Part shown: positions 1 through 64,000 of the stretch, piece by piece | Layout of the letters: every line of letters starts with the position of its first letter | Position numbering within the stretch: position 1 is the first letter of the stretch | Source of the DNA: a virus | Reading direction: 5' to 3' (one strand) | IMG/VR virus record: IMGVR_UViG_3300011114_001049 | Coordinates: 1-64,000 of that record | Length of the DNA stretch: 64,000 nucleotides | Notes under the pieces: generated by a model | Seen by the model: only the letters and a program-made list of their open reading frames with translations | The model's database searches: none | Told to the model about the DNA's origin: nothing | Made by a program: the position numbers and the translations under genes

Positions 1-667
1 CCTTTAAGTATAGTTCAAATAACACGAAAGAAGTAATAGTTTTTTCCAATTTACTTATTTCTGTTTTATTAACGAATGAATCGCCGACTGAGTTTGAAAT
101 AAGTATAGATTCCAAATCAGAGTTTAATTCGCCTGCATCAAAGGCTGAGAGCCATGCAGGCTTACTTGAGTCCAGTAGTGCAGTTAGTATCTTGTCTTCT
201 GGAACCAAGTTTATTTCATCCTTTAAAACGACTTCTATCTTGGCTAGATTCTCAATATTTGTTCTAATTGAGTTTTTCTTAATCGCGTCTATGAAATTAA
301 AATTAATAACACCCTCACTTTGAGAGTATTTAGAAATTTGCATCCCACTATCTTTGATATCTAGGTTTAAAGTTAACGGCTCTTCTATTGATTCTGATTT
401 TACGAAATACTGAAAAGATAGATTCTGTTCAATTTTAAAGTCAGAAAGATACGTGTTAAAGAACTCATTTAACTGTTCGGCTGATGCGCTGCGTAATTTA
501 TCAAGGTTTGGGTATAACTGACCTTGCTTATGAATTAAATTAGGGTTATCATCAAAGTTAAAAACCGTAAATATTTCAAAGTTTCCTGAAACGTTTGATT
601 CTACAAGTATGCCACGATTTAGCTGTTGCCACTCATAGAAGCCTATGACCTGTTCTAATAATTTCAT
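1..667 (-). CDS. Uncharacterised phage protein, 3' end outside window
   Basis: The frame is open on the minus strand from the ATG at 665-667 to the window edge (222 codons), so the stop lies outside. The N-terminus MKLLEQVIGFYEWQQLNRG has the Met-Lys, aromatic-rich look of its neighbours' leader peptide, but the Glu after the aromatic pair is missing. The rest is a soluble alpha/beta sequence with no motif I recognise. It is the most downstream gene seen in the minus-strand block of putative internal head proteins, two bases from the next gene upstream (stop at 671). Confidence 0.7.
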   Translation of the reverse strand, partial: MKLLEQVIGFYEWQQLNRGILVESNVSGNFEIFTVFNFDDNPNLIHKQGQLYPNLDKLRSASAEQLNEFFNTYLSDFKIEQNLSFQYFVKSESIEEPLTLNLDIKDSGMQISKYSQSEGVINFNFIDAIKKNSIRTNIENLAKIEVVLKDEINLVPEDKILTALLDSSKPAWLSAFDAGELNSDLESILISNSVGDSFVNKTEISKLEKTITSFVLFELYLK

Positions 668-670
668 CGA

Positions 671-2182
671 TCAGAATCTTTTTCTGTTTTCAAAAAGTTT
701 AGAATAATCATTAAACCTAGGGAAACGATAAGATTCTGGCAGCATTCTTCTAAGTCGAGCAATCTCAGCTTCGTCACCGTTTTGATAAGCATCAATTATA
801 GCATTAGCAATCTCGTCTTTGCTCATTTTTGAGATATCGTTCTGCTGTAAGTCGTCACTAGGAAAATCTTCTGGATAATAAACTTCCCTGTCATCTTCAT
901 CTTCTTCATCTTCTAAATAACTATCGGCAGGTTCATTTTCAGTTTCGCCTCTTTGATAGCGGGCCTCCTGTTCTATGTCTTCCATTGATTCCTCAATTAA
1001 AGAAGTACATTCTCTAACTGCCTCGTCGTTTTCACTAAGAATATTATTTACTATCCTTAGAAACTCTTTAGGGTCTTCCTTAGATATTGCAACAAGTTTT
1101 CCAAAGAAGATAAAATTTAGCTGTTCTTGGAAAGCAATAATAGCATCATCACTTGTGCTATTTCTACTTAATTCACTGATCTTCTCGATAACTTTAACAT
1201 TTCTAGCAACGATCTTAAAAAAAGTATTCTGCATCTGTCGACCATACTTGATCTCCTGAAGCTCATCAAATAAGGTATCAGTATTAGCAATCACCTTTTC
1301 TGCATCTTCTTCTGACAGGGAATCTAAGGACCATTGGACAGTCAACATATAGATGCCTTTTACTGTCTCATGAACTAAAACTGAAAGATCGATACCGATT
1401 GCCTCAATGGTAGTATTGATATCAGAAAGAAGTTCTTCGGCTTCTGGATTATTAATAATATCGTTACCTTCTTCTAAGTCCTTAAGTAAAGCCTCTGCAG
1501 CATCTGCTTTTGGCTCTTCTGACTCTTCAGGAAAGTCTAATTTTACACCACCTGCAAAACCATTTCGATTCTGCCAGGCACCTTTTTGTACTTCTTCAGG
1601 AACAGTCCAGTCAAAAAACTGGGCAACGTTACATACTTTATTTAGTGTCCTAATATATTCAGCAGCGTCTTCACCTAAGATATCTTCGATTCCTGACTTC
1701 ATTATTTCTGAGTTTAAGATCTCTTTCACGCTAAGTCCTTTGCCTTGTTGAATGGTGCGAAGTATCTTACGTACCTGAATTGCGTCCAATAATGCATTAT
1801 CTGTTATCTCTTCAAGTTCTTGTGGTTGATCGTCTGGAGTCTCTTCCATCATCTCAGCAACTTCTTCCATGCTTCCGATCTTTAGTTTTAAGGTTATGTC
1901 GTCTATCATGCTACCAAAAATAGTACGGATAGCTTCTTCAGTAAGGTCAGCTAACTGATTCTCATGACCAGCATGTAACTCCTGAGCTCGCCTAGCAAGT
2001 CTACTAAAGTTTTCAAGGTCTGCTCGGTTTCCCATAGCAAACGCTCGAGCAGAGGCGTCAGAGCTTGCATTAGTTTTGTCTAACCATGACTCTCGGCCAG
2101 AACCCTCTTCTCCAGGTATACCAGTATTGCCCCTTAAAGATGCTTCACCGATGAATTCTTTGAATTTACTTATTTTTCGCAT
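671..2182 (-). CDS. Putative internal virion protein with capsid-targeting-like leader
   Basis: 503 aa starting MRKISKFKEFIGEA, an excellent fit to the leader shared across this genome, with I-G-E as possible cleavage site. This start is preferred to the ATG at 2191, which would add three residues (M-I-S). The protein is very acidic, mostly helical, with a strongly Asp/Glu-rich segment around residues 410-440 and a C-terminus (F-N-D-Y-S-K-L-F-E-N-R) that echoes the leader. Overall character resembles scaffold or core proteins, but no homology was established. It overlaps the end of the upstream 2166-2465 gene, suggesting translational coupling. Confidence 0.75.
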   Translation of the reverse strand: MRKISKFKEFIGEASLRGNTGIPGEEGSGRESWLDKTNASSDASARAFAMGNRADLENFSRLARRAQELHAGHENQLADLTEEAIRTIFGSMIDDITLKLKIGSMEEVAEMMEETPDDQPQELEEITDNALLDAIQVRKILRTIQQGKGLSVKEILNSEIMKSGIEDILGEDAAEYIRTLNKVCNVAQFFDWTVPEEVQKGAWQNRNGFAGGVKLDFPEESEEPKADAAEALLKDLEEGNDIINNPEAEELLSDINTTIEAIGIDLSVLVHETVKGIYMLTVQWSLDSLSEEDAEKVIANTDTLFDELQEIKYGRQMQNTFFKIVARNVKVIEKISELSRNSTSDDAIIAFQEQLNFIFFGKLVAISKEDPKEFLRIVNNILSENDEAVRECTSLIEESMEDIEQEARYQRGETENEPADSYLEDEEDEDDREVYYPEDFPSDDLQQNDISKMSKDEIANAIIDAYQNGDEAEIARLRRMLPESYRFPRFNDYSKLFENRKRF

Positions 2183-2465
2183 ACTTATCATGTAGTTTTT
2201 TAATCATCTTCTTACCGCTTACTGTGTCTAATTCTTCGCCTAATACGCTAAAGAATGTTTCTAGTAATTCTTCTACAGATGCCATCGGCTTGCCTTTTTC
2301 TTTCTCTCCAGGACGACGTCCAGGTACAGCTCTACCTGGTCTAGGCGTTGTGTTTGGAGTTCCAGGTCGAGTGGTTGGTGTAGGTGAAGTTCCAGGTCGA
2401 GTAGGTCTAACCGCTGGTCGATTTGCAACGAACTCGTCTAACCTTTTAATTTTATTTTTTTTCAT
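2166..2465 (-). CDS. Small Pro/Arg/Thr-rich protein with leader peptide
   Basis: 99 aa. N-terminus MKKNKIKRLDEFVANRP is a variant of the shared leader without the final Glu. Residues 15-55 are a low-complexity Arg-Pro-Thr-Gly tract (R-P-T-R-P-G-T repeated), basic enough to contact DNA. The C-terminal 40 residues look helical and soluble. Its start overlaps the end of the 2452-4359 gene and its end overlaps the next gene, so the three are probably co-translated. Function unknown; a DNA-condensing internal head protein is an inference from charge and context. Confidence 0.7.
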   Translation of the reverse strand: MKKNKIKRLDEFVANRPAVRPTRPGTSPTPTTRPGTPNTTPRPGRAVPGRRPGEKEKGKPMASVEELLETFFSVLGEELDTVSGKKMIKKLHDKYAKNK

Positions 2466-4359
2466 TATTACCTTTTATTTTTAAAATCATTGAATCTAAG
2501 TAAGTATTAGCGTCTGTTATTGTATTAACGACTTCTTTCCAACGATCAAGAGTAGCAGGACTAAGAGACTTTGCTTTAGGCAACATTTCACTAATTTTAT
2601 TGATAAACGTCGTGTTTCTATCCTTAATGTTCTTTATTAACTGGTCTGTTAGTGCAGCGGCTGCTGCCTCCATTACAATTTCAAATATCTTAACGTCTGC
2701 TGGACTTATCAAACCTTTGTTTTTTGCTTTATCTATATACTCCTGTTGTACTTCTTTGATGATATCGCTATTACGTAGGTTTTTAAGTTCAGCGGCAATA
2801 ACCTGCTTATTTATGTTTTCTTGCGCAGAAATATCACCAAAACTAGAACTTGTTGATTTCATCAAGTCTTCGGTGTTTCTAACAAGGCCAAGTATAGTTT
2901 TCTTCATTGCTTCGGATTTATCTCTTTCGCTTCTAGAAAACTCAAATATTTTTTTGTAGATAGCATCAGTTGCTGTTTTTGTCTTTACTTCAGCATCAAA
3001 TACTAGAGAGATTGCATCTATTACATCTTGAGGATATGCGTGACTCTCGCCAGAAGCACTCCAGCCTTTCATCATTTCTTTGTAGTTTCCACTGCTTCCG
3101 CCGTTTGCACAGCGATTAGGTTGATTACATGCAGTGTTTACTGAACCATTTGGATATATCGTCCAGCCAACAGTATGGAAGTTGTTAGTTGAGTCGACTG
3201 AATAGTCAAGTACACCAAGCTGTAAAGAGCCAGATGCATAATTCCAAAACAGACCAGCATAACCTGAGTTGTACCATGCAGGCTGAATACACCAACCAGC
3301 GGCCTTACCGCAAAGATAAGGTAACTGTGCATCTGTTCTAAATGAAAAAACCAGATGATTAGGGCCATCGTAAAGCACAGCTACACTTGGGTAAGCCTCT
3401 ACTGCTTTTTGGTACAGGTCACCACGATCAGTGTTTGCAGAATTTAGTTTTTGGCTAAGGTCTGTTATTATTGCATCGATTGATGGTTTACCACTTAGTT
3501 CAATTCTAATTGCCGAAATAAGTGCAGGTTTATCTAGATCATTTATCTGAGCTGCGAGTCTAAGTAGTTCGTTCTTTTTCTCCTTCGTTGCTGCTGCATA
3601 CAATTCTCTTAGATTTACTGGACCTAGGCCTGCAGATACGTGTGCATCAGTAGAACAGGCAACTTTAGGCAGGGCTTTCACTAGCCACCTACCTCTACTT
3701 AATTCTAAGAGTCGGTTTAATTCGTCCCCTAATTGTTCATAGCCAGGTGCTTCACCAGCTCTATTCTTAATCTTAGCATATTCATCAGGCGTCTTAGGTA
3801 ACTCGTCAAGGTTAAGTCTAAGTTGTATGATTAGATTCGCGACCTGTCTTAACTGTTCTATTGGGGCACCTTGAATAAACCTAAATATCACAAAAGTACT
3901 TATGTACTTTGGACTACTTTTAAATATATCCTGTATCTCAAGATAGTCTGGGTGTCGATAAAAAGAATCTTCAATCTCTTTGACTGCCTGGGTATAAGCA
4001 GCTTCTTGTTCCTCTTGCGGAAGAGCTTCTACCACCTTATCGATTTCAGGGCGAGCTCGACGTATCTCGTCATCGGCAAGCTTTCGTAGAATCAACTTTG
4101 ATTCTGCTACCGATTCGTTTAGGTGAACATAGCCTTCGATAGTTAATAGATCGGGTGCCTCATTTTGATTAAGTTCTTTTCTTAAATAAAAATTAAGTCT
4201 TTCAACCTCTTTAAAGTCGTTGTCTGCTGCCGCTTGGTCTATTAGCATCATTAGCTCATCAGAAGATAATGCCGAATAATCAGTTTCTCCAGGTAAGTTT
4301 AATGAGTCTGCTGGGTCCTCTATGATGTCTGCTTCAAAGATCAGCTTTAGGTGCTTCAT
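2452..4359 (-). CDS. Large putative packaged protein with GWCIQ domain
   Basis: 635 aa from ATG 4357-4359, giving MKHLKLIFEADIIED, a leader-like start; ATAAATAA lies 17 bases upstream on the minus strand (4377-4384). The N-terminal half is helical. Around residues 330-420 is a Cys/Trp-rich segment containing C-G-K-A-A-G-W-C-I-Q, followed by short beta-like stretches ending C-N-Q-P-N-R-C. I associate this kind of W-C-[IT] segment with uncharacterised domains in other phage proteins. The C-terminus is again helical. An effector delivered with the DNA is possible, but no catalytic site is assigned. Confidence 0.75.
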   Translation of the reverse strand: MKHLKLIFEADIIEDPADSLNLPGETDYSALSSDELMMLIDQAAADNDFKEVERLNFYLRKELNQNEAPDLLTIEGYVHLNESVAESKLILRKLADDEIRRARPEIDKVVEALPQEEQEAAYTQAVKEIEDSFYRHPDYLEIQDIFKSSPKYISTFVIFRFIQGAPIEQLRQVANLIIQLRLNLDELPKTPDEYAKIKNRAGEAPGYEQLGDELNRLLELSRGRWLVKALPKVACSTDAHVSAGLGPVNLRELYAAATKEKKNELLRLAAQINDLDKPALISAIRIELSGKPSIDAIITDLSQKLNSANTDRGDLYQKAVEAYPSVAVLYDGPNHLVFSFRTDAQLPYLCGKAAGWCIQPAWYNSGYAGLFWNYASGSLQLGVLDYSVDSTNNFHTVGWTIYPNGSVNTACNQPNRCANGGSSGNYKEMMKGWSASGESHAYPQDVIDAISLVFDAEVKTKTATDAIYKKIFEFSRSERDKSEAMKKTILGLVRNTEDLMKSTSSSFGDISAQENINKQVIAAELKNLRNSDIIKEVQQEYIDKAKNKGLISPADVKIFEIVMEAAAAALTDQLIKNIKDRNTTFINKISEMLPKAKSLSPATLDRWKEVVNTITDANTYLDSMILKIKGNNEKK

Positions 4360-4376
4360 CAAGTTACTATTTTTAG

Positions 4377-4384
4377 TTATTTAT
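4377..4384 (-). promoter_or_regulatory. Late-type promoter box ATAAATAA
   Basis: ATAAATAA on the minus strand 17 bases before the ATG of the 635-aa gene. Resembles the T4 late promoter TATAAATA. Confidence 0.5.
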
Positions 4385-4401
4385 TCTACTTAAGGCTAGA
4401 T

Positions 4402-4761
4402 TTATTGGTTTTGAGTAGAACGAATAATAAGTTCGCCAACTGCCTCAATTTTACCCATGATCTTTTGAAATGGTATTTGATCTTTGGGTTCAAACGTCTT
4501 TAGTAACTGTGCTAACTCTCTAGTAAGAACTTTAAGTTCAGCCTTGGCTTTAGTCTGGTCAAACTTACCAGCGGCTGCCTTCTTATAATAAGGCAATTTA
4601 ACTACAAAATGATGATATGTCAACATTGCAGTTCCTCCCTTTTTTTGTGCTCTCTCAACTATATCGCTTGCACCATCGTGTCTTTTTTGTGCAAACTCAG
4701 TAAATTCGTTACCTTTGTTCTCAACAATAAGTAAATCAAAGTCTTTTATGTAATTCTTCAT
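4402..4761 (-). CDS. Conserved-looking phage protein with leader peptide
   Basis: 119 aa. I choose the ATG at 4759-4761 because it gives MKNYIKDFDLLIVENKG, matching the shared leader (I-V-E then Asn), and because ATAAATAA lies 4 bases upstream at 4766-4773. Longer starts would run into the coding sequence of 4773-5393. The body is basic and helical, with T-Y-H-H-F-V-V-K-L-P-Y-Y and repeated Lys-Ala helices. No function recognised; the leader suggests a virion-internal protein. Confidence 0.75.
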   Translation of the reverse strand: MKNYIKDFDLLIVENKGNEFTEFAQKRHDGASDIVERAQKKGGTAMLTYHHFVVKLPYYKKAAAGKFDQTKAKAELKVLTRELAQLLKTFEPKDQIPFQKIMGKIEAVGELIIRSTQNQ

Positions 4762-4765
4762 ATCT

Positions 4766-4773
4766 TTATTTAT
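4766..4773 (-). promoter_or_regulatory. Late-type promoter box ATAAATAA
   Basis: ATAAATAA on the minus strand immediately upstream of the 4402-4761 start. It overlaps the last base of the preceding gene. Confidence 0.4.
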
Positions 4774-5393
4774 CATTCCCAAAACAAGCAAGAGATTAAA
4801 TCTATTTCTTTTTGAGAAATACCGTCTAACTTTAACTCTTGCTCCTGTATACTCGTTCCTTCTAGCCATGCCGCAATCTGTATAGGTGTAGCTGCACGTT
4901 GAGTAGCAACAGCGGTTTTTAGTGTGTCAGAACTAGTCGACCATGCTAGTCTCCATGCGACATCTAGTGCTTTTTGACTTATCTTAATCTTGTTCCTGCA
5001 ACAAAGATCAAACAGGTCAAGTGCTATGTCTAACGAGTCAGTCTCGTTTGCAAGTCGACTGATAATAAAATCTGGTGAAAATCTGGAGTTTGATTTTAAA
5101 TGAACTGCTAGGTAATGGTGATGTCGATTCAAGTAGATCTCACACAGTAGACTAGGTACAAGCATAGGATTTTTAGAAAAGTTAAGGAGTGTAAAGTGAG
5201 AGTCTATTTCGGGTCTAGTCAAAGTGGCCTGCATCAGCCATCTGTATACTGCCCATTGACAGCGAGCTCCTTTAATTGAAATGGCTACGACTTGGCTAAA
5301 GGTAGGAGCAGAGTTTAATAGCTGCTGAATATGTGTTACTGAGTGTGTATCAAGCCCAAAGGACTCCGCTGCATACTCAATCGGTCTTTTCAT
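4773..5393 (-). CDS. Uncharacterised helical-repeat protein
   Basis: 206 aa, MKRPIEYAAESFGLD start. The sequence is almost entirely helical with regular hydrophobic spacing (L-A-N-E-T-D-S-L-D-I-A-L-D-L-F-D-L-C-C), suggesting a small alpha-solenoid. It lacks the clear leader of its neighbours. It follows the 5403-5972 gene by 9 bases in the same direction. No family recognised. Confidence 0.7.
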   Translation of the reverse strand: MKRPIEYAAESFGLDTHSVTHIQQLLNSAPTFSQVVAISIKGARCQWAVYRWLMQATLTRPEIDSHFTLLNFSKNPMLVPSLLCEIYLNRHHHYLAVHLKSNSRFSPDFIISRLANETDSLDIALDLFDLCCRNKIKISQKALDVAWRLAWSTSSDTLKTAVATQRAATPIQIAAWLEGTSIQEQELKLDGISQKEIDLISCLFWE

Positions 5394-5402
5394 AAAGACC
5401 TT

Positions 5403-5972
5403 TTACTTTGATTCTTCGTTTGGTTTCTTAGCGTTGGGATTTTCCTTAGGATACTTTTTAGGATTAGTATAGGTGTAGAAGAGCTGGCGTACGTGAGTCT
5501 TCTTGTTATTAGAATCGTATTCAAAATCAAGTAGCTTCTTTGTCTCAAACTTTTCGGTAGCACTGTCACCGATATCATTCTTTAGATCCTTAAGCTTCTT
5601 GTCGATCTGGTTCTGAGCTCTTATGCTTGCTGCAGAGGAACCCGTGTTCCTACCCGCTCCGCCACGTGAAGTGATACCCATCCAGGCTTTGCCGTCGCTC
5701 GACGGTCCTACTTCTACGTCGATAGTCACCTTCCAGCTAGACTCGTCCATCTTCACCTTGAGACTCTTTACCTCAGGATTGATACCTTTTTCCCATAACT
5801 CAAGTAGTTTCTTCTCTATCTTGTCGTTCATCTTACCGCCAAAGCCGTCCTTCTTACGGGACTGAAATGAGTGCATCGCGTCCCAGTCTCCGCTAGGAGC
5901 AGTATAGGTAATTGGTTCCATTTTGGTGATACTTGCTGTGTTATATTCTTCAAATAACATTAAGTGTTTCAT
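5403..5972 (-). CDS. Putative internal virion protein with leader peptide
   Basis: 189 aa from ATG 5970-5972, chosen because it gives MKHLMLFEEYNTAS, like other leaders here; an upstream in-frame ATG at 6020 would overlap the 5992-7170 gene. The body is basic and soluble. It has a Gly/Ser-rich turn around residues 115-130 (G-I-T-S-R-G-G-A-G-R-N-T-G) and a Lys-rich C-terminus that is probably disordered. No known domain recognised. Confidence 0.7.
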   Translation of the reverse strand: MKHLMLFEEYNTASITKMEPITYTAPSGDWDAMHSFQSRKKDGFGGKMNDKIEKKLLELWEKGINPEVKSLKVKMDESSWKVTIDVEVGPSSDGKAWMGITSRGGAGRNTGSSAASIRAQNQIDKKLKDLKNDIGDSATEKFETKKLLDFEYDSNNKKTHVRQLFYTYTNPKKYPKENPNAKKPNEESK

Positions 5973-5991
5973 AGTCTCTCTTTTTCTATTC

Positions 5992-7170
5992 TTAATACTC
6001 AGTAGCCTCAGCAGCTCCATCGTATTCTGGAACCTCGTCTAAATAGTAAGCCATTGTTTCTTTTGAAACTAGGTCCGGATCTAATGGAGGGATCTGTTCA
6101 ATTAATGCTGGGTCTATTTCACCAGCTGAATTCATCATACTTGCAAATTGCTTTACTAATAACGGTGCAGCTACCGTATATCCTCTACGACCCCAAGGTG
6201 CACCTACAGTTTGCCTAACAAAAGTATTAAGTGGCACAGAAGTCGGTGATAAACCCGCCTTATTACCAAATTTTACTAATACTGTCTTTCCATCGACTCC
6301 AGAACCTACTATCTTAGCTGTCACACCTTTACCGCTCTTATTGATGTATCTGTATGCTTTACCAGGGACAAAACCCAGTTTTTTAAGTGCAACTTCACTA
6401 GTTCCTTTTGCTATGTTGAACTTGGCTTTACTGGAGAAAAATTTCTTAAGCATACCTATTGCTGCAGAATCTAATACGGTTTTTACAGCAACCTTGACTG
6501 TTGCTATTTTACCTGCAGTTTTTGCCATGTCAGGTAGACCCATTACCTTATTAAAGGTTTTAAGAATATTTGCTCCAAACTGTTTAACTGCTGCTCCGAT
6601 CTTACCTGCATACTTACCAAGTATAGCACCGGCTAGCTTGCTCTTTAGTGCACTATTAATTAGGTTAGGTAGGTCTGTTAATATTTTTGGTAAAAAACTT
6701 GCTACCATACCTAATGCCTTCTTTATAAGAGGTGAGGCTACCTTTGCTCCACTCTTAATAAATCTTTTGAGTGGAATTGAAACGGCCTGTAAAGGTCCAG
6801 GTAGAATTACAAAAGCATAGGTTATTGCTGCCATTAGATAGAGACCATCCTTCTTATCCGCAGAGACAAACTGTGCCTCGATGAGGTAACTTAGTGCATT
6901 TAGAGTATCGACGATTGCACCTGAACCAGGAATAACAAAGTCAACGACTGCGGAAAGAACATCTGCACCGGCATGTAAGATATCACTTAGCGACCACCAT
7001 TCGTTTAGAGGAACTATTTCGCCAGTCTCAGAAGAGTAGAATACTCCATCTAGCATTAGATGTTTTAGATCTGGTGTAAACTTGCACTCTAGAATCTTAG
7101 CAAGCGGTCGATACTCAGTACCTACTATACTTTCTAGGACAAATGCATCGTATGCGCGTATGTGTTTCAT
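5992..7170 (-). CDS. Hydrophobic toxin-like protein with leader peptide
   Basis: 392 aa, leader MKHIRAYDAFVLESIVG with possible cleavage after V-L-E; ATAAATAA at 7194-7201 is 23 bases upstream. Residues 60-185 hold several long hydrophobic or amphipathic helices rich in Gly and Ala (D-F-V-I-P-G-S-G-A-I-V-D-T-L-N-A). These resemble pre-toxin or membrane-inserting regions of polymorphic toxins. Residues 250-330 look beta-rich (K-A-Y-R-Y-I-N-K-S-G-K-G-V-T-A-K-I). It shares its overall plan with the 7730-8536 protein two genes upstream. A head-packaged pore- or channel-forming protein is an inference from hydrophobicity alone. Confidence 0.75.
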   Translation of the reverse strand: MKHIRAYDAFVLESIVGTEYRPLAKILECKFTPDLKHLMLDGVFYSSETGEIVPLNEWWSLSDILHAGADVLSAVVDFVIPGSGAIVDTLNALSYLIEAQFVSADKKDGLYLMAAITYAFVILPGPLQAVSIPLKRFIKSGAKVASPLIKKALGMVASFLPKILTDLPNLINSALKSKLAGAILGKYAGKIGAAVKQFGANILKTFNKVMGLPDMAKTAGKIATVKVAVKTVLDSAAIGMLKKFFSSKAKFNIAKGTSEVALKKLGFVPGKAYRYINKSGKGVTAKIVGSGVDGKTVLVKFGNKAGLSPTSVPLNTFVRQTVGAPWGRRGYTVAAPLLVKQFASMMNSAGEIDPALIEQIPPLDPDLVSKETMAYYLDEVPEYDGAAEATEY

Positions 7171-7193
7171 AGATGAATTTTTGTTTTATCTAG

Positions 7194-7201
7194 TTATTTA
7201 T
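7194..7201 (-). promoter_or_regulatory. Late-type promoter box ATAAATAA
   Basis: Minus-strand ATAAATAA, followed by ACTAGATAAAAC, 23 bases before the start of the 5992-7170 gene. Confidence 0.5.
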
Positions 7202-7209
7202 CAAACGGG

Positions 7210-7719
7210 TTAGTCTAAATAACCGCTAAGGTCAACGAGCTTAGGATTGGCAGCAGCTGCCTTCTTTACTGTGCGATTGGAGTCAAGCGCTAATTCTAAC
7301 AGGTCGCCCAAGCCAGTATTGGGATTAGATGCAACTGCACAACGTACCTCGCTGCTGTCATAATCTCTAAGTAGAGTAAGCGCCTCTTCAGGCAGGCTAG
7401 GATTTTTGGCAAGTACATTTAGTAAAATATCACGCCCTTCTTCTAGACCTTGAGTTAACATCGTGATCAAGATTTGGACTGGCGCACTGGGATTGTCAGC
7501 TATTCCCAAATGAATGTCACTACCAAAGGAGGCAAAAAGTTTACCTATTGTCTCGGGTCTAGTGTTTGGGTTAGATGCGACTACGTGTTTAACTGAAAGG
7601 TATTGACTTGTACTTAGTTCATCTAATATTTGAGGATCGGTGTTTGGGTTTCGGGCAAGGCTCCACTCTTCTAAACTACTCTCATTGATAAATTTAACGA
7701 AACTGCTAGCTGCCTTCAT
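7210..7719 (-). CDS. Leucine-rich-variant (LRV) repeat protein with leader
   Basis: 169 aa. Leader MKAASSFVKFINESSLEE is a near-perfect match (F-I-N-E then Ser). It is followed by about five repeats of roughly 25-35 residues carrying N-P-N-T or N-P-S-x-P (N-P-N-T-D-P-Q-I-L-D-E-L, S-N-P-N-T-R-P-E-T-I, N-P-S-A-P-V-Q-I-L, N-P-S-L-P-E-E-A-L). This is the signature of LRV/HEAT-like solenoids, which usually bind other proteins. A protein-binding cargo protein delivered to the host is plausible. Partner unknown. Confidence 0.85.
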   Translation of the reverse strand: MKAASSFVKFINESSLEEWSLARNPNTDPQILDELSTSQYLSVKHVVASNPNTRPETIGKLFASFGSDIHLGIADNPSAPVQILITMLTQGLEEGRDILLNVLAKNPSLPEEALTLLRDYDSSEVRCAVASNPNTGLGDLLELALDSNRTVKKAAAANPKLVDLSGYLD

Positions 7720-7729
7720 CCACTCTTGG

Positions 7730-8536
7730 TTATATTGACAATGCGGCTTTTACCCCAGACATGTTCGATACACAATAACTTATATTTGTTGAAACCCAGT
7801 CTAGTGCATCAAGCAGGTAACCAATCACGCTTCCAATAATCGGCCAGTCTCTCCAACTAGCGATAGACTTCGTTAGGCTTGAATATATTGATTTTAAGTT
7901 GGTTGAAACAGATGTTAGTGTATTCAATATTGTGTCCTTTAGCGTTGTTGCAAGTACAATAGAGAGCATGCCTTGCCAGGTAGGTACTCCTTTCTTTATT
8001 GCAAAACTGGCCACTTTTGAACTTGCTAGTTTGCGAACAGATCTCTTTGCTAGTGCAATACCGCTATTGACTGCTGCTCTAGACCCGATATTTAAGAGAC
8101 CTGCTCCTGCAGGCATGGTCAAGGTAGCGATATTTAAGATAGTCATCGCCATATTCGTAACTTTACTAGTCGCTTCGCTTGCAAACCACGCACGAATCCC
8201 ATAGGATGCTATGTGTAAAAGATCAATTGCCTTTGAGATCCCCGTTCCAGCTAAAGGAATGGTTGAAATAAGTGCTGAAATACAGTCTATTACAATATCG
8301 ATAGCTTCTTCAGTATAGGACTCATGTAGTCTAGCCTCTGCGATAGGTAGAGAGTCGTCAGTTAATACGTCATCACCTGCAGGTACTAGTGTTGCTAGCG
8401 CTGCCTCTAAGTCAGGTAGGGATTTACCTCTTTTACCTAGTGCTGCCTGTATCTTAAGCATAACTGTGCTTTGGAGTGCAACGGCTTCAGTCTCTTCGTA
8501 TACCCGTCTCCACTCATTATAATTTATGATATACAT
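7730..8536 (-). CDS. Hydrophobic toxin-like protein, leader variant
   Basis: 268 aa, MYIINYNEWRRVYEETE, an aromatic-rich variant of the leader ending V-Y-E. Residues 85-215 are a run of Ala/Gly-rich hydrophobic helices (I-D-C-I-S-A-L-I-S-T-I-P-L-A-G-T-G-I-S-K-A), similar in layout to the 5992-7170 protein. Such glycine-containing hairpins occur in pre-toxin regions and in membrane-inserting proteins. Upstream AT-rich sequence lacks a perfect late box. Exact role unknown. Confidence 0.7.
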   Translation of the reverse strand: MYIINYNEWRRVYEETEAVALQSTVMLKIQAALGKRGKSLPDLEAALATLVPAGDDVLTDDSLPIAEARLHESYTEEAIDIVIDCISALISTIPLAGTGISKAIDLLHIASYGIRAWFASEATSKVTNMAMTILNIATLTMPAGAGLLNIGSRAAVNSGIALAKRSVRKLASSKVASFAIKKGVPTWQGMLSIVLATTLKDTILNTLTSVSTNLKSIYSSLTKSIASWRDWPIIGSVIGYLLDALDWVSTNISYCVSNMSGVKAALSI

Positions 8537-8566
8537 TAATTTTATTTTTTAAGGTATGTCTATTAA

Positions 8567-9085
8567 TTAAGAGTCAGCTACTCTTAGTTTGCTTTTTAGT
8601 GCATTTACAACTCCTTCTTTTCTCTCTATTCTACGGCCTAGTCTATCGTCCTTTCTCTCCCCTTTAGCCTCGTCCTCAGCTTTTTGTAATGCTGCCTTAG
8701 CTGCGTCGATTTTCTGTTGACTCGTGAGAGTGACTTTACCTGAAGTACCAGTCGTACCTACCGGAGCGGCTGCACCTGCAGTACCGCCTGTACCTACTGC
8801 ACCTGCAGTACCGCCTGTACCTACTGCACCTGCAGTACCGCCTGTACCTACTGAAGGCACAACGGGTTTAGCTGCAGACAAGGCTTTGTAGATAGCATTT
8901 ATCGTGTTTGTTCCAATCTTACCGTCTGCACCAGTTGGACCTAATTCAGCGACAGGCAATAACTTTTGAATATCTGCGACAGTTGCCTCCATGAGCGGTT
9001 GTATCGTCGCTTCGTTTTCTTCTAATCGGGCTGATTCAACAACAGCGGTCTTCCAACTCTGATAGTCTAATAAATATCTTTTCAT
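8567..9085 (-). CDS. Peptidoglycan-binding-like protein with leader
   Basis: 172 aa. Leader MKRYLLDYQSWKTAVVES ends V-V-E then Ser. Residues 37-70 (V-A-D-I-Q-K-L-L ... A-D-G-K-I-G-T-N-T-I-N-A-I-Y) match the PG_binding_1 pattern in which D-G-x-x-G-x-x-T precedes the last helix. Next come three exact copies of a 9-residue V-G-T-G-G-T-A-G-A linker (residues about 78-105), and a charged helical C-terminus. ATAAATAA at 9104-9111 lies 18 bases upstream. A cell-wall-binding cargo or tail accessory protein is likely. Confidence 0.75.
   Translation of the reverse strand: MKRYLLDYQSWKTAVVESARLEENEATIQPLMEATVADIQKLLPVAELGPTGADGKIGTNTINAIYKALSAAKPVVPSVGTGGTAGAVGTGGTAGAVGTGGTAGAAAPVGTTGTSGKVTLTSQQKIDAAKAALQKAEDEAKGERKDDRLGRRIERKEGVVNALKSKLRVADS
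8771..8851. repeat. Three tandem 27-bp repeats inside a CDS
   Basis: Three back-to-back copies of a 27-base unit beginning TGCACCTGCAGTACCGCC, encoding the V-G-T-G-G-T-A-G-A linker of the 8567-9085 protein. Near-identity at DNA level suggests recent expansion. Confidence 0.85.
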
Positions 9086-9103
9086 TCTTAGTTTATATTT
9101 TAG

Positions 9104-9111
9104 TTATTTAT
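9104..9111 (-). promoter_or_regulatory. Late-type promoter box ATAAATAA
   Basis: Minus-strand ATAAATAACTAAAA just upstream of the 8567-9085 gene, the commonest form of the motif in this genome. Confidence 0.55.
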
Positions 9112-9204
9112 TCCAGATACTACCAAAAAAATAAAGTGGTGAGTTTAATATTTAGGAATCCCCGCCCCGCGCTATGGGGGTTTTGGGGTGTGTGAAGCTA
9201 GGAA

Positions 9205-9633
9205 CTAGTAGCTACTCATTGATTTTAATTTGGTAAGCACCTCTGTGATTTTAGTTAAGGTCATCCCCCCATAGTCTACAGTATGGTTAAGATAGCTAGA
9301 ACTACCGTCTTTTTTCGTGTAAGGTACCCGCTTTGCACCGGCTGCTAAAAATAAATTTTCTACAACCTTGTTAACGTCGCCTAGTGTTCCAGGTCTAGTT
9401 TTATCTCCAGAAAGATCTAAAAGAATTCGTGTATTTCTCTTATTAAAATCAATGCGTATTTCACCTTTTGGATTGATCGTTTGATTATTTACATAGATCG
9501 ATACTGAATTAGGATCCCCATAAGAGGCAGTATTAATAAAAATTCCTTGAACTTTAGAAATCACCTCTGTACTAGTTGGGGCAGACTCTGATTCGTTTAT
9601 AAAATTATAAAATGTTTTTATTATTCTCTTCAT
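9205..9633 (-). CDS. Putative packaged protein with leader peptide
   Basis: 142 aa. Leader MKRIIKTFYNFINESESA fits the consensus (F-I-N-E then Ser). The mature part alternates beta-like and helical segments (V-S-I-Y-V-N-N-Q-T-I-N-P-K-G-E-I-R-I-D-F), with a Lys-rich hairpin V-P-Y-T-K-K-D-G-S. No catalytic motif identified. Its late box (9656-9663) lies 22 bases upstream. About 120 bases of non-coding DNA separate it from the 8567-9085 gene downstream. Confidence 0.8.
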   Translation of the reverse strand: MKRIIKTFYNFINESESAPTSTEVISKVQGIFINTASYGDPNSVSIYVNNQTINPKGEIRIDFNKRNTRILLDLSGDKTRPGTLGDVNKVVENLFLAAGAKRVPYTKKDGSSSYLNHTVDYGGMTLTKITEVLTKLKSMSSY

Positions 9634-9655
9634 TCTTACTATATTTTTTATAGAG

Positions 9656-9663
9656 TTATTTAT
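9656..9663 (-). promoter_or_regulatory. Late-type promoter box ATAAATAA
   Basis: Minus-strand ATAAATAACTCTATAAAA, 22 bases before the 9205-9633 start. Confidence 0.55.
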
Positions 9664-9763
9664 AATAGATCAGCAGGATAATTACTTTAGTTCTAGACCG
9701 GTTAAAAATTCCTGGGGGATTTTTTTCCTGGTGGAGAGGGGCCTTTTTATTTTAAAGTATCGT

Positions 9764-10111
9764 TTAATATTCTTCTTGGCCATACGATTCCTCTTCATTA
9801 TCTCCAGTCGGAGTATCTAACTCTTCACGAGCAATTTCAAGAGCAGCCTTAATTTCTCCAATTGTGTTATATCTTGAAAGGGCACTAGTAAAGTTAGCAA
9901 GTATTTCCTTTGCGCTTTCTTCTCCACGTAAGTTAATGCTAGCAAATAGACCTTCTAGCTCCATTCTATCTGGTTCTGAAAGCTCATCATATTGTCTTTT
10001 TTGACCTTTGCCTCCAACTAGTTCTTTACGTAGTTCTCTACGATTTGCCCAGCCATATCCCAGTCCGCTTTCATTCACGAATTGACTAAAGTTTTTTACA
10101 TTGTTTTTCAT
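9764..10111 (-). CDS. Small acidic helical protein with leader
   Basis: 115 aa with leader MKNNVKNFSQFVNESGLG (F-V-N-E then Ser). The remainder is helical and acidic (E-L-S-E-P-D-R-M-E-L-E-G-L-F-A-S), ending in an Asp/Glu-rich tail. No domain recognised. The late box at 10128-10135 is 16 bases upstream. The gene sits directly downstream of the large GC-rich non-coding island. Confidence 0.8.
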   Translation of the reverse strand: MKNNVKNFSQFVNESGLGYGWANRRELRKELVGGKGQKRQYDELSEPDRMELEGLFASINLRGEESAKEILANFTSALSRYNTIGEIKAALEIAREELDTPTGDNEEESYGQEEY

Positions 10112-10127
10112 AACATAAATTTTTTAT

Positions 10128-10135
10128 TATTTATA
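10128..10135 (-). promoter_or_regulatory. Late-type promoter box ATAAATAA
   Basis: Minus-strand ATAAATAATAAAAAA 16 bases upstream of the 9764-10111 gene, at the edge of the non-coding island. Confidence 0.55.
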
Positions 10136-10945
10136 CAAAAAAGCAAAAAAATTATATAATTTTCCTGGGGGATTTTTTTATGGCATAAGAGGGGTCACTT
10201 CCCAGGGTCTAGGGGTATTAAAGAATAGCGCGGCGCGCGCACCTGCGGGAGTATACACCACGGAGCTACCCCAGTGTACAAGAGGTCCAGGTGGAGACTC
10301 CCCTGGTCCAAGAGTTTTTGGCGCCCGGCGGGAGGTCACATCACCAGGGCCAGGGGCCCTATAGTTACAAAATTTAACTTGAAAATCACCTAGCTAGTCT
10401 ATCTAGCCTGTCTAGCCTGTCCTGACAGGCGCTCGGCCAGACGGTCCCAGGGGCCTCCAGGCAGGCCAGGGGCTCGGTACAGGCACTAATCTCGCCCAGG
10501 GCGCCGACTGCCGGTCCCCAGGGTAGGTTTCTACCGGCCTGCATGCGCTAGCCTGTCTAGTATAGCCTGTTGACCGGGTCTCTGTGGCGCAGATTGGCTA
10601 GTTATGTCTACTTGGATACCCTGGGGACCGGGTCTCTGACTAGGTAACCGCCTGCAGAGATCGGATAGAAGCTTATCATGCTTAGAAATCGGTAAATTAC
10701 CGGCGGTTGGGATTACGCTTAGCCTGATTCCTAGCACTGTTGCAGGTCTCAGATAAAGTTTAGCGATAAGTATACAACGGATCGGTATATTGGTTATATT
10801 TATAGATTGGTGAGTAGTGAAACCTGTGTATAGACCAGGTAAGATTATATCAGGGTGTTAAGGGTCTCTGCTGCAAGGAGACCTGTGCAGACTGCTAGGC
10901 GTTGGCTATGCTTCGGTATATTTTGGTATATAAGTTAACGCTTAG
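10136..10945. other. GC-rich non-coding island of about 0.8 kb
   Basis: No convincing gene in either direction; the only frame of any length (10531-10737, minus) has a composition unlike its neighbours and no leader or promoter. The segment is clearly GC-richer than surrounding genes. It is full of short repeats: CTAGCCTGTCTAG-type units (about 10390-10570), two copies of GACCGGGTCTCTG (about 10571 and 10626), CCAGGGGCC blocks, and GGTCTC/GAGACC pairs. Such a block could be an origin, a packaging signal or a recombination hot spot; sequence alone does not decide. Confidence 0.6.
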
Positions 10946-11449
10946 CTAGTTGCTACCGTGGTGTCGGTGTCTCTCTTCTCCTCCGTGTCTTGCCCTGTCT
11001 GATTCTCTATAGTGGTGACCAGATTGATTCCTATCGTAACCGCTAGACTTATACCAGGCAGCATCCTTTAGGTAGACTGCAGCGACTGCTGTAATTCCTA
11101 AAGCTAGTGCAACCCCGCCTGAGATAAACATTGCGGCTGGAACAATAGCTAGACCAGCAACGGGTCCGACTCTTGTTATTATCTTGTCTATGATTGACCT
11201 GACCTTGAATTCCTGATCGCTCATCTCGCTAGGATTAGCACCGAAGCTTTCTCCTTCTAGTTCTAGACTAACCAACTCTTCAAATCCTGCTGGATCCGAT
11301 TGCAGGTAATCTGCAAGTATCTCCTTTTCGCGAGGGCCTAAGTCTTCTACTGCAGACTGCGCAGTTATGGTTACTTCCTGTTCGGTTGCATCGTCTCCAT
11401 GGCGAGACTCGTTTATGAATTGAAGGAATGTTCGGGTAGCTAGTTTCAT
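10946..11449 (-). CDS. Membrane protein with leader and His-rich tail
   Basis: 167 aa. Leader MKLATRTFLQFINESRHG matches the consensus well (F-I-N-E then Ser). Residues about 85-128 form two adjacent hydrophobic helices (V-G-P-V-A-G-L-A-I-V-P-A-A-M-F-I-S-G-G). The C-terminus is His/Arg-rich (R-H-G-G-E-E-R-H-R-H-H), possibly metal- or nucleic-acid-binding. A late box (11471-11478) is 21 bases upstream. If packaged, it may act at the host membrane after injection (inference). Confidence 0.8.
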   Translation of the reverse strand: MKLATRTFLQFINESRHGDDATEQEVTITAQSAVEDLGPREKEILADYLQSDPAGFEELVSLELEGESFGANPSEMSDQEFKVRSIIDKIITRVGPVAGLAIVPAAMFISGGVALALGITAVAAVYLKDAAWYKSSGYDRNQSGHHYRESDRARHGGEERHRHHGSN

Positions 11450-11470
11450 TTGATCTTGTTTTTTATAGGT

Positions 11471-11478
11471 TTATTTAT
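11471..11478 (-). promoter_or_regulatory. Late-type promoter box ATAAATAA
   Basis: Minus-strand GATAAATAAACC 21 bases upstream of the 10946-11449 gene. It is the last leftward late box before the rightward early region. Confidence 0.5.
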
Positions 11479-11600
11479 CATTACCTCTTTAAGAAATAAG
11501 CGCAGAGACCTGTACCTATTTTGCTATACTAGCTATTTTCCATAAGAGAAGCTGCTTCTTATTTTAAGTAAACCTCAATTATATTTATATCTTTGGCTCC

Positions 11601-11659
11601 GGTCTCGTAAATATATTTTAGGAAAAGCATTACCCATTTGGATATTATGGTTATATTTA
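11601..11659 (+). promoter_or_regulatory. Early promoter 1 (GGTCTC box + TATATTTA)
   Basis: GGTCTC at 11601-11606, 45 bases, then TATATTTA at 11652-11659 and the leader CTTATAACTTAAAA. ATG follows 24 bases later. First of the array. Confidence 0.8.
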
Positions 11660-11682
11660 CTTATAACTTAAAACTTAAAGAA

Positions 11683-11817
11683 ATGAAAACTTTATTAAAC
11701 TTATTATTACAATTTATGGGATTAGCAATGGTTGCTTTTGGTAATAGCCTAGGTCTGTTACTACTTATACCAGCCTTCGTTCAATTGGTTAGAATGGACA
11801 TGGCTGAAGAGAGCTAA
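11683..11817 (+). CDS. 44-aa hydrophobic peptide
   Basis: Starts MKTLLNLLLQFMGLAMV and ends F-V-Q-L-V-R-M-D-M-A-E-E-S. One long hydrophobic stretch (residues 4-36) predicts a small membrane protein. The start is fixed by its position 24 bases after the TATATTTA box, the usual distance here; a strong terminator follows 20 bases after the stop. Function unknown; small early membrane proteins of phages often modulate host envelope or superinfection. Confidence 0.75.
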   Translation: MKTLLNLLLQFMGLAMVAFGNSLGLLLLIPAFVQLVRMDMAEES

Positions 11818-11836
11818 CGGTCACTAATTTAGGAGA

Positions 11837-11863
11837 GGGTCGGCTTATGTCGGCCCTTTTTTT
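11837..11863 (+). terminator. Rho-independent terminator
   Basis: GGGTCGGC-TTAT-GTCGGCCC hairpin (8 pairs with two G-T pairs) followed by seven T. The same hairpin family recurs at 16734, 18524 and 20124. Confidence 0.85.
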
Positions 11864-11942
11864 GTGAGGTTAGTTTAGTAAACATCTGTTATATCTAATT
11901 GGCTATGGTCTCTTAGCTTCAGATTGGATACGTATTGGCCAT

Positions 11943-11963
11943 GGTCTCTTAGCTTCAGAGACC
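11943..11963. repeat. GGTCTCT-N7-AGAGACC inverted repeat
   Basis: Perfect 7-7-7 inverted repeat with spacer TAGCTTC. A half copy with the same spacer lies at 11907-11920. Possible operator or RNA hairpin. Confidence 0.7.
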
Positions 11964-12022
11964 CCGTCAACTAGATTAAGCTTGCTGGTTACTTGGAAAA
12001 ATAGATTGGATTTATAGGACGA

Positions 12023-12081
12023 GGTCTCTAAGATTTATTTCCTAAAACGCATTACCCATTTGGATATTATGGTTATATTTA
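12023..12081 (+). promoter_or_regulatory. Early promoter 2
   Basis: GGTCTC 12023-12028, 45 bases, TATATTTA 12074-12081; ATG 24 bases later. Confidence 0.8.
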
Positions 12082-12104
12082 CTTATAACTTAAAAACAAT
12101 TAAC

Positions 12105-12350
12105 ATGAACTTAAAACAGGTATCACCTACAGTATTGCGCTCTAGGTTAAAGAACGAAGTAATTCAGTTTGCTTTTAAAAAGGTAGACGGCTCGTTGAGA
12201 ACGGCAGTCGGAACAACTAACTTAAGTACGATTCCAGTAGAGAGTCATCCTACTGGTAAGCGTGAAGCTTCTGAAAAACAGGTTAACTTCTTTGACTTGG
12301 AAAAGAAGGAATGGAGAAGCGTAAGTTCCTCACGTGAAATATACATCTGA
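12105..12350 (+). CDS. DUF2693-like SH3-barrel small protein, copy 1
   Basis: 81 aa, MNLKQVSPTVLRSRLKNEV. The ATG at 12105 is chosen over an in-frame ATG inside the promoter. The segment V-x-F-x-F-x-K-x-D-G-S-L-R-T-A-V-G-T-T-N-L followed by F-D-L-E-K-K-E-W-R-S-V matches the DUF2693 family seen in Bacteroidota phages and mobile elements. A paralogue lies at 19322-19570, sharing D-G-S-L-R-T-A-V-G-T-T-N-L-S exactly. Biochemical role unknown. Its stop overlaps the next ATG (ATGA-type overlap), implying coupling. Confidence 0.85.
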   Translation: MNLKQVSPTVLRSRLKNEVIQFAFKKVDGSLRTAVGTTNLSTIPVESHPTGKREASEKQVNFFDLEKKEWRSVSSSREIYI

Positions 12351-12511
12351 TGAGCATTTTAAAATTCAGTGATGGAGTCCAGATAGATACTTCTGGGCCC
12401 ATCAGATCGCTCCACCTAGCCGACGGTTGGTATGTTGTAGGTAACGGTTTTTTAATTCCAGTAAAGGATGAGGTTGACGCTGAGCTCGTGATTAAGAAGC
12501 TTACGGGTTAG
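12350..12511 (+). CDS. Small protein with DGWYVVG motif
   Basis: 53 aa: starts MSILKFSDGVQIDTSG, middle I-R-S-L-H-L-A-D-G-W-Y-V-V-G-N-G-F-L-I-P-V. It is predicted to be a small all-beta protein. Starts on the last base of the upstream DUF2693-like gene, so the pair forms a two-gene operon under early promoter 2, closed by the terminator at 12534. Function unknown. Confidence 0.7.
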   Translation: MSILKFSDGVQIDTSGPIRSLHLADGWYVVGNGFLIPVKDEVDAELVIKKLTG

Positions 12512-12533
12512 TATAAATCGGGATAGTGTTAGG

Positions 12534-12556
12534 GGCAGGCGAGAGTCTGCCTTTTT
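12534..12556 (+). terminator. Rho-independent terminator
   Basis: GGCAGGC-GAGA-GTCTGCC hairpin followed by TTTTT, 23 bases after the stop of the 53-aa gene. Confidence 0.8.
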
Positions 12557-12602
12557 GGTTTAATGAAGTTTACTCCGTAGTAGGATCCACGCTGCAGGTT
12601 GG

Positions 12603-12627
12603 GGTCTCTAAGAATTCCACAGAGACC
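12603..12627. repeat. GGTCTCT/AGAGACC inverted repeat
   Basis: Perfect 7-base arms with an 11-base spacer, between a terminator and the next promoter. ACTCCGTAG lies just upstream (12572-12580). Confidence 0.65.
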
Positions 12628-12678
12628 CGATCCACTGGATCTTTGCACCCGATTCCAGGAATCTTGCACTGTCTAGGT

Positions 12679-12737
12679 GGTCTCGCAAATATATTTTAGG
12701 AAACGCATTACGGATTGGAGTATTATAGTTATATTTA
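12679..12737 (+). promoter_or_regulatory. Early promoter 3
   Basis: GGTCTC 12679-12684, 45 bases, TATATTTA 12730-12737; ATG 24 bases later. Confidence 0.8.
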
Positions 12738-12760
12738 CTTATAACTTAAAAACTTGATAT

Positions 12761-12940
12761 ATGAATAAGAGAAAACAAATTGAAAAGGCAGAAGCATTCC
12801 TAAAGCTTTATGGATTTACCCAAGAAGATTATGTAGTTTCCCTACAGGGTCCCACTATAATTCTCTCGATTAGTGGTAATCAAAAGATGGATGGAAACCT
12901 AAAGAACGAATTATTAAACATAGGTATGCTGATCCTGTAA
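12761..12940 (+). CDS. Small uncharacterised early protein
   Basis: 59 aa, MNKRKQIEKAEAFLKLYGF. The first 35 residues (A-E-A-F-L-K-L-Y-G-F-T-Q-E-D-Y-V-V-S-L-Q-G-P-T-I-I-L) are closely similar to the start of the 14830 gene (L-L-E-D-Y-G-F-T-N-K-D-Y-T-I-S-L-P-G-P-T-L-L-F). The two are therefore paralogues, and this copy appears intact. A terminator follows at 12955. Role unknown. Confidence 0.7.
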   Translation: MNKRKQIEKAEAFLKLYGFTQEDYVVSLQGPTIILSISGNQKMDGNLKNELLNIGMLIL

Positions 12941-12954
12941 TAAAAGTTTAAGTA

Positions 12955-12979
12955 AGCCGGTTTAAATACCGGCTTTTTT
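12955..12979 (+). terminator. Rho-independent terminator
   Basis: AGCCGGT-TTAAAT-ACCGGCT hairpin with T-tract. Confidence 0.85.
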
Positions 12980-12995
12980 AGCACGTAACTTTGCA

Positions 12996-13016
12996 GGTCT
13001 CTGAAGTGTAGAGACC
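12996..13016. repeat. GGTCTCT-N7-AGAGACC inverted repeat
   Basis: Perfect 7-7-7 inverted repeat with spacer GAAGTGT. Confidence 0.7.
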
Positions 13017-13074
13017 CCGTCTACTGGATTAATTGTTTTAACACTTGGAAAAATAGATTGGATTTATAGGACGA

Positions 13075-13133
13075 GGTCTCGCAAATATATTTTAGGAAAC
13101 GCATTACGGATTGGAGTATTATAGTTATATTTA
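13075..13133 (+). promoter_or_regulatory. Early promoter 4
   Basis: GGTCTC 13075-13080, 45 bases, TATATTTA 13126-13133; ATG 25 bases later. From the GGTCTC box down to TATATTTA it is nearly identical to promoter 3. Confidence 0.8.
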
Positions 13134-13157
13134 CTATATAACTTAAAAACAAACAAC

Positions 13158-13295
13158 ATGAAAAAAGATTTGGTTTTAATCGCGTTTCAGGTATGGGCAG
13201 CTGCACTAATGTTGATACTTGTAGTTTCAATCGGATATGCTGTTTGGTCGGTATGTACGGGTAACTATTCGGGCACCGCTTGCCGAGAGTTTTAG
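13158..13295 (+). CDS. 45-aa single-pass membrane peptide
   Basis: MKKDLVLIAFQVWAAALMLI start with one hydrophobic helix (residues 5-30) and a polar tail with two cysteines (S-V-C-T-G-N-Y-S-G-T-A-C-R-E-F). The tail Cys pair could form a disulphide if periplasmic. Followed by a terminator 20 bases downstream. Function unknown. Confidence 0.7.
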   Translation: MKKDLVLIAFQVWAAALMLILVVSIGYAVWSVCTGNYSGTACREF

Positions 13296-13315
13296 ATAAC
13301 TTCCATCGTGAGTAA

Positions 13316-13339
13316 GGGTCCTGCTGAAGGGCCCTTTTT
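13316..13339 (+). terminator. Rho-independent terminator
   Basis: GGGTCC-TGCTGAA-GGGCCC hairpin with T-tract. Confidence 0.75.
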
Positions 13340-13369
13340 AGTTTTAGGATAATTTAGTATAATAACAAT

Positions 13370-14167
13370 ATGAAAGAAGAAATATACGAGCAGATAGGGA
13401 GTCTGTGTAGAGCAAAAAACCTAGGCACAAGTTATCGTAACACAGATAAGCCAACCCCTCGTGTCCAGTGGATCGAGACTCTGCTCCAAAGATTAGGCAT
13501 AGCCTATGAGCTGGACGAATGGCACCGCACCAGTGGTCAGCGTTGCTGGAACATCTATATACACTCCGTAGTAGAGAGTCCGATCGTAATCATGGCTCAT
13601 CACGATATTGTAAATCCAGCGAGTGATAATGCGAACGATAACTCAGCTTCAATAATCAATGCGATTGCAACCAAACTGCAGAGACCAGAAGTCATGCTAG
13701 TCTTGACCGATGGAGAAGAAGTCGGCGGACTAGGCGCGGCTCGTTATGCAAAACTTGTTCTGAATAGATTATTACCTCGACCCGTTTGGGTACTCAATTT
13801 CGAACTTACGGGTCGAGGCGGTAAGAGCTGGTTTATCGGTGATAATATAGAAGGTCCGCTGAAGAGATATCTAGTAGAGGAGCATGGCGCGGAGCTAGTC
13901 AGTGTTCCGTTTAACGATTCAGTTATAATGCGGAGAGAAGGTATTGACTCTTGCGTAATTAACCCGTTGCCAAAGGACGAGCATGGAAAGTTTGAATTAT
14001 GGCGGTTAGGAGTATGTCATAGCCTAGCCGACACAGTCGATGAGGTCTCCACTGGGGAGATGAAGGAATTTGTTGAAGAGGTAGTTTTACCGATTATCGA
14101 CGGTTGGAAAAGACCAGCGGTTGGGCGATGGGCAAAGATCTTGAAGTGGTCCCGGTCTCGCAAATAA
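13370..14167 (+). CDS. M28-family zinc peptidase
   Basis: 265 aa. Metal-binding pattern of M28 aminopeptidases: A-H-H-D at 76-79, N-D-N-S-A-S with D90, D-G-E-E-V-G-G with E116/E117 (general base and ligand), N-F-E at 145, and C-H-S-L-A-D-T with H217. Length suits a minimal catalytic domain. It has no signal peptide, so it probably acts in the cytoplasm during infection, as an exopeptidase on host or phage peptides (inference). The upstream box ATAATTTAGTAT differs from the standard early promoter and recurs before 28809. Promoter 5 lies inside its last codons. Confidence 0.85.
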   Translation: MKEEIYEQIGSLCRAKNLGTSYRNTDKPTPRVQWIETLLQRLGIAYELDEWHRTSGQRCWNIYIHSVVESPIVIMAHHDIVNPASDNANDNSASIINAIATKLQRPEVMLVLTDGEEVGGLGAARYAKLVLNRLLPRPVWVLNFELTGRGGKSWFIGDNIEGPLKRYLVEEHGAELVSVPFNDSVIMRREGIDSCVINPLPKDEHGKFELWRLGVCHSLADTVDEVSTGEMKEFVEEVVLPIIDGWKRPAVGRWAKILKWSRSRK

Positions 14168-14212
14168 GTTTTGGGGAACGCATACAACGAATATCCAAAT
14201 TGGTTATATTTA
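14154..14212 (+). promoter_or_regulatory. Early promoter 5
   Basis: GGTCTC 14154-14159 lies within the end of the M28 peptidase gene; 45 bases, TATATTTA 14205-14212; ATG 26 bases later. The sequence between is nearly the standard one, which suggests the peptidase C-terminus was created by cassette insertion. Confidence 0.75.
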
Positions 14213-14237
14213 CTTTTAACTTAAAAACTTTAAAACT

Positions 14238-14576
14238 ATGAAACTAATAAAAGACCTAGGTCCAAGCTACTTCATCTTTGGTAACAAGGGTAACGTGTGG
14301 AGTAACACCGCACACGCCTACAAGTCAGGTAAAGGTAACCTATGTAATACCCCAGCCTTAAGTACTAATCACGCTAGAATCGAGGGAATAGATGAAGTAG
14401 GTTGTCCGCGCTGTCTAGAAGAGATCGCTAAACTTAGGGACTGTTCTATTTGTGGAGAGTCCTATGGAAGGTACGGTAACACTGCAGAACCAGTAAACGG
14501 CGGTAGATGTTGCGACTCATGCAACCTAGAGAAAGTAATTCCTGCAAGACTCATCGCAGCCTTCAATAGCAATTAA
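14238..14576 (+). CDS. Cys-rich zinc-binding protein
   Basis: 112 aa. Multiple Cys pairs: G-C-P-R-C (res 53-57), D-C-S-I-C-G-E-S-Y-G, R-C-C-D-S-C-N, a layout typical of one or two zinc ribbons. The N-terminal half contains W-S-N-T-A-H-A-Y and A-L-S-T-N-H. Possible RNA/DNA-binding or anti-host protein; no specific family recognised. Terminator follows at 14606. Confidence 0.75.
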   Translation: MKLIKDLGPSYFIFGNKGNVWSNTAHAYKSGKGNLCNTPALSTNHARIEGIDEVGCPRCLEEIAKLRDCSICGESYGRYGNTAEPVNGGRCCDSCNLEKVIPARLIAAFNSN

Positions 14577-14605
14577 GTATTTTAAATATACATTTTACAA
14601 AGAAA

Positions 14606-14632
14606 AGGGTTCCAACAGTGAGCCCTTTTTTT
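14606..14632 (+). terminator. Rho-independent terminator
   Basis: GGGTTC-CAACAGT-GAGCCC hairpin followed by seven T. Confidence 0.75.
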
Positions 14633-14674
14633 GCGTCAAGTCACTCCGTAGTGTACACCTAGCAGGTCTGCACA

Positions 14675-14695
14675 GGTCTCTCAAGACCAGAGACC
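14675..14695. repeat. GGTCTCT-N7-AGAGACC inverted repeat
   Basis: Perfect 7-7-7 inverted repeat, spacer CAAGACC. An ACTCCGTAG copy lies 24 bases upstream (14643-14651). Confidence 0.7.
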
Positions 14696-14748
14696 AGTAT
14701 GGATTAAACAACTATGCGGACACTTGCCTAACCAGTGCAGTTGACCTG

Positions 14749-14807
14749 TGTCTCCCAACTATATTTTATGAAGGGTATACAACAGATACCCTAATTGGTT
14801 ATATTTA
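14749..14807 (+). promoter_or_regulatory. Early promoter 6
   Basis: TGTCTC 14749-14754 (one mismatch), 45 bases, TATATTTA 14800-14807; ATG 23 bases later. Confidence 0.75.
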
Positions 14808-14829
14808 ACCTTAACTTAAAATACTTACT

Positions 14830-15087
14830 ATGAATAAGAAGATCGAAAGGATTGAAACACTTCTAGAAGATTATGGATTTACTAATAAAGATTATACTAT
14901 TTCCTTACCTGGTCCAACACTACTCTTTGCGAGGAGCGGACAGATTAAACTTAAAAAAATAAAGGTGTGTCGACTTATTTTTCCAGCCCGTCTAGACAGG
15001 GTAGGGTCTCATAGATATATTTTTAGTAATGTGTACAGCGCATTCCGAATTTGGTTATATTTACTTAATAACTTAAAAACAGAAAGT
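14830..15087 (+). pseudogene. 3'-truncated early gene running into a promoter
   Basis: Starts MNKKIERIETLLEDYGFTN and resembles the intact 12761-12940 paralogue for about 45 residues. After about 14950-14980 the reading frame runs through promoter 7 (GGTCTC 15005, TATATTTA 15056) and, by chance in frame, into the next gene, giving a 137-codon chimera ending at 15243. The frame stays open, so a fusion protein could be made. The promoter and usual ATG spacing argue that 15088-15243 is the real downstream gene. Confidence 0.65.
15005..15063 (+). promoter_or_regulatory. Early promoter 7
   Basis: GGTCTC 15005-15010, 45 bases, TATATTTA 15056-15063; ATG 25 bases later. It lies inside the open frame of the truncated 14830 gene. 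Confidence 0.8.
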
Positions 15088-15243
15088 ATGTATTCACTAG
15101 ACTGTAATTATTACACAAAGGAGTTCTCAACCATTGATGAGCTTTTGGGAGACGTTGTCACCAACGGAATGGACCCCAACTACGAGATCACACGCAACGG
15201 CCAACCTACTGGCGAGATGGCGATTGACCTGATCGAATTTTAA
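15088..15243 (+). CDS. Small uncharacterised early protein
   Basis: 51 aa, MYSLDCNYYTKEFSTIDELL. Start fixed by its own promoter 25 bases upstream. Compact alpha/beta sequence, G-M-D-P-N-Y-E-I-T-R-N-G, then an acidic end. Phage proteins of this type are often annotated only as hypothetical. Followed by a terminator at 15267. Confidence 0.7.
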   Translation: MYSLDCNYYTKEFSTIDELLGDVVTNGMDPNYEITRNGQPTGEMAIDLIEF

Positions 15244-15266
15244 TTTCCTGTATTATCCAGGCGCGA

Positions 15267-15293
15267 GGGCAGGTGGAGACGCTTGCCCTTTTT
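15267..15293 (+). terminator. Rho-independent terminator
   Basis: GGGCA(G) / (T)TGCCC arms with T-tract. Confidence 0.7.
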
Positions 15294-15330
15294 CTTGTAC
15301 TTGATTCCGGGAATCTTGTCTAGTTGTGCG

Positions 15331-15389
15331 GGTCTCTAAGATTTATTTTCGTAAACGCATACAACGTATTTGGATAATGGTTATATTTA
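15331..15389 (+). promoter_or_regulatory. Early promoter 8
   Basis: GGTCTC 15331-15336, 45 bases, TATATTTA 15382-15389; ATG 25 bases later. Confidence 0.8.
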
Positions 15390-15413
15390 CTATATAACTT
15401 AAAAACAAACAGT

Positions 15414-15632
15414 ATGAAAAATCTTAGAGAAAAGTATGAAAATGCCAGAGCTCTCTTAAAAGCCGGCAAACGTGAAGAGGCAAGCGCTCTCCTTAATTTT
15501 GGAATCTACCAATTGGCTAGCGCTACTTTAGAAGGAATTCCTCAAGATCAAGTCGTAGAGGGAGCAACTGTCGATCGCTGGAAGGAACGCTTCTGGTTCG
15601 AGTTAGAAGCCAACGACCTGTTGGAAGGGTAG
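15414..15632 (+). CDS. Small helical early protein
   Basis: 72 aa, MKNLREKYENARALLKAGKR. Helix-turn-helix-like pair of helices with A-R-A-L-L-K-A-G-K-R-E-E-A-S-A-L-L resembling a single TPR-type unit, then W-K-E-R-F-W-F-E-L-E. No function assigned. Terminator immediately downstream at 15651. Confidence 0.7.
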   Translation: MKNLREKYENARALLKAGKREEASALLNFGIYQLASATLEGIPQDQVVEGATVDRWKERFWFELEANDLLEG

Positions 15633-15650
15633 TCGATAGGACTCCAGTAA

Positions 15651-15674
15651 GGCTCGAGAAATCGGGCCTTTTTT
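15651..15674 (+). terminator. Rho-independent terminator
   Basis: GGCTCGA-GAAA-TCGGGCC hairpin and six T. Confidence 0.85.
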
Positions 15675-15728
15675 GTAAACCTATTTAGAGACATGAGTAT
15701 AATAGGAATATAAACTTATATTTAAAAA

Positions 15729-16019
15729 ATGGACTCTCGATTTGAAGAACTATATCAGGAACTTATGGAAGTTGAGGTAGACAAGAAAGGGTCTCCCATC
15801 TTTTACTGGCGGCTCGACGAGGAGTACTGTGTCAGGTGGGAGGAATCACTGGTTTATTATAACGATCGCTGGGATTTACTCCGTAGAGAAGCTTTAAGTC
15901 ACCTTAACGAGCTTGACGAATTAGAGCGTCGTTTCTTAGAGACAGAAGACTACGAACGATGCAGCACGATACGAGACCTTCGCGAAAAGTTAAAGTCTGA
16001 ATATGCAGCCTGGTGCTAA
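15729..16019 (+). CDS. Small acidic protein with UVR-like C-terminus
   Basis: 96 aa, MDSRFEELYQELMEVEVDKK. The last 30 residues (L-E-R-R-F-L-E-T-E-D-Y-E-R-C-S-T-I-R-D-L-R-E-K-L) follow the UVR motif pattern (acidic, D-[FY]-E-x-A/C, R-D-x-I-x-x-L) that mediates protein contacts in UvrB/UvrC and McsA. Similar endings occur in 24230-24538 and 25947-26207. No standard promoter; an AT-rich stretch (TATAATAGGAATATAAACTT) lies upstream. Partner unknown. Confidence 0.7.
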   Translation: MDSRFEELYQELMEVEVDKKGSPIFYWRLDEEYCVRWEESLVYYNDRWDLLRREALSHLNELDELERRFLETEDYERCSTIRDLREKLKSEYAAWC

Positions 16020-16079
16020 GGGTCTCCCAACTATATTTTCCTAGTTTTGAATTTTGTATTAAGAAAAAAGGGTTGCAAA

Positions 16080-16137
16080 GCTCTCGCAAAAAAAGTAGAT
16101 AAAAATTGTTATTTGTTATATTTTTTAGTTATATTTA
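16080..16137 (+). promoter_or_regulatory. Early promoter 10, divergent copy
   Basis: CTCTCGCAAAAAAAG replaces GGTCTCGCAAA; TATATTTA 16130-16137, ATG 23 bases later. An orphan GGTCTCCCAACTATATTTTC at 16020 looks like the upstream part of another promoter without its TATATTTA. Confidence 0.6.
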
Positions 16138-16159
16138 ACTATAACTAAAACGCAGAAAG

Positions 16160-16366
16160 ATGGACAAGAAAGAAAAAGATACAGATATTAAAATCATGGC
16201 AGAGTGTCGACCGTGGTCATCTCTCACCTGTGGCTCGCTCAGGGCAATGATGACTATATGTAAGAATCGTGGCTTAAAATATTATGATTCGGGAAAAATA
16301 GCTAAATGGGTAAATAACAACGAGCTCTCGATACTCCTGGAACGGGAGCTCGCGTCTCGCAACTAG
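16160..16366 (+). CDS. Small basic early protein
   Basis: 68 aa, MDKKEKDTDIKIMAECRPWS. The central I-C-K-N-R-G-L-K-Y-Y-D-S-G-K-I-A-K-W-V-N-N resembles a compact nucleic-acid-binding helix pair, but no family is assigned. The following gene starts 3 bases after its stop. Confidence 0.65.
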   Translation: MDKKEKDTDIKIMAECRPWSSLTCGSLRAMMTICKNRGLKYYDSGKIAKWVNNNELSILLERELASRN

Positions 16367-16368
16367 TG

Positions 16369-16530
16369 ATGAAAAAGATAGAGGCAACTATGCAGGAAAT
16401 ATGGGCGGCAACTCGACCTGTAGTACAGAAGAACAAGAAGAAGTATTCACGTAAAAAAAAGAAAGAAGATGATTGGAAAGAAGAACCTATTAAGAACTCA
16501 GTCAGAGACAGAGGGCATGACCAAGATTAG
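16369..16530 (+). CDS. Lys-rich 53-aa peptide
   Basis: MKKIEATMQEIWAATRPVVQ followed by a strongly basic run (K-N-K-K-K-Y-S-R-K-K-K-K-E-D-D-W). It begins right after the 16160-16366 stop and its 3' end overlaps the next start by 14 bases, so it fits an operon of three. Probably nucleic-acid-binding or disordered; low recognisability. Confidence 0.55.
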   Translation: MKKIEATMQEIWAATRPVVQKNKKKYSRKKKKEDDWKEEPIKNSVRDRGHDQD

Positions 16531-16708
16531 TGGCGTTTGTGTTTTTACTAATGAGTGGTATGAATGTGAAATACCAACAGATGGACTTGAGAGTTGGCTC
16601 AACGGTCAGCCTATACAGACCGCGCTGCCTACAGTATCTCGCGATGTCCGTGAATTCCTGATCTCAGGAATATCTCCTACCGGTTGGGACAAGACTTTCG
16701 GTAAGTAA
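16517..16708 (+). CDS. Small conserved-looking phage protein (ISG motif)
   Basis: 63 aa from the ATG at 16517, giving MTKISGVCVFTNEWYECEIP. The pattern W-L-N-G-Q-P-I-Q-T-A-L-P-T-V-S-R-D-V-R-E-F-L-I-S-G-I-S-P-x-G-W-D is one I have seen in many phage and plasmid hypothetical proteins. An upstream in-frame ATG at 16469 lies within the previous gene and would add an unrelated Lys-rich end. Function unknown. Confidence 0.75.
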   Translation: MTKISGVCVFTNEWYECEIPTDGLESWLNGQPIQTALPTVSRDVREFLISGISPTGWDKTFGK

Positions 16709-16733
16709 TAGTTTGTTTTAAGTTAGAGACACT

Positions 16734-16755
16734 GGGTCGGCGTAAGCTGGCCCTT
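16734..16755 (+). terminator. Rho-independent terminator
   Basis: GGGTCGGC-GTAA-GCTGGCCC then TTTG. Nearly identical to 20124, including the following TTTTACTCCGTAG. Confidence 0.75.
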
Positions 16756-16878
16756 TGTTGTTTTACTCCGTAGTAAACCCCTGCCCGCCTAGGCCAGGTA
16801 GAGACCCCTTCACCAGGCTGCAGGATCCCAATTTGCGTATAAATATTTTTTAAAATCAAGGTTGGATTTAGAGGACGC

Positions 16879-16936
16879 TGTCTCGCAAAAAAGTTTTAAC
16901 AGAATTTTCAGGTGTCAATTATTTTGGTTATATTTA
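16879..16936 (+). promoter_or_regulatory. Early promoter 11
   Basis: TGTCTC 16879-16884, 44 bases, TATATTTA 16929-16936; ATG 24 bases later. First copy with the GCAAAAAAGTTTT-type middle. Confidence 0.75.
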
Positions 16937-16959
16937 CTTATAACTTAAAAACTTAAAAT

Positions 16960-17148
16960 ATGAACTCAATGTCAACAGGAGAAATCAGAGCAGAGCTCGT
17001 AGAATTAATTAACGGCGGTATATTAAACGTACCTAACCTTGTTAAATTCTTTAAGACGAATCGTCCAGGTGCTAACCTAGTAACGGTTAAGGAAGAAGCA
17101 AAAGAGATAGTCGCAGAGGTAAAAATGGTAATAAAAAGAGGATACTAA
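16960..17148 (+). CDS. Small helical early protein
   Basis: 62 aa, MNSMSTGEIRAELVELINGG. Two helices separated by I-L-N-V-P-N-L-V-K-F-F-K-T-N-R-P-G-A-N, with a Lys-rich end. Followed by 17152-17523 after 3 bases, so a two-gene operon. No family recognised. Confidence 0.7.
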   Translation: MNSMSTGEIRAELVELINGGILNVPNLVKFFKTNRPGANLVTVKEEAKEIVAEVKMVIKRGY

Positions 17149-17151
17149 ATC

Positions 17152-17523
17152 ATGACAAGAGAACAAAGAAACAAGGCAATCCAAAGATTGGAGCTATTAG
17201 AATTAAGGTTAGATGGACTTAGTGCATTATCATATAATGTATCAGACAAAGGTGGCATAGAGCTCTTAAGCGTCATCGACGAGACAAAGGCAGAGCTTGA
17301 CCTTTTAGAAAAAACTCTAGCAACCAAATGGGAGTTCCTTTTCAATTTCAAAAGCGGTGGCTGGAATTCAGAAGTAGCATTTACCCGAGAGGAAGCTATC
17401 GAGCAGGCAATTGCCAAATATGGTCAACCTTCTGAAGACCATAAAGTATTAAACATCGATGTCACCTCGTTTAGAGTGTCAACGACCCATGACAAGGCAG
17501 GTTTACTATCCCTATTTCATTAA
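17152..17523 (+). CDS. Uncharacterised early protein with coiled N-terminus
   Basis: 123 aa, MTREQRNKAIQRLELLELRL. Residues 1-60 form a charged coiled coil; residues 60-123 look alpha/beta (W-E-F-L-F-N-F-K-S-G-G-W-N-S-E-V-A-F-T-R-E-E-A-I-E-Q-A-I). The C-terminal domain pattern suggests a small substrate-binding fold but is not assignable. Terminator follows at 17542. Confidence 0.7.
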   Translation: MTREQRNKAIQRLELLELRLDGLSALSYNVSDKGGIELLSVIDETKAELDLLEKTLATKWEFLFNFKSGGWNSEVAFTREEAIEQAIAKYGQPSEDHKVLNIDVTSFRVSTTHDKAGLLSLFH

Positions 17524-17541
17524 GTAATAAGTATATAAGAA

Positions 17542-17567
17542 GAGCGAGAATTATCTCGCTTTTTTTA
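17542..17567 (+). terminator. Rho-independent terminator
   Basis: AGCGAGA-ATTA-TCTCGCT hairpin with seven T. Confidence 0.85.
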
Positions 17568-17657
17568 TGACCAGTGGAAAGGCGTCTCCCAAAATTATTA
17601 GAGACCGGTGTAGTCCAGCAGATTCCTTGGAAAAAACAGACCGGCTCCAGTGGATGG

Positions 17658-17715
17658 AGTCTCTGAAAAACTTTTCAACAGGATTGTTAAGTATGAAAAA
17701 GATTGGTTATATTTA
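17658..17715 (+). promoter_or_regulatory. Early promoter 12
   Basis: AGTCTC 17658-17663, 44 bases, TATATTTA 17708-17715; ATG 21 bases later. Confidence 0.75.
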
Positions 17716-17735
17716 CTTATACTTAAAAACTAAAC

Positions 17736-17954
17736 ATGATACGCGCTAAACAGGAAAAGAAAGGACCCATAGTTATTGACTTAACTGGACCTGACGGTAA
17801 TGCATATTCCCTTATAGGAAGAGCTAAGGACTTCGCAAGACAACTAGACTTAGATGCTGCTGTAATTACTAAAGAAATGATGGCAGGAGATTACGAGAAT
17901 CTAATAGCAGTATTTGATAATTACTTTGGTTCTTTTGTAATACTTGAAAGATGA
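17736..17954 (+). CDS. Uncharacterised early protein
   Basis: 72 aa, MIRAKQEKKGPIVIDLTGPD, continuing A-Y-S-L-I-G-R-A-K-D-F-A-R-Q-L and M-M-A-G-D-Y-E-N-L-I-A-V-F-D-N-Y-F-G. The D-L-T-G-P-D-G-N-A-Y pattern is one I have seen in other phage hypothetical proteins. Its stop overlaps the next start (ATGA), indicating coupling. Function unknown. Confidence 0.75.
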   Translation: MIRAKQEKKGPIVIDLTGPDGNAYSLIGRAKDFARQLDLDAAVITKEMMAGDYENLIAVFDNYFGSFVILER

Positions 17955-18175
17955 TACCAACTACCAAACAAGAATGGTGGAGTCTAGTTAGACAAGACTT
18001 AGCCAAATGGAACTTAAAAAATCACCAAGATGATAGAATGAGCATAGGTGATTGGATAGGCGAAGTGGGTCCTAACATACATGGATGGATTGCTTTTAGA
18101 GATCGCTATGGAGATTGGGATGTGTCATTGACTGGCTATGAAGATTCTGATGATGATGAAGATGAAAAGAACTAA
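17951..18175 (+). CDS. Uncharacterised acidic-tailed early protein
   Basis: 74 aa, MIPTTKQEWWSLVRQDLAKW; Trp-rich, ending in a run of Asp/Glu (D-S-D-D-D-E-D-E-K-N). It overlaps the preceding gene by four bases and sits in the same three-gene operon. Acidic tails in early phage proteins can mimic DNA, but this is only a possibility. Confidence 0.7.
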   Translation: MIPTTKQEWWSLVRQDLAKWNLKNHQDDRMSIGDWIGEVGPNIHGWIAFRDRYGDWDVSLTGYEDSDDDEDEKN

Positions 18176-18182
18176 ACACGCT

Positions 18183-18479
18183 ATGGATTTTTGGATAGAA
18201 AATAAAGTATTAAAAACCTGGCTTAGTTCTAGGGAGATCGAATACCGTGTCATTGCAAGCGACGTGATTGACGGAGATCTAAACCCAGTCACTGGCGAAT
18301 GGTTGATAGTAAGAAGCGATGGGCTCGTCTACTCGCTGAACGCTAGACTCTTTATGAATATTCATTATTCTACAAAAGGTGTACGAGCAAGATGGAGTGG
18401 AGACGATGTGCGCGTGCTCGAATCCGATAACACTACTAGGATTTACAACTATCGAGGTTTCTTAAAGAGAGTAATGTAG
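18183..18479 (+). CDS. Uncharacterised early protein
   Basis: 98 aa from ATG 18183 (MDFWIENKVLKTWLSSREIE), chosen because earlier in-frame ATGs lie inside the previous gene's Asp codons. Predicted mixed alpha/beta, with W-L-I-V-R-S-D-G-L-V-Y-S-L-N-A-R in the middle and a basic C-terminus. Last gene of the operon; terminator at 18524. Confidence 0.7.
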   Translation: MDFWIENKVLKTWLSSREIEYRVIASDVIDGDLNPVTGEWLIVRSDGLVYSLNARLFMNIHYSTKGVRARWSGDDVRVLESDNTTRIYNYRGFLKRVM

Positions 18480-18523
18480 TAATAAGATCTTCTCAAACAG
18501 TACTTCTTAATTTGACAGACGAA

Positions 18524-18545
18524 GGTCGGCTCCAGCTGACCTTTT
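18524..18545 (+). terminator. Rho-independent terminator
   Basis: GGTCGGC-TCCA-GCTGACC hairpin then TTTTG; ACTCCGTAG follows at 18553-18561. Confidence 0.75.
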
Positions 18546-18585
18546 GTTGTTTACTCCGTAGTCCAGTTATCTGTCCAGTGTACCG

Positions 18586-18644
18586 GGTCTCTAAGAAATA
18601 TTTTCAACAGGATTGTCAAGTATAGAAAGAATTGGTTATATTTA
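18586..18644 (+). promoter_or_regulatory. Early promoter 13
   Basis: GGTCTC 18586-18591, TTG 18613-18615, then 21 bases to TATATTTA 18637-18644; 45 bases separate the GGTCTC and TATATTTA boxes. Clearest example of the three-box layout. Confidence 0.85.
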
Positions 18645-18667
18645 CTTATAACTTAAAACTAGAAGAC

Positions 18668-18841
18668 ATGATTAAAGCAAAGATTAAAGACTTAAGAACA
18701 AAGCAACCAAAGATAGGTGACCATGTGGAGTTCACTATCGACCTGGAGACACTGACTGATGAGGTCGTTTATGTAAACGGCAATATCATTGAAGGTAAGA
18801 AGTGGGACCTAAGTTACATAAAACTAACGATAAAGAAATGA
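18668..18841 (+). CDS. Small uncharacterised early protein
   Basis: 57 aa from ATG 18668 (MIKAKIKDLRTKQPKIGDHV); an earlier in-frame ATG lies in the promoter. Likely a small beta protein (V-E-F-T-I-D-L-E-T-L-T-D-E-V-V-Y-V-N-G-N-I-I-E-G). Overlaps the next start by four bases. Confidence 0.7.
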   Translation: MIKAKIKDLRTKQPKIGDHVEFTIDLETLTDEVVYVNGNIIEGKKWDLSYIKLTIKK

Positions 18842-19227
18842 AGATACTACTTGAAACGGAGGAGGCTGAAAACTTCTTCTATAATTCTCTATGTAATGGG
18901 CTGACTGAGTTACGCTATTATAACTTAGAGCTTGATTACAAAGCCGCTGATTATGCGGCTGCTGCTAAAAAACTGAAGAAGACTGAGCAGTCGGTTTGTT
19001 ATGAAGACGTGCTCATGCAGATCTTACGCGACGGTAAGAAGCTTTCCATTATAGACGATGGGTATGATGGCGAGTATTCAGTGTCTATTACCCTTGCTGA
19101 CGTGCATGAGAGAGTAGCCTTGACTCCACTTAGTCACCTAATGGATGCAGTCAACGAGACAGACGACGCAGTTACTGCCGACTGTATATTACAGACAGTC
19201 TTCTTTAAAGAAATTGTTTTTGGTTAG
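18838..19227 (+). CDS. Uncharacterised early protein
   Basis: 129 aa from ATG 18838 (MKILLETEEAENFFYNSLCN), overlapping the previous stop. The region L-T-E-L-R-Y-Y-N-L-E-L-D-Y-K-A-A-D-Y then Y-E-D-V-L-M-Q-I-L-R-D-G-K-K-L-S-I-I-D looks like an alpha/beta domain common in small phage accessory genes. Ends just before the GGTCTC box of promoter 14; no separate terminator seen. Confidence 0.75.
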   Translation: MKILLETEEAENFFYNSLCNGLTELRYYNLELDYKAADYAAAAKKLKKTEQSVCYEDVLMQILRDGKKLSIIDDGYDGEYSVSITLADVHERVALTPLSHLMDAVNETDDAVTADCILQTVFFKEIVFG

Positions 19228-19240
19228 AGCCGGGTGCACA

Positions 19241-19299
19241 GGTCTCGCAAAAAAGTTTTCAACAGGATTGTCATGGTTAAAAAGAATTGGTTATATTTA
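19241..19299 (+). promoter_or_regulatory. Early promoter 14
   Basis: GGTCTC 19241-19246, 45 bases, TATATTTA 19292-19299; ATG 23 bases later. Confidence 0.8.
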
Positions 19300-19321
19300 C
19301 TTATACTTAAAAACTTAAAAC

Positions 19322-19570
19322 ATGAACCTATTACCAACAACACACGACGAACTTAAAAGAGTACTAGCGCAGCGTATTGTACAGTTCGCTTTCAGAAAAC
19401 TAGACGGCAGTCTACGCACCGCAGTAGGTACGACTAATTTATCTAACGTCCATGTGGACCATCACCCTAAGGGTGTGCGAGAGAGCTCACCTAAAGTGGT
19501 TGTTTACTTTGACATAGAGAAGAAGGAATGGAGAAGCGTAAGTCGTCGAGTTGACGTGTTTATTGCATAA
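19322..19570 (+). CDS. DUF2693-like SH3-barrel small protein, copy 2
   Basis: 82 aa, MNLLPTTHDELKRVLAQRIV. Shares F-A-F-x-K-x-D-G-S-L-R-T-A-V-G-T-T-N-L-S and E-K-K-E-W-R-S-V-S with the 12105-12350 protein. The middle (V-H-V-D-H-H-P-K-G-V-R-E-S) differs, so the copies have diverged. Role of the family is unknown; carrying two copies in one early region is unusual. Confidence 0.85.
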   Translation: MNLLPTTHDELKRVLAQRIVQFAFRKLDGSLRTAVGTTNLSNVHVDHHPKGVRESSPKVVVYFDIEKKEWRSVSRRVDVFIA

Positions 19571-19603
19571 CTAATAAAATAAAAACTGATAAACTAAAAT
19601 AGC

Positions 19604-20092
19604 ATGGGACTAGACATAATAGCAATAAGTAAGATAGTAAAGGTAGATGGCGAGGGCGGAATAAGAGTCGGAGCTGATCCGGAGTTTAACCGTGTAGAGA
19701 TTGAACCTGGAGAATACGACAGGTCTGAAGAGTCTGAGGAGCACTCCTTTCGGGCAGGCCCCTACTCTTACTATAACAGGTTCCGCGAGACACTGTCGAT
19801 GTCGATGCATGGGATAATGCCAATGCAGATATGGAATGCGGTCAACGAGTTTAAATTTGAGAACACCGCGTTTATTGAGATGATTGACTTTTCAGACTGT
19901 GAAGGTTGCATAGGGGCTGAGATAAGTAATAAGTTATATCATGATTTTGCAAATAACCGTCACCGATTTAAGGAATATATTGATAGCCAAGGTTGGGAAG
20001 AGGAGAAGATAGTAGACTACCTTGAAGTATATGAAGATTTTATGAAAGCCTTTGAGATAGCTGGCCGAGGAGGTATCGTTATCTTTCATTAG
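19604..20092 (+). CDS. Phage hypothetical protein, MGLDI family
   Basis: 162 aa, MGLDIIAISKIVKVDGEGGI. The start M-G-L-D-I and the segment S-F-R-A-G-P-Y-S-Y-Y-N-R-F-R-E-T-L resemble a family of phage and plasmid proteins (M-G-L-D-I-T-A ... F-R-A-G-S-Y-S-x-Y-N) known only as hypothetical. C-terminus includes F-S-D-C-E-G-C-I-G. Spaced 34 bases after the DUF2693-like gene, and probably shares its promoter. Terminator at 20124. Confidence 0.75.
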   Translation: MGLDIIAISKIVKVDGEGGIRVGADPEFNRVEIEPGEYDRSEESEEHSFRAGPYSYYNRFRETLSMSMHGIMPMQIWNAVNEFKFENTAFIEMIDFSDCEGCIGAEISNKLYHDFANNRHRFKEYIDSQGWEEEKIVDYLEVYEDFMKAFEIAGRGGIVIFH

Positions 20093-20123
20093 GCTAGAAG
20101 AAGTTGTTTTAAGTTAGAGACGA

Positions 20124-20145
20124 GGGTCGGCGCAAGCTGGCCCTT
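20124..20145 (+). terminator. Rho-independent terminator
   Basis: GGGTCGGC-GCAA-GCTGGCCC then TTTG; near-duplicate of 16734-16755 together with flanking AAGTTAGAGAC and TTTTACTCCGTAG. Confidence 0.75.
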
Positions 20146-20186
20146 TGTCGTTTTACTCCGTAGTAAACCTTACTACTGGGTGCAAA

Positions 20187-20244
20187 GGTCTCTCAAACTT
20201 TTTATGGCAGGATTGTCATGGTTAGGAGTAATTGGTTATATTTA
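20187..20244 (+). promoter_or_regulatory. Early promoter 15
   Basis: GGTCTC 20187-20192, 44 bases, TATATTTA 20237-20244; ATG 25 bases later. Confidence 0.8.
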
Positions 20245-20268
20245 CTTATAACTTAAAAACAAAAGCAG

Positions 20269-20511
20269 ATGACTAAAGAAGAATTTAAAGCAGGCGTTCT
20301 ATTCCTAATCAACGTAAAGAACGATTTCCAATTTGATTATAATAGCCCAGGATATTTAGGATTCCTCAACTGTGGAGAGGATATCACAGACGATCCAGGA
20401 TTTATGATAGTTGTCAATAATCAGGAAGAGTTTGAGCCAATCTTGAGTGGACTGAGGCTTACCACAGAAGAAGGTATCAACGCAGAAGAAACAGTATTCA
20501 TTCTAATCTAA
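20269..20511 (+). CDS. Small uncharacterised early protein
   Basis: 80 aa, MTKEEFKAGVLFLINVKNDF. Mixed alpha/beta, acidic, with Y-N-S-P-G-Y-L-G-F-L-N-C-G. First of four tandem genes (20269-21119) under promoter 15. No family recognised. Confidence 0.7.
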   Translation: MTKEEFKAGVLFLINVKNDFQFDYNSPGYLGFLNCGEDITDDPGFMIVVNNQEEFEPILSGLRLTTEEGINAEETVFILI

Positions 20512-20521
20512 AACAGGACCC

Positions 20522-20728
20522 ATGGAAGAAAAAATCTTAGATACCCTAAAGAAACTTAAAAGAGAGAAGAAGTACATCGCTCTTCAATTACATCCAGCGA
20601 TTGGCCACACAACTATTGAGAAGGAAGGAAATACTCTTCGTATCAATGAAGGAAGAGACGGCAAATTCGAAGGGGTAAGCGAGTCTTTCTATGACGAGAT
20701 GGTAAACCAGTTTGATTCACGAAACTAA
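20522..20728 (+). CDS. Small uncharacterised early protein
   Basis: 68 aa, MEEKILDTLKKLKREKKYIA. Helical N-terminus and beta-like remainder (G-H-T-T-I-E-K-E-G-N-T-L-R-I-N-E-G-R-D). Second gene in the promoter-15 operon. Confidence 0.65.
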   Translation: MEEKILDTLKKLKREKKYIALQLHPAIGHTTIEKEGNTLRINEGRDGKFEGVSESFYDEMVNQFDSRN

Positions 20729-20733
20729 ACGCT

Positions 20734-20889
20734 ATGGACTTTTACAAATGTAAACAATCAGGAGACGTATTCACTGAGGACGAGATGTTAGACGAAGTAG
20801 ATGGGGATGATAACTTAGATTCTTTCTACCTCATCGGCGATTTTGAGACACATGAAGAAGCAGAACAATTTCTAAAAACACTAAGATGA
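20734..20889 (+). CDS. Small acidic early peptide
   Basis: 51 aa, MDFYKCKQSGDVFTEDEMLD, strongly acidic (D-E-V-D-G-D-D-N-L-D). The C-terminal H-E-E-A-E-Q-F-L-K-T-L helix is followed by a stop that overlaps the next ATG (ATGA), supporting that it is translated. Function unknown. Confidence 0.65.
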   Translation: MDFYKCKQSGDVFTEDEMLDEVDGDDNLDSFYLIGDFETHEEAEQFLKTLR

Positions 20890-21119
20890 CACAAGAACAA
20901 GCACAAGTAGTAGCACAAATCTTAGAGAGATTTGATTTTGATAAGGTACTTAAACACATGCAATCAGTAGATTGGAAGTGGTTCGATGAGGTGCCTGATA
21001 TGGATGATATTAAAGGTACCGCAACTCGACTTCTAGTCGAAGCTCAAATGGACCCGCAGGATGTTGTGTCAATGGGAACAGGCGGATTCAGAGTTTATAA
21101 ACTTCCTTGGGGATTATAG
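20886..21119 (+). CDS. Small uncharacterised early protein
   Basis: 77 aa, MTQEQAQVVAQILERFDFDK. Helical, with W-K-W-F-D-E-V-P-D-M-D-D-I-K and the C-terminal G-G-F-R-V-Y-K-L-P-W-G-L. Phage proteins with a T-G-G-F-x-V beta ending after an A-T-x-L-L-x-E-A helix are common but uncharacterised. Last gene of the operon. Confidence 0.7.
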   Translation: MTQEQAQVVAQILERFDFDKVLKHMQSVDWKWFDEVPDMDDIKGTATRLLVEAQMDPQDVVSMGTGGFRVYKLPWGL

Positions 21120-21170
21120 CTTACTTTCTCCATCCAACGAAGTGGAAGCTTCTAGCCTGGCAGCGGGCCG

Positions 21171-21229
21171 CGTCTCTTAACTTTTTATCCCGCCCAATTG
21201 TCAAGATTAGAAAAGATTGGTTATATTTA
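21171..21229 (+). promoter_or_regulatory. Early promoter 16
   Basis: CGTCTC 21171-21176, 45 bases, TATATTTA 21222-21229; ATG 24 bases later. Confidence 0.75.
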
Positions 21230-21252
21230 CTTATAACTTAAAGACCCATAAG

Positions 21253-21678
21253 ATGTTAACACTTAAACTAGGGAATAATCTACACATATGTAATAATCAA
21301 GTTATTAGTTATTACACTGTAGTTGCGACCATTGCTGCTGACCAGATCATAGTACACGGTAAATGGAGTAGGACTACTACTAAACACCTAAACGAGGTCG
21401 CTAGAGTCACGAGGTCGTCATTAGTGCAAGAGAAGAGAGTATGCGATACTGACTGGTTACCGTATGGTGTAAATGTCAAGTTAACTGACTCGCTCTCAGT
21501 CAAGAGCTCACTGCTTATTGCTAGTAAATTAAACCATACGTTCGGCATGATTGGCGCGATTGCTTCTAATTGGGACAAGATTAACAAGAAGGATAAGAAT
21601 CTAATCTATGAAGAGCTTAGAGCAGACGACGAGTTTAGGATGATGATTCAATTGGTGGAAGATAACTTTCCGCTGTGA
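21253..21678 (+). CDS. Uncharacterised early protein
   Basis: 141 aa from ATG 21253 (MLTLKLGNNLHICNNQVISY); an earlier in-frame ATG lies in the promoter. N-terminal half beta-rich, C-terminal half helical with K-K-D-K-N-L-I-Y-E-E-L-R-A-D-D. No motif recognised. Followed within 2 bases by the GGTCTC box of promoter 17. Confidence 0.7.
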   Translation: MLTLKLGNNLHICNNQVISYYTVVATIAADQIIVHGKWSRTTTKHLNEVARVTRSSLVQEKRVCDTDWLPYGVNVKLTDSLSVKSSLLIASKLNHTFGMIGAIASNWDKINKKDKNLIYEELRADDEFRMMIQLVEDNFPL

Positions 21679-21680
21679 GC

Positions 21681-21739
21681 GGTCTCGCAAAAAAGTTTGG
21701 GACCAGATTGTACTTGTATTAGATAATTGGTTATATTTA
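21681..21739 (+). promoter_or_regulatory. Early promoter 17
   Basis: GGTCTC 21681-21686, 45 bases, TATATTTA 21732-21739; unusual leader AGTGTATAAAAAAAATAAAAG; ATG 25 bases later. Confidence 0.75.
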
Positions 21740-21763
21740 CAGTGTATAAAAAAAATAAAAGTT

Positions 21764-21985
21764 ATGAAAATTAAATTTTTGAAAGATTGTTATATTGAAG
21801 TATGTGTTGGTTTTGATAGTGAAGAAGAACCAATAATGGAAGAGGAGAAAATAGTTGAAGGCGAAATGTTTGAAGTAGAAAAAATTGTATATAACATTGT
21901 TGAAACAGAATTTATCCAAGTTCAATTTGAGGATGGTTCAGTTGGATTTATTAATAAAGATTTATTTGAAGTAATAGAGGAATAA
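21764..21985 (+). CDS. Small acidic early protein
   Basis: 73 aa, MKIKFLKDCYIEVCVGFDSE. Likely an SH3-like beta barrel (K-D-C-Y-I-E-V ... G-E-M-F-E-V-E-K-I-V ... V-Q-F-E-D-G-S-V-G-F-I), rich in Glu. Its codon use is more AT-rich than that of its neighbours, hinting at separate origin. Function unknown. Confidence 0.7.
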   Translation: MKIKFLKDCYIEVCVGFDSEEEPIMEEEKIVEGEMFEVEKIVYNIVETEFIQVQFEDGSVGFINKDLFEVIEE

Positions 21986-22040
21986 ACCTATTAAAAAGGC
22001 TTTCGTATATTAGCGTATAAAGAAAGAAGAATAAAAAGTT

Positions 22041-22082
22041 ATTGACAGGATTGTACATTGTCGAAACAAATAGTTATATTTA
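22041..22082 (+). promoter_or_regulatory. Early promoter 18 (no GGTCTC box)
   Basis: TTG 22051-22053, 21 bases, TATATTTA 22075-22082. The stretch AAAAAGTTATTGACAG and its continuation are almost identical to promoter 21, suggesting duplication. Confidence 0.7.
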
Positions 22083-22107
22083 CTTATAACTTAAAAACAT
22101 AAAGATT

Positions 22108-22572
22108 ATGAAAACAACACACACGATTTGGGGCATACTCGATGGAGACGGCCCACTAAAAGGAATTAGATTTGGAGCAAGTACTAATGCACTTAACTTC
22201 GAAGTATCACAAGACACAGACGACGGTACCTATCCTAGGCTCTGTGATTATATGCGAGATATCAACGCATTAGAGAACGAAGGGGCAAGTCACTTCCTAA
22301 ATAGACTTACCCGAAAGAAGAACAAGTTGAAGATAGCATACGAAGGCGTGACTATTATTAGAGATTCTAAGTGGAGCACCGATGCTGTACTTGAATTCAA
22401 GGAACCGATCGATGTAGTATTAGGTAAAGTCGGCGAGAGTCTCATCATAGGGAAGGTGCAGCGTATCAAAGGAGAGTTCGATCACGACTACTTCTGGACC
22501 AAGAACGGTCGCCAAGACAAGGTAGCAAACGGTTATGAGATATGGTTCAAGATAGAAGAATACCTAGCCTAG
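22108..22572 (+). CDS. Uncharacterised early protein
   Basis: 154 aa, MKTTHTIWGILDGDGPLKGI. Likely alpha/beta with a C-terminal beta sheet (V-V-L-G-K-V-G-E-S-L-I-I-G-K-V-Q-R). No motif recognised. Single-gene unit between promoters 18 and 19. Confidence 0.65.
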   Translation: MKTTHTIWGILDGDGPLKGIRFGASTNALNFEVSQDTDDGTYPRLCDYMRDINALENEGASHFLNRLTRKKNKLKIAYEGVTIIRDSKWSTDAVLEFKEPIDVVLGKVGESLIIGKVQRIKGEFDHDYFWTKNGRQDKVANGYEIWFKIEEYLA

Positions 22573-22578
22573 TGCACA

Positions 22579-22635
22579 GGTCTCGCAAAAAATGTTGACC
22601 AGATTGTACCAGTATAAAAGAATTGGTTATATTTA
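22579..22635 (+). promoter_or_regulatory. Early promoter 19
   Basis: GGTCTC 22579-22584, 43 bases, TATATTTA 22628-22635; ATG at 22657 is 22 bases later. Confidence 0.75.
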
Positions 22636-22656
22636 CTTATACAACAATTGATGACT

Positions 22657-24156
22657 ATGGAAAAGATACAGATAAAGCAGATTCCAGCCGAGTACGTGGC
22701 AAGAGCAAAAGGAACCGTCTACGATAGAAAGAGATTAGCCGGCCTGCGTGAACTACCTGAAATAGTAGTTAGTCGTTTATCGCAAGACCGGTCGCTTACT
22801 GTTTTAAAGGAGGTTGCTCTTCGTACTGACCTTACACTAGAACAGGTGAAGACACTAAACTCGCCGTCTAATATAGTAAACATGTACGAGCTTAGACGAA
22901 GCCTATTTCGTAATCATAGCATAAGTCACGATTGTGTAAAGTACCTGATTAGAGAGGAAGGTTTAGTTGAATCTGTAATCTTAGCTAACCCAAACATAAA
23001 GGCTAAAGAGTTTATTGGGATCGTGAAGGAGCAGATTGAATTAGAAAGAAGTCGTTACTCCGTAGATAGAATAATAAAGTCAGCGTTCTCTAATCAAGGG
23101 ATAGGTAATACTGTACTCATTGCTCTTTTAGAATTTTTGAAAGATTGTTATCACATAAAGTCAGAGCACAATTATGAAAGTCTAGTTCAAATACTCGTTA
23201 CTCACAACGATTCGCTTACTCCTCGGTCGATTGAATGGTTGTGGAAGCATGCAAATACTCGAATAAAGAAGAGAGGTGGTATCCAGTCTAAGCCACTTAT
23301 TAAATGTATAACAGCTCACCATAACTGTAGTGATGAACTCATTAATAAAATCATATTAGGATTAGAGGATGAGTACGTTGGCGACCTGTTTGGGTATGCG
23401 CAAGTAGAGATTAGAGAGAGTTATGTTGCAAGTAGAGAAGTCGTAAATTTACTGGCTCCACTATGTATCAATGGAACTGACCAAGTGATTAAGAATACTT
23501 CCATATTTATTGCTAATCACATGGGAGAGGTTGAGCTTACTGACAGCATAACACAGCAGCTTATCTCAATTAGAGATAAAGAAGTTCAACTTGCTTTGCT
23601 AAAGAATGGAGTCCTTGCTGGCACTAGCCAAGAACGTGAAGCAGTTGATATTATAGTATCGTCTACTGACGAATTGGAGAGAGAGGAATGGAGGTACCTA
23701 GAAAATTCTAATTTAATTACAGAGGATCACCTGATAGCCCTGACTTCACATCGTTCTTGGAGAGTTCGGCAGCTTGTAGCTGAGTCTACTCGAGTTCCTT
23801 TAGCTCAACTTGAAGTACTTGCAAATGATGGCGACTCAGACGTAGTCAGAAGTGCCACGCAGAATGGGAGATACCACCTGGTAAAACACTCCGTAGAGTA
23901 TCAAAGAAGAGCAGAGTTAAACTGTGTAGCTATGGCAAGAATACATAGGGCATGTAGCGAAACGATTGAGGCAATCGCGGCTGACTCCTATGCTAAAGAA
24001 TACACCGGCTTTTCAGAATTCGGCAAAGCGATAGAACTGTTAGCCTCGCCTGAATTCTCAACTTTCATTGAAACATTCAGCTATAAAGATCGCAGAGAAC
24101 TAATGAAAGATGGCATTGACCTAGCTACTTTAAATCTTCTTAGTCAATTTTTTTAA
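22657..24156 (+). CDS. Large HEAT/LRV-like solenoid protein
   Basis: 499 aa from ATG 22657, the start at the usual distance from the promoter (22651 also possible). All-helical, with repeats of about 30-45 residues: L-A-N-P-N-I-K-A-K-E-F, H-N-D-S-L-T-P-R-S-I-E-W-L, S-T-R-V-P-L-A-Q-L-E-V-L-A-N-D-G-D-S-D-V. These resemble leucine-rich-variant and HEAT solenoids. It is by far the largest gene of the early array and carries two copies of ACTCCGTAG within its coding sequence. It probably binds a host or phage protein; partner unknown. Confidence 0.75.
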   Translation: MEKIQIKQIPAEYVARAKGTVYDRKRLAGLRELPEIVVSRLSQDRSLTVLKEVALRTDLTLEQVKTLNSPSNIVNMYELRRSLFRNHSISHDCVKYLIREEGLVESVILANPNIKAKEFIGIVKEQIELERSRYSVDRIIKSAFSNQGIGNTVLIALLEFLKDCYHIKSEHNYESLVQILVTHNDSLTPRSIEWLWKHANTRIKKRGGIQSKPLIKCITAHHNCSDELINKIILGLEDEYVGDLFGYAQVEIRESYVASREVVNLLAPLCINGTDQVIKNTSIFIANHMGEVELTDSITQQLISIRDKEVQLALLKNGVLAGTSQEREAVDIIVSSTDELEREEWRYLENSNLITEDHLIALTSHRSWRVRQLVAESTRVPLAQLEVLANDGDSDVVRSATQNGRYHLVKHSVEYQRRAELNCVAMARIHRACSETIEAIAADSYAKEYTGFSEFGKAIELLASPEFSTFIETFSYKDRRELMKDGIDLATLNLLSQFF

Positions 24157-24161
24157 CAGGA

Positions 24162-24193
24162 TTGTCAAGTATAGAAAAGATTGATTATATTTA
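24162..24193 (+). promoter_or_regulatory. Early promoter 20 (no GGTCTC box)
   Basis: TTG 24162-24164, 21 bases, TATATTTA 24186-24193, beginning just after the upstream stop. ATG is 37 bases later. Confidence 0.65.
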
Positions 24194-24229
24194 CTAAGAA
24201 CAAATGGTATAACTTGAGTATAAGATAGT

Positions 24230-24538
24230 ATGCAACCTACTGATAATCAAATGAATGATCGAAGTATTCCCTGCTTTAGCTTGGGAGCCATGGATGTAAG
24301 TTCATTTACGACAACTCATCGTGCACTTATCTCAAGCGCAGTAGAGTCGGCAGTATACTGGGCAGTCTCGAATAAATTAGAAGAAGTAGAAGTATTTGAA
24401 ATAAAGGAATTGGACGTCGTCTTCTCATTAAAGAAGGAGGAATTTAGGACAGCATTAAACGGCTGTATTGAATACTCAATATCAATAGAAGATTACGAAA
24501 AGTGCGTAGCTATTAATAAACTAAAAACTAATTTATGA
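24230..24538 (+). CDS. Small protein with UVR-like C-terminus
   Basis: 102 aa, MQPTDNQMNDRSIPCFSLGA. Ends C-I-E-Y-S-I-S-I-E-D-Y-E-K-C-V-A-I-N-K-L-K, close to the UVR-like endings of 15729-16019 and 25947-26207. The stop overlaps the following start. Role unknown. Confidence 0.7.
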   Translation: MQPTDNQMNDRSIPCFSLGAMDVSSFTTTHRALISSAVESAVYWAVSNKLEEVEVFEIKELDVVFSLKKEEFRTALNGCIEYSISIEDYEKCVAINKLKTNL

Positions 24539-24762
24539 GTAAGCAGAGAGCATTAGGATTTAAAAAGATTGCATGTAAAAAATGTAACGAACTCGTAGAC
24601 AAGGTAGACGAGCAGGCAGAATCAATAACCTGTAGCAAGTGTGTTCAGACTGAACTACGCGGATACCCTGATATCACTCGTGAAGAGTGGTTTAGATTAG
24701 ATACGATACGTAAAGAGAAAGAGCTTGAATTAGAAGAGTCTGCTTCTGGCAAAGAAGAATAA
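24535..24762 (+). CDS. Small zinc-ribbon protein
   Basis: 75 aa, MSKQRALGFKKIACKKCNEL. C-K-K-C (res 14-17) and C-S-K-C (res 33-36) form a four-Cys zinc ribbon; the rest is a charged helix with Y-P-D-I-T-R-E-E-W-F. Overlaps 24230-24538 by four bases. Possible nucleic-acid-binding regulator. Confidence 0.75.
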   Translation: MSKQRALGFKKIACKKCNELVDKVDEQAESITCSKCVQTELRGYPDITREEWFRLDTIRKEKELELEESASGKEE

Positions 24763-24778
24763 AAAGTTATTGACAGCA

Positions 24779-24810
24779 TTGTACATTGTCGAAACAAATA
24801 GTTATATTTA
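24779..24810 (+). promoter_or_regulatory. Early promoter 21 (no GGTCTC box)
   Basis: TTG 24779-24781, 21 bases, TATATTTA 24803-24810; drives the sigma factor gene. About 50 bases match promoter 18 almost exactly. Confidence 0.7.
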
Positions 24811-24837
24811 CTACATAAACCAATAAAACTAAAGATC

Positions 24838-25557
24838 ATGGGCTTTGAAACATCAGAAGGACTTCCAAAATACTTTCGTGAAATAAGAAAGAGCGGAGGT
24901 GTAAGTAAAGAAAGAGAGAAGGTATTGGCTATTGAGATAGCTAACGGTAGCACAACGGCAGTCCGCGAACTTGCTGAAAGCAATCTATTACTTGTAGCTA
25001 GAATTGCAAACCGCCATAAGGGGCAAGGGGTTCCCATAGACGACTTGATACAGGAAGGTAATATTGGACTACTTGAAGCTGCTCGTAACTTTCGACCAAA
25101 TCACGAAAGAGGTTTCGTACCCTATGCCAGCCTGTGGATTCGTAAGTATATTAACGAGACTGTTGCTAAGACTGGCCGAGTTGTCCGCTTACCCCACAAT
25201 CAGGAGTATGAGATCTATAAAGCAAAGATGAGAGGCGAAGATCCAGACGTGCCTACTCGTGTAAGCCTAGACAAGCCGATCAGCGAAGACAGCGAATACA
25301 CGTTAGCCGACCTGATCTTGGTGTCACGGCCTGAAGTTGAGATAGAGATTGAGCTGGAAGAGATTAAGTTCAAGGTAGGTATCGCAGTAAAATCCTTGAA
25401 GACCCGTGACCGTGAGATAATATTTGATTATTTTGGAATCGACCGTGAGTACTCCTTAAACGCGAAAGAGATCGCCGAGAAGCACTCAATGACAAACGTT
25501 AGAATAAGTCAGATCGTTCGCTCCTCACTAGAAAAAATGAAGAGCTCAATGGTTTGA
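24838..25557 (+). CDS. Phage-encoded sigma-70 family RNA polymerase sigma factor
   Basis: 239 aa. Region 1.2/2 spans residues 5-112, with E-S-N-L-L-L-V-A-R-I-A, D-D-L-I-Q-E-G-N-I-G-L-L-E-A-A (core-binding) and F-V-P-Y-A-S-L-W-I-R-K-Y-I (promoter -10 recognition). R-L-P-H at 117-120 opens region 3. Region 4 is at 184-237 (L-K-T-R-D-R-E-I-I-F-D-Y-F-G ... N-A-K-E-I-A-E-K). It resembles the short RpoD of Bacteroidota (about 290 aa) but is smaller. It likely redirects host polymerase, either to the early array (amplifying itself) or to a later class; late T4-like boxes need a different sigma. Confidence 0.92.
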   Translation: MGFETSEGLPKYFREIRKSGGVSKEREKVLAIEIANGSTTAVRELAESNLLLVARIANRHKGQGVPIDDLIQEGNIGLLEAARNFRPNHERGFVPYASLWIRKYINETVAKTGRVVRLPHNQEYEIYKAKMRGEDPDVPTRVSLDKPISEDSEYTLADLILVSRPEVEIEIELEEIKFKVGIAVKSLKTRDREIIFDYFGIDREYSLNAKEIAEKHSMTNVRISQIVRSSLEKMKSSMV

Positions 25558-25612
25558 TCCATAGCTGTAGAGAGTCTCAGCTTTTAATAATAAACATTTA
25601 CTCCGTAGTAAG

Positions 25613-25960
25613 ATGAAGGATATATTAGCATTTAATGGAGAAGACGAGGTCTTCTTAACCGAATTAGAACTAGAAGACTTAGTTAGGAACAAAACTAAAG
25701 AATTCGTAGAATTATTCCAGTATACCGCAGTCTATCTAGACGTGATAAACGAATTAGAGAAAGACCTAGGTAGTGCACTGTGCTCGATCAACTCTTCTCC
25801 AATGTCAATCGAACGTAAGAAGAGACTTGATGAAGGTCACTATGTCTTGATTGAGTTATTGGTAGAGCACCTGGGTTTTGATATAGCTGGGATAATAATT
25901 GCAGATACTTGTAACGCAATAAACTTAGATAAAATAAGAAGCAAAAATGGCAAAAGATAA
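25613..25960 (+). CDS. Uncharacterised helical protein downstream of sigma
   Basis: 115 aa, MKDILAFNGEDEVFLTELEL. Acidic and helical (L-E-L-E-D-L-V-R-N-K-T-K-E-F). It lies 55 bases after the sigma gene with ACTCCGTAG between them, and overlaps the next gene by 14 bases. Being in the sigma operon it might modulate polymerase, but there is no motif evidence. Confidence 0.65.
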   Translation: MKDILAFNGEDEVFLTELELEDLVRNKTKEFVELFQYTAVYLDVINELEKDLGSALCSINSSPMSIERKKRLDEGHYVLIELLVEHLGFDIAGIIIADTCNAINLDKIRSKNGKR

Positions 25961-26207
25961 TGCACTAGATCGTATACTTAGGGAGATGAGTGAGATCGAC
26001 AGGGTCGTCTGTATGGAAGTAAAGTACCTTGCAATCATGCATGAGCAGGACAAACCCGTCTCGACCGAGCAAGAAAGCAGAGAGCTAGTTGGCTCGATTG
26101 TCGACCTCATCGAATTCTTTGAACCTCAAGAAAGATACGAAGAGTGCGCACAACTAGTAAAGATACTTAATAAGATAAAGAAGCAATGCGGCCAGAAGTA
26201 TACGTAG
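25947..26207 (+). CDS. Small protein with UVR-like C-terminus
   Basis: 86 aa, MAKDNALDRILREMSEIDRV. Ends F-E-P-Q-E-R-Y-E-E-C-A-Q-L-V-K-I-L-N-K-I-K, the third UVR-like ending in this early region. Overlaps genes on both sides, so it is translated as part of the sigma operon. Function unknown. Confidence 0.7.
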   Translation: MAKDNALDRILREMSEIDRVVCMEVKYLAIMHEQDKPVSTEQESRELVGSIVDLIEFFEPQERYEECAQLVKILNKIKKQCGQKYT

Positions 26208-26437
26208 TTATCGGTAACGGGGAAGAAGGAGAGTGGGAAGAGTCTCTGCAGAAATCTTTGGGTGTCTGTAATAATGCTAAGAAAGCATATGATATTGCTT
26301 TATTTCTAGGCCAGATATCTAGACCTGACTTGGGTTATCGTAAAGTATTAGAGACCCTAAACAAGAAAGGTGCAGTCACTGTCAAGCAGAGAGAAGGAGA
26401 GCAGGCTGCAACAATAGTAAAAGTAAAAAAATATTAG
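26186..26437 (+). CDS. Small uncharacterised protein
   Basis: 83 aa, MRPEVYVVIGNGEEGEWEES. Starts with a beta strand (V-Y-V-V-I-G-N-G) and continues with helices and a basic C-terminus. Overlaps the preceding gene by 22 bases. No family recognised. Confidence 0.6.
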   Translation: MRPEVYVVIGNGEEGEWEESLQKSLGVCNNAKKAYDIALFLGQISRPDLGYRKVLETLNKKGAVTVKQREGEQAATIVKVKKY

Positions 26438-26439
26438 CC

Positions 26440-26601
26440 ATGACCGATCGAGAAAAACTAAAAGCAGTCGATGATTATATTAGAGAGAGTAAAGAGCTCT
26501 ATTCGCAGGCAATACACGATACCGGCAACGAGATGGAAAAAACTATGTGGGCAAGCATTATAACTGCGCTCGACGGTGTTGGAGAGATTCTAGAAAGGTA
26601 A
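26440..26601 (+). CDS. Small helical peptide
   Basis: 53 aa, MTDREKLKAVDDYIRESKEL. Two amphipathic helices. The start is two bases after the previous stop, and the GGTCTC box of promoter 22 begins right after its stop. Function unknown. Confidence 0.6.
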   Translation: MTDREKLKAVDDYIRESKELYSQAIHDTGNEMEKTMWASIITALDGVGEILER

Positions 26602-26602
26602 G

Positions 26603-26660
26603 GGTCTCGCAAAAGTTTTTCCGCAGGATTGTCAAGATTAGGGAATTATAGTTATATTTA
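26603..26660 (+). promoter_or_regulatory. Early promoter 22
   Basis: GGTCTC 26603-26608, 44 bases, TATATTTA 26653-26660; ATG 27 bases later. Confidence 0.8.
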
Positions 26661-26686
26661 CCTATAACCAATTAAACTTAATAAAG

Positions 26687-26791
26687 ATGGATAAGGAAAC
26701 TTGTAAACACGAAAAAACATACGTAGCAGTACGCCACGTATCAGGGATTAAGCTAGTAAAATGTTCTCATTGCGGTAAAGTAATTAATTAA
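26687..26791 (+). CDS. 34-aa zinc-knuckle peptide
   Basis: M-D-K-E-T-C-K-H-E-K-T-Y then K-C-S-H-C-G-K-V-I-N. C6, H8, C27 and C30 are well placed for one zinc ion. Start 27 bases after TATATTTA. Such minimal zinc peptides are frequent in phage early regions; target unknown. Confidence 0.7.
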   Translation: MDKETCKHEKTYVAVRHVSGIKLVKCSHCGKVIN

Positions 26792-26797
26792 AGAGAT

Positions 26798-27190
26798 ATG
26801 AAAGCAGAATTTAACAGACACAATCGAGATTTTAATTGTAGTTTTACAATTGAGTTCAACGTAAAGAATCCTACCATACCTTTGACCGATAGACACATCG
26901 AGCTCATGGAGTCAGAATGGCTGCATGGAGACCTAACAAATAATTATTCAACTGATTGCTTTGAAGAGATAATGGAGAGTAATTATTCTTTTATTGAAGA
27001 CTGGAGTTTTGCCGGTCGCAGCAACGGCTGGTGGGTTCTAATTTGCAAAGGTTCAGAGTCACAGGTTAGAGCTAGTTCTCTTCGCCGAATCGAAAGAATT
27101 GTTGAAGACTATTTTAGCAAGTACGGCAAAATGATAATTAATAATTTTGAAATTTTTATAAAGGAGAGAGAAGAGGCAGAGATCTCTTAA
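26798..27190 (+). CDS. Uncharacterised early protein
   Basis: 130 aa, MKAEFNRHNRDFNCSFTIEF. N-terminal beta hairpin, then S-F-A-G-R-S-N-G-W-W-V-L-I-C-K and a basic helix. The S-N-G-W-W/S-N-G-G-W type motif is seen in uncharacterised phage proteins. Six bases after the zinc-knuckle peptide, under promoter 22. Confidence 0.7.
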   Translation: MKAEFNRHNRDFNCSFTIEFNVKNPTIPLTDRHIELMESEWLHGDLTNNYSTDCFEEIMESNYSFIEDWSFAGRSNGWWVLICKGSESQVRASSLRRIERIVEDYFSKYGKMIINNFEIFIKEREEAEIS

Positions 27191-27238
27191 TTTTTATTTG
27201 ACCCAATTGTCAAGATTAAAAAGAAATTATTATATTTA
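27181..27238 (+). promoter_or_regulatory. Early promoter 23
   Basis: GATCTC 27181-27186 overlaps the end of the upstream gene; 44 bases, TATATTTA 27231-27238; ATG 29 bases later. Confidence 0.65.
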
Positions 27239-27266
27239 CTTATAACCAATTAAAAACTGAACGCAT

Positions 27267-27692
27267 ATGTCAACTAGAAGCAGAATAGGAATGGAGTTTA
27301 CCGACGAGAACGGTACTCGACTAGTTAAATCAATCTACTGTCACTTCGACGGATATCCGGAAGGAGTCGGGCAGAAACTACAGAACTTTTTTCTAGATCG
27401 GGAAAAGGTCGACGCACTCGTCTCGCTGGGAGATATTTCTTTTCTTGAGAAGGAGATCGTAGCGAAGGGCAATCACTCATTTGACCAGCCAGAAAGAGGA
27501 GTGACTGTTGCCTACCATCGAGACCGTGGAGAAGATTACTGTGCACCGCGAATCGATGCAGGAGTAGATGCCTTCTTTGAATCAGATTTTGAAGAGTACG
27601 GTTATGTCTTTAGCGAAGAAGGAGAGTGGCTAATTGGAGGAGTCGAAGATATCGCCATCCCTTTACCATACGCCATTTCGCTGAGAGAATAA
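27267..27692 (+). CDS. Phage hypothetical protein, MSTRS/YCHFDGYPEGVG family
   Basis: 141 aa, MSTRSRIGMEFTDENGTRLV. S-I-Y-C-H-F-D-G-Y-P-E-G-V-G-Q-K-L (res 24-40) and L-V-S-L-G-D-I-S-F-L are hallmarks of a family found in many phages of unrelated hosts and never assigned a function. Acidic C-terminal half. A strong terminator follows at 27747. Confidence 0.85.
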   Translation: MSTRSRIGMEFTDENGTRLVKSIYCHFDGYPEGVGQKLQNFFLDREKVDALVSLGDISFLEKEIVAKGNHSFDQPERGVTVAYHRDRGEDYCAPRIDAGVDAFFESDFEEYGYVFSEEGEWLIGGVEDIAIPLPYAISLRE

Positions 27693-27746
27693 GCTTAGGT
27701 CACGTCCAAGGCTAAGGCGCCCAACCCTTGGGCTGAACCATAAGAG

Positions 27747-27773
27747 AACCCGACTAGCTATCGGGTTTTTTTG
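27747..27773 (+). terminator. Rho-independent terminator
   Basis: AACCCGA-CTAGC-TATCGGGTT hairpin with seven T. Confidence 0.85.
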
Positions 27774-27809
27774 TGTGAGTCAACTTGGAAGCTAAAACCG
27801 GTGTGCATG

Positions 27810-27878
27810 GGTCTCTGGTTAAATGTGCAAAAAATAGTTCGCCAGATTGTCATAGTTAAAAGGAATTAGTTATATTTA
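27810..27878 (+). promoter_or_regulatory. Early promoter 24, box shifted by 10 bases
   Basis: GGTCTC 27810-27815, 55 bases, TATATTTA 27871-27878. The extra 10 bases equal about one helical turn, so the box stays on the same face of the DNA. Last standard copy of the array. Confidence 0.7.
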
Positions 27879-27907
27879 CTTATACTAACCAACTAAAAAC
27901 TTTTATT

Positions 27908-28360
27908 ATGAAAAAGAAGATCGTCGTATTCAGATTCGGCTCGCTCGTCCCAACTAAAAGCGATGTGCTTGCAATGATGGATAAACTCGACATGCATCCA
28001 ACCGATGGAGAGCTACTTGGCTGTCCTATCCCTAATGGCGTGGCATCGCTCTTATACACAGACAAGAGCGTGGCCCAGGTCAAGCGGGCATTTGACGAGG
28101 CTGCTGCAGAAAACGAGGATAATTTGCCAATAATCATACTTGATGAGGCTGGTCTTGCGGGCACCACGCTCAACGCGATGGGCTTTGAAAGGTTCGATGA
28201 AATGAACAGAGTCTTCGACCTAGAGTTCAATACGGCCGAGGTCAGCAAGTCCTGTACCTTGAGTCTTGACGAGCTACTCGATCTAGTGGGTCAGGTGGGA
28301 GTAGGTGGCCTAGCCGAGGCGGAGTTCGCAAGATTAAAGGAACTAACCAATAACGCATAG
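27908..28360 (+). CDS. Uncharacterised protein at start of GC-rich segment
   Basis: 150 aa, MKKKIVVFRFGSLVPTKSDV. Alpha/beta, acidic, ending with L-S-L-D-E-L-L-D-L-V-G-Q-V-G-V-G-G-L. Third-position G/C is visibly higher than in the genes before it, continuing through 30823. No family recognised. Confidence 0.7.
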   Translation: MKKKIVVFRFGSLVPTKSDVLAMMDKLDMHPTDGELLGCPIPNGVASLLYTDKSVAQVKRAFDEAAAENEDNLPIIILDEAGLAGTTLNAMGFERFDEMNRVFDLEFNTAEVSKSCTLSLDELLDLVGQVGVGGLAEAEFARLKELTNNA

Positions 28361-28413
28361 GGATGAGACACAGGACTCGAGTACGTTTCAACCTTGGTAA
28401 AGGAGGGAACTAT

Positions 28414-28743
28414 ATGAAGTGGAGAATCCTGAGACCCGACGGCTCAGTCGAATTTCTAGAACCCGCTAAGGTACAGTTGATCATGACCGGCTGTACCTTT
28501 AAGAACTCAAAGCGGGCGGCCCAAAAGATCTATGATGGTGCGAACAAGACTGTCTGTGCATGGGTGCTCTGCGACGAGCTAAGAGTAGAGACACCAGGCA
28601 GGCTAGTGGATACCTCACTAAGAGCTCAGTACAATCCGAGGGTAGCCCCCAACTGGACCGTGCTTGAGAGAGACGTCGACAACGGCAGCACTGGCAGGCT
28701 ACACACGATTGGTTCAAGGATTTACGTTACGGGTACCATATAG
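28414..28743 (+). CDS. Uncharacterised basic protein
   Basis: 109 aa from ATG 28414 (MKWRILRPDGSVEFLEPAKV), chosen because AAGGAGG lies 8 bases upstream, one of the few Shine-Dalgarno-like sites here. An in-frame ATG at 28363 is the alternative. K-N-S-K-R-A-A-Q-K-I-Y-D-G-A-N-K-T-V-C-A-W suggests a small nucleic-acid-binding fold, but no family is assigned. Confidence 0.65.
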   Translation: MKWRILRPDGSVEFLEPAKVQLIMTGCTFKNSKRAAQKIYDGANKTVCAWVLCDELRVETPGRLVDTSLRAQYNPRVAPNWTVLERDVDNGSTGRLHTIGSRIYVTGTI

Positions 28744-28808
28744 TATAAATGGATTTTATCCAGTGATTATAATTTAGTATTATTAACTAAACCAATTAAA
28801 CCAGCAAT

Positions 28809-29891
28809 ATGATAGAGATAAGAGGAGGCCGTAAGGAACGCATCGTTCGCGAATGGTTTAACCAGAAACACGAAGGCAGGGTACCGAGGGCAAAGGTGCT
28901 AGAGCTCTATGAAGAGTTTGAGCTTAGCCAGCCCGACAGTGACCTGAGCTATGGGCTATTTAATGGTGTCATCAAGAAGCTTATGGAAGAAGGATACTCG
29001 GCCAGTGAGGTGCTAGAAGGGGACTCCGTAGTAGAGGCCCAGGTCCTGCTAGTCGAGGACATGGAGTTTCCTGACTTTGCACTGCACCGGACAGGCAAGG
29101 CAGTCGATCGACTCTTCTCAGACCACGAAGAAGGAGGAGGAGTCTACGGCGGTACGGTTAATATAGTCGTCGGCGAGTCGGGTGTCGGTAAGTCTACCGT
29201 GCTCTTTGATCTCTTGGCCTGTGTAAAGGCTAGGACACCAGAGACCCGGATACTCTATGTATCCAGCGAGATGACACGTAACGATATACTCTTCTATTAT
29301 CGCAAGTCACCGACAATCGGTGCAGTGCCTACCTTACTGCTTAACGATCACCTAAAGAGCGGTACACTGGCTAAGGTATTAGAAGACACCTTTAAGGGAG
29401 AGTGGGATATAGTGGTGCTTGATTCCTATCAAGACGCGGCGATCAAGCTGACTGAAGCAATGGGCTGGCGGCAGAAGCGGTCGGAAAGCTGGCTAACGGG
29501 TCTTATGATCGAGTCGGCTGAGACCCGAGGCACGGCTGTCTTGGCGATACAGCACATGACGAAGACCGGCCAGTATATGGGTAGTACCTACCTTAAGCAT
29601 GCTACCACCTCGATGTTAGAGATCAGGTTCGATCCAAATGGCGGTCGCTATCTTGAATTCTCAAAGAATCGTAGGGGCGGTAGTCAAGTAAACAGGCGAT
29701 TGTATTATGACCTCGATCCAGAGTATGGAGTAGTCTACGACGAGCTTCGTTTTGAAGACGAGTATGGAGTAGCTGAAGAGGAGCAGACTGAAGCAAAGGT
29801 AGTTGACTTCTGTGATATGGTAGACGTACCTGACGAGGTTAAACCCGATGGTATGAGTTATACTGAATGGATATTTGGTAAAGGAGGATAA
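28809..29891 (+). CDS. RecA/DnaB-fold ATPase
   Basis: 360 aa. Walker A G-E-S-G-V-G-K-S-T at 122-130, Walker B hydrophobics ending D205 in I-V-V-L-D-S-Y-Q-D, and a sensor-like Q-H-M-T-K-T-G-Q at 248-255. R-G-G-S-Q-V-N-R-R resembles a loop of RadA/DnaB-type ATPases. Residues 1-90 look like a winged-helix or helical N-terminal domain. It is compatible with a replicative helicase relative or RadA-like recombination factor; no zinc finger or Lon-like domain is present. The upstream TAATTTAGTAT box is shared with the M28 peptidase gene. Confidence 0.85.
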   Translation: MIEIRGGRKERIVREWFNQKHEGRVPRAKVLELYEEFELSQPDSDLSYGLFNGVIKKLMEEGYSASEVLEGDSVVEAQVLLVEDMEFPDFALHRTGKAVDRLFSDHEEGGGVYGGTVNIVVGESGVGKSTVLFDLLACVKARTPETRILYVSSEMTRNDILFYYRKSPTIGAVPTLLLNDHLKSGTLAKVLEDTFKGEWDIVVLDSYQDAAIKLTEAMGWRQKRSESWLTGLMIESAETRGTAVLAIQHMTKTGQYMGSTYLKHATTSMLEIRFDPNGGRYLEFSKNRRGGSQVNRRLYYDLDPEYGVVYDELRFEDEYGVAEEEQTEAKVVDFCDMVDVPDEVKPDGMSYTEWIFGKGG

Positions 29892-29926
29892 GGAGTTTGG
29901 TTGCCCCCAAAGCGGGGCGTTGGTTA

Positions 29927-29953
29927 GAGGGAGTCGAGAGGCTCCCTTTTTTT
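29927..29953 (+). terminator. Rho-independent terminator
   Basis: GGGAG-TCGAGAGG-CTCCC hairpin and seven T, ending the rightward early block. Confidence 0.85.
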
Positions 29954-30006
29954 GTCTCCCGTGCACGGGCGTGTCGCCGCGTCGCGCGATAGCCCAGGCT
30001 TGCACA

Positions 30007-30048
30007 GGTCTCTCGTCTCTGGTTAATTACCCCTGCCCGCCAGAGACC
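30007..30048. repeat. GGTCTCT ... AGAGACC long inverted repeat
   Basis: Seven-base arms as elsewhere, but 28 bases apart, in the GC-rich gap between the convergent ATPase and recombinase genes. Confidence 0.5.
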
Positions 30049-30130
30049 GATGCCACCCCGCTGCCATGGAGCTCGGAGGCCCCTGGAAAGCGGTACCTTT
30101 CCGGAAACTAGCGAACTGAAGAAAGTATAG

Positions 30131-30823
30131 CTACATAAGATCGCTAAGCTCCTGATCCTCCTTAACTGTAGGCTTGTCTTCCCAGTCGGGTACTATCTTA
30201 CCTGGATGCTGCACCTTCTCCCGCTTTCGGGGTACGGGTAGGGGATCCACTCCCAAGCTATCTAGTCGGTCTACTCCCGCCTTAAGCAGCAGGTTTACAA
30301 GATCTTTCTCTTGCTCGGCCTTATATTCGGGTACCTGGATGGCCCCGTTGATTACAACTACCTCTACTCCATAGTACTTAAACAGGGCGGGAAAGAGTTC
30401 CCAGCCCACCCTAGCTAACCTACATGGCGTCTCAACTATTACTACCGATACCTTCTTCTTTATTACATCCTGCAGCAACTCATGTAGTCCGGGTCTCTGC
30501 TCTAGACTGAAGCTTGTAGCCGGTGCCCAGTCTTCGTAGAGACGGTCGATCACTAGGCCTCTCACGGCAGACCAGCCCCGGATAAGCTCCTGCTGCCTGA
30601 GCATAGTTCCCCGGTCGGACTCCGTAGTCCCACCTACTCTGGTATAGACCACTGTCCAGTTCTCCTTTATAAGCTTCTTACCTACCATAGCCCAGACATC
30701 GTCATCCCAGTACAGTATCTGGCCGCTGGGCAGCTTTGTAGTCCGGAGTCTACCCCTGTCTGCGTATCGTCGGACTGTCGAGTAACTACACTTGAGTACC
30801 CCCATTGCTTCTCTTACCTTCAT
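30131..30823 (-). CDS. IS607-type serine recombinase lacking the catalytic serine
   Basis: 230 aa. Residues 1-45 form a MerR-like HTH (V-L-K-C-S-Y-S-T-V-R-R-Y-A-D-R-G-R-L), typical of IS607 TnpA. Residues 57-190 follow the resolvase fold: Y-T-R-V-G-G at 60-65 where the family has Y-A-R-V-S, then R-Q-Q-E-L-I, and E-T-P-C-R-L-A-R-V-G-W-E matching D-R-L-x-R-x-G. The nucleophilic serine is replaced by Gly64, so it is probably not a recombinase. No TnpB gene or element ends are visible. Late box ATAAATAA (30850-30857) lies 26 bases upstream. A DNA-binding role, perhaps regulatory, is inferred. Confidence 0.8.
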   Translation of the reverse strand: MKVREAMGVLKCSYSTVRRYADRGRLRTTKLPSGQILYWDDDVWAMVGKKLIKENWTVVYTRVGGTTESDRGTMLRQQELIRGWSAVRGLVIDRLYEDWAPATSFSLEQRPGLHELLQDVIKKKVSVVIVETPCRLARVGWELFPALFKYYGVEVVVINGAIQVPEYKAEQEKDLVNLLLKAGVDRLDSLGVDPLPVPRKREKVQHPGKIVPDWEDKPTVKEDQELSDLM

Positions 30824-30849
30824 GTTTCTAGTATATTAGATTTATAGTC

Positions 30850-30857
30850 TTATTTAT
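30850..30857 (-). promoter_or_regulatory. Late-type promoter box ATAAATAA
   Basis: Minus-strand ATAAATAAGAC, 26 bases before the IS607-like gene. Confidence 0.5.
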
Positions 30858-31376
30858 ACTGGCCAAGCCTGTCCATTTGAGTAACCGCATGAGTAGCTGT
30901 GAGTACTTGGTAAGCGCTGAATAGCCTCGAGTACCACCGGAAGGGTCCCCAATCGGGACTCCGTAGTAAGATCCCACTAGTGAAAAGACCTTTACTGCTA
31001 CCTAGTTTATAGTCTGGGTGCAGACGGCGGCGGTCACCTGGCCTAGTCTAGGGTAGTCGGGTGTCCCTATTGGCTGGTGGTAGTCATGGGTTGGGTAACC
31101 TTGGCCTGCTTAAGGATCCTGTTTCCTGTCACCGGCCTGGGTCCTAGTCTGGTTCTCTATCTAGACTGTGTCTTCTCTTCTCTTCTTATCTAGTAGTATA
31201 GTATAGTTAGGTCTAGGTATCTAGATTAGGGGTAGTTCTATTACTACTAGGCTTACTGGTTTTTTTATTTTTTATTTAGTTATTGGCCGAGAGGTTACTC
31301 CGTAGTCCCATACGGTCTTCATAGTGACTTGGTGAATAACTAACCTAAAGAATACGGATTCTAGCCACAGGTAGAA
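30858..31376. other. Second GC-rich non-coding island
   Basis: No credible gene in about 0.5 kb. The segment is divided between a GC-rich part (30860-31150) and a TCTAG/TAGTATAG-rich part (31160-31250). It carries two ACTCCGTAG copies (30958, 31297). It separates the leftward recombinase gene from rightward virion-type genes, so it holds divergent promoters. Similarity in character to the island at 10136-10945 may mean paired functional sites flanking the early region. Confidence 0.5.
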
Positions 31377-31384
31377 ATAAATAA
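31377..31384 (+). promoter_or_regulatory. Late-type promoter box ATAAATAA
   Basis: GAAATAAATAACTTAAAG upstream of the leader-bearing 31402 gene, ATG 18 bases later. Confidence 0.6.
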
Positions 31385-31401
31385 CTTAAAGAATCAGGAA
31401 C

Positions 31402-31890
31402 ATGAAACATATTAAACTATTTGAAGGATATGAGTTTGGCGAGGAGGCACCCTTCTCTATCACGATAGAGTTGACAGATGAGTTTAAAGAACTCACAAAC
31501 CAATCCAAAAATTCAGACGGAGCTAGAGGATACACTTCAATGGTCTCACCTATTACTCTAGTCAATAATGGAGAACATTATAACATGGTAAAGGTTGCAA
31601 CCATACCTTGGGATATCCAAAGAAATATTCAATTTGATTACTGGGCATCATATAGACCAAAGGCGGAAGAAATATATGTAACTCAATCCAGTGCCACAGC
31701 GAATGACTTGAAAAGATTAGATGATGCTGCTTATAGAGATGAGCTACGCAGCGGTCAACCGATTCTATCTGATACTGGGGAAAATGGTAACTCCCTATTC
31801 TCGCCCGGTTATTACTGTAAGTTTGAAAACGGATTTAAGGTTGGAGAGGTTGATCATAGAGGATATTTCAGAATAGTAGAGGTTAAATAA
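31402..31890 (+). CDS. Putative packaged protein with leader
   Basis: 162 aa. Leader MKHIKLFEGYEFGEEAPFS (F-G-E then Glu). The mature part looks like a compact alpha/beta domain: Q-S-K-N-S-D-G-A-R-G-Y-T-S-M-V-S, then Y-V-T-Q-S-S-A-T-A-N-D-L-K-R-L-D-D-A-A-Y-R. No catalytic motif assigned. It is isolated from the other leader genes and expressed from a late-type box. Confidence 0.75.
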   Translation: MKHIKLFEGYEFGEEAPFSITIELTDEFKELTNQSKNSDGARGYTSMVSPITLVNNGEHYNMVKVATIPWDIQRNIQFDYWASYRPKAEEIYVTQSSATANDLKRLDDAAYRDELRSGQPILSDTGENGNSLFSPGYYCKFENGFKVGEVDHRGYFRIVEVK

Positions 31891-31941
31891 GATTATACCG
31901 TTGTTGAAACGTTTAGTTTAAGTTTAAAAAAATAGTTAAAG

Positions 31942-32550
31942 ATGGCTCTAGACACCAAAACACAAAGACTACAAGAATTAACTGAGGTTGCCCCAAAAAT
32001 ATCTGTCAAAATGGACATGGAGTGGTTGGGTTCAACTGGAAACACCGCTGATTTCCAGATACGTTTAACGAGCACCGGCACCGCACCCATTAAATTAAAT
32101 GCTCTGATTATTCGTGGAGTACACTCTCCAAAGATAACAACGGGAGCAATATCCTGGAAGGCACTAAACGACAATACTCTGCCGGAATGGTTAGGTTGGC
32201 CTAAAAAAGGAACAGATAACTTACCGTATATCTCAGGACAGCGAAAATTAAATTTCTCTTCAGCAACAAATATCTTCACCAATGAAACATCTCCTATCAT
32301 ACCAACTGGAACAGGAGTCGTAGTTGGAACCTTTAGGATTTCTACTTCAACTCAGTGGACTCCAAACAGCGACTTTGGTTTTGTATGGGAAGCGACAACC
32401 GGCGGAGTCGTTGGTTATGTAGAGTTCGAGAGGCCATCTACTACTTCAACACTACCAGTTGGGTTTCTGCATTACGGACCAATCACATCTAATGCGCTAG
32501 GTGGCTGTTTAACAGTATCGGCATCAGGTAAACAGCCATTAAATAACTGA
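31942..32550 (+). CDS. Beta-rich surface-like protein
   Basis: 202 aa, MALDTKTQRLQELTEVAPKI. Predicted all-beta with many Thr/Ser/Gly residues (G-N-T-A-D-F-Q-I-R-L-T-S-T-G-T-A-P-I-K-L-N-A). It resembles Bacteroidota surface domains of the carbohydrate-binding or cohesin-like type. No signal peptide, so a virion surface decoration or fibre component is more likely than a secreted protein. Uncertain. Confidence 0.65.
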   Translation: MALDTKTQRLQELTEVAPKISVKMDMEWLGSTGNTADFQIRLTSTGTAPIKLNALIIRGVHSPKITTGAISWKALNDNTLPEWLGWPKKGTDNLPYISGQRKLNFSSATNIFTNETSPIIPTGTGVVVGTFRISTSTQWTPNSDFGFVWEATTGGVVGYVEFERPSTTSTLPVGFLHYGPITSNALGGCLTVSASGKQPLNN

Positions 32551-32577
32551 TCTGGTTTAATAGATTGAATTATGAGC

Positions 32578-32874
32578 TTACCGCTTTGGGCTTGCCGATG
32601 CTGCAAGTTCCTGCTGGTCAGAGATAAGTCTAGCCTCTATGCTCGCTAGCCTACGCTCGTCCTGACTGATCCTGTTCATTAGGGTTCTCTCAACCATGTT
32701 AATATCACGATTGATATCTCTAAGCAACTGTCGATTCTCTGCAGCCAGCTTTTGATTTTCATACACCTTTTTTTCTAATTGAGTTATCTTAACTAGGCAT
32801 ACCACAACTGAGGTAAATAAGAGTATTACAGCGGTCGTGAGCGTGCCTAGAACCCAAGCTTCTGTTTCTATCAT
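32578..32874 (-). CDS. Single-pass membrane protein with coiled coil
   Basis: 98 aa, MIETEAWVLGTLTTAVILLF. One N-terminal transmembrane helix (res 8-30), then a continuous coiled coil to the C-terminus (L-E-K-K-V-Y-E-N-Q-K-L-A-A-E-N-R-Q-L-L). This is the outline of an inner-membrane spanin or another lysis accessory, but no partner is adjacent. Converges with 31942-32550. Confidence 0.6.
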   Translation of the reverse strand: MIETEAWVLGTLTTAVILLFTSVVVCLVKITQLEKKVYENQKLAAENRQLLRDINRDINMVERTLMNRISQDERRLASIEARLISDQQELAASASPKR

Positions 32875-32912
32875 GTTTTATAAATTTTTAAGCCAACTCA
32901 CTATTCTAACCG

Positions 32913-32986
32913 TGGTCCTTCTAGGAATCGAACCTAGCACCTACTGATTATGAGTCAGTTGCTCTAACCGAATGAGCTAAAGGACC
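32913..32986 (-). tRNA. tRNA-Met (CAU), elongator type
   Basis: Full cloverleaf: acceptor GGTCCTT/AAGGACC, D arm GCTC/GAGC, anticodon arm ACTGA-CTCATAA-TCAGT, T arm CTAGG-TTCGATT-CCTAG, discriminator A. No encoded CCA. The CAU anticodon could also be a lysidine-modified tRNA-Ile, but the sequence resembles elongator tRNA-Met. Confidence 0.93.
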
Positions 32987-33006
32987 TTTAAAAACCCTAG
33001 CCGTTT

Positions 33007-33120
33007 CTATTGATCAGATAGTCTTACTAGGGTGCGATAGCTGGTTATAAGGTTGTCTATGAAGGCACCGTCATGCACCCATAAATCAGATCCAATTTCC
33101 CAGTATCTGAAAAGGACCAT
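33007..33120 (-). CDS. Candidate 37-aa peptide in tRNA region
   Basis: Open frame from ATG 33118-33120: M-V-L-F-R-Y-W-E-I-G-S-D-L-W-V-H-D-G-A-F. Amino-acid composition is protein-like. The region also folds into hairpins (GGGTGC ... GCACCC at about 33031-33080), so it may instead be a structured RNA. Low certainty. Confidence 0.3.
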   Translation of the reverse strand: MVLFRYWEIGSDLWVHDGAFIDNLITSYRTLVRLSDQ

Positions 33121-33191
33121 CTAAGTGAGCAGATCTAACGGGATGCCCGATGGTCACCTGTCCTACGTTATCTCAACGCAGGGTGGTACTG

Positions 33192-33296
33192 TTATAAATA
33201 ATACAAGCTCCCACCTGCCTTCTTGTATTCCGCATTTAACTCTACAGTAATGCACCCGGTGCCACGATACTTAACTATCTGCACTCCCTCTAGCAA
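33192..33296 (-). CDS. Candidate 34-aa peptide
   Basis: Open frame using TTG 33294-33296: L-L-E-G-V-Q-I-V-K-Y-R-G-T-G-C-I-T-V-E-L, ending K-K-A-G-G-S-L-Y-Y-L. The frame is protein-like with alternating hydrophobics. A late-type ATAAATAA box (33326-33333, minus) sits 29 bases upstream, which supports expression. No homologue known to me. Confidence 0.4.
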   Translation of the reverse strand: MLEGVQIVKYRGTGCITVELNAEYKKAGGSLYYL

Positions 33297-33343
33297 TGTT
33301 AAGTTGCCGTATGAGCCAGTCTGTCTTATTTATAAAAATTAAC

Positions 33344-33577
33344 CTAGTCCTCTTCATAATGATTAATAGACTTTACAAAATTATTATCTGCAAAGAGTTT
33401 GTAACAATCCCAAGTTCCTTTGATTGCATATTCAAAGTAACCGTAAGGATCATCAAAGGTCCCCTGTATCAGGGCATAGATTTTTGGATCCTCTTCTTCG
33501 TTTAGTGAAGAAACAAAACTCAAAAGTTCTGCCTTGTCTTCTGGTAATATACCAACATAAAATGTTATACTTTCCAT
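33344..33577 (-). CDS. Small acidic phage protein
   Basis: 77 aa, MESITFYVGILPEDKAELLS. Acidic alpha/beta (S-L-N-E-E-E-D-P-K-I-Y-A-L-I-Q-G-T-F-D-D-P-Y-G-Y-F). It lies between tRNA genes, 14 bases downstream of the 33592 tRNA-like gene. Function unknown. Confidence 0.65.
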   Translation of the reverse strand: MESITFYVGILPEDKAELLSFVSSLNEEEDPKIYALIQGTFDDPYGYFEYAIKGTWDCYKLFADNNFVKSINHYEED

Positions 33578-33591
33578 AATCTAAATTTTTG

Positions 33592-33712
33592 TAGTCAGGA
33601 CAGGATTCGAACCCGCAACGATACAACCTTTATGACTTCTCGCGTCCAAGAGCTTATGGACCGTTGTGTTTTCAGGGTGTGATACCATTTTCACATTACG
33701 TATTACCTGACT
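33592..33712 (-). tRNA. tRNA-like gene of abnormal length (121 nt)
   Basis: Acceptor AGTCAGG/CCTGACT, T arm GCGGG-TTCGAAT-CCTGT and a D-like arm GTGA-AAATGGTA-TCAC are clear. A Phe-type loop CTGAAAA follows the D arm, but no normal anticodon stem forms. About 40 extra bases lie in the centre, including GTCCA-N8-TGGAC and CAACG/CGTTG pairings. It could be a tRNA with an insertion or a degenerate copy; amino acid not assigned. Confidence 0.5.
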
Positions 33713-33774
33713 ATGTTGAACTTGTAAAACCCATCCTTTGCAGGGTAAGGAAACTCGGTTCAGTGTTTTTTGCG

Positions 33775-33887
33775 TAGTCAGAACAGGACTCGAACCTGTA
33801 AATTATGTTACTGTGGTTCACTAAGATTACCCACACATTCGCATAACATTATTGTCTTAAGCGTGTCTACCATTCCACCACCTGACT
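33775..33887 (-). tRNA. tRNA-like gene of abnormal length (113 nt), Leu-like
   Basis: Acceptor AGTCAGG/TCTGACT, D arm GTGGAATGGTAGACAC typical of tRNA-Leu, T arm ACAGG-TTCGAGT-CCTGT. CTTAAGA, a typical Leu (UAA) anticodon loop, follows directly, but its 3' stem half is displaced. Extra bases form a TGTGG/CCACA hairpin flanked by ATGTTA/TAACAT. Same acceptor stem as the 33592 gene, so the two are related in an unusual way. Confidence 0.5.
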
Positions 33888-33948
33888 GTGTCCACTGTGT
33901 AGCATGCTAAAGCAAACTTTTTATATAGCGCACAGTGGATCGCTTTTG

Positions 33949-34020
33949 TAGCCCTGCCGGGAGTCGAACCCGACTTTCCAGGATGAAAACCTGACGACCT
34001 AACCGATAGTCGATGGGACC
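33949..34020 (-). tRNA. tRNA-Glu (UUC)
   Basis: Anticodon arm TCAGG-TTTTCAT-CCTGG gives anticodon UUC; T arm TCGGG-TTCGACT-CCCGG. The acceptor GGTCCCA/CAGGGCT has mismatches near its inner end. 72 nt, no encoded CCA. Confidence 0.8.
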
Positions 34021-34035
34021 AATTTAAGCATTAAT

Positions 34036-34329
34036 CTATTCTATCAAGATAACATTCTCGATATATTTAGTCTCGATGGTAATCACCGAATCATTACAGG
34101 TATGTATACTACTGAAGCCAGAGGCATAGTTATTTACCCATTTACACTGTATAGTAGCATTGCCCCTTAGTTCAACTGTTGTATTACAGGCAGTATTTGG
34201 TTTTGACCATTGTACTATCACAACCACTATAAACCCTAACACAATTAGCAGTACTACAGTTATCAGGTAATTCTGACCTTCTTCCTTTCTTTTTAGTCTA
34301 CTAGTAAGACTATTTATTTTCCTTAGCAT
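34036..34329 (-). CDS. Small membrane-anchored protein
   Basis: 97 aa, MLRKINSLTSRLKRKEEGQN then a transmembrane helix (res 21-41). The beta-like outer part has three Cys (N-T-A-C-N-T-T, Q-C-K-W, H-T-C-N-D) that could form disulphides outside the cytoplasm. Basic N-terminus predicts N-in. Function unknown. Confidence 0.65.
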   Translation of the reverse strand: MLRKINSLTSRLKRKEEGQNYLITVVLLIVLGFIVVVIVQWSKPNTACNTTVELRGNATIQCKWVNNYASGFSSIHTCNDSVITIETKYIENVILIE

Positions 34330-34331
34330 AA

Positions 34332-34667
34332 TTATTCGATTCCATCTTCTAATTCCTTCTCAGCAAGCACCGAACCTAGAAACTGGTTTTCATTCTCCAA
34401 GAAAATGATGTATTCTTTCAGTGCTCTATTTCGGTATCTTTGTGATTTAATCTTCGTTAGCTGCTTCTCCATCTCTACTTTAAGCGAGTCCCCAGGTAGA
34501 GCTAACCACAAGGTATCTATGCGGGGATGTTTCATAAGACTATCGACTATCTTTTCTTTGTCCTTTACTATTTGACTAATCTTCCGCTCTGTTTGATTAT
34601 TGATAAAGATAGCAAACAGAGTTACGATAACAGTAGTACTAATTGTGATGATTAATATATTTTTCAT
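34332..34667 (-). CDS. Membrane-anchored coiled-coil protein, spanin-like
   Basis: 111 aa, MKNILIITISTTVIVTLFAI with one N-terminal membrane helix, then coiled coil (R-K-I-S-Q-I-V-K-D-K-E-K-I-V-D-S-L-M-K). This is the shape of inner-membrane spanins (Rz), but the sequence is too divergent for a firm call. Two bases upstream of the 34036-34329 gene. Confidence 0.6.
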   Translation of the reverse strand: MKNILIITISTTVIVTLFAIFINNQTERKISQIVKDKEKIVDSLMKHPRIDTLWLALPGDSLKVEMEKQLTKIKSQRYRNRALKEYIIFLENENQFLGSVLAEKELEDGIE

Positions 34668-34671
34668 AATT

Positions 34672-35286
34672 TTATTTTTTATCTAGTTTTTTATATACGA
34701 TACACTGATCGTGTATTCCGCTCCAAGAAGCAATAGTTATCTCATCAATCTCTTCAAATTCAGAGTGTAACTTACTAAAGAATGAATCGTCACCCGTACA
34801 ACCACCAGCCGACTCGCCTACATAGATTAGTAGCTGACCTGGTGACATTGCCTCAGCAACATCATGAGCCATTGAAGTATCATATGGCGGCCATGCTAAG
34901 AATACAGTACGTTCCGGCCAGTGCCTAACTGCTTCGACTGCCGCTAACTCTTCTACTTTACAATAATACTTACCTCCTCTACACCAGCTATTAGAACTGT
35001 TTGGTTTAATATCGGTTGCAATTAAGTCTGCGCCTAGTTCTAAAGCTAAACTCTCAGTGTAACCATAACCGGCACCGACGGATACAACTGGCCCTAGTTT
35101 AACTAAGGCACGAACAAGTTCTCCAGAAGGAATATGCCATGACGTAGTCTTCTTAAAGTTGTCTCTGCATTCCCAATCCTCTATGAGTATTCGACGATCT
35201 GTGTCGGTTGAACCATTTGCCTTGATTCCACGGATAAGAACTTTTCTAATCTCTTCAGGTAATAATGTTATTGTGTCTAGATTCAT
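34672..35286 (-). CDS. SAM-dependent methyltransferase-like protein
   Basis: 204 aa from ATG 35284-35286 (MNLDTITLLPEEIRKVLIRG); earlier starts would overlap the upstream gene. Motif I-like V-V-S-V-G-A-G-Y-G-Y-T-E, an acidic A-T-D-I-K-P after strand 2, and A-W-P-P-Y-D-T-S in the motif IV position ([DNS]-P-P-[YFW]-like). This points to a class I methyltransferase, perhaps on DNA or RNA, but the W-P-P-Y variant and short length leave substrate open. Could protect phage DNA or modify host RNA. Confidence 0.7.
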   Translation of the reverse strand: MNLDTITLLPEEIRKVLIRGIKANGSTDTDRRILIEDWECRDNFKKTTSWHIPSGELVRALVKLGPVVSVGAGYGYTESLALELGADLIATDIKPNSSNSWCRGGKYYCKVEELAAVEAVRHWPERTVFLAWPPYDTSMAHDVAEAMSPGQLLIYVGESAGGCTGDDSFFSKLHSEFEEIDEITIASWSGIHDQCIVYKKLDKK

Positions 35287-35296
35287 CTTCTTATTT

Positions 35297-35710
35297 TTAT
35301 ACAAACCAACCTGCGTGACTGGAGTCTTCAATTGCGGTGCTTGCCTGTTTAGCCAGGGTTTTTGTACCCGCTGTGAAGTTTCCTTTGATCCTAAACTTAT
35401 CCCATCGCCAACCCATCCACTCAATCTCAACACCCTTTATCAGGAAAAGCCTAGTTCTCTTTGCCCAACGTGAGCCTCGATACTCAGCTAAAAGCAGTAG
35501 CCTAAGCACAAAGGCTGGACACAGTAGCGGTCTTACTTTTCTATCGAGTCTACTGTAGAACTCAAAAAGCACTGCATGCTTTCCAGTAAGCAGTCCATTC
35601 TCGTCTAGTCTGTAATAAGCCTTTCCAAGATAACAAAATTCTTTGCCTTTTGCTGGTATAAAGCACTGGACTAAATCCAATTTAAAGTTTTCTTTTTTAT
35701 TAGTTCTCAT
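35297..35710 (-). CDS. Uncharacterised basic protein
   Basis: 137 aa, MRTNKKENFKLDLVQCFIPA. The segment Y-R-G-S-R-W-A-K-R-T-R-L-F-L-I-K-G-V-E-I-E-W-M-G-W-R-W is beta-like and Trp-rich. Overlaps the upstream 35700-35906 gene by 11 bases and precedes the methyltransferase-like gene by 10, so the three form an operon. Confidence 0.65.
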   Translation of the reverse strand: MRTNKKENFKLDLVQCFIPAKGKEFCYLGKAYYRLDENGLLTGKHAVLFEFYSRLDRKVRPLLCPAFVLRLLLLAEYRGSRWAKRTRLFLIKGVEIEWMGWRWDKFRIKGNFTAGTKTLAKQASTAIEDSSHAGWFV

Positions 35711-35906
35711 CTCGATTGCCGTCTATTAATAATTCAATTAGTTCTGACCAGCCCTTAACTGCAGGTCCCAGTAAAACTGCGCCTATTGCTAGACAAAATA
35801 TACCTACCCAGCTCGAAGTGTTTACAAAATATTGATACATAAACATCGAGCCGACTAGTGTAAGAAACGACGCAATTAACCAAATTATAATCTTTTTATT
35901 TTTCAT
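35700..35906 (-). CDS. Two-helix membrane protein
   Basis: 68 aa, MKNKKIIIWLIASFLTLVGS; two transmembrane helices (res 5-27 and 34-50) with a short acidic C-terminus. Possibly holin-like by size and topology; no other support. Confidence 0.6.
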   Translation of the reverse strand: MKNKKIIIWLIASFLTLVGSMFMYQYFVNTSSWVGIFCLAIGAVLLGPAVKGWSELIELLIDGNRDEN

Positions 35907-35951
35907 TAATTTTACTTTTGTTTAAAATACTATTAATTTTAAAGATATTAA

Positions 35952-35959
35952 ATAAATAA
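35952..35959 (+). promoter_or_regulatory. Late-type promoter box ATAAATAA
   Basis: AAATAAATAACTAAAAAA 17 bases before the TTG start of the 35976 peptidase gene. Confidence 0.6.
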
Positions 35960-35975
35960 CTAAAAAATATGCAAA

Positions 35976-36617
35976 TTGAAGGCAGTTAACAGTTTTAATA
36001 AGTGGCTCATAACTGAGGCAATAATCGATTGGCAAGGTCATGGAGTAGAGGAGTTCTTAGAAAGGATTAACGATCCAGGGATTGGTGGACTACGTTTTGA
36101 AGAGTTAAGAAGCATGGCCACACCCTATGGAATAGAGGTAGTAAATTACGATCAATTCATTCGTGAGATACCTGAAGAAAAAAGGGAAAGTGCGCCGCCG
36201 AGGATGGCTCCATTCTTTGCACTAGTAAACCCAGATACTGAAAGACCTAGAATAGTTGTGAATCTACCAATGCTGTTTGCTAGAGAAAGACGGGAGATCT
36301 CTAAAATGTTAAAACATGAGTTAATTCATGTAGGCCAGTTACAGCGTAGACCTGAGGGAATGGCGCTAGGTGGTGATGACATTAGGGACAAGACCGAATA
36401 TCTATCAAACAAGGACGAGGTGATGGCGTTTTCTCATTCAGTAGTAGACGACTTGATTTCAATGGGAGCAACAAGCGTTGATGCTGGCGTTAAGCTTTTA
36501 CCTAGGTCTAGAATGTGGCAATGGATCAGTGATAAAGCAACTGACTCTGCATTAAAAAGATATCGTAAATACATTTATCTTTACCTTAAGTTAGAACTAG
36601 AAGAAGCGGTCGACTAG
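35976..36617 (+). CDS. HExxH metallopeptidase with capsid-targeting-like leader
   Basis: 213 aa from TTG 35976, the only start that gives the leader MKAVNSFNKWLITEAIID (cleavage after I-T-E). Zincin motif H114-E-L-I-H118 in M-L-K-H-E-L-I-H-V-G-Q, preceded by a strand R-I-V-V-N-L-P and followed by D-E-V-M-A-F-S, where the Glu could be the third ligand. Minimal zinc protease. If packaged, it would be delivered with the DNA and could cut a host protein (inference). Closest T4 analogy is only the packaging route, not the enzyme. Confidence 0.8.
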   Translation: MKAVNSFNKWLITEAIIDWQGHGVEEFLERINDPGIGGLRFEELRSMATPYGIEVVNYDQFIREIPEEKRESAPPRMAPFFALVNPDTERPRIVVNLPMLFARERREISKMLKHELIHVGQLQRRPEGMALGGDDIRDKTEYLSNKDEVMAFSHSVVDDLISMGATSVDAGVKLLPRSRMWQWISDKATDSALKRYRKYIYLYLKLELEEAVD

Positions 36618-36620
36618 TAA

Positions 36621-36797
36621 CTAGTGTTCATCCCTCTCTTGACATTCAAGTATCATCAGCTGAAGCATCTTGTTTTCTTCAACTAGGATTCTGCACTTAT
36701 CTGCTTCGTTTACTACAGAAATAGATATAAGGTACCCGATAACTAAACCTATTATTGAACCCACTAAAGAGGCAATTAAACTTTCTTTCTTTGTCAT
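36621..36797 (-). CDS. 58-aa membrane peptide
   Basis: MTKKESLIASLVGSIIGLVI with one glycine-zipper-like membrane helix (res 7-31), then a short polar helix (E-N-K-M-L-Q-L-M-I-L-E-C-Q-E-R). ATG at 36795-36797 is separated by one base from the next gene's stop. Function unknown; small lysis or superinfection protein possible. Confidence 0.6.
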   Translation of the reverse strand: MTKKESLIASLVGSIIGLVIGYLISISVVNEADKCRILVEENKMLQLMILECQERDEH

Positions 36798-36798
36798 T

Positions 36799-37167
36799 TT
36801 ACTCTATTTTAAAATTAATTATTTGTCGAAACTCTCGGTCGGTGAGCATAATACACTTAGCCATAAGATCAAGAATAGCATCAAAGGTCTCAGGGTATTT
36901 CTCCTTAAGACCAGACGCTCCATTTAAAAATTCAAAGGTTGGTATTTTACTGTTTAGGTATACAACTAAATCTACCAAGACTGGTTGCATCCATCTGCTT
37001 GTCATCTTATCGTTATTTTTACAGGCATCAATGAATTCTTCCATAGTCATTATACGAGTTACATTCCTTTCAGGATCGTCTATATGTGTGAATACAAAGT
37101 CAGGCTCTTGCATAGAACTAGCTTCAACTACATATCGATTGTATGCTAATTTAATTATATTTTTCAT
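36799..37167 (-). CDS. Uncharacterised protein
   Basis: 122 aa, MKNIIKLAYNRYVVEASSMQ. The N-terminus weakly resembles the leader (Y-V-V-E then Ala). Rest helical, with T-M-E-E-F-I-D-A-C-K-N-N-D-K-M and a C-terminal L-M-A-K-C-I-M-L-T-D-R-E-F. Overlaps the 37164-37391 gene by four bases. Confidence 0.65.
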   Translation of the reverse strand: MKNIIKLAYNRYVVEASSMQEPDFVFTHIDDPERNVTRIMTMEEFIDACKNNDKMTSRWMQPVLVDLVVYLNSKIPTFEFLNGASGLKEKYPETFDAILDLMAKCIMLTDREFRQIINFKIE

Positions 37168-37391
37168 TTTTGTGCAGGTTTAGTTCCATATAATTTAATA
37201 AGTAACTCAGCATTTTTATCTAATTTTTTAAGCTCATACATCATTTCTTCAGCATAGACCATTGCCATTTCAGCTACCATCTCAGACTTTATGTTTGGAT
37301 TAGGATTTGCAAGTAGTCCACGCAACGCTTCACCTGCAAAATATTCTAATTTACTAATAGTTAGTTCTACTCCTTCTATTTTTGCTTTCAT
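37164..37391 (-). CDS. Small helical protein
   Basis: 75 aa, MKAKIEGVELTISKLEYFAG. Predicted helical bundle (E-M-V-A-E-M-A-M-V-Y-A-E-E-M-M-Y-E-L-K-K). It belongs to the leftward run 36621-39553. No family recognised. Confidence 0.65.
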   Translation of the reverse strand: MKAKIEGVELTISKLEYFAGEALRGLLANPNPNIKSEMVAEMAMVYAEEMMYELKKLDKNAELLIKLYGTKPAQK

Positions 37392-37406
37392 ACTGCTACT
37401 CTGTTT

Positions 37407-37703
37407 TTAGTTATTACTTTCAGGAAAGTCACTAAACTTTAATCCCCACATCAAGCCGACCCATGCCATTTCCTTTTCGGCATATTTTAAATTCATCTTA
37501 AGATTTTTTACAAGATATGTTTTACCCCATTCTTTCCATTCTTCGTGTTGAGACATAGTCATTGTCCATTGGGCGTACCAATCATCTTTACGATCTTTGA
37601 TGTCTTCGTAAGTTACTTCATGTCCAGCAATCCTGAACATTTCGTTGATCAAATCAACGATAGACTTGTCTATTTTTTCTTGTTTGCTTAATCTTTTAGC
37701 CAT
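37407..37703 (-). CDS. Uncharacterised small protein
   Basis: 98 aa, MAKRLSKQEKIDKSIVDLIN. Helical with several Trp residues in a row of turns (D-W-Y-A-Q-W-T-M-T-M-S-Q-H-E-E-W-K-E-W). Overlaps the phosphoesterase gene by 16 bases, implying coupling. Confidence 0.65.
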   Translation of the reverse strand: MAKRLSKQEKIDKSIVDLINEMFRIAGHEVTYEDIKDRKDDWYAQWTMTMSQHEEWKEWGKTYLVKNLKMNLKYAEKEMAWVGLMWGLKFSDFPESNN

Positions 37704-38389
37704 TTTATTTCATTTGTTATTTTATCCCATTCAAAACTAACAGGTAAGTTAGTGTAACTATATCTTTCGTTTAATATTGATGCATTAATAAAGTGGGTGT
37801 GACCATTATAATAATAACCAGCACCTCCATGTATATGTCCAAACACGTGAATTTTTGGTTTGATTTCGTCTACTCGATAACGCAGCACTTCGCAACCTAC
37901 TCGTATACTTTGTCCTCCTGGAATATCTAGATGTCCAAACGGCGGTCCATGAGTAACAAGAATATCAGTATCTTCAGGTATTGCATCCCATCGAGCTTTA
38001 AGTTCTTCACCATTTCGTGGAAGATTAAAAGCCCAATTATAGAACTCTGGTTGCCAAGGTGAACCGTATAGTTTAACTGACGAGTCATCGTCTATATCAT
38101 AGAGAGCAAAGTCTTCGTCTTCAAGATAAATTAGATTCGTATAGCCTGCGATGGTTAACCGACTCCAAGTAGGATCGTTCTCTATAATACGATCGTGGTT
38201 CCCGGCAATAAAAACCTTCTTATCATAACCTTTTATTGAACTAAACCAATCTAAAAATTCAGTCGCTTCTCTTTTGTGGTATCCGCTATTCATAAAATCA
38301 CCAGCATGTATTAGTAGATCGCCGCCTGGTAAATCTGATTCACAATATCGATGCTTAGAGTGTGTGTCTGAGATGGCTGTTATTATCAT
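37688..38389 (-). CDS. Calcineurin-like metallophosphoesterase
   Basis: 233 aa. All family motifs present: S-D-T-H at 7-10, A-G-D at 29-31, G-N-H-D at 63-66, V-T-H-G-P-P and G-H-I-H-G near the C-terminus. Length and the G-P-P-F-G-H-L-D segment suit the small cytosolic phosphodiesterases found in Bacteroidota and phages. Candidate substrates are cyclic or 2',3'-nucleotides or RNA ends; not determinable here. Overlaps 38386-39006 by four bases. Confidence 0.9.
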   Translation of the reverse strand: MIITAISDTHSKHRYCESDLPGGDLLIHAGDFMNSGYHKREATEFLDWFSSIKGYDKKVFIAGNHDRIIENDPTWSRLTIAGYTNLIYLEDEDFALYDIDDDSSVKLYGSPWQPEFYNWAFNLPRNGEELKARWDAIPEDTDILVTHGPPFGHLDIPGGQSIRVGCEVLRYRVDEIKPKIHVFGHIHGGAGYYYNGHTHFINASILNERYSYTNLPVSFEWDKITNEIKWLKD

Positions 38390-39006
38390 GACTCTGTTTT
38401 TTCTAACTCTTTTAATTGTTTTTCTAATCTACTAATGCTGCCTCGAATAATACTAGCATTTGGATCTAATGCTTTAATCTCTTCAATTAGCTCAGATTGC
38501 CGGCCTTTGTCATAGAATCCATGTTCAATCCAATCAGCTAGGTCTTGTATGTGCTGTGGTGCGTGAACACTAATTCGTAAGTCGTAATCTTGCCATTTGG
38601 TTTTCCAATCAACAAACGCAATACCTTTAGTTAATTTCCTAAGCAGATTATGTAGGGTCCAATTACGAACTCTAACAATTGAACGGTCGCTACCGAATAC
38701 GTGTAGGAAACGGAGAAACCATCGGGTGCACCATTTTGGTTTTGCTTCATGATCCATTGCTAATACTAATGGATAAAGTGCTTTAAAATAAACACCATCT
38801 TCGTTCCATAATTGTGTTCCTAAATAACCATATTTTTCAAATCCTTTAGGAAAAAATATGTAACGAAAATCATCCAGCTTAATCTTACGAGTGTGTATCA
38901 TACCTTTCTTACGACCTTTCCAAAAGAGAATAGAATACTTAAGACTAGTCAGACGTTCTTTAAATGTTGGTGATTTATAAAATTTACTATTTTTATCTGT
39001 TTTCAT
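38386..39006 (-). CDS. Uncharacterised protein with RVRNW segment
   Basis: 206 aa, MKTDKNSKFYKSPTFKERLT. Tryptophan- and Arg-rich core (W-C-T-R-W-F-L-R-F-L-H-V-F-G-S-D-R-S-I-V-R-V-R-N-W), then D-Y-D-L-R-I-S-V-H-A-P. Looks like a conserved enzyme-type fold, but I cannot name the family. Coupled with the phosphoesterase, hence possibly the same pathway (inference). Confidence 0.65.
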   Translation of the reverse strand: MKTDKNSKFYKSPTFKERLTSLKYSILFWKGRKKGMIHTRKIKLDDFRYIFFPKGFEKYGYLGTQLWNEDGVYFKALYPLVLAMDHEAKPKWCTRWFLRFLHVFGSDRSIVRVRNWTLHNLLRKLTKGIAFVDWKTKWQDYDLRISVHAPQHIQDLADWIEHGFYDKGRQSELIEEIKALDPNASIIRGSISRLEKQLKELEKTES

Positions 39007-39016
39007 ATGTGAATTA

Positions 39017-39553
39017 TTACATGTTAACTAATGAGATTGAACTAGATGCAGTTGGATAATCTAATAAATTATCTGCAAGTGCTGAGTCTTTTGTCTTAGC
39101 TAAATCTATTTTTTGTTGCTGCCAGTGCTCAGTAAGAGATGCATCAGTAAATAAACCTTCTGGAAATACATCTACCATAATGTCATCGAATTCCATAGTT
39201 TCTTTACCTGCCTTCTTAAATGCGTATGCCAGATAATATGCATAACTAACTGCAATTCCTGGAGTTCCGCTAACTAGTCCAAAAAAGATTAGAGTTTTTT
39301 CATCTAGGTTAAGGCCTATCGATTTTGCTCTAGATTCAAGTATCTCAATATTTCCTGTTATCTTCCTAGAAGAAGCTAACATCTCTTTGACTTTAGAAAC
39401 ATCACTTAACACTAGTGCAAGTAGCACAGACATCATACTTTCACTTAATGGCTCCGTGCTTCCAGAATTTTCTAGTTTTTTACAAAATAACTTTTCAACT
39501 GCTTCTGGATTCTCAGTCTCAATATAAGCTATCCTTTTTATGTTCTTTTTCAT
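39017..39553 (-). CDS. Uncharacterised protein
   Basis: 178 aa from ATG 39551-39553 (MKKNIKRIAYIETENPEAVE); an upstream in-frame ATG would add an implausible Tyr/Phe-rich end. Helical, moderately hydrophobic in the middle (G-L-V-S-G-T-P-G-I-A-V-S-Y-A-Y-Y-L-A-Y-A). Divergent from 39616. Confidence 0.65.
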   Translation of the reverse strand: MKKNIKRIAYIETENPEAVEKLFCKKLENSGSTEPLSESMMSVLLALVLSDVSKVKEMLASSRKITGNIEILESRAKSIGLNLDEKTLIFFGLVSGTPGIAVSYAYYLAYAFKKAGKETMEFDDIMVDVFPEGLFTDASLTEHWQQQKIDLAKTKDSALADNLLDYPTASSSISLVNM

Positions 39554-39615
39554 ATTGCTAATATACATAATCAAATACACAAAATAAACAAATAGATAAA
39601 ACAAACAACTAAATT

Positions 39616-40206
39616 ATGAATTATACAAGAGAACAGATTGAAAAGGCAGTTAAAGCTAAAGGCTATGTTTGGTTCGAAGGCGCAAAAGATTATGATGTTA
39701 ATATTGTAGGGGTTAGAACTTCTTCGACTGGTCAAAAGGTAACAAATGCATTTGATGATGTTATCACAGTATCATTCAAGATCAATGGTGTGTGGCAATA
39801 CAAAGAATGGGCAAATACTACAGATCCTGGTAAAAAAGGAGTTTTAGAATATCATAATACAGCAGGTGTCGCTCGTCTAGTAGAAGGACAGTACAGGGGA
39901 TCACATACGATTAGGCTACACCAAGGTAAATATGAGGCTCTAGGTCAAGCAAAAAACGTTAAAGTTTATAGAGACGCAAACAAAGACCTGAACTATGATG
40001 AAACTAAGATTCAGGAAGGAGTCTTTGGGATTAACATTCATAAAGCTGGAGCTGATTCTACTTATGTGGAAAACTGGTCTGAAGGCTGTCAAGTATTTAA
40101 GAAATCTGCAGACTTTGAAGAATTTATGAAGATCTGTAGAAAGGCAAGAGACATTCATGGAAACTCTTTTACCTACACCTTGATTGAGTCATCAGACATA
40201 AAATGA
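39616..40206 (+). CDS. Putative cell-wall-active protein with SEGCQVF motif
   Basis: 196 aa, MNYTREQIEKAVKAKGYVWF. The segment G-I-N-I-H-K-A ... V-E-N-W-S-E-G-C-Q-V-F (res about 137-160) places a His and a Cys in the pattern H-x(n)-S-x-G-C typical of L,D-transpeptidase-like and related phage peptidoglycan proteins. C-terminus T-L-I-E-S-S-D-I-K. It may be an endolysin or wall-modifying enzyme. Upstream sequence is only a weak late box. Function is tentative. Confidence 0.55.
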   Translation: MNYTREQIEKAVKAKGYVWFEGAKDYDVNIVGVRTSSTGQKVTNAFDDVITVSFKINGVWQYKEWANTTDPGKKGVLEYHNTAGVARLVEGQYRGSHTIRLHQGKYEALGQAKNVKVYRDANKDLNYDETKIQEGVFGINIHKAGADSTYVENWSEGCQVFKKSADFEEFMKICRKARDIHGNSFTYTLIESSDIK

Positions 40207-40237
40207 TTAGTTAAGATTAAAGGACACTCAGCACTAA

Positions 40238-40245
40238 ATAAATAA
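40238..40245 (+). promoter_or_regulatory. Late-type promoter box ATAAATAA
   Basis: CTAAATAAATAAATGAAAA 16 bases before the 911-aa fibre gene. Confidence 0.55.
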
Positions 40246-40260
40246 ATGAAAATAAGATAG

Positions 40261-42996
40261 ATGAAATTTTTTGATTGGGGTCACGAATCAAGTGAACAGA
40301 AAAAACACCGTTCATTCATAGAAGAACAGGCACTGCTTGAACAGGCAATTAATAATGCACGCAGTCGCAGCGGAAACACCCCAGGAGTCGGCGGTGGTAG
40401 TGTCGTAAACATCACTAATCAGACTGCACTAGTTGTTTTTAAGGAGATTGGCTCTACTAACTATCAGTATTACATCGCAAACAATGCGAGCGGAGCAATC
40501 AATGGCCCGTTTGATACTGGAGTTGCACAGGCTGATTACAGCATAGGTGATTTAACTACTGGAACAATACAGTATGGCGGATATACATTAAGATTCTATC
40601 GGGGAGATATCAATGAGAATAAAATAATTTTTATTGATTCCACTGGGATGGTAGTAGATACTATAACTGCAATCACAGTTGATGCTACAATGGTCAGTAA
40701 CAGCGGTCGATTCATCACAGTGACTGATTATGACGCTGGACTCTTGTGGATCTTTGATGGGACTACTGTGCTTACTGATGAGACTGCTTTCACCGGAACT
40801 GTTAGCTTTGACCTTGACGATGCTTATCTTGATGGCGTCGGCATGTCGACTATCTCAGCTGGAGGTGTTTATAAGTATTACATCTGCAACTCGACCAACT
40901 TAACTAAAATCTATGAGACTACTGATCCTGTTAATACTATCATTTTCAACACGTATTTTAATGCAAATAAAGTAATAGTTAAAACAATCAATGGTGGCGG
41001 TCTATTGATAAAACTAGAAGTAGTTTCCTTGACTGGAACGATTGAAGAGACTATAACGATTGATCCAGTAGTTTATACTGCACACGACTTTTATTTCTAT
41101 GGAAGTGGTAGTTGGTTCTTACACCTAAGAAACGGTGGTGACCTAACGGTCGAACATCGTGTCTATAACTATGATGGAACTACAAATACACTAGACTATA
41201 TCTCGGTTGATGCTGAAGTACACACCAACTGGGACTATGTGTATCGCAGTAGGTACCTAAGCTCTAGCTACTCTTACCCTGTAGTTGAGAATGCGGCGAT
41301 CGTGTTTTATGGTGAGACGTTCAGCAATGCTAATGGTTTCCTTGAAATAGATGAGTGCAGAATAGTTAACTTTTTTGCAGGTAATCTACCATCTTATTTT
41401 GATTTCGCAGACGGCGAAAGTAAAAGGATCTATTTAAGCGATGAAGGAGTAAACAAAAACTTTTTCCTCTATGTAGTCGACAACGATAACGATGGCACAA
41501 TATCTTCACTAGTAATAAAGGCAGGAGTCGCACCAATCGTTACTAATCTTGCAAACACGATCATTGACTTAGATGATATTGATATCAATGAAGTAGGAGA
41601 AAAAATAAACATAATAGTTGAATATTCTTCTGGCGAACCTGTGACACTCGATACCTATGTTTATGCTTATTCTGCAAATGGGTTAAAGTTACCAGGTAGA
41701 CTTGAGCTTGATACTGATGCTCAGTCATATCTGTCAAGCTACAACACTTACATAGTAGAAGGAGACAGTAACTATAATTTTATCAATTCTACGACTGGCG
41801 TATGGTCGCAATACCAAGCATACAATAGTGAATTAACTTCTGACTTTTTTACTCAAGCAGATCAGACTCGTGCCCCTTACGTATTTACGTATGGAGATAA
41901 TGTAGTTCTGTACACACACACTCAATTATCTGTAGAAAACGATGGTGAAGAACCTGGAACCTTTATAATGGATGGGACAGTCGCAGCAGGCAATGACAAG
42001 TTCGGTTCAGGTTCTAGTTATTTCACTAACCTTTATCCTGGGTTATTTGTACTAGCTGCAAAATCAATCGATATTTCTAGCTTCAAAATATCTGGAGATC
42101 TTGGTTCAGACGGCAGCGGTGATTTTAGTACAGATATATTGCCAATCTCAAGTTATTCCAAGACTTACACTGCATATATCAAAACAGTAGGTGGAACTGG
42201 GGATCCTTCAGTTAATCATATAATCATAATCGACACAGACGGTACTGGTGTTTCTCACAATTTTGACGAGACAAACGAAGATGACTATCATGAAATAACA
42301 GGAATCAGTGCTGCTACTGAGATTCACTACCTGCTTTTTGCTAAGGATGCTGGAGTGGAGGCAACTGAACTTGAGATAACTGACGTGATAACTGAATATT
42401 TAGACCTAGTAGATGGTGCTAATATTGCTACTACCTTATCTACTCTGAACCTTAACTACTCTAACATCACTGACATCTTTCCAGCATACGATTCTGGCGA
42501 GCCTGGTCAAATTTATTATTTTAGCGACTATGGCGGTGGTCAATATAACAGAATTGGGGATGGAGGCAACGATATGTATGATACGGGAAACATAATCACA
42601 ACAAGTGTTACTGCTCCATCCCCAATTAGAGTATTCAACGGGACAGGTTCGGTCAATTCATATTCTATTCCTCAGTTTGACGGGTTTGCTCTAGGTAAAA
42701 ATAGAATGATCGTTTGGAACGAGGCTCAAGCACAGGATCTTACGATTAGACACTATTCCATACAAGGTAGCTTATTAAATACTGTGAGTATTCCACAGCC
42801 AGACATTCAATTTTCAGCGTATGTTGAGGACCGCGGACTAGTCATAGTTCGAGATAAGATATTCGATGGAGGCATATATTATAACGCCAGACTGTATTTG
42901 TTCTCTCCTTTTGGAGTAGACTATGTTGAAGCCAACTTACCTGACGAAAACAACGCCCGTATTATATTGAATGACTGGGGTTGGTTTAATGATTAA
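40261..42996 (+). CDS. Large beta-rich fibre or adhesin protein
   Basis: 911 aa. Residues 1-45 (M-K-F-F-D-W-G-H-E-S-S-E-Q-K-K-H ... P-G-V-G-G-G) match the start of the 45048 protein, a likely virion-attachment domain. Then come repeated beta-strands with Thr/Asp/Gly, resembling propeller or fibre domains. Around 575-700 is a Y-F-T-N-L-Y-P-G-L-F module and around 730-790 an L-N-L-N-Y-S-N-I-T-D-I-F-P ... G-G-N-D-M-Y-D-T-G-N module; both recur in 45048 in reverse order. Probable tail fibre or receptor-binding protein. Confidence 0.75.
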   Translation: MKFFDWGHESSEQKKHRSFIEEQALLEQAINNARSRSGNTPGVGGGSVVNITNQTALVVFKEIGSTNYQYYIANNASGAINGPFDTGVAQADYSIGDLTTGTIQYGGYTLRFYRGDINENKIIFIDSTGMVVDTITAITVDATMVSNSGRFITVTDYDAGLLWIFDGTTVLTDETAFTGTVSFDLDDAYLDGVGMSTISAGGVYKYYICNSTNLTKIYETTDPVNTIIFNTYFNANKVIVKTINGGGLLIKLEVVSLTGTIEETITIDPVVYTAHDFYFYGSGSWFLHLRNGGDLTVEHRVYNYDGTTNTLDYISVDAEVHTNWDYVYRSRYLSSSYSYPVVENAAIVFYGETFSNANGFLEIDECRIVNFFAGNLPSYFDFADGESKRIYLSDEGVNKNFFLYVVDNDNDGTISSLVIKAGVAPIVTNLANTIIDLDDIDINEVGEKINIIVEYSSGEPVTLDTYVYAYSANGLKLPGRLELDTDAQSYLSSYNTYIVEGDSNYNFINSTTGVWSQYQAYNSELTSDFFTQADQTRAPYVFTYGDNVVLYTHTQLSVENDGEEPGTFIMDGTVAAGNDKFGSGSSYFTNLYPGLFVLAAKSIDISSFKISGDLGSDGSGDFSTDILPISSYSKTYTAYIKTVGGTGDPSVNHIIIIDTDGTGVSHNFDETNEDDYHEITGISAATEIHYLLFAKDAGVEATELEITDVITEYLDLVDGANIATTLSTLNLNYSNITDIFPAYDSGEPGQIYYFSDYGGGQYNRIGDGGNDMYDTGNIITTSVTAPSPIRVFNGTGSVNSYSIPQFDGFALGKNRMIVWNEAQAQDLTIRHYSIQGSLLNTVSIPQPDIQFSAYVEDRGLVIVRDKIFDGGIYYNARLYLFSPFGVDYVEANLPDENNARIILNDWGWFND

Positions 42997-43012
42997 AATA
43001 ACATTTAGATAG

Positions 43013-43270
43013 ATGAAAAGAGTTTGTATATTAAGTACTACTGAAAATGTGGTGGAGGCTAGGGAGATAGCAAAAGAAATAACGAACGGCGACGTTTTAA
43101 AAGTTCCAGCATCTAAGAAAGGTGAAGAACCTGCAACACACTGGTTCTGTTGCCTTTCCACCACAGAAGATGGTTTTGAAAAGCTTCTTGAATTAAGGAA
43201 GAACAGCATCATTGAGGAGGCAGGTCCAAAAGAATTCTTATCAAGGTGGAAGTTGACAATCATAAAGTAG
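43013..43270 (+). CDS. Small uncharacterised protein
   Basis: 85 aa, MKRVCILSTTENVVEAREIA. Alpha/beta with two Cys near F-C-C-L-S-T-T. Follows the fibre gene by 16 bases and overlaps the oxygenase gene by 25. Possibly a fibre chaperone by position, with no other evidence. Confidence 0.6.
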   Translation: MKRVCILSTTENVVEAREIAKEITNGDVLKVPASKKGEEPATHWFCCLSTTEDGFEKLLELRKNSIIEEAGPKEFLSRWKLTIIK

Positions 43271-43878
43271 CTAGAAGCTTTATTTGCGAAGACGAAGCTC
43301 AACTGCTGATAAACTGGATCGAAGGAATAGCTTACACCGATACTACAGTCAATCACCATCTTACTGAACTAGCAAAAGAATTAAATGGTGTCTCCCACAT
43401 CTATGACGTCTCAAAGACTGAGATGACTAATTACATAACAAGTTATCAAAAGTTAGCAAAGAGCTCTGGCGAATACATTCCAGAACTAGTGTATGATTTA
43501 ATCAGTAGGATAGCATATACTCTTAATCTTCCTACAAACAACGTATTCTTTCAGGCAGTCGACATGAAAAAAGGTGGTAAGATAAATCCGCATTATGATG
43601 CGTCAGTTGATGGTTACATCAACTATAAGTGCAACCTATGTTTACTGTCAGATGAATACACTTTTCACGTAGATGGAACTGAATTTCATATCAACACTGG
43701 AGATCTATATTGTTTTGAGGCATCTCTTTACAAGCATTGGACAGACGTTTTTAACTCACGACGAGTCTTTATAAGTTTTGGTTTTCTAGTACCATATGAA
43801 ACGTTGGGCAGAGAGATAGATGACCCAAGAATTAGATTAAGCAGAAGGATCGAAAAGTATTTTCAAAAGCTAAATTAA
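43246..43878 (+). CDS. 2-oxoglutarate/Fe(II) oxygenase-like protein
   Basis: 210 aa, start GTG at 43246. The core N-P-H-Y-D (iron ligands His and Asp), followed by Y-K-H-W-T-D-V (second His) and S-R-R-V-F-I-S-F-G-F (Arg binding 2-oxoglutarate), fits the prolyl-4-hydroxylase-like superfamily common in T4-like phages. Substrate may be a virion protein (a fibre hydroxylase), since it sits just downstream of the 911-aa protein. Start is uncertain because of the overlap. Confidence 0.8.
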   Translation: MEVDNHKVARSFICEDEAQLLINWIEGIAYTDTTVNHHLTELAKELNGVSHIYDVSKTEMTNYITSYQKLAKSSGEYIPELVYDLISRIAYTLNLPTNNVFFQAVDMKKGGKINPHYDASVDGYINYKCNLCLLSDEYTFHVDGTEFHINTGDLYCFEASLYKHWTDVFNSRRVFISFGFLVPYETLGREIDDPRIRLSRRIEKYFQKLN

Positions 43879-43921
43879 TTTAGTATTGTTACACTTTATT
43901 AATTGAACTTAAATAAAACAC

Positions 43922-44071
43922 ATGACACAATTAGAAGAAGCACAGCAGGAGCTGATCGACTTGCTAACATCACAAGTAGTAGACTTAACGATGATGTCTA
44001 AAATTGAATTAGGAGATGACGTGATTGCTGAGATTAAAAGAATTAGAGAAAAAATTAAAAAGATAAAGTAA
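43922..44071 (+). CDS. 49-aa coiled-coil peptide
   Basis: MTQLEEAQQELIDLLTSQVV; mostly helical and Lys-rich at the end (R-I-R-E-K-I-K-K-I-K). Its stop overlaps the GH16 start (TAATG). Function unknown. Confidence 0.65.
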   Translation: MTQLEEAQQELIDLLTSQVVDLTMMSKIELGDDVIAEIKRIREKIKKIK

Positions 44072-44778
44072 TGCAAAAAACAATAACTTGGTCAGGATAT
44101 GAGTGGTTAACTCAAGAACGATGGGGAGATATCCACCCTGATAAAACATATAACTGGTATGATCCTAGTGCTGTTGAGATTAAAGGTGAAGACTTAATCC
44201 TAAAAACACAGTACAATCCTAAAGAATTTACAGTTAATGAAAAGAAAATTGTAAGTAATTATGGAGTCGGTCTAGTTTCTAATACAACTAAATTTGGTTA
44301 TGGTTATTTTGAAATAGAAGCAAAGCTGCCAACTAGTAGAAACCTTTGGCCTGCTTTCTGGATGTGGTCATTTGATACCTGGCCACCAGAAATAGATATT
44401 CTTGAAGCTTACAGTTCTATAAAAATACCGTCTTATTTTAAGATATATTTAGATTCATTGCTTGGTTTTTGGAATGTTCAAACAAACTATCATTACGAAA
44501 CAAAAGATAAGAGAGGATCGATCGGAGGTAAGACACACTGGTTTGGATTTAAAAACCCGCAGAAGAACTTTATTAAATATGGCTGTTTATGGGAAGAACA
44601 TCAGATTGTTTTTTATTACAACGGAAGAGTGGTTAGAACAATTAAGGACAAGACAATACTAAGTAGCCTTAAAGATGCTAAAATGAATGTCATAATAAAC
44701 AACCATATCAGAGAAGATATTGGTAATTTCGGCTCATCAGAGTTTACTATAAAAAGCTTTAAATATACAAACATATGA
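44071..44778 (+). CDS. GH16-family glycoside hydrolase
   Basis: 235 aa. Signature E107-I-D-I-L-E112 in W-P-P-E-I-D-I-L-E-A-Y, with Glu107 as nucleophile and Glu112 as acid/base; preceded by the family's G-Y-F-E-I-E-A-K-L-P and A-F-W-M-W-S. GH16 enzymes cut beta-1,3/1,4 glucans or galactans (laminarin, agar, carrageenan). Substrate not deducible. No secretion signal, so it is probably a virion depolymerase acting on capsule or exopolysaccharide. Lies among fibre genes. Confidence 0.9.
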   Translation: MQKTITWSGYEWLTQERWGDIHPDKTYNWYDPSAVEIKGEDLILKTQYNPKEFTVNEKKIVSNYGVGLVSNTTKFGYGYFEIEAKLPTSRNLWPAFWMWSFDTWPPEIDILEAYSSIKIPSYFKIYLDSLLGFWNVQTNYHYETKDKRGSIGGKTHWFGFKNPQKNFIKYGCLWEEHQIVFYYNGRVVRTIKDKTILSSLKDAKMNVIINNHIREDIGNFGSSEFTIKSFKYTNI

Positions 44779-45041
44779 AAACATTAAAATCAACTATCGT
44801 AGGTGTAGCTGTTGTTGCAACTCTAGGATTAACATTAGTAACGTGCACTAATAAAAAATACAAGTATAAAATTAAGGGGCAAGTGAGAGTTCCTAAGTCA
44901 GATACTACTATATTACATGATGCTATTTGGTATACTGACACCATCAGCTTTGACGAAGATACTGCTTATTATTTTAACAGCGATGGCTCAGAAGTTAGGA
45001 TACATCCGCCTTTTATTTTGATAAATAATACCAAAAAATAA
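44775..45041 (+). CDS. Small lipoprotein
   Basis: 88 aa, MKTLKSTIVGVAVVATLGLT. Signal peptide with lipobox L-V-T-C at residues 21-24 (Cys24), then a Lys-rich linker and a beta-like domain. Targeting to the outer membrane or periplasm is likely. It overlaps the GH16 gene by four bases, suggesting joint expression; superinfection exclusion or outer-membrane lysis are options. Confidence 0.75.
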   Translation: MKTLKSTIVGVAVVATLGLTLVTCTNKKYKYKIKGQVRVPKSDTTILHDAIWYTDTISFDEDTAYYFNSDGSEVRIHPPFILINNTKK

Positions 45042-45047
45042 ACTATT

Positions 45048-45977
45048 ATGACTTTTATAAATTGGGGCAGTGAGTCTGAAGAACAAAAAAATTACAGGAG
45101 GTTTTTAGAAGAGCAGGCCCTTTTCGAGCAGGCAGTAAACGCAAGTCGGGCAAGAGGCGGTCAGTCTCCTGGGGTAGGAGGAAGCGGTAGTATTATCGAA
45201 AGTTTAGCAGAAATAAGCATAGAAACTATTTTAGCTAATCTTAATTTAAGATATTCTGAAGTTACAGAATTAGTCCCAAACATATATAATTTTTGGGATG
45301 ATTATACTAAAGACGACGACGAAAACCCTATGTCTGGAATAAATGATGGTGGTGATGACATGTATGATGGCGGAAACTATATGAATACTAATCTTACTGC
45401 AACTTGGGACGATATTAAAGATGGAGAAATTGATGACGATGCTATACTTGCAGCAGCAAGTATACCATATACTCATACTCAAGCAGACGATGAGGAAGAC
45501 GATCCAACTCAATATTATAACCCGCCTATGGACGGTGCAGTTCAGTTAGGGGACTCTTATTTTGGCGCGGGCTCTAAATATTTTACGAATATGTATCCTG
45601 GTTTATTTATAATGGTTGCAGATAATATTTCTATCTCTGAATTTAATATTAGTGGTGATGTAGGATCTGATGGTGAAGGAGTTAGCGCAGGATATATCGA
45701 GTCAATTGTTCCTGGCTGGACTCTTTTTTATAAAAATAATACAGATGAAGATAACGAAGATCCTTCAATTAATCAGTTAATTTTAGTACCTGGTAATTCT
45801 GATGGGATTACTCAAGAATATGACGATTCGTCAGAATACGATGACCATAGAATATCAGGAATAGGTAATAGAGGTAGATTAATATATGCAGTTGTTGCTC
45901 GACATCCAGACGAAGACGTATTATCTGAATCTGATGCTATTTTAGTGGCGCAAAAAATACTAGAGATAATTCTTTAA
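45048..45977 (+). CDS. Fibre-like protein, domain-shuffled relative of 40261
   Basis: 309 aa. Residues 1-50 (F-I-N-W-G-S-E-S-E-E-Q-K-N ... P-G-V-G-G-S) are homologous to the 911-aa protein's start. L-N-L-R-Y-S-E-V-T-E-L-V-P ... G-D-D-M-Y-D-G-G-N is at 65-110, and the Y-F-T-N-M-Y-P-G-L-F module at about 175-300. It keeps the attachment domain but only part of the outer region, in opposite order. Likely an alternative or accessory fibre. Confidence 0.75.
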   Translation: MTFINWGSESEEQKNYRRFLEEQALFEQAVNASRARGGQSPGVGGSGSIIESLAEISIETILANLNLRYSEVTELVPNIYNFWDDYTKDDDENPMSGINDGGDDMYDGGNYMNTNLTATWDDIKDGEIDDDAILAAASIPYTHTQADDEEDDPTQYYNPPMDGAVQLGDSYFGAGSKYFTNMYPGLFIMVADNISISEFNISGDVGSDGEGVSAGYIESIVPGWTLFYKNNTDEDNEDPSINQLILVPGNSDGITQEYDDSSEYDDHRISGIGNRGRLIYAVVARHPDEDVLSESDAILVAQKILEIIL

Positions 45978-46016
45978 TAAGTTTTTTATACTAGAAAAAA
46001 TAGATTGAATTACTAA

Positions 46017-46024
46017 ATAAATAA
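46017..46024 (+). promoter_or_regulatory. Late-type promoter box ATAAATAA
   Basis: ACTAAATAAATAATTAAAA 23 bases before the 48-aa basic protein. Confidence 0.55.
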
Positions 46025-46046
46025 TTAAAATAGGCGCTGAATAAAA

Positions 46047-46193
46047 ATGGCATCAACTAAAAAATTATTAACTAATAACACGTTAACTTCAAGCTCTCGT
46101 AAAAAGAGACCAGGAATACACGCAAAGACCAAGCGTAGCTTTTCTAAAAAGAGCAAAAATTGGGCTAAGCAGTATAGGGGTCAGGGAAAATAA
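46047..46193 (+). CDS. Small highly basic phage protein
   Basis: 48 aa, MASTKKLLTNNTLTSSSRKK ending R-P-G-I-H-A-K-T-K-R-S-F-S-K-K-S-K-N-W-A-K-Q-Y-R-G-Q-G-K. The P-G-[IV]-H-[AS]-K ... Y-R-G-Q-G pattern is familiar from tiny basic proteins of marine T4-like phages. Charge suggests DNA binding, perhaps in the head. Own late box upstream. Confidence 0.75.
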   Translation: MASTKKLLTNNTLTSSSRKKRPGIHAKTKRSFSKKSKNWAKQYRGQGK

Positions 46194-46206
46194 ATTGCAG
46201 TATTAA

Positions 46207-46214
46207 ATAAATAA
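46207..46214 (+). promoter_or_regulatory. Late-type promoter box ATAAATAA
   Basis: TTAAATAAATAACTAAAATA, ATG 21 bases later. Confidence 0.6.
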
Positions 46215-46234
46215 CTAAAATAATAAAAATACTA

Positions 46235-46816
46235 ATGAAAAGATACGTTAAGCTTTTTGAAAGATATGTTAGAGAAAACGAAGAAATTGAGCAATTCGGT
46301 GACTCAGAATATATGCCTAGTGACGATATGTCTAATAACAATATATATGGCGATTATGACCAAGATGAAATGTCTAAACCTGAAGTTGTTGAACTTATCG
46401 CAAAATACTTTAAAACTAAAATACTACCTGAATTAGAGCCAGAAGAAAAGGCTGAATTAAAAGATATGGCAAGAGAAGCTACTCCTGAAATGACAGAAGA
46501 ATATCTTAATGAAGACTTGAGAGATAGATTTAAAAGTTTTAAAGAAAAGGCTATGATCGGTGGTGGACTTGCAACAATGGTAACAGGAATGATTACTGCT
46601 CTTGGTGAATTTACGGGTTACTCAGAATCTGAGTTAACTATGAGAATTCACGACTTCGTTGAAGGTTTTGGGGCAGGTCGATACTCAGGTCCGATAACTG
46701 TGGCAATGGTATTTGCAGGAATAACAATGGCGTTAAAAGGATATTCAGATAGAGCAAACAGATTAGATACTCCATATACAAAAGGTAAAGGTGGAAATGG
46801 ATTTAACTCGTATTGA
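46235..46816 (+). CDS. Putative packaged membrane-active protein
   Basis: 193 aa. Leader MKRYVKLFERYVRENEEIE (V-R-E then Asn). Middle part acidic. Two Gly/Ala-rich hydrophobic helices at about 107-125 and 145-162 (M-I-G-G-G-L-A-T-M-V-T-G-M-I-T-A; V-A-M-V-F-A-G-I-T-M-A). If packaged, it might insert in the host membrane after injection, as proposed for the 10946 protein. No family recognised. Confidence 0.75.
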   Translation: MKRYVKLFERYVRENEEIEQFGDSEYMPSDDMSNNNIYGDYDQDEMSKPEVVELIAKYFKTKILPELEPEEKAELKDMAREATPEMTEEYLNEDLRDRFKSFKEKAMIGGGLATMVTGMITALGEFTGYSESELTMRIHDFVEGFGAGRYSGPITVAMVFAGITMALKGYSDRANRLDTPYTKGKGGNGFNSY

Positions 46817-46852
46817 GTTAGATAAGATAAAGGCTTGTATTTTAAGATTTTA

Positions 46853-47380
46853 TCATCCTTGAGTTTCTAGGTATTTCTTAAACCCTGTGCAAGCTTTAAC
46901 GATTTCTCCGTTGTTGCTTAAATCTCCAACTATGTAATCAAGACTACCCTCGTCGTCGCTTGCAAATGCAGCACCAATGACAAATTCTGAACCGTTGTAA
47001 GCAAGCTCACTATAGTCTAACATGGAGTTAAGGTAGTACTCAGTGTCTGCCACGGGTATTAGTAATTCGTTCATAAAGTTAGAACTGTCAATCTCTGTGT
47101 TGTTAACGTCAAGTTCTACACCGCATCTTTTGAATGCATCAGCAACATACTCAAGAAAAGGCGGTAAGTCTTTCTTAATAATTCCAGTAAGTGGAACAGG
47201 CTTAGCTTTCTTCATTGCTTCAACCGCAACTACTTCTACTTCCTTGTCTTCCATGTCCTCGACATTCTTACTGGTTCCGCTTAGCAGTTGTGCACCTACA
47301 TCCCATAAATCTGCGTCTCTGCCATTGTTGTAATTGATGCCCTCATTGATATTTGAGAAGTACTCGTTGATGTTTTTCAT
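46853..47380 (-). CDS. Putative packaged protein with leader
   Basis: 175 aa. Leader MKNINEYFSNINEGINYN (I-N-E then Gly). Mature part acidic alpha/beta, including S-E-F-V-I-G-A-A-F-A-S-D-D-E-G-S. Converges on 46235-46816. No catalytic motif. No perfect ATAAATAA nearby. Confidence 0.7.
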   Translation of the reverse strand: MKNINEYFSNINEGINYNNGRDADLWDVGAQLLSGTSKNVEDMEDKEVEVVAVEAMKKAKPVPLTGIIKKDLPPFLEYVADAFKRCGVELDVNNTEIDSSNFMNELLIPVADTEYYLNSMLDYSELAYNGSEFVIGAAFASDDEGSLDYIVGDLSNNGEIVKACTGFKKYLETQG

Positions 47381-47442
47381 ATTATCTTTGTTTTTCTTTT
47401 AATTATTTTGCTAATGAATAGATTAGATTATAGATATACAGA

Positions 47443-47468
47443 AAAACCCCTTTATTCAAGGGGTTTTT
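47443..47468 (-). terminator. Terminator hairpin at end of minus-strand gene
   Basis: AACCCC-TTTATTCAA-GGGGTT with A/T tracts on both sides, so it can act in both directions. It overlaps the last codons of the 47452-47790 gene. Confidence 0.7.
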
Positions 47469-47790
47469 TATTTTCCTTTAGATAGTCTTCTAAAATTTTT
47501 ACAATTTCATCAATCTCATATCTAGCTTCATCACTAACCAATTTAAAATTTTTGTATTTGAAAAGAAATAACCAAAAGAATGCAAAGTGAATTAAGAGCA
47601 TAAGAAATAAGGTAGCTATTGTGATTCCCAACATACATAAGACGGGTACTCCAAACGTTATTAGGTAAAACACAAAATTAAAAATTTCTGTATTAGCAAT
47701 AGATAAAAACTTATATTGCCAAATCACCCTTTTTAATTTGTTTGGCGGTAAGTCTTTATGTAAGTCAGCTTCTTCTTTGATTTTAGACAT
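47452..47790 (-). CDS. Two-helix membrane protein
   Basis: 112 aa from ATG at 47788-47790 (MSKIKEEADLHKDLPPNKLK); an upstream in-frame start at 47832 would add a hydrophobic stretch. Residues 35-80 form two membrane helices (L-I-T-F-G-V-P-V-L-C-M-L-G-I-T-I-A), followed by a charged cytosolic tail (D-E-I-V-K-I-L-E-D-Y-L-K). Function unknown. Confidence 0.6.
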   Translation of the reverse strand: MSKIKEEADLHKDLPPNKLKRVIWQYKFLSIANTEIFNFVFYLITFGVPVLCMLGITIATLFLMLLIHFAFFWLFLFKYKNFKLVSDEARYEIDEIVKILEDYLKENKKPLE

Positions 47791-47980
47791 AATCGTAGTT
47801 TTTAATAATATTATTATACTAAATAGAAGCAATTAGTTAAATAATTACTCCACTTAAAACCCAACAAATAGTTCTTAGTTAAATATAGTTAGAGCCTGAC
47901 ACTAGTCGGCGCTGAGTCCTTTGGGCTTTTGAGTTGTCTTAGGCAGCAATAGCGTCGGCCATAAAAAAACAAGGTAAAAT

Positions 47981-48748
47981 ATGTACACATCAAATTCAAC
48001 TGCGTCTAACTCGACGCCCACTGCTAATATTGCAGTAAATCGAAATCGCCTTAAGCATTACACAGGCGATCTAGTCTATTTAAAGGATGGAACTCATTTT
48101 GAAATAGAACTATACAACCCAAAAACCTTCAAGGTCCTGGCTAAAATCTTAGTCAACGGCATAAACGTCTCCGCTGCAGGCATAGTCATTAGGCCTGGAG
48201 AAAGAGTCTTTTTAGAAAGATGGCTGGACAAGTCTAATAAGTTTCTATTTGAGACTTATGAAGTAGACGATTCTCTAGAGTCTAGAGAAGCAATAGCTCA
48301 AAACGGTAAAGTAATAGTTGAGTTCTACGATGAAGTTCAACAAGTAAGCCAGTTCAATCTAGTTGGTCCAAGCACGACTGTAAACTCGCTCCTCTTAACT
48401 GACTCTCCGACTTGGACAACTAATCCTGTCTATACGGGCACGACTAGCACTCCGTCTTTTGGAGGAACTACTGTAAATTATTCTACTCAAACGATTGGTG
48501 CAAACGCAAGTATAGCAGGTAGTTTGGAAACAGGTAGGGTCGAGAGCGGAGAATCTTCAACTCAAGAATTCTCATCAGACTTTACAGGCTTTAACTATTG
48601 GATAAATCACAAAGTAGGAATAACTCTCCTACCTGAATCACAAAAGCAGGTAGAAGTAAATGAGATTCGAAACTATTGTACTGAATGCGGAACCAGAATG
48701 AAGGCAAAGAGCTGGAAGTTCTGTCCTACATGCGGCACAAAAATATAA
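47981..48748 (+). CDS. Virion-like protein with C-terminal zinc ribbon
   Basis: 255 aa, MYTSNSTASNSTPTANIAVN. Residues 25-130 form a beta domain (H-F-E-I-E-L-Y-N-P-K-T-F-K-V-L-A-K-I ... R-P-G-E-R-V-F-L-E-R-W), a linker rich in Thr/Ser/Gly follows, and the end is a four-Cys ribbon (Y-C-T-E-C-G ... F-C-P-T-C-G). The combination resembles phage coat-associated decorating proteins of Bacteroidota phages, but that is from memory. Terminator downstream. Confidence 0.7.
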   Translation: MYTSNSTASNSTPTANIAVNRNRLKHYTGDLVYLKDGTHFEIELYNPKTFKVLAKILVNGINVSAAGIVIRPGERVFLERWLDKSNKFLFETYEVDDSLESREAIAQNGKVIVEFYDEVQQVSQFNLVGPSTTVNSLLLTDSPTWTTNPVYTGTTSTPSFGGTTVNYSTQTIGANASIAGSLETGRVESGESSTQEFSSDFTGFNYWINHKVGITLLPESQKQVEVNEIRNYCTECGTRMKAKSWKFCPTCGTKI

Positions 48749-48770
48749 ATTTTAAAATCAGGCTCTACTG

Positions 48771-48796
48771 AAGGATCTCTAGTGAGGTCCTTTTTT
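48771..48796 (+). terminator. Rho-independent terminator
   Basis: AGGATCTC-TAGT-GAGGTCCT hairpin (one G-T pair) with six T. Confidence 0.85.
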
Positions 48797-48808
48797 GTTT
48801 AGGTAGAG

Positions 48809-48816
48809 ATAAATAA
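48809..48816 (+). promoter_or_regulatory. Late-type promoter box ATAAATAA
   Basis: AGATAAATAAATTC four bases before the ATG, closer than usual. Confidence 0.45.
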
Positions 48817-48820
48817 ATTC

Positions 48821-50164
48821 ATGAAGCATGTTGCACTATTTGAAAGCTGGATGAGAGAGGAAACGATCATACTTACCTCAAGACAAGGTAGAACGATTAG
48901 AGTAAAGTCTGTCCACGGTAAGATCGAAGAGATCGATAACGAAGCAGAAATAAGATTTCCTTTTGTGACAGGTCAGCCAATCACAGTCTTGATGAAGAGT
49001 TGGGCCTGTACTAACGGTTTCAAGTGGAACGGTAAAAGTGTTTGTCCAGAAGAAAAAGTATTCGGTATACACAAGAAAGATATTCCGATGGGTCACGAGT
49101 TAAGAATGATGTTTCCTAATAAGTTTAGAAATGAATCGCTAGATAGTATGTCGCTATTAGAAATTTCAAATGGAGCCATTCCTGATAGTGAGCTGACTGT
49201 ACTTAACAAGCCTACTGGAGAAAAAGGCGATTCTAAAGTAAGATTAAATTCTAAAGCAGCTATTGATTTTAATAATATGGTTGCTGCTGCTAGACTAGAA
49301 GGTGTTAATATTGAAGTTAGTCAAGGTTATAGAGACTTGGGTAGTAAAGAGAGAGGTTGTGCTGATGGTTTTACTCAATGGTGTGCTTGGAATAAGTATA
49401 AGTCAGGAACGGGTAATTTAGCAGCTAGACCAGGAACATCTAATCACGGTAAAGGAAGTGCAGTTGATGTAAAAAATTGTAGAAAGGGAGGAGCTGTGCA
49501 CAACTGGTTGAAAATAAACGCTTCTAAGTTTAATTTTAGACCGCTTGCTAGTGAAGCTTGGCACTGGGACCATTCATCAAGTCGTGAAAGTATTATATCT
49601 TCGCTTGACGTGAGTAATACATCTTCACCAGGGAGCGATACTCAATTTACAAATTCTAAAAAATTACCTGAAAAAATTAAATCTTCAATAGATAAACTAA
49701 AAACAAAGTACGGTATTGACATTACTCAATCACACATTGATAAAGAATTTAAACAAGAAGGTGATATACAACCAGATAACGGTAGAGTTGATAGTGAAGC
49801 TAAGAAAAACATTGAAAAATTAATAAAAGATTGTAAAGTATTAAACCCTAACGTTAGGTTTCCTGTAGACATTGTTTCTGATTATAGAAGTTATGATGAC
49901 CAAGTAGATAATTTTGGAACAAAGGCTAAAACAAGAGGCGTTGATGACACACAAAAGTATAACACAATTCCTGGTTTTTCTCAACACCACACAGGAAAGG
50001 CTTTTGATATATTTAGTACTGAACCTACTTGGTGGGATACAAATTTAGAAGTTAAAAATTGGGTTGCAGATAATTGTAAAAAATATGGGTTTAAGGTAAC
50101 TTACACAGTTGATGGTGTAATTAGAAAAAAAGAGCCTTGGCATCTATTTTATGTTGGTAGTTAA
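48821..50164 (+). CDS. Double M15 (VanY/DacB-like) D,D-peptidase with leader
   Basis: 447 aa. Leader MKHVALFESWMREE. First M15 domain (res about 140-255): S207-N-H209-G-K-G-S-A-V-D216 and W-H248-W-D. Second (res about 285-445): S387-Q-H389-H-T-G-K-A-F-D396 and P-W-H441-L. Both keep the S-x-H-x-x-G-x-A-x-D zinc pattern, so both may be active. These enzymes remove the terminal D-Ala of peptidoglycan stems or cleave cross-bridges. The leader implies head packaging, whereas wall cutting at entry is usually a tail function. Codon use shifts after about residue 130. Confidence 0.88.
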   Translation: MKHVALFESWMREETIILTSRQGRTIRVKSVHGKIEEIDNEAEIRFPFVTGQPITVLMKSWACTNGFKWNGKSVCPEEKVFGIHKKDIPMGHELRMMFPNKFRNESLDSMSLLEISNGAIPDSELTVLNKPTGEKGDSKVRLNSKAAIDFNNMVAAARLEGVNIEVSQGYRDLGSKERGCADGFTQWCAWNKYKSGTGNLAARPGTSNHGKGSAVDVKNCRKGGAVHNWLKINASKFNFRPLASEAWHWDHSSSRESIISSLDVSNTSSPGSDTQFTNSKKLPEKIKSSIDKLKTKYGIDITQSHIDKEFKQEGDIQPDNGRVDSEAKKNIEKLIKDCKVLNPNVRFPVDIVSDYRSYDDQVDNFGTKAKTRGVDDTQKYNTIPGFSQHHTGKAFDIFSTEPTWWDTNLEVKNWVADNCKKYGFKVTYTVDGVIRKKEPWHLFYVGS

Positions 50165-50198
50165 TTAACTGATCTAACCCTAATTTTGAAAAGAGAAG

Positions 50199-51422
50199 TT
50201 AAAGAGCTAGCCAATCTTTGAAACTTAATGCCTTATTCTCAACAACTTGTTCCTTTCTCCTAAAAATATCAGCCGCTCGTACAGCATCAATAGCTTCTTT
50301 TGAAATCCAATTCTCAGTCTTAAAGTATGGATAATTAGACTTAGTTGAGTCGATTGCAATCTCAGAAACAAGACCAGTATTTATGACATATGCACCTTTG
50401 CCAGTCTCTTTGGCTAAACTAACAGTGTCTCCTTTCTTGATTATTCTCCGGTTTGAAGGCCTAGGTGCATTAAATGCTGCTTCAGCTGCGGTCCCATCAG
50501 GTTTAGTGGTTAACCAATAAACCCATTTGTCTCCTACTTCTAACCATATCTCGTTACCTGTGATTCCTTTAACTAGATTAGATGTTAGAACAGGTAGAGC
50601 TCCCCATACTCCAAACTTCTCGTTTCTTTCCATGAACCACGTTCTATTTGAGACAGTCATTTGCTTTGAAGCCTCAACCCTTACACCAAAGTCACCAGAT
50701 CTAAACTCAGTATCAATATCAGCAGCAACCCTCTCAGTAAACTCTTTTATTTTGTCAGTGGTCTGTTTACGAAAATCTTCTGGTGACGATAGATCTAAAC
50801 TTAATAATCCTCTACGTGCAACATCTGTCGATACTTGATGAGCAGACTTTATCTCGCTCGTTAAACTAAAGTCAATTCCTGATACTCTAGATAGCCTAGC
50901 AAGTTCTGCTTCCCTAGACGAGACTAGGTGTTTTATTGATCGATCTATTATTGTATCTAACTGACTGCTGTTTCTGCCGTCGCTATTATGTAACAAGATA
51001 GTCTGTACGTCAGTTCCAATCGTTACTATCCAAAAATTAGTACCTTCGCGAGTGACTGTCTTATCTAGATCAGATCTTTCATATACTGAAAATACTGGAG
51101 TTGCTTTAGTACCGTCAGGTAGGATAACTTGAGGCCTAGCCATCAAGACAAGACCAATCTTTGTAGGTTCGATTGTAGTTTCCCTAAAGAGCACACTCTC
51201 AGCAGGTTCAGCTAAAGTAGACAAAGTTTTCCTAAAGAAATATTCTATTTGACTAGTAGTTTCTTCGTCCAATTTAACAAACGTCTGTGATTTTCCAGTC
51301 TGTACTCCAATAACTTTAAGATTAGCTAATCGCCGGTCTGCTCTTTCTAAAAAATGCGCGCCTTTATCTGAGTCCTTTAGTGAAAGTGCCTCAGTAAGGA
51401 ACTGATCAAAGCTTTTTATCAT
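50199..51422 (-). CDS. Putative packaged protein with leader and C-terminal echo
   Basis: 407 aa. Leader MIKSFDQFLTEALSLK (L-T-E then Ala). The C-terminus A-L-S-F-K-D-W-L-A-L resembles the leader core without Glu. Between them is an alpha/beta protein with W-L-E-V-G-D-K-W-V-Y-W-L and basic segments; no enzyme motif recognised. Late box at 51440-51447 is 17 bases upstream. Same size class as T4 internal head proteins with enzymatic roles, but activity unknown. Confidence 0.78.
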   Translation of the reverse strand: MIKSFDQFLTEALSLKDSDKGAHFLERADRRLANLKVIGVQTGKSQTFVKLDEETTSQIEYFFRKTLSTLAEPAESVLFRETTIEPTKIGLVLMARPQVILPDGTKATPVFSVYERSDLDKTVTREGTNFWIVTIGTDVQTILLHNSDGRNSSQLDTIIDRSIKHLVSSREAELARLSRVSGIDFSLTSEIKSAHQVSTDVARRGLLSLDLSSPEDFRKQTTDKIKEFTERVAADIDTEFRSGDFGVRVEASKQMTVSNRTWFMERNEKFGVWGALPVLTSNLVKGITGNEIWLEVGDKWVYWLTTKPDGTAAEAAFNAPRPSNRRIIKKGDTVSLAKETGKGAYVINTGLVSEIAIDSTKSNYPYFKTENWISKEAIDAVRAADIFRRKEQVVENKALSFKDWLAL

Positions 51423-51439
51423 TAACTGAATAATTTAGA

Positions 51440-51447
51440 TTATTTAT
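51440..51447 (-). promoter_or_regulatory. Late-type promoter box ATAAATAA
   Basis: Minus-strand GATAAATAATCTAAATT upstream of the 50199-51422 gene. Confidence 0.55.
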
Positions 51448-51503
51448 CTAACCTGTTCTGTCCTTAATTCTAAACCGTAAGTAAAGATAAAAATCTGGTT
51501 GGG

Positions 51504-51511
51504 ATAAATAA
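51504..51511 (+). promoter_or_regulatory. Late-type promoter box ATAAATAA
   Basis: GGATAAATAATAAAA five bases before the 51517 ATG; divergent from the 51440 box. Confidence 0.45.
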
Positions 51512-51516
51512 TAAAA

Positions 51517-51963
51517 ATGAAGAAGTTAAAGTTTATATTAGAAAGCAGAGAATACTTTGCAATAGATGGTATCGAGTGGAAAGACATCAAATTTGTCACG
51601 ACTGGTAAGGACGACAACCTGATGTATCTTGGAGTCATCCTACCTGGGGACAGCGAGCCCTTAGAAGGATTAGAACTGACTATTCAAGTAGTAATGAATG
51701 CTCTGTATCAGCCTCATATAAGTCTTCCTGAGGAGCTTAGAGGTAAGGGCTTGACAGTTAAGATATATCGAGCACTAGTTGAAAGGCTCGGTCATCTATA
51801 TTCAGGTAAAGGGCGCAGACAAAACCCAATGATAGATAGAGTTTGGGTAAAGCTTAAGATGGATCCTACTATACGCTGTGCTGAGAATTCAATAGGCACT
51901 GCATGCTGGTTACCAGATGACGAACTTGGAACTTCTCTTGAAGATTTTCTTGGGGATGAATAA
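51517..51963 (+). CDS. Putative packaged small protein
   Basis: 148 aa, MKKLKFILESREYFAIDGIE; short leader (I-L-E then Ser). The rest (G-L-E-L-T-I-Q-V-V-M-N-A-L-Y-Q-P-H-I-S-L-P-E-E-L-R-G-K-G-L) has the R-G-K-G-x-x-x-K-I-Y look of a GNAT acyl-CoA loop, but the remainder of the fold is not convincing. Function uncertain. Confidence 0.65.
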   Translation: MKKLKFILESREYFAIDGIEWKDIKFVTTGKDDNLMYLGVILPGDSEPLEGLELTIQVVMNALYQPHISLPEELRGKGLTVKIYRALVERLGHLYSGKGRRQNPMIDRVWVKLKMDPTIRCAENSIGTACWLPDDELGTSLEDFLGDE

Positions 51964-51976
51964 ATAAAAGAAAAAG

Positions 51977-52255
51977 ATGAAAAGATATTTTTTAGGTTGG
52001 GAAAACATTAAATGGATAATAAGAGAACTTGGAAAAATGTATTCTTCAACGATTTCATTCTTTTCTAAGAAGAGAATTGAATCAGGCTTAGCTTTTATTA
52101 TTGGCCAATGGGGAATGATTTTTTTTATGTTAGAGAATCACTCTAACATGTCAACGTCAGATCTAGTATTATGGACAAGCGTTGAATTTTTAATTGCTGG
52201 TTATACAACTCACCATATTCAAAAGGAAAAGAGAGAAAAAGAAAACGAAGGATGA
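51977..52255 (+). CDS. Membrane protein, holin-like
   Basis: 92 aa, MKRYFLGWENIKWIIRELGK. Two hydrophobic segments (F-I-I-G-Q-W-G-M-I-F-F-M-L; L-W-T-S-V-E-F-L-I-A-G-Y) around a short polar turn, and a Lys/Glu-rich tail. Similar small two-helix proteins occur in other T4-like phages. Located just before a lysozyme and a lipoprotein gene, so lysis is a reasonable guess. Overlaps the lysozyme start by four bases. Confidence 0.7.
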   Translation: MKRYFLGWENIKWIIRELGKMYSSTISFFSKKRIESGLAFIIGQWGMIFFMLENHSNMSTSDLVLWTSVEFLIAGYTTHHIQKEKREKENEG

Positions 52256-52818
52256 AACACATATTAGAAAGAAGGGAATGGACTAGGTTAAACGAGACGT
52301 ATTTTAGCAAAGGCTCTGCTTTTGAGAAATCAAAAGAAAAAGCTATTGCTATAATGAGTAAGCTTTCAGACAAAGGGCTATCGCCTGTTGCAGCGGCAGC
52401 TGTTGTCGGTAACATGTTTAAAGAATCAGTATTCGACCCAAATGCAAGATCACCAGACGGAGGGTATGTTGGCTTATGCCAATGGGGAGGACCTCGTAAG
52501 GCTAAGCTAATGGCTAAACCCAAGTGGAACACCGTCGATACTCAAATAGATTTTATAATGGATGAGCTTGCTACACTGACTTACTTCGATAAAGCAACGC
52601 AAAAGAAAGTTCTAATTAAGGATGCAATAACTAATGCTGCTACTCCGGAAAAGGCTGCTGAGCTTTTTGCTAGGCGATATGAAGTATGTGCTGACCCTAC
52701 TTCTGAAAAAAGGATAAATGGTGCAAAGGAGATACACGATATTTATGTGTCGCAGATCGCTGCATTTACTGGGCCAGACAGCAGTGCAGACGCTATGTTA
52801 GACGAACCCGTTCCTTAG
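52252..52818 (+). CDS. Phage tail-lysozyme family muramidase with leader-like start
   Basis: 188 aa. MKHILERREWTRLNETYFS is a variant leader (R-L-N-E). Then a lysozyme-like domain of the Phage_lysozyme2 type: A-A-A-V-V-G-N-M-F-K-E58-S-V-F-D-P-N-A-R, with the likely catalytic Glu, and G-Y-V-G-L-C-Q-W-G-G. A-A-E-L-F-A-R-R-Y-E is near the end. Members of this family digest peptidoglycan, usually as part of tail tips. Either released at lysis or carried in the virion. Confidence 0.85.
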   Translation: MKHILERREWTRLNETYFSKGSAFEKSKEKAIAIMSKLSDKGLSPVAAAAVVGNMFKESVFDPNARSPDGGYVGLCQWGGPRKAKLMAKPKWNTVDTQIDFIMDELATLTYFDKATQKKVLIKDAITNAATPEKAAELFARRYEVCADPTSEKRINGAKEIHDIYVSQIAAFTGPDSSADAMLDEPVP

Positions 52819-53023
52819 ATAAAGGTTTATTCCTTTTATAGGGAGAATAATATCTTTCCTCTAGGTATTCCAAAACATCGATAGGTAATGGCAGCTCAGT
52901 AGTCTCAACCGACCACTTCAATACTTCTGCCTTAATTTCTTCCCAGTTTGTCGGGAATGGCAAATCATCTTGTGTATCCAATATGTTATTTTTTAGAGTG
53001 TTCAACTTTACTGTATGCATCAC
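52793..53023 (-). CDS. Uncharacterised acidic protein
   Basis: 76 aa, MMHTVKLNTLKNNILDTQDD. Acidic, helical, with L-P-L-P-I-D-V-L-E-Y-L-E-E-R-Y-Y. Overlaps the lysozyme gene's 3' end by 26 bases on the opposite strand, and the lipoprotein gene by 38. Moderately supported. Confidence 0.55.
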   Translation of the reverse strand: MMHTVKLNTLKNNILDTQDDLPFPTNWEEIKAEVLKWSVETTELPLPIDVLEYLEERYYSPYKRNKPLSKERVRLT

Positions 53024-53093
53024 AGCCTGCTTGTTTACTTGACTTACAACTAATTAGTACAATCAGTATGAGCATTAGCGTTATAGCTTTCAT
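52986..53093 (-). CDS. 35-aa lipoprotein, Rz1-like candidate
   Basis: MKAITLMLILIVLISCKSSK; signal peptide with lipobox L-I-S-C (Cys16), then S-S-K-Q-A-G-C-D-A-Y. Size and lipobox suit an outer-membrane spanin subunit (Rz1 type). Location beside the holin-like and lysozyme genes fits, although on the other strand. No proline-rich tail is seen. Confidence 0.65.
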   Translation of the reverse strand: MKAITLMLILIVLISCKSSKQAGCDAYSKVEHSKK

Positions 53094-53140
53094 AGCCTTT
53101 ATCATTATTTTTTTATTAAAATACAATAATTTAAAACAAA

Positions 53141-53536
53141 CTAAAAATCATAGTCGGAAAAGTCAATTCTTCCTTGTACAGAGTCTAGTGCATCTCTTAG
53201 GTTTGTATGTAGAGCAGTGAGCCAATGAAATGGAGTCTTGTTATTATTCTTGACTACGCTAATTCTTCCTGGAGAATTTAAGTTTAGCGTTTCTCTTAGG
53301 GAAGATTCGTCTCTCCAACTTATCTTATCACCTTTTAATCTTCCATCATTCCATTCAATACGATAGAATACATCAGATAGAAACATCATCTCAGCTCCGG
53401 GTCTAACTTCTATTGAATTCAAAACGTGTGCAGCATAAAGAGGTCGACTGCCTTTTTTAGGTTTTCCTTTTATTAAAACAATCGCATTATGCTGAACTGC
53501 TTCCAATAACTCATCGAATGATATTATGTGTTTCAT
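53141..53536 (-). CDS. Putative packaged protein with leader
   Basis: 131 aa. MKHIISFDELLEAVQHN (L-L-E then Ala). Middle beta-rich (E-V-R-P-G-A-E-M-M-F-L-S-D-V-F-Y-R-I-E-W-N-D), then a helical end. Late box on the minus strand at 53543-53550, only 6 bases upstream. No function. Confidence 0.7.
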   Translation of the reverse strand: MKHIISFDELLEAVQHNAIVLIKGKPKKGSRPLYAAHVLNSIEVRPGAEMMFLSDVFYRIEWNDGRLKGDKISWRDESSLRETLNLNSPGRISVVKNNNKTPFHWLTALHTNLRDALDSVQGRIDFSDYDF

Positions 53537-53542
53537 ACTAGT

Positions 53543-53550
53543 TTATTTAT
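53543..53550 (-). promoter_or_regulatory. Late-type promoter box ATAAATAA (left)
   Basis: Leftward member of a divergent pair with 53559-53566. Confidence 0.5.
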
Positions 53551-53558
53551 TAGAGAGG

Positions 53559-53566
53559 ATAAATAA
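53559..53566 (+). promoter_or_regulatory. Late-type promoter box ATAAATAA (right)
   Basis: GGATAAATAAAACAAAAG, TTG start 16 bases later. Confidence 0.55.
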
Positions 53567-53581
53567 AACAAAAGATTTGCG

Positions 53582-54346
53582 TTGAGTAGAGCAGTAAGTT
53601 TTAGAAATTTTTTATTAGAAGATTTTGAATATCACAAGGAGCTTTGTCCTAAGGTTTGGGAAGCATCTGAAAAGACTGGTGGGCAGTTTAGGATAAAACC
53701 TGAAATCAGAGAAAAATTGATGGCGATAGCTAGTGACTTTTGGAAATCTCTAAAACTTGAAGTCAAAGCAGTAGACGTTCAGCTGACTGGCTCTTTGGCT
53801 AACTATAATTGGACAAATGCTTCTGACTTAGACGTACACATCATAGTTGATTTTGCAGAGGTAAACCAAGACATTGAATTGGTTAGAAAAGCATTAGACG
53901 GACAGCGTTTTGTCTGGAATCTAAGACACCCAGTAGTCATCGAAGGTCATGATGTTGAGTGTTATGTTCAGCATACTGAAGCACAACACAAAGCATCGGG
54001 TCTCTATTCTTTATTAAGGGATAGGTGGATAATTGTACCGTTTTACAGTCCTCCAAATGTAGATGAACGGGATGTTAAAGAGAAAACTAGAGTAATAGTA
54101 AAGGAGGTTAATGAGATAGAGAATAGATCTAAATCAACAGCTGGTAAAGATGCTAGAGAACTTTTAGATTACTTAGAAAGGCTTAAGGCAAAGATAATGG
54201 CAGATCGTAAATTTGGATTATATGACACTATTTCTGGAGAGTATTCAGTAGAAAACCTAGTTTTTAAAGAGCTTAGAAAGAATGGGACGATTGAAAAGAT
54301 AATAGATTTAGCTTCTAATTTATATTCTAAGATTTATTATGAATAA
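53582..54346 (+). CDS. Nucleotidyltransferase (pol-beta fold) with leader
   Basis: 254 aa from TTG 53582, the only start giving the leader L-S-R-A-V-S-F-R-N-F-L-L-E-D (cleavage after L-L-E). Core motif G70-S71-L-A-N-Y-N-W-T-N-A-S-D82-L-D84 matches G-S-x(8-10)-D-x-D of MNT/KNTase-type nucleotidyltransferases, with a third acidic strand H-D-V-E-C-Y. Substrate may be a protein, tRNA or small molecule. If packaged, it would modify a host target right after injection, by analogy to T4 Alt, which is a packaged ADP-ribosyltransferase. Confidence 0.85.
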   Translation: MSRAVSFRNFLLEDFEYHKELCPKVWEASEKTGGQFRIKPEIREKLMAIASDFWKSLKLEVKAVDVQLTGSLANYNWTNASDLDVHIIVDFAEVNQDIELVRKALDGQRFVWNLRHPVVIEGHDVECYVQHTEAQHKASGLYSLLRDRWIIVPFYSPPNVDERDVKEKTRVIVKEVNEIENRSKSTAGKDARELLDYLERLKAKIMADRKFGLYDTISGEYSVENLVFKELRKNGTIEKIIDLASNLYSKIYYE

Positions 54347-54350
54347 ATAA
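54343..54350 (+). promoter_or_regulatory. Late-type promoter box ATAAATAA
   Basis: GAATAAATAAAAAAAAA overlapping the previous stop; ATG 17 bases later. Confidence 0.5.
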
Positions 54351-54366
54351 AAAAAAAATACAACAC

Positions 54367-55086
54367 ATGTATAAATATTTTGACTTTAAAAAGATATTTG
54401 AAGACGACGGTTCGATGATGCCACCTGAGCCAAGCACAACTGTCTCTGCACCTGAAGAGTTCTACGTAAATCTTAAGGAAATTAACAAAACTAGTAAATT
54501 ACATATTCTTCTTAAAGGGACTGATGTAGATATTTTGAAGACACAAGGATCATTAACAACGACTGCTGAGTTCAAGAAAATTGGTAATGAGACGATGATC
54601 AACCCTGTACAAATTATTCTATTCAATGCAGACGCAGGTAAAAATATTCCTGAAGCGACAGGTAATGTCTTAATCCTAACACTAACTAACGAAATAATGA
54701 CTAGAGTGTTAGAAGGAATAGACGGTGGAAATACAATAGAAGAGGAGATCGCTGCACCAAATGAACAGCTAGGTGGAGAAAGGATAAAAGTATCATTTAC
54801 TAGAGAAATTGATGTTACTAATGTTAAGTCTGGCGAGATTGTATCTCCAGTAGCAGATACAGATATTCTTCCAGCAGAAGCAGAGGCAATGACGACTATG
54901 GAGGCTATGCCCGAATCAATAGGCCGACTTTTAAAGTTTAATGAGTTTGTAAATGAGAGCAAGAAGAAAGAGAAGATGATGCTTGATACTAAAGTAAAGA
55001 GTATACCAACAAAGAAGAAAAAACCAGAAGCTGATGAAATTGCTAAAGAGCTAAAGAAGCTCGAAGGTAAGCTTGTTAAAAAATAA
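54367..55086 (+). CDS. Putative core protein with N-terminal and internal leader copies
   Basis: 239 aa. N-terminus MYKYFDFKKIFEDDGS is an aromatic leader variant (I-F-E). A perfect second copy, L-L-K-F-N-E-F-V-N-E-S, lies near residue 190-200, followed by a Lys-rich tail. Between is an all-alpha/beta acidic domain (T-G-N-V-L-I-L-T-L-T-N-E-I-M-T-R-V-L). The two copies could be two cleavage sites that release the middle and the tail. Confidence 0.75.
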   Translation: MYKYFDFKKIFEDDGSMMPPEPSTTVSAPEEFYVNLKEINKTSKLHILLKGTDVDILKTQGSLTTTAEFKKIGNETMINPVQIILFNADAGKNIPEATGNVLILTLTNEIMTRVLEGIDGGNTIEEEIAAPNEQLGGERIKVSFTREIDVTNVKSGEIVSPVADTDILPAEAEAMTTMEAMPESIGRLLKFNEFVNESKKKEKMMLDTKVKSIPTKKKKPEADEIAKELKKLEGKLVKK

Positions 55087-55093
55087 AAAAGAA

Positions 55094-55792
55094 ATGAGAC
55101 TAAACGAATGTTCATGTGGCTGCGGTAAAACTGAAGAGTGCAAAGAAGAATTAAGCAACTATATGTTTACTGCAAACTTATATACAATTAAACGCACAGT
55201 CGATACTTTACTAGAAATGGACCAAGCTGCAATTGATCGAGTATTAACTAATGGTCATGATTGGGCATCAGATCATATCTCTACAGCAAAAGATGATCTA
55301 CAAGAGGTCTCTGAGTTTTTTATCAATGAATTAGGTAGAGAATCATCAGTAAGAATGATGGGATCAGACCCTAGACTAGCTGACAATATAGCAATAAAGA
55401 CATTTGAAAGCTTTTTAAATGAGGGCAAGAAGAAAAAAGACAATGATGAAGATGGCGATACTGACTTTGCTGACGCTAAAATTGCTCAATATATTGCAGG
55501 CGGAATGTCAAAGGCTGAAGCAATCAAGAAGTCTAGAAAGTTCAATAAGTCAGTAAAAGAGGGATTTTGGAATAGATGGACAAAGCCTTCTATTGATCAA
55601 GCTGCTTCAGATTCAGTAAAAGGTCAAGGATACAGCCACCGAGGTAACGATGATGATGCTGAATACATTATGTTTGATGGTGAAAGATTCAGCCAAGACC
55701 AAATTGAATACGCCGACTATCATGACACTGGTCGACTTCCTAGAGTTGAAGACAGTATGTTAATTATTGCTAATCCAAACTGGAGTCTTTAA
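55094..55792 (+). CDS. Cys-rich protein with internal leader copy
   Basis: 232 aa from ATG 55094 (MRLNECSCGCGKTEECKEEL). N-terminal C-S-C-G-C-G ... C metal-binding-like cluster. An internal leader I-A-I-K-T-F-E-S-F-L-N-E-G lies at about residues 103-115, followed by an Asp/Lys-rich patch (K-K-K-D-N-D-E-D-G-D-T-D-F-A-D). The part after it has F-D-G-E-R-F-S-Q-D-Q-I-E-Y-A-D-Y-H. Proteolysis at the internal copy would split the protein in two. Confidence 0.72.
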   Translation: MRLNECSCGCGKTEECKEELSNYMFTANLYTIKRTVDTLLEMDQAAIDRVLTNGHDWASDHISTAKDDLQEVSEFFINELGRESSVRMMGSDPRLADNIAIKTFESFLNEGKKKKDNDEDGDTDFADAKIAQYIAGGMSKAEAIKKSRKFNKSVKEGFWNRWTKPSIDQAASDSVKGQGYSHRGNDDDAEYIMFDGERFSQDQIEYADYHDTGRLPRVEDSMLIIANPNWSL

Positions 55793-55818
55793 TCTAAAAC
55801 TTATTTTAGGTTGTATAT

Positions 55819-56037
55819 TTAACTGTTAATTCTTCTAACTGCTTTTATTTTTTCTAGAAGACCATAATCATAATGATCAAAATTAGAAGTATTCCTAACC
55901 ATAATTTTTAAAAAGATCGGTAACTCATCAGTTTCTTCTGGTAAAATTGTAGTGTATCCCTTACCTACTTCATTTCCTTCGGAATCAAGTAGAATAGTAT
56001 CAAGATCAAAACCTAAAACACTTGTTATTTCGTTCAT
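55819..56037 (-). CDS. Small acidic protein
   Basis: 72 aa, MNEITSVLGFDLDTILLDSE. Beta-like, with D-S-E-G-N-E-V-G-K-G-Y-T-T. Two bases from 56040-56258, in the same direction. No family recognised. Confidence 0.6.
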   Translation of the reverse strand: MNEITSVLGFDLDTILLDSEGNEVGKGYTTILPEETDELPIFLKIMVRNTSNFDHYDYGLLEKIKAVRRINS

Positions 56038-56039
56038 AT

Positions 56040-56258
56040 CTATTTTTTTATTTTATATAAGCATTCATCTTTGTGCCAAATTTCAGCAACGCCGGCATGT
56101 TTTTTAGCTTTTTCAGAGTATGCTTTTACTGATTTTATTTTATCATAAATTAATATTTTACCATTTTTCATGATTATTTTAATAGTCTCTCCTCCTTCTT
56201 CTAAGCTAAGATCGTTTGATCTAAAGTCATCAGTCACTCTAAGTTCTTTATTATTCAT
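56040..56258 (-). CDS. Small basic protein
   Basis: 72 aa, MNNKELRVTDDFRSNDLSLE. Lys-rich beta segment (I-I-M-K-N-G-K-I-L-I-Y-D-K-I-K-S-V-K-A). Upstream of the 55819-56037 gene. No family recognised. Confidence 0.6.
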   Translation of the reverse strand: MNNKELRVTDDFRSNDLSLEEGGETIKIIMKNGKILIYDKIKSVKAYSEKAKKHAGVAEIWHKDECLYKIKK

Positions 56259-56288
56259 GTTATTTTTATTTTTAAGTTATCTGTTTAG

Positions 56289-56296
56289 ATAAATAA
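56289..56296 (+). promoter_or_regulatory. Late-type promoter box ATAAATAA
   Basis: AGATAAATAACTTAAATAA, ATG 19 bases later. Confidence 0.6.
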
Positions 56297-56314
56297 CTTA
56301 AATAATTATACAAA

Positions 56315-56725
56315 ATGCCAGGAAGAGTTTTAACCTTTTTTGAATTTTCTGATAAGTATTCTAACGGTGAAGCTACCGAGAAGGACTTGCAGGACGTAAC
56401 TTCAGCTGCCTCAAACTTCTCAGACGGATTTGATGATTCAACATATGATCAGCCTGAACTAAAGCCAAACCGACCAGTAAACGGTGGTTATGAGACTACT
56501 CCAGCATCGCCTACTGGGTTTAACCCAGAACAATCTGATCAAATGGATATACCAGAAGGAGAAGAAGCTGAAGAAGACGATGATTCTGAAGATAAAGAAG
56601 AAGAAACTGACGAAGACGATGATGAAAAAGATGAAGCTAAGGGAAACCCAGAAGAATCTAATGAATCTAAAAGAATCATAAAGTCTTTTACTAGCTATGT
56701 AAATGAGTCTAGATTAAAAAGATAA
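56315..56725 (+). CDS. Acidic protein with leader copies at both ends
   Basis: 136 aa. N-terminus MPGRVLTFFEFSDKYSNGE is leader-like. The middle is a strong Asp/Glu tract (res about 90-115: E-E-D-D-D-S-E-D-K-E-E-E-T-D-E-D-D-D-E). The C-terminus R-I-I-K-S-F-T-S-Y-V-N-E-S-R is a perfect leader core. A C-terminal targeting copy is unusual. Acidic filler resembles scaffold-core proteins. Confidence 0.75.
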   Translation: MPGRVLTFFEFSDKYSNGEATEKDLQDVTSAASNFSDGFDDSTYDQPELKPNRPVNGGYETTPASPTGFNPEQSDQMDIPEGEEAEEDDDSEDKEEETDEDDDEKDEAKGNPEESNESKRIIKSFTSYVNESRLKR

Positions 56726-56741
56726 ATCAGAGTAAAGTATA

Positions 56742-57005
56742 ATGAAAATCAAAACATTTTCACAATTTATAATCTCTAAAAAAATTAATGAGGACGACGC
56801 AACAGATCTTGACCTAAGTGCTAATGATGGTGCAGCTTCTTTCCATACCGGTTATTATGGAAAAAATCCACAAGAAATAATAGTTGACGAGACGGGTAGC
56901 AGTAAGATACGTAAAAATAAAAAAGTAGACATACTTGAGTTAGAATCAATAAAAGGAATAGTTAAAGATCTCTCTGAAAGAGTAGGTAAACTTAAGAAAA
57001 AATAA
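56742..57005 (+). CDS. Small packaged-type protein with leader
   Basis: 87 aa, MKIKTFSQFIISKKINEDDA. Leader core F-S-Q-F-I ending I-N-E. Then an acidic patch and a Lys-rich coiled C-terminus (L-E-S-I-K-G-I-V-K-D-L-S-E-R-V-G-K-L-K-K). No family recognised. Confidence 0.72.
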   Translation: MKIKTFSQFIISKKINEDDATDLDLSANDGAASFHTGYYGKNPQEIIVDETGSSKIRKNKKVDILELESIKGIVKDLSERVGKLKKK

Positions 57006-57083
57006 AGCCAGTATTACTACTTTAAGTTATTATCCAAAAAAAGATAATGATTTTTTAGTTTGTAGGTAAATGTAAAAGGAAGT

Positions 57084-57692
57084 ATGGAAAACTGGTCAAC
57101 AATAGTAGTAGCATTTATAACTGGTGTACTTGGTCCCGTTATAATAATAATAATAAAAAACATACTGAATAGGAAGCCGGCTAAGGAGGACATGATAATA
57201 GATGCATGTAAAGTAAGCGGTGCAGTTGTTGCTAAAATAGACGAAATAAAGGAAGTCTATTCAGCAGATAGAGTATGGGTTGCACAGTTTCATAACGGTG
57301 GTCATTTTTATCCTACTGGAAAGTCTATTGCAAAATTCAGTATTTTTTATGAAACCGTTAGTGTAGGCACTAACTCAATACAATCAAACTTACAAAACAT
57401 CCCAGTTAATCTCTTTAGTAAATCAATAAATCATTTATTACAGGATGAATTAATAAGCATTAGTGATTTTAATGATGAGACTTGTGCTACACACGGATTA
57501 AAGTATTTTGCAATAGACAACGGGACCTATTCTCAATATCTTTTTGCTATTAGAAGCATAGATAAAAAGTTTATTGGATTTCTATCAGTAGACTATACTA
57601 AAAATGCTACGCTAACTGATCAAGAAATAATTGGATTAGAAATAGATGCAAGTGCACTTGGCGGAGTGTTAATGAATCACCTCAATAGATGA
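57084..57692 (+). CDS. Membrane-anchored GAF-like protein
   Basis: 202 aa, MENWSTIVVAFITGVLGPVI; one N-terminal membrane helix (res 5-27), then a soluble domain with V-W-V-A-Q-F-H-N-G-G-H-F and G-L-K-Y-F-A-I-D ... F-I-G-F-L-S-V-D-Y, resembling the small-molecule-binding GAF fold. No leader; may act at the host inner membrane as a sensor or inhibitor. Its stop overlaps the next start by four bases. Confidence 0.65.
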   Translation: MENWSTIVVAFITGVLGPVIIIIIKNILNRKPAKEDMIIDACKVSGAVVAKIDEIKEVYSADRVWVAQFHNGGHFYPTGKSIAKFSIFYETVSVGTNSIQSNLQNIPVNLFSKSINHLLQDELISISDFNDETCATHGLKYFAIDNGTYSQYLFAIRSIDKKFIGFLSVDYTKNATLTDQEIIGLEIDASALGGVLMNHLNR

Positions 57693-57868
57693 AAAGAATA
57701 ATAGAAAATTTCATGGAATTCATGGATCTTGCAAGAATAAATCAAGGACCAGATGGATGGTCGATATATGGAGCCAATCCTAAGTTAAAAAAGAAAACGC
57801 GACATAAGGCTGCGACTAAAATGGAAGACCTTACTAATAGTCTTCGTCATCGTCTCCAAAAGAAATAG
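57689..57868 (+). CDS. Small basic protein with leader-like start
   Basis: 59 aa, MKRIIENFMEFMDLARINQG, leader-like in spacing but without the Glu. Lys/Arg-rich second half (K-L-K-K-K-T-R-H-K-A-A-T-K). Overlaps the convergent 57834-58058 gene by 35 bases. Too short for certainty. Confidence 0.55.
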   Translation: MKRIIENFMEFMDLARINQGPDGWSIYGANPKLKKKTRHKAATKMEDLTNSLRHRLQKK

Positions 57869-58058
57869 CACTAAGAGCTTCTGATTCCCAATTAAGTAAG
57901 ACGTCATCTAACTCGTCATCCACCATTATCAATATCTGCAAATAATCTGAATCTTGCGATCCTTTACTTAAAAGTATCTTATCCTTAATTGCATCTGCTT
58001 TTTGTATTATAGATGCCTTCAGCTTTTCCTTAATCGACTCTGAATTATCTTCTTTCAT
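57834..58058 (-). CDS. Small acidic protein
   Basis: 74 aa, MKEDNSESIKEKLKASIIQK. Helical N-terminal half, then an acidic end (S-F-G-D-D-D-E-D-Y). Isolated leftward gene within the rightward block. Function unknown. Confidence 0.6.
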   Translation of the reverse strand: MKEDNSESIKEKLKASIIQKADAIKDKILLSKGSQDSDYLQILIMVDDELDDVLLNWESEALSAISFGDDDEDY

Positions 58059-58107
58059 AGGTATTGTGTTATTATATTATATTTAGTAAAATATAAAAAG
58101 TTTTAGG

Positions 58108-58115
58108 ATAAATAA
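58108..58115 (+). promoter_or_regulatory. Late-type promoter box ATAAATAA
   Basis: GGATAAATAAACTAAATAAA, ATG 26 bases later. Confidence 0.6.
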
Positions 58116-58140
58116 ACTAAATAAAAATAAGTTTTATCAA

Positions 58141-58662
58141 ATGAAGAATTTTATGACTATTAGAAAACTATACGAGACCTACGATCAACCGCAAGATGAT
58201 CAAGGAATGCAATCACATATGCAGACGCAGCAACCATCTAAAATTTTATCAATGAATCAATTTATTGACAACACTGATGAAATTGACAACACTGATCCGA
58301 TTGCTGAACCGATGGCTGAGCCTATTGCTGAGCCTATTGCTGAGCCTATGACTGAGCCTATGGACAATCAACAAACTGCTCTTCCTGCTTTTAATCCAAT
58401 GAATTTGACAGTTTCTCAATTTATAGAACGTTGTGATAAGATAAACCCATTAGTTTGTATGGGACTTAACACTTTTATTGAAGCAAACAGTGAAGCTTTA
58501 GCAAATGAGGTAAATGGAGGAGAAGAGTTTGATTTAGATAAAGAAGCTAACTTGGACTTTCCACCAGTCGCAGGACCTGAAGCAAAGGCTAATGATTTTT
58601 CATTAGATCAGCCTGCAACAGACCTTGATTTTCCACAAGAAACAGAACCAGCTACTATTTAA
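58141..58662 (+). CDS. Acidic protein with AEP repeats and leader-like start
   Basis: 173 aa, MKNFMTIRKLYETYDQPQDD (Y-E after K-L). Second leader-like run I-L-S-M-N-Q-F-I-D. Then tandem P-[IM]-A-E repeats (res about 54-76) and L-T-V-S-Q-F-I-E-R, which may be a further leader core. The mature part is acidic. Repeated F-I-[DE] cores suggest several cleavage points. Confidence 0.68.
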   Translation: MKNFMTIRKLYETYDQPQDDQGMQSHMQTQQPSKILSMNQFIDNTDEIDNTDPIAEPMAEPIAEPIAEPMTEPMDNQQTALPAFNPMNLTVSQFIERCDKINPLVCMGLNTFIEANSEALANEVNGGEEFDLDKEANLDFPPVAGPEAKANDFSLDQPATDLDFPQETEPATI

Positions 58663-58670
58663 AACTACCA

Positions 58671-58937
58671 ATGAGGACGACTAACGAATGGTATGGTGCT
58701 AACACCATGGGAACCGATGCAAATTACATAATCCCATCGCCTGACGAAAAAAGGTTTAATCATCTAATGTACACTGCAGGTGCAAGTACAACAGTACCAT
58801 CCCATTGGAATAACTCTCCTTTTTTAGCAGGCGGTAGAATGACTAGTACATTTGGTTCTAATCCTAAAGAAGAAAAGAAAAGAAAAATCATGACATATAA
58901 GCAATTTCTAGAGTCAAAAATAAAAAGAAATAAATAA
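58671..58937 (+). CDS. Small protein with C-terminal leader core
   Basis: 88 aa, MRTTNEWYGANTMGTDANYI. The body is Gly/Asn/Ser-rich; the C-terminus K-I-M-T-Y-K-Q-F-L-E-S-K-I-K-R-N-K contains a clean Y-K-Q-F-L-E-S core. Like 56315-56725, the signal is at the C-terminal end. Confidence 0.7.
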   Translation: MRTTNEWYGANTMGTDANYIIPSPDEKRFNHLMYTAGASTTVPSHWNNSPFLAGGRMTSTFGSNPKEEKKRKIMTYKQFLESKIKRNK

Positions 58938-58952
58938 AAAAAAGAAAAACAG

Positions 58953-59207
58953 ATGGGATACATTAAAAACTTTACAAACTTTACTACGTCTAAAGAAGGC
59001 GCAGTTAGTGAAGAGACTGATGTAATGTTAACTGATGTAACTCTAACTGATCTTTCTAAGAAAATTCAAGATTACAAGAACCAGATAAACCAGTGGGAAA
59101 AGGCAATTGAAGATCGAAAAAAAGTATTAGCTGATACTGCTAAAGCTGCAGCTGCACAAGTAGTTACACCAGCGCCTGCAGCACCAGCTCAACCTGCTAC
59201 TTCCTAA
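58953..59207 (+). CDS. Small packaged-type protein with leader
   Basis: 84 aa, MGYIKNFTNFTTSKEGAVSE; leader-like with two Phe spaced three apart. Helical coiled-coil middle (D-L-S-K-K-I-Q-D-Y-K-N-Q-I-N-Q-W-E-K-A) and an Ala/Pro-rich end. Two bases before the next gene. Confidence 0.68.
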   Translation: MGYIKNFTNFTTSKEGAVSEETDVMLTDVTLTDLSKKIQDYKNQINQWEKAIEDRKKVLADTAKAAAAQVVTPAPAAPAQPATS

Positions 59208-59208
59208 G

Positions 59209-59655
59209 ATGAATAGAAAAATAAAGACATATAATGATTTCACTAATGAATCGACTAGAGAAGTCGTTTACCCTAGTAATTTTAAAGGTATGGTCCAAAG
59301 TACCTTATCTGGACTCTATACTCAGATCATTGCTATAGCTCAAGAATTAGCTAACGAAAAAGCCGCTAGAAACCCAGGTAGGTACTCAGGTACTCTAGAA
59401 GAGGTAGATATTACTAGGGCTATGAATATGATATTCCACAGCGATTGGAAGAAGAAGATTAAAGAGAGGGCCATTGGAGAGGTTTTACAAAAGTCAATGG
59501 CTAGGGCAGGTAAACAGGATGAAGTTATAGGTAAGAAGAATCTTAGAGCATTAGGTAGATCAAATGGAGATACTGACTTTAAGGTAGACATCAATAAATC
59601 TAGTGTAAGATTTAGTGATAAAAAAGATGGTGGTGGGACTGGTTCAAACCAATAA
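59209..59655 (+). CDS. Putative packaged protein with leader
   Basis: 148 aa, MNRKIKTYNDFTNESTREVV; leader core Y-N-D-F-T-N-E then Ser. Basic helical body (F-H-S-D-W-K-K-K-I-K-E-R-A-I-G). Ends six bases before the next gene. No family recognised. Confidence 0.75.
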   Translation: MNRKIKTYNDFTNESTREVVYPSNFKGMVQSTLSGLYTQIIAIAQELANEKAARNPGRYSGTLEEVDITRAMNMIFHSDWKKKIKERAIGEVLQKSMARAGKQDEVIGKKNLRALGRSNGDTDFKVDINKSSVRFSDKKDGGGTGSNQ

Positions 59656-59661
59656 AACAAG

Positions 59662-60396
59662 ATGACAGAACAAGAACTAATAGCTGATATAATTGATGAG
59701 ATTACTTTTTCGGGAGCGTTGCCTTATTCGTTACCTGAAAAAGAAATAACTAGAATTCTTGAAAACGACAGTCGTTATTTCTATGACAACTGGAGACATG
59801 CTGTCGAATCTCAATATCTATTACTTCCAAAAGAATTATTTAGTACCCCTCAATTTAAAAAGAAGCGCCAAATAATACTACCCGACTGTGTACAGTTTGT
59901 TGTAGATTTTAAGGAGGCAAAAGGCGGCTCTATATTTGGATCAATCGACCGAGATTTTGCAGAACAGAAATTTATAGGTGCTGAAATATTCTTGACTCCT
60001 TTCATTGGAGAAAGTATTATGTACAGGACAGTAATGTTTTCCTTTCTAGACTTAAGTAAAGCCATGTTAATTGATACTATCGCATATGACTATAACAAAA
60101 ACACTAAGCTATTAGGTGTATTAGGAAGATCGCCGGCAACTGCAGCAGTAGTTCGAGTCTTTAAAAAACTAGATAGAGACAAGTTATATGAAGACGAGTT
60201 GTTTCAAAGATACGTTCGTGCACATGCAAAAGTAAGGTTATCTCATCTTCTCCAAACATTTAATTATGCTTTGCCTGGTGGAGTAACAGTTAACTATCAA
60301 AACGTAGTGACTACTGCTGAAAAAGAAATGGAGACTGTGTTAACTATGATGAAAGGTGAGAACACAGCTGACTGGATGTTCTTACATCGACAATAA
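59662..60396 (+). CDS. Putative virion assembly protein (neck or baseplate)
   Basis: 244 aa, MTEQELIADIIDEITFSGAL. Mixed alpha/beta, with Y-S-L-P-E-K-E-I-T-R-I-L-E-N-D-S-R-Y-F-Y-D-N-W-R-H-A-V. Its place 12 bases before the gp25-like gene suggests a structural or connector role. I do not recognise a T4 counterpart with confidence. Confidence 0.6.
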   Translation: MTEQELIADIIDEITFSGALPYSLPEKEITRILENDSRYFYDNWRHAVESQYLLLPKELFSTPQFKKKRQIILPDCVQFVVDFKEAKGGSIFGSIDRDFAEQKFIGAEIFLTPFIGESIMYRTVMFSFLDLSKAMLIDTIAYDYNKNTKLLGVLGRSPATAAVVRVFKKLDRDKLYEDELFQRYVRAHAKVRLSHLLQTFNYALPGGVTVNYQNVVTTAEKEMETVLTMMKGENTADWMFLHRQ

Positions 60397-60408
60397 AAAA
60401 AGAAGAAA

Positions 60409-60786
60409 ATGGCACAACTTAGGGACATATATTTTAGGGATCAAAACGATCCTAAATTCCAGGCCAACAAGATAGAGGTAACAGACGACCTTGAAGCAAC
60501 TATTCAACAAATAATGATGACTATATTTACTAGAAAAGGCGAGGTCTTAGGAGAATCTAATTTTGGTTTAAACTTAGATAATTACCTATTTGAATTTAAT
60601 GTAGATCCAGTAAGCCTAAGTAGAGCGGCGCAAGACCAAATCTATAGCTATGTGAGTGAAACTAGAAAAAGAAGAATTACTATTGAACCTTCTTTATATC
60701 CAGATTCAGTTTCAAATAGAGATATTCTGGTTTTGTTGATAGACATCCCTGAGATAAAAGAGAAGATCGCTGCGTTTTACGATTAA
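60409..60786 (+). CDS. 25: Baseplate wedge protein, T4 gp25-like
   Basis: 125 aa, close to T4 gp25 (132 aa). T-R-K-G-E-V-L-G-E-S-N-F-G-L-N-L-D-N-Y-L-F-E matches the conserved G-E-x-x-x-x-x-x-F-G segment, and the C-terminal strand I-L-V-L-L-I-D-I fits. gp25 proteins join the sheath initiator in the baseplate wedge and are shared with type VI secretion (TssE). This supports a contractile-tailed phage. Confidence 0.85.
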   Translation: MAQLRDIYFRDQNDPKFQANKIEVTDDLEATIQQIMMTIFTRKGEVLGESNFGLNLDNYLFEFNVDPVSLSRAAQDQIYSYVSETRKRRITIEPSLYPDSVSNRDILVLLIDIPEIKEKIAAFYD

Positions 60787-60794
60787 CAGTTGAC

Positions 60795-61823
60795 CTATTT
60801 ATTTTTATCTCTTACTTTATAGATTCTTTCAATAATATCAACTACTTTCATACCCTCAAGTGCATTTGTTGTAGGAGAAGTTCTGCCTTTTAAAGTATTT
60901 ATAACGTTTGAAATAATATAATTATGATTTGCAGCAGAACCTTTATAAGGTCCATAATCATTTGCAGGATTTGATTCTTTTAAAACAGGCATTTCATATC
61001 CAGAAATAGCACAAACTTCAACTTCATTCATGTATTGACCGCCAATTTTTACGCTCCCATTTTTTCCAATAATTGTCATTGAAGATTCTAAATTCTGGTT
61101 TGCAATAGAAGTAGAATAATTTATACTTCCCATTCCACCACTTATAAAATCGAAGCTTACAAATCCTGAATCTTCAAAAGCTGTTGTAGTTTGATGATTA
61201 AAGTCTGCAAATTTTCCTTGAATATTTTTTATATCTCCAAATAACCAATACATGATATCGATAAAGTGTGAAAATTGAGTAAAGAGTGTTCCTCCATCTA
61301 AATCTGCTGTTCCTTTCCAGCCACCAGACTTATAATAACGATCATCACGGTTCCAATAACAATTTAATTGAACCATGTAAATTTCGCCGAGTAATCCGTC
61401 AGTTATTACTGATTTAATCCACTCAGACGGAGGTGAATAACGGTTTTGCATTACACAAAAAACTTGCTTTGATTCTTGGAGTGCTTTGAAAAGGATTTTC
61501 TCACAACTTTCTTTTGTTAAGCCCATTGGTTTTTCGCAGACAACATTTTTCTTTTCTGCTAAAGCCTTTAGTGACTGTTCAGCGTGTAAACCGTTTGGAG
61601 TGCAGATGTTGACGACATCAAATTCTAATCCACTTGCAAAAAGTTCTTCCATCGTGGTAAAAAAAGGCACATTGAAATCTTCAGCTGCACATTCTTTTTT
61701 GGATCTAATATCTACCATTGCGACTAACTCGCCTTCTGAATCTCTTCGTATCATTTCTGCATGGCGCTTTCCGATATGACCGGCACCGACTACTACAAAC
61801 CTTATTTTTGAATTATTTGACAT
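60795..61823 (-). CDS. Gfo/Idh/MocA family dehydrogenase
   Basis: 342 aa, MSNNSKIRFVVVGAGHIGKR. Rossmann V-V-V-G-A-G-H-I-G-K-R at 10-20, family motif C-E-K-P at 95-98 (catalytic Lys97 region), and D-G-G-T-L-F-T-Q-F-S-H-F-I-D, where D and H are the usual second catalytic pair. Such NAD(P)-dependent enzymes oxidise or epimerise sugars, often nucleotide sugars for surface glycans. Possibly used to alter host polysaccharide or to glycosylate phage DNA or proteins. Lies between two structural genes, an odd place; perhaps a recent acquisition. Confidence 0.9.
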   Translation of the reverse strand: MSNNSKIRFVVVGAGHIGKRHAEMIRRDSEGELVAMVDIRSKKECAAEDFNVPFFTTMEELFASGLEFDVVNICTPNGLHAEQSLKALAEKKNVVCEKPMGLTKESCEKILFKALQESKQVFCVMQNRYSPPSEWIKSVITDGLLGEIYMVQLNCYWNRDDRYYKSGGWKGTADLDGGTLFTQFSHFIDIMYWLFGDIKNIQGKFADFNHQTTTAFEDSGFVSFDFISGGMGSINYSTSIANQNLESSMTIIGKNGSVKIGGQYMNEVEVCAISGYEMPVLKESNPANDYGPYKGSAANHNYIISNVINTLKGRTSPTTNALEGMKVVDIIERIYKVRDKNK

Positions 61824-61834
61824 TTTATAATTTT

Positions 61835-62239
61835 TTAATACACTGAAAGGTTCATAGAATTATTAGAATCTATCCCAGAAAAATATTGAATAAAAAGTCG
61901 TAAGTTTCTTTGCTGATTACTTAACATCTCAATTTTGCTTCTTTTGATTTGTATCTGCTTAGAAAGGTCAGAACGCAGTTCAATCAATTTACAATAGTCT
62001 GCACTATCGTTACAGTCGCTAATGAATGCCATTTTTCTGGCTTCATCATTAGTATAAATCTTTTTTCCAGCATCGTCTACTGCATTTAGGACTTGTGACT
62101 TTATTTCGATCTCAAGTTCGGTGATAGCTTTTTCGTTTGACTCTACTAAATCGCTTGTTTCAATAAGCTCTAACTGATTGTCATAAATAGCCTTAGGAAT
62201 ATCAGATAGCTCTTGAGCCATGTCTAATGGTGATTTCAT
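61835..62239 (-). CDS. Coiled-coil protein between portal and dehydrogenase
   Basis: 134 aa, MKSPLDMAQELSDIPKAIYD. Two long helices (res 20-70, 85-120) likely forming a coiled coil; F-I-S-D-C-N-D-S-A-D-Y-C-K-L-I-E. Lies 41 bases downstream of the portal gene. Could be a small head or scaffolding component. Confidence 0.65.
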   Translation of the reverse strand: MKSPLDMAQELSDIPKAIYDNQLELIETSDLVESNEKAITELEIEIKSQVLNAVDDAGKKIYTNDEARKMAFISDCNDSADYCKLIELRSDLSKQIQIKRSKIEMLSNQQRNLRLFIQYFSGIDSNNSMNLSVY

Positions 62240-62280
62240 AAATATAGTTTTAGATTATAATACAAATAAACTATCAACTA

Positions 62281-63993
62281 TTAAAGTTGACCAGCTGCGC
62301 CTACTTCTCCTCCTTCTTTGGTCTCGCTACCGCCGGCCTCAGCAGCGGCGCCTGCGGCAGCTGGTGCGGCTCCGCCTGGTGCAGGTGGTGCAGCTGGAGC
62401 GGCAGGTGCAGCAGCTGCTGCTTCCGCTTCAATTTCAAGTTTTTGATCAAACCATTGCTGATTTGATTCAATCTCACTCTCAGTAAGTTTAAGTTCTTTT
62501 CTAACTAAGTATTCAGTAGAGAAGAACGGTGTACCGTCGTCTTTCATGACTCCTTTTTTGGCTTGGAATGCAGCTATACGCTTTGCCTCAATGTCGTTCT
62601 GCTTAGCCTCTTCAAAGATATTGTCGTTATTATAGTTAATCCCAATTGCATTATTAAATTTATAGTCATCACCAAGCTCAGGAAAGTCTAAACACATTTG
62701 TAGATACCATGGCTTTACTAATAATTCAGAAAAGGCTGATCTTAATCGTCTAATGAATTTTTGGTATCTTACCTCTTCTCTAGTTATACCTTCAGCATTA
62801 AGGGTAAATGCACCCATTCCGCTTTGTCCTTCCCAACGAGAATAAGGAATTTTAGAATCCATCTTCAACTTCTTGTAAAAGTAGTTAAGGAGTTCTGAAC
62901 CAGAAAGGTTTGGTCCAGGTGTTTGTAAAGCCTCTATCTTTATCTGCTGTTGCTGATCGTTTATTGGCATAACATAATTCTTGTAGAAAAGAATATTAGG
63001 TTTACCGTCAACACTTAATTCACCAGTATCTCCATTGAAACTAATATCTTCTTTAAACAGATTTAAAAACTCACGAACATCTTCTTGGCCTTTTTGAAAG
63101 CTTTTACTTCCAATTGGAACCGTAGTAGTTAGACGAATTGGCGCATTCATTACGTGCCAAATTACTTTACTATGCTCGATGATTCTTAATAAGTTGAACG
63201 ACCTAATTAATCTCTCTACGAAACTTACTCGCTTTGTCCTAAAGTGGTTGGCATAAGATAAGTATATTATTTGTGAATCATTCAATACTCTAGTTGAACC
63301 ACTAGTTGGATCGTACTGTACCCACTGTAAGAAAAGCTTGCCCTTAGGATCTTTTTGTAGTTGAGGAGCGATACTTGCAGGATCGATCTCTTTAAAACCT
63401 ATTATCTCCTTTGGTTTTTCTAAGTTATCATATAGGATCTCAAAAGAAAGGTGTCCTTCTACTAAGAATTGAAAGGCATACTGCCAAGCAGCGATACCTT
63501 CACCGAATCCCCAAGCAGTATAGATCTTTTCAAAGTTATCATTGTACTTATTAATCACAGATTCTTGATAGTGTAAACGATCTTCTTTGGTGTTTCCTCT
63601 ATATAGAAGCTTGCCTGTCATGTCTTTTGCATAGGCAAACCTTGCCTCTTCATCATAGACCACCATGTCATCGACTATTGTTTCTAAGATGAATTCTATC
63701 TCTCCATTTGATGCAACATCCCGTAAGCGCTCTCTCTTAACTACATAATCTAACTGAAAAAAAGCAATAGCTTTTGTTCTTAGTTGAGAAGTAGTATCAG
63801 CAATAGCCATTGAAAATTTCATCAATTCGTCATTGGAGCTTAGCCTAGAGCTTCTAGCCTGTAACTGACCCTCAATGAATCCGATTGCTTGTGAGTTTTT
63901 TAAGAGAAGATCCTCATGGCGAGTACCAAACTTACTTAAACTGGCCAAAGCTCCTCCAGTTCTTCCTTTCAATGTGTCTAAAAATCCAGCCAT
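62281..63993 (-). CDS. 20: Portal vertex protein, T4 gp20-like
   Basis: 570 aa, slightly longer than T4 gp20 (524). Central K-N-Y-V-M-P-I-N-D-Q-Q-Q-Q-I-K-I-E-A-L ... G-P-N-L-S-G-S-E-L-L-N-Y-F-Y-K-K-L resembles the gp20 region leading into the D-V-x-Y-F-x-K-K-L helix. The C-terminus is an Ala/Pro/Gly-rich tail (res about 525-560) not seen in T4. Portals form the 12-fold ring for DNA packaging. The gene points left, with 7 bases remaining in the window upstream. Confidence 0.8.
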   Translation of the reverse strand: MAGFLDTLKGRTGGALASLSKFGTRHEDLLLKNSQAIGFIEGQLQARSSRLSSNDELMKFSMAIADTTSQLRTKAIAFFQLDYVVKRERLRDVASNGEIEFILETIVDDMVVYDEEARFAYAKDMTGKLLYRGNTKEDRLHYQESVINKYNDNFEKIYTAWGFGEGIAAWQYAFQFLVEGHLSFEILYDNLEKPKEIIGFKEIDPASIAPQLQKDPKGKLFLQWVQYDPTSGSTRVLNDSQIIYLSYANHFRTKRVSFVERLIRSFNLLRIIEHSKVIWHVMNAPIRLTTTVPIGSKSFQKGQEDVREFLNLFKEDISFNGDTGELSVDGKPNILFYKNYVMPINDQQQQIKIEALQTPGPNLSGSELLNYFYKKLKMDSKIPYSRWEGQSGMGAFTLNAEGITREEVRYQKFIRRLRSAFSELLVKPWYLQMCLDFPELGDDYKFNNAIGINYNNDNIFEEAKQNDIEAKRIAAFQAKKGVMKDDGTPFFSTEYLVRKELKLTESEIESNQQWFDQKLEIEAEAAAAAPAAPAAPPAPGGAAPAAAGAAAEAGGSETKEGGEVGAAGQL

Positions 63994-64000
63994 ATATTTA

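Follow-up and report, generated by a model that had tools for sequence, protein, structure and literature searches.

Repeated promoter modules probably bound exchangeable gene cassettes in a T4-type phage of a probable Flavobacteriales host

The locus studied in this work raises the question of why one promoter-like sequence is repeated in front of gene after gene in a phage genome, which polymerase reads it, and whether genes are exchanged at it. The window covers the first 64,000 bases (1-64000) of a virus record that is 100,274 bases long (IMGVR_UViG_3300011114_001049). We consider it likely that a strong promoter of host type occurs here 23 times at the head of small units and that the array they form is a zone of cassette exchange. 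The phage encodes a T4-type portal (Portal_T4 PF07230, E=2e-58), and T4-like portals were found across phages. The DNA-level search of annotated phages and the search with a 911-aa protein returned nothing.

The first-pass annotation had claimed 23 repeated modules between 11.6 and 27.9 kb, and this claim was borne out. Exactly 23 TATATTTA boxes were identified, including the copy at 27231, and all of them are on the + strand from 11652 to 27871. The search for GGTTATATTTA with at most one mismatch gave 25 matches in the window compared with a shuffle mean of 2.6, and the chance expectation for 23 co-oriented modules is near zero. The repeat had been described as a box followed by a fixed leader; this description stands for the box, which is present in 23 of 23 copies, and only in part for the leader. 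The full 24-mer TATATTTACTTATAACTTAAAAAC occurs exactly only five times (shuffles give 0), ATAACTTAAAAAC occurs exactly eight times, and the last third of the array (about eight copies) has a degenerate leader. A sequence-profile model was built from the 23 modules and run over the whole record, and no further strong module was found in the remainder of the 100-kb record. An antiparallel shadow of the module profile lies at 16120-16167. The features are listed below.

10744..10802, + strand, weak partial 24th copy outside the array, without leader (profile score 19.7 bits)
11601..11675, + strand, promoter module 1 (subtype A), box 11652
12023..12097, + strand, promoter module 2 (A), box 12074
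12679..12753, + strand, promoter module 3 (A), box 12730; UP-like match 14/14
13075..13150, + strand, promoter module 4 (A), box 13126; UP-like match 14/14
14154..14228, + strand, promoter module 5 (A), box 14205
14749..14823, + strand, promoter module 6 (A), box 14800; gene looks decayed, in frame through module 7
15005..15080, + strand, promoter module 7 (A), box 15056
15331..15406, + strand, promoter module 8 (A), box 15382
16079..16153, + strand, promoter module 9 (divergent), box 16130
16878..16952, + strand, promoter module 10 (subtype B), box 16929; TTT replaces TTG
17657..17730, + strand, promoter module 11 (B), box 17708
18586..18660, + strand, promoter module 12 (B), box 18637
19241..19314, + strand, promoter module 13 (B), box 19292
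20186..20260, + strand, promoter module 14 (B), box 20237; left edge of cassette W22-W25
21171..21245, + strand, promoter module 15 (B), box 21222; right edge of cassette W22-W25
21681..21755, + strand, promoter module 16 (B), box 21732
22024..22098, + strand, promoter module 17 (B), box 22075
22577..22650, + strand, promoter module 18 (B), box 22628
24135..24208, + strand, promoter module 19 (B), box 24186; leader degenerate
24752..24827, + strand, promoter module 20 (B), box 24803; heads the sigma-factor operon
26602..26676, + strand, promoter module 21 (B), box 26653
27180..27254, + strand, promoter module 22 (B), box 27231
27820..27894, + strand, promoter module 23 (B), box 27871
20191..21233, + strand, cassette W22-W25, moved or transferred promoter to promoter (87-89% nt identity to G001/G004)
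24838..25557, + strand, phage sigma-70-family factor (regions 2 and 4), within the array
28809..29891, + strand, helicase/recombinase-like ATPase at the array end
11837..11863, + strand, intrinsic terminator (example)
Near 12534, 12956, 13316, 14607, 15267, 15651, 16734, 17544, 18524, and 20122, other terminators

The core of the module also recurs many times in other IMG/VR contigs, and orthologous arrays were found in at least seven related phage contigs, all relatives being metagenome contigs. The arrays of the relatives (about 11-31 copies) are flanked by a divergent block on one side and by the same helicase gene on the other (G001, G002, and others), and their full extent is not visible in every relative because several contigs end within the array. 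The arrays share a common backbone that consists of the sigma operon, W2, W8-W10, W12, W13, W28, W38, W39, and W41, which is interrupted by different cassettes.

The modules aligned at the box exhibit the order GGTCTC, A/T tract, TTG(T), 21 bp, TATATTTAC, leader TTATAACTTAAAAAC, and ATG, where the initial GGTCTC is frequent in this phage and weak in the relatives. A covarying stem was looked for within the module and was not found. The promoters of Flavobacterium have the -33/-7 consensus TTTG/TAnnTTTG with the -7 box at -12..-5 (PMC9723704; PMC6847099). All 23 copies of TATATTTA fit TAnnTTT with a last base of A where the consensus has G, and the TTG of the array falls at -36..-34 on the Flavobacterium numbering. 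The start codon had been expected 21-30 bases downstream, and ATG was indeed found 20-29 nt past the box in 21 of 23 copies; the exceptions are 22628 (+15) and 24186, where the real ORF start is about 36 nt past the box. None of the 23 gene leaders has a Shine-Dalgarno-like motif, and A dominates the leaders at -10..-13, which matches the description for F. johnsoniae.

The sequences split into two subtypes, as had been proposed. Of the 15 copies from 16130 on, 14 carry the TTG at 21-bp spacing that had been reported for the later copies, a distance within the range of about 19-23 bp for the -33 TTG/TTTG of Bacteroidota primary-sigma promoters; the first eight copies all lack it. Leave-one-out PWM scores, from which copy 9 (16130) was excluded as divergent, separated eight A copies from 14 B copies with zero overlap. 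Subtype A (the first eight copies) has a near-perfect UP-like element without TTG, and subtype B (the later copies) has TTG and a weaker UP-like element. The A/T tract fits the UP-element consensus of E. coli. Against this consensus, three copies match all 14 constrained positions with a constant shift of +2, and 11 of 23 copies score at least 11 compared with 0.6% of shuffles. The constant 2-bp shift is what one would predict for a complex placed 2 bp closer as a whole (-33, not -35). UP elements are located at -60..-40 and are bound by alpha-CTD (PMC2613000). The subtypes are also zoned in the relatives: the A-like copies of G001, G004, and G007 sit at the left end or close to it, the remainder is B-like, the left ends of G001 and G004 also hold a few B-like copies, and G002 and G009 have B-like copies only. 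The simplest reading is that the subtypes would represent a trade-off between two ways to bind polymerase.

We read the modules as promoters for a primary sigma factor of Bacteroidota type, with a putative -7 box TATATTTA. The promoter reading is supported in that the host-type consensus, the UP-like element, and the A-rich leader suit a Bacteroidota host. A phage oxidoreductase that is 85-97% identical to Flavobacteriales/Crocinitomicaceae genes speaks for this host phylum, and the host is probably a member of Flavobacteriales. The top two oxidoreductase matches may come from phage contigs that were binned together with host genomes. TGn is absent before the box, the T4-type E. coli pattern (-35 TTGACA/TGn/-10 TATAAT) does not fit, and the scores of a generic sigma70 scan were barely above those of shuffles. 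Subtype B matches E. coli-type sigma70 (TTGACA/TATAAT) at 10 of 12 positions, so the identity of the sigma factor is not fixed by sequence alone.

This resemblance of subtype B also bears on a reading we regard as improbable, in which the modules are middle promoters for the phage's own sigma factor (24838-25557) rather than early promoters for the host's. Two observations suit that reading: the gene for this sigma-70-family factor (regions 2 and 4) is part of the array and is kept in relatives, and the -7 box ends in A where the host consensus has G. However, an array module precedes the sigma gene itself, so something else must read that module first, and the -33/-7 geometry and the leader are of host type. 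The phage sigma factor might still read array promoters later in infection. It is very improbable that the modules serve a phage RNA polymerase that is virion-borne or made early. Phage polymerases typically use long uniform promoters, but the bipartite -33/-7 arrangement with a flexible upstream element is of sigma type, and multisubunit RNAP families had no match in this or related records in a search whose control did give a match. The single-subunit RNAP search was empty, and its control gave no match either.

Under the preferred reading of host-type promoters, we infer host sigma use, high promoter strength, and early timing, where early is a putative label given by analogy. Host RNA polymerase with the Bacteroidota primary sigma factor would read the -7 box of TAnnTTTG type. 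The second contact would be the -33 TTG in subtype B, while the UP-like A/T element would offset the missing -33 element in subtype A. Transcription would start about 4-5 nt past the box and yield SD-less, A-rich leaders of about 19 nt. All units would presumably be transcribed at once by host polymerase after injection, such that about 40 small and mostly unknown genes and the phage sigma factor would be expressed at the start of infection. The phage sigma factor from unit 20 may then redirect later transcription. Recombination between promoter copies would swap whole units, and the promoter formed where they are joined would still work. A common stretch of about 75 bp stands at the start of every unit in the same orientation, so units could be deleted, inserted, or moved with the linkage between promoter and gene intact.

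The units are not uniform in content. The first-pass annotation described single-gene cassettes separated by terminators, and both points hold in part. About ten cassettes contain one gene; the 23 promoters serve about 40 + strand ORFs, so two to five genes are found in many cassettes. Clear intrinsic terminators are mainly a feature of the left half, where about 11 of the first 13 intervals have one, and hardly any later interval does. A terminator lies 40-260 bp upstream of 9 of 24 boxes in this phage, of 9-10 of 25-31 in G001, G004, and G002, and of 7 of 11 in G007, a frequency that is 2 to 2.7 times random and not general. The small array genes are mostly without family matches. Paralogous cassettes are present in this phage (W2/W20, 56%; W4/W8 N-terminus, 49%), and the 14800 cassette looks decayed, its ORF continuing in frame across the next promoter.

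A second motif accompanies the promoters. ACTCCGTAG has 14 copies on one strand and none on the other, all within the region of about 19 kb that holds the array, and no copy was found elsewhere in the 100-kb record. The motif is conserved across the clade both in spacers and within genes, and synonymous codons are fixed where it lies in the helicase gene. The promoters and ACTCCGTAG may tentatively be regarded as a two-signal system of the early region, in which ACTCCGTAG would act at the RNA or DNA level, in a manner not described before, to control early transcripts or recombination in the array. An RNA hairpin was considered for ACTCCGTAGT (pairs like TTTACT-CCGT-AGTAAA) and rejected. ACTCCGTAGT was treated as a linear motif because covariation was inconsistent past the first flanking pair. 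Rfam gave no gathering-level match in the region.

The exchange of cassettes was assessed by comparison with the relatives. Perfect gene synteny without exchange at promoter boundaries had been named as a finding that would speak against shuffling, and it was not observed: gene adjacency is retained in 106 of 124 pairs inside cassettes compared with 36 of 80 pairs across promoters (Fisher p=1e-9, the pairs being non-independent). The evidence on breakpoints is limited to near-identical phage pairs and one outlier cassette; the BLAST block ends of diverged relatives were not used as breakpoints because conserved promoters bias them. Seven indels were identified between near-identical phages, and five of them, in which pieces of 302, 451, 860, 1167, and 1323 bp were gained or lost, have both breakpoints within a promoter module. 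In these five indels the short allele is a hybrid in which the upstream half of one promoter (P1) is joined to the downstream half of another (P2). In four cases the upstream flank of the hybrid is P1 at 29-30 of 30 positions, and in E4, which is more diverged, it is P1 at 18 of 30; the downstream flank is P2 at 43-45 of 45 positions. In E5 the second copy carries the variant box TATAATTA.

The outlier cassette is W22-W25 (20191-21233). It is 87-89% identical to G001/G004 at the DNA level and 84-96% at the protein level compared with a median of 54%, and it is located before W28 in this phage and after the sigma operon in G001/G004. The moved block contains W23 as an extra gene. Both edges of its homology are inside promoters, where identity rises within -40..-20 of its own promoter and ends at about +13 in the next one.

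The hybrids could in principle be assembly errors at repeats, as the relatives are all metagenome contigs, but we consider this quite unlikely: the copies involved differ at 18-37 of 75 positions (most are about 50-76% alike), the identical stretches they share appear to be about 8-50 bp, and the independent assemblies L029, L047, L179, and L037 agree with one another. A somewhat stronger rival, although still unlikely, accepts the promoters as real and attributes the exchange to ordinary illegitimate recombination with selection purging gene-breaking events. Intergenic sites are the tolerated ones, the homology at the crossover can be short (about 8-17 bp in two events), and two of the seven indels have one breakpoint outside promoters. 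However, 12 of 14 breakpoints are in modules of about 80 bp, which make up 7-13% of the sequence, rather than scattered over spacers, and the module sequence at the junction is common to both parents. The higher density of breakpoints in modules than in spacers favours homology between copies, which we infer to cause the breakpoints beyond what selection alone would do; their clustering could partly come from selection against broken genes. No strong UvsX-like match was found in the array phages, where the helicase alone gives a weak match.

These findings present repeated promoters as exchange points for phage accessory genes, with junctions from natural populations at base resolution in a clade far from T4. 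They support promoter-bounded shuffling as a general T4-type route for trading early, probably host-directed, genes. The modules, each about 75 bp long, also form a set of promoters with which UP-like elements and the -33/-7 requirements can be probed in Bacteroidota, a phylum for which strong promoters are sought as tools.

We know of no test with near-identical relatives of the shuffling proposed for the haloarchaeal myovirus HGTV-1. A repeated promoter-like motif precedes most ORFs on one side of that genome and has been proposed to drive shuffling, as is suggested for the array, but the HGTV-1 motif is an archaeal TATA box with an inverted repeat (PMC3950731). The early promoters of T4 are 'uber' promoters with UP/-35/TGn/-10 elements, which resemble the array in being multi-copy and of host type, with UP elements and conserved sequence beyond the core (PMC2988021). 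They are unlike the array in its -33/-7 geometry, its TATATTTA box, its TTG-less subtype A, and its very short, A-rich, SD-less leader.

The closest comparison is with the promoter early stem-loops (PeSLs) of T4-like myoviruses (Arbiol 2010; Comeau 2014), as these are cited in PMC4503421 and PMC5348500. The array differs from what is described there in having a Bacteroidota-type promoter instead of E. coli sigma70, two zoned promoter subtypes, a far distant phage clade, terminators before about 30-60% of promoters, and a repeat in which no conserved stem-loop was found. Both systems belong to T4-type phages, have many near-identical early-type promoters amid small variable genes, and exchange genes at promoter boundaries, and upstream terminators may be a partial likeness. 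The analogy to PeSLs drawn in the first-pass annotation holds, given the recombinant junctions inside the promoter module and the T4-type portal, and the array is a PeSL-like system that is new for this phage clade.

The CTCCGTAG motif, whose commonest form is ACTCCGTAGT, is confined to a single strand, with 14 copies on the + strand and 0 on the - strand of the 100-kb record. The copies are located in the window as follows, and none was found elsewhere in the 100-kb record.

12573, 13564, 14644, 15879, 16766, 18554, 20156, + strand: CTCCGTAG motif (first seven of 14)
23058, 23889, 25601, 29024, 30620, 30959, 31298, + strand: CTCCGTAG motif (last seven of 14)

The related phage contigs also exhibit strand bias (+/- copies): 17/0 in G001, 19/1 in G002, and 16/0 in G005, and 0/9 in G004 and 0/16 in G009, where the array is reversed. 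Within the helicase gene, the TCC-GTA-GT codons of the motif are invariant among five phages while their flanks have diverged.

The spacers 5' of the promoters also contain the perfect inverted repeat GGTCTCT-N7-AGAGACC (window 12996-13016, 14675-14695, and others). GGTCTC itself is abundant in the record (36 copies on the + strand and 22 on the - strand), and the + strand copies are mostly found in the early region. The ORF at 14830-15243 (+, window) is open in frame across promoter 15056 and is probably a decayed paralogue of the 12761 gene that has lost its stop and terminator.

Enzyme-like genes were also noted.

Window 13370-14167, + strand: Peptidase M28-like protein, within the array
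Window 60795-61823, - strand: GFO/IDH/MocA oxidoreductase, 85-97% identity to Flavobacteriales genes
L010:13229-14983, - strand: asparagine-synthase/glutamine amidotransferase-type enzyme encoded in the phage record

The M28-like homologue of G002 is on the opposite strand and not within the array. The oxidoreductase may be either a recently acquired host gene or a host marker.

A recombinase-like gene adjoins the array.

Window 30131-30823, - strand: serine-recombinase-like protein with N-terminal HTH (Pfam HTH_17, weak; Resolvase)

This gene is kept beside the array in G001, G002, and G008 at 65-67%. Its predicted protein, with an HTH at the N-terminus and a serine-recombinase-like part, appears to resemble IS607 TnpA.
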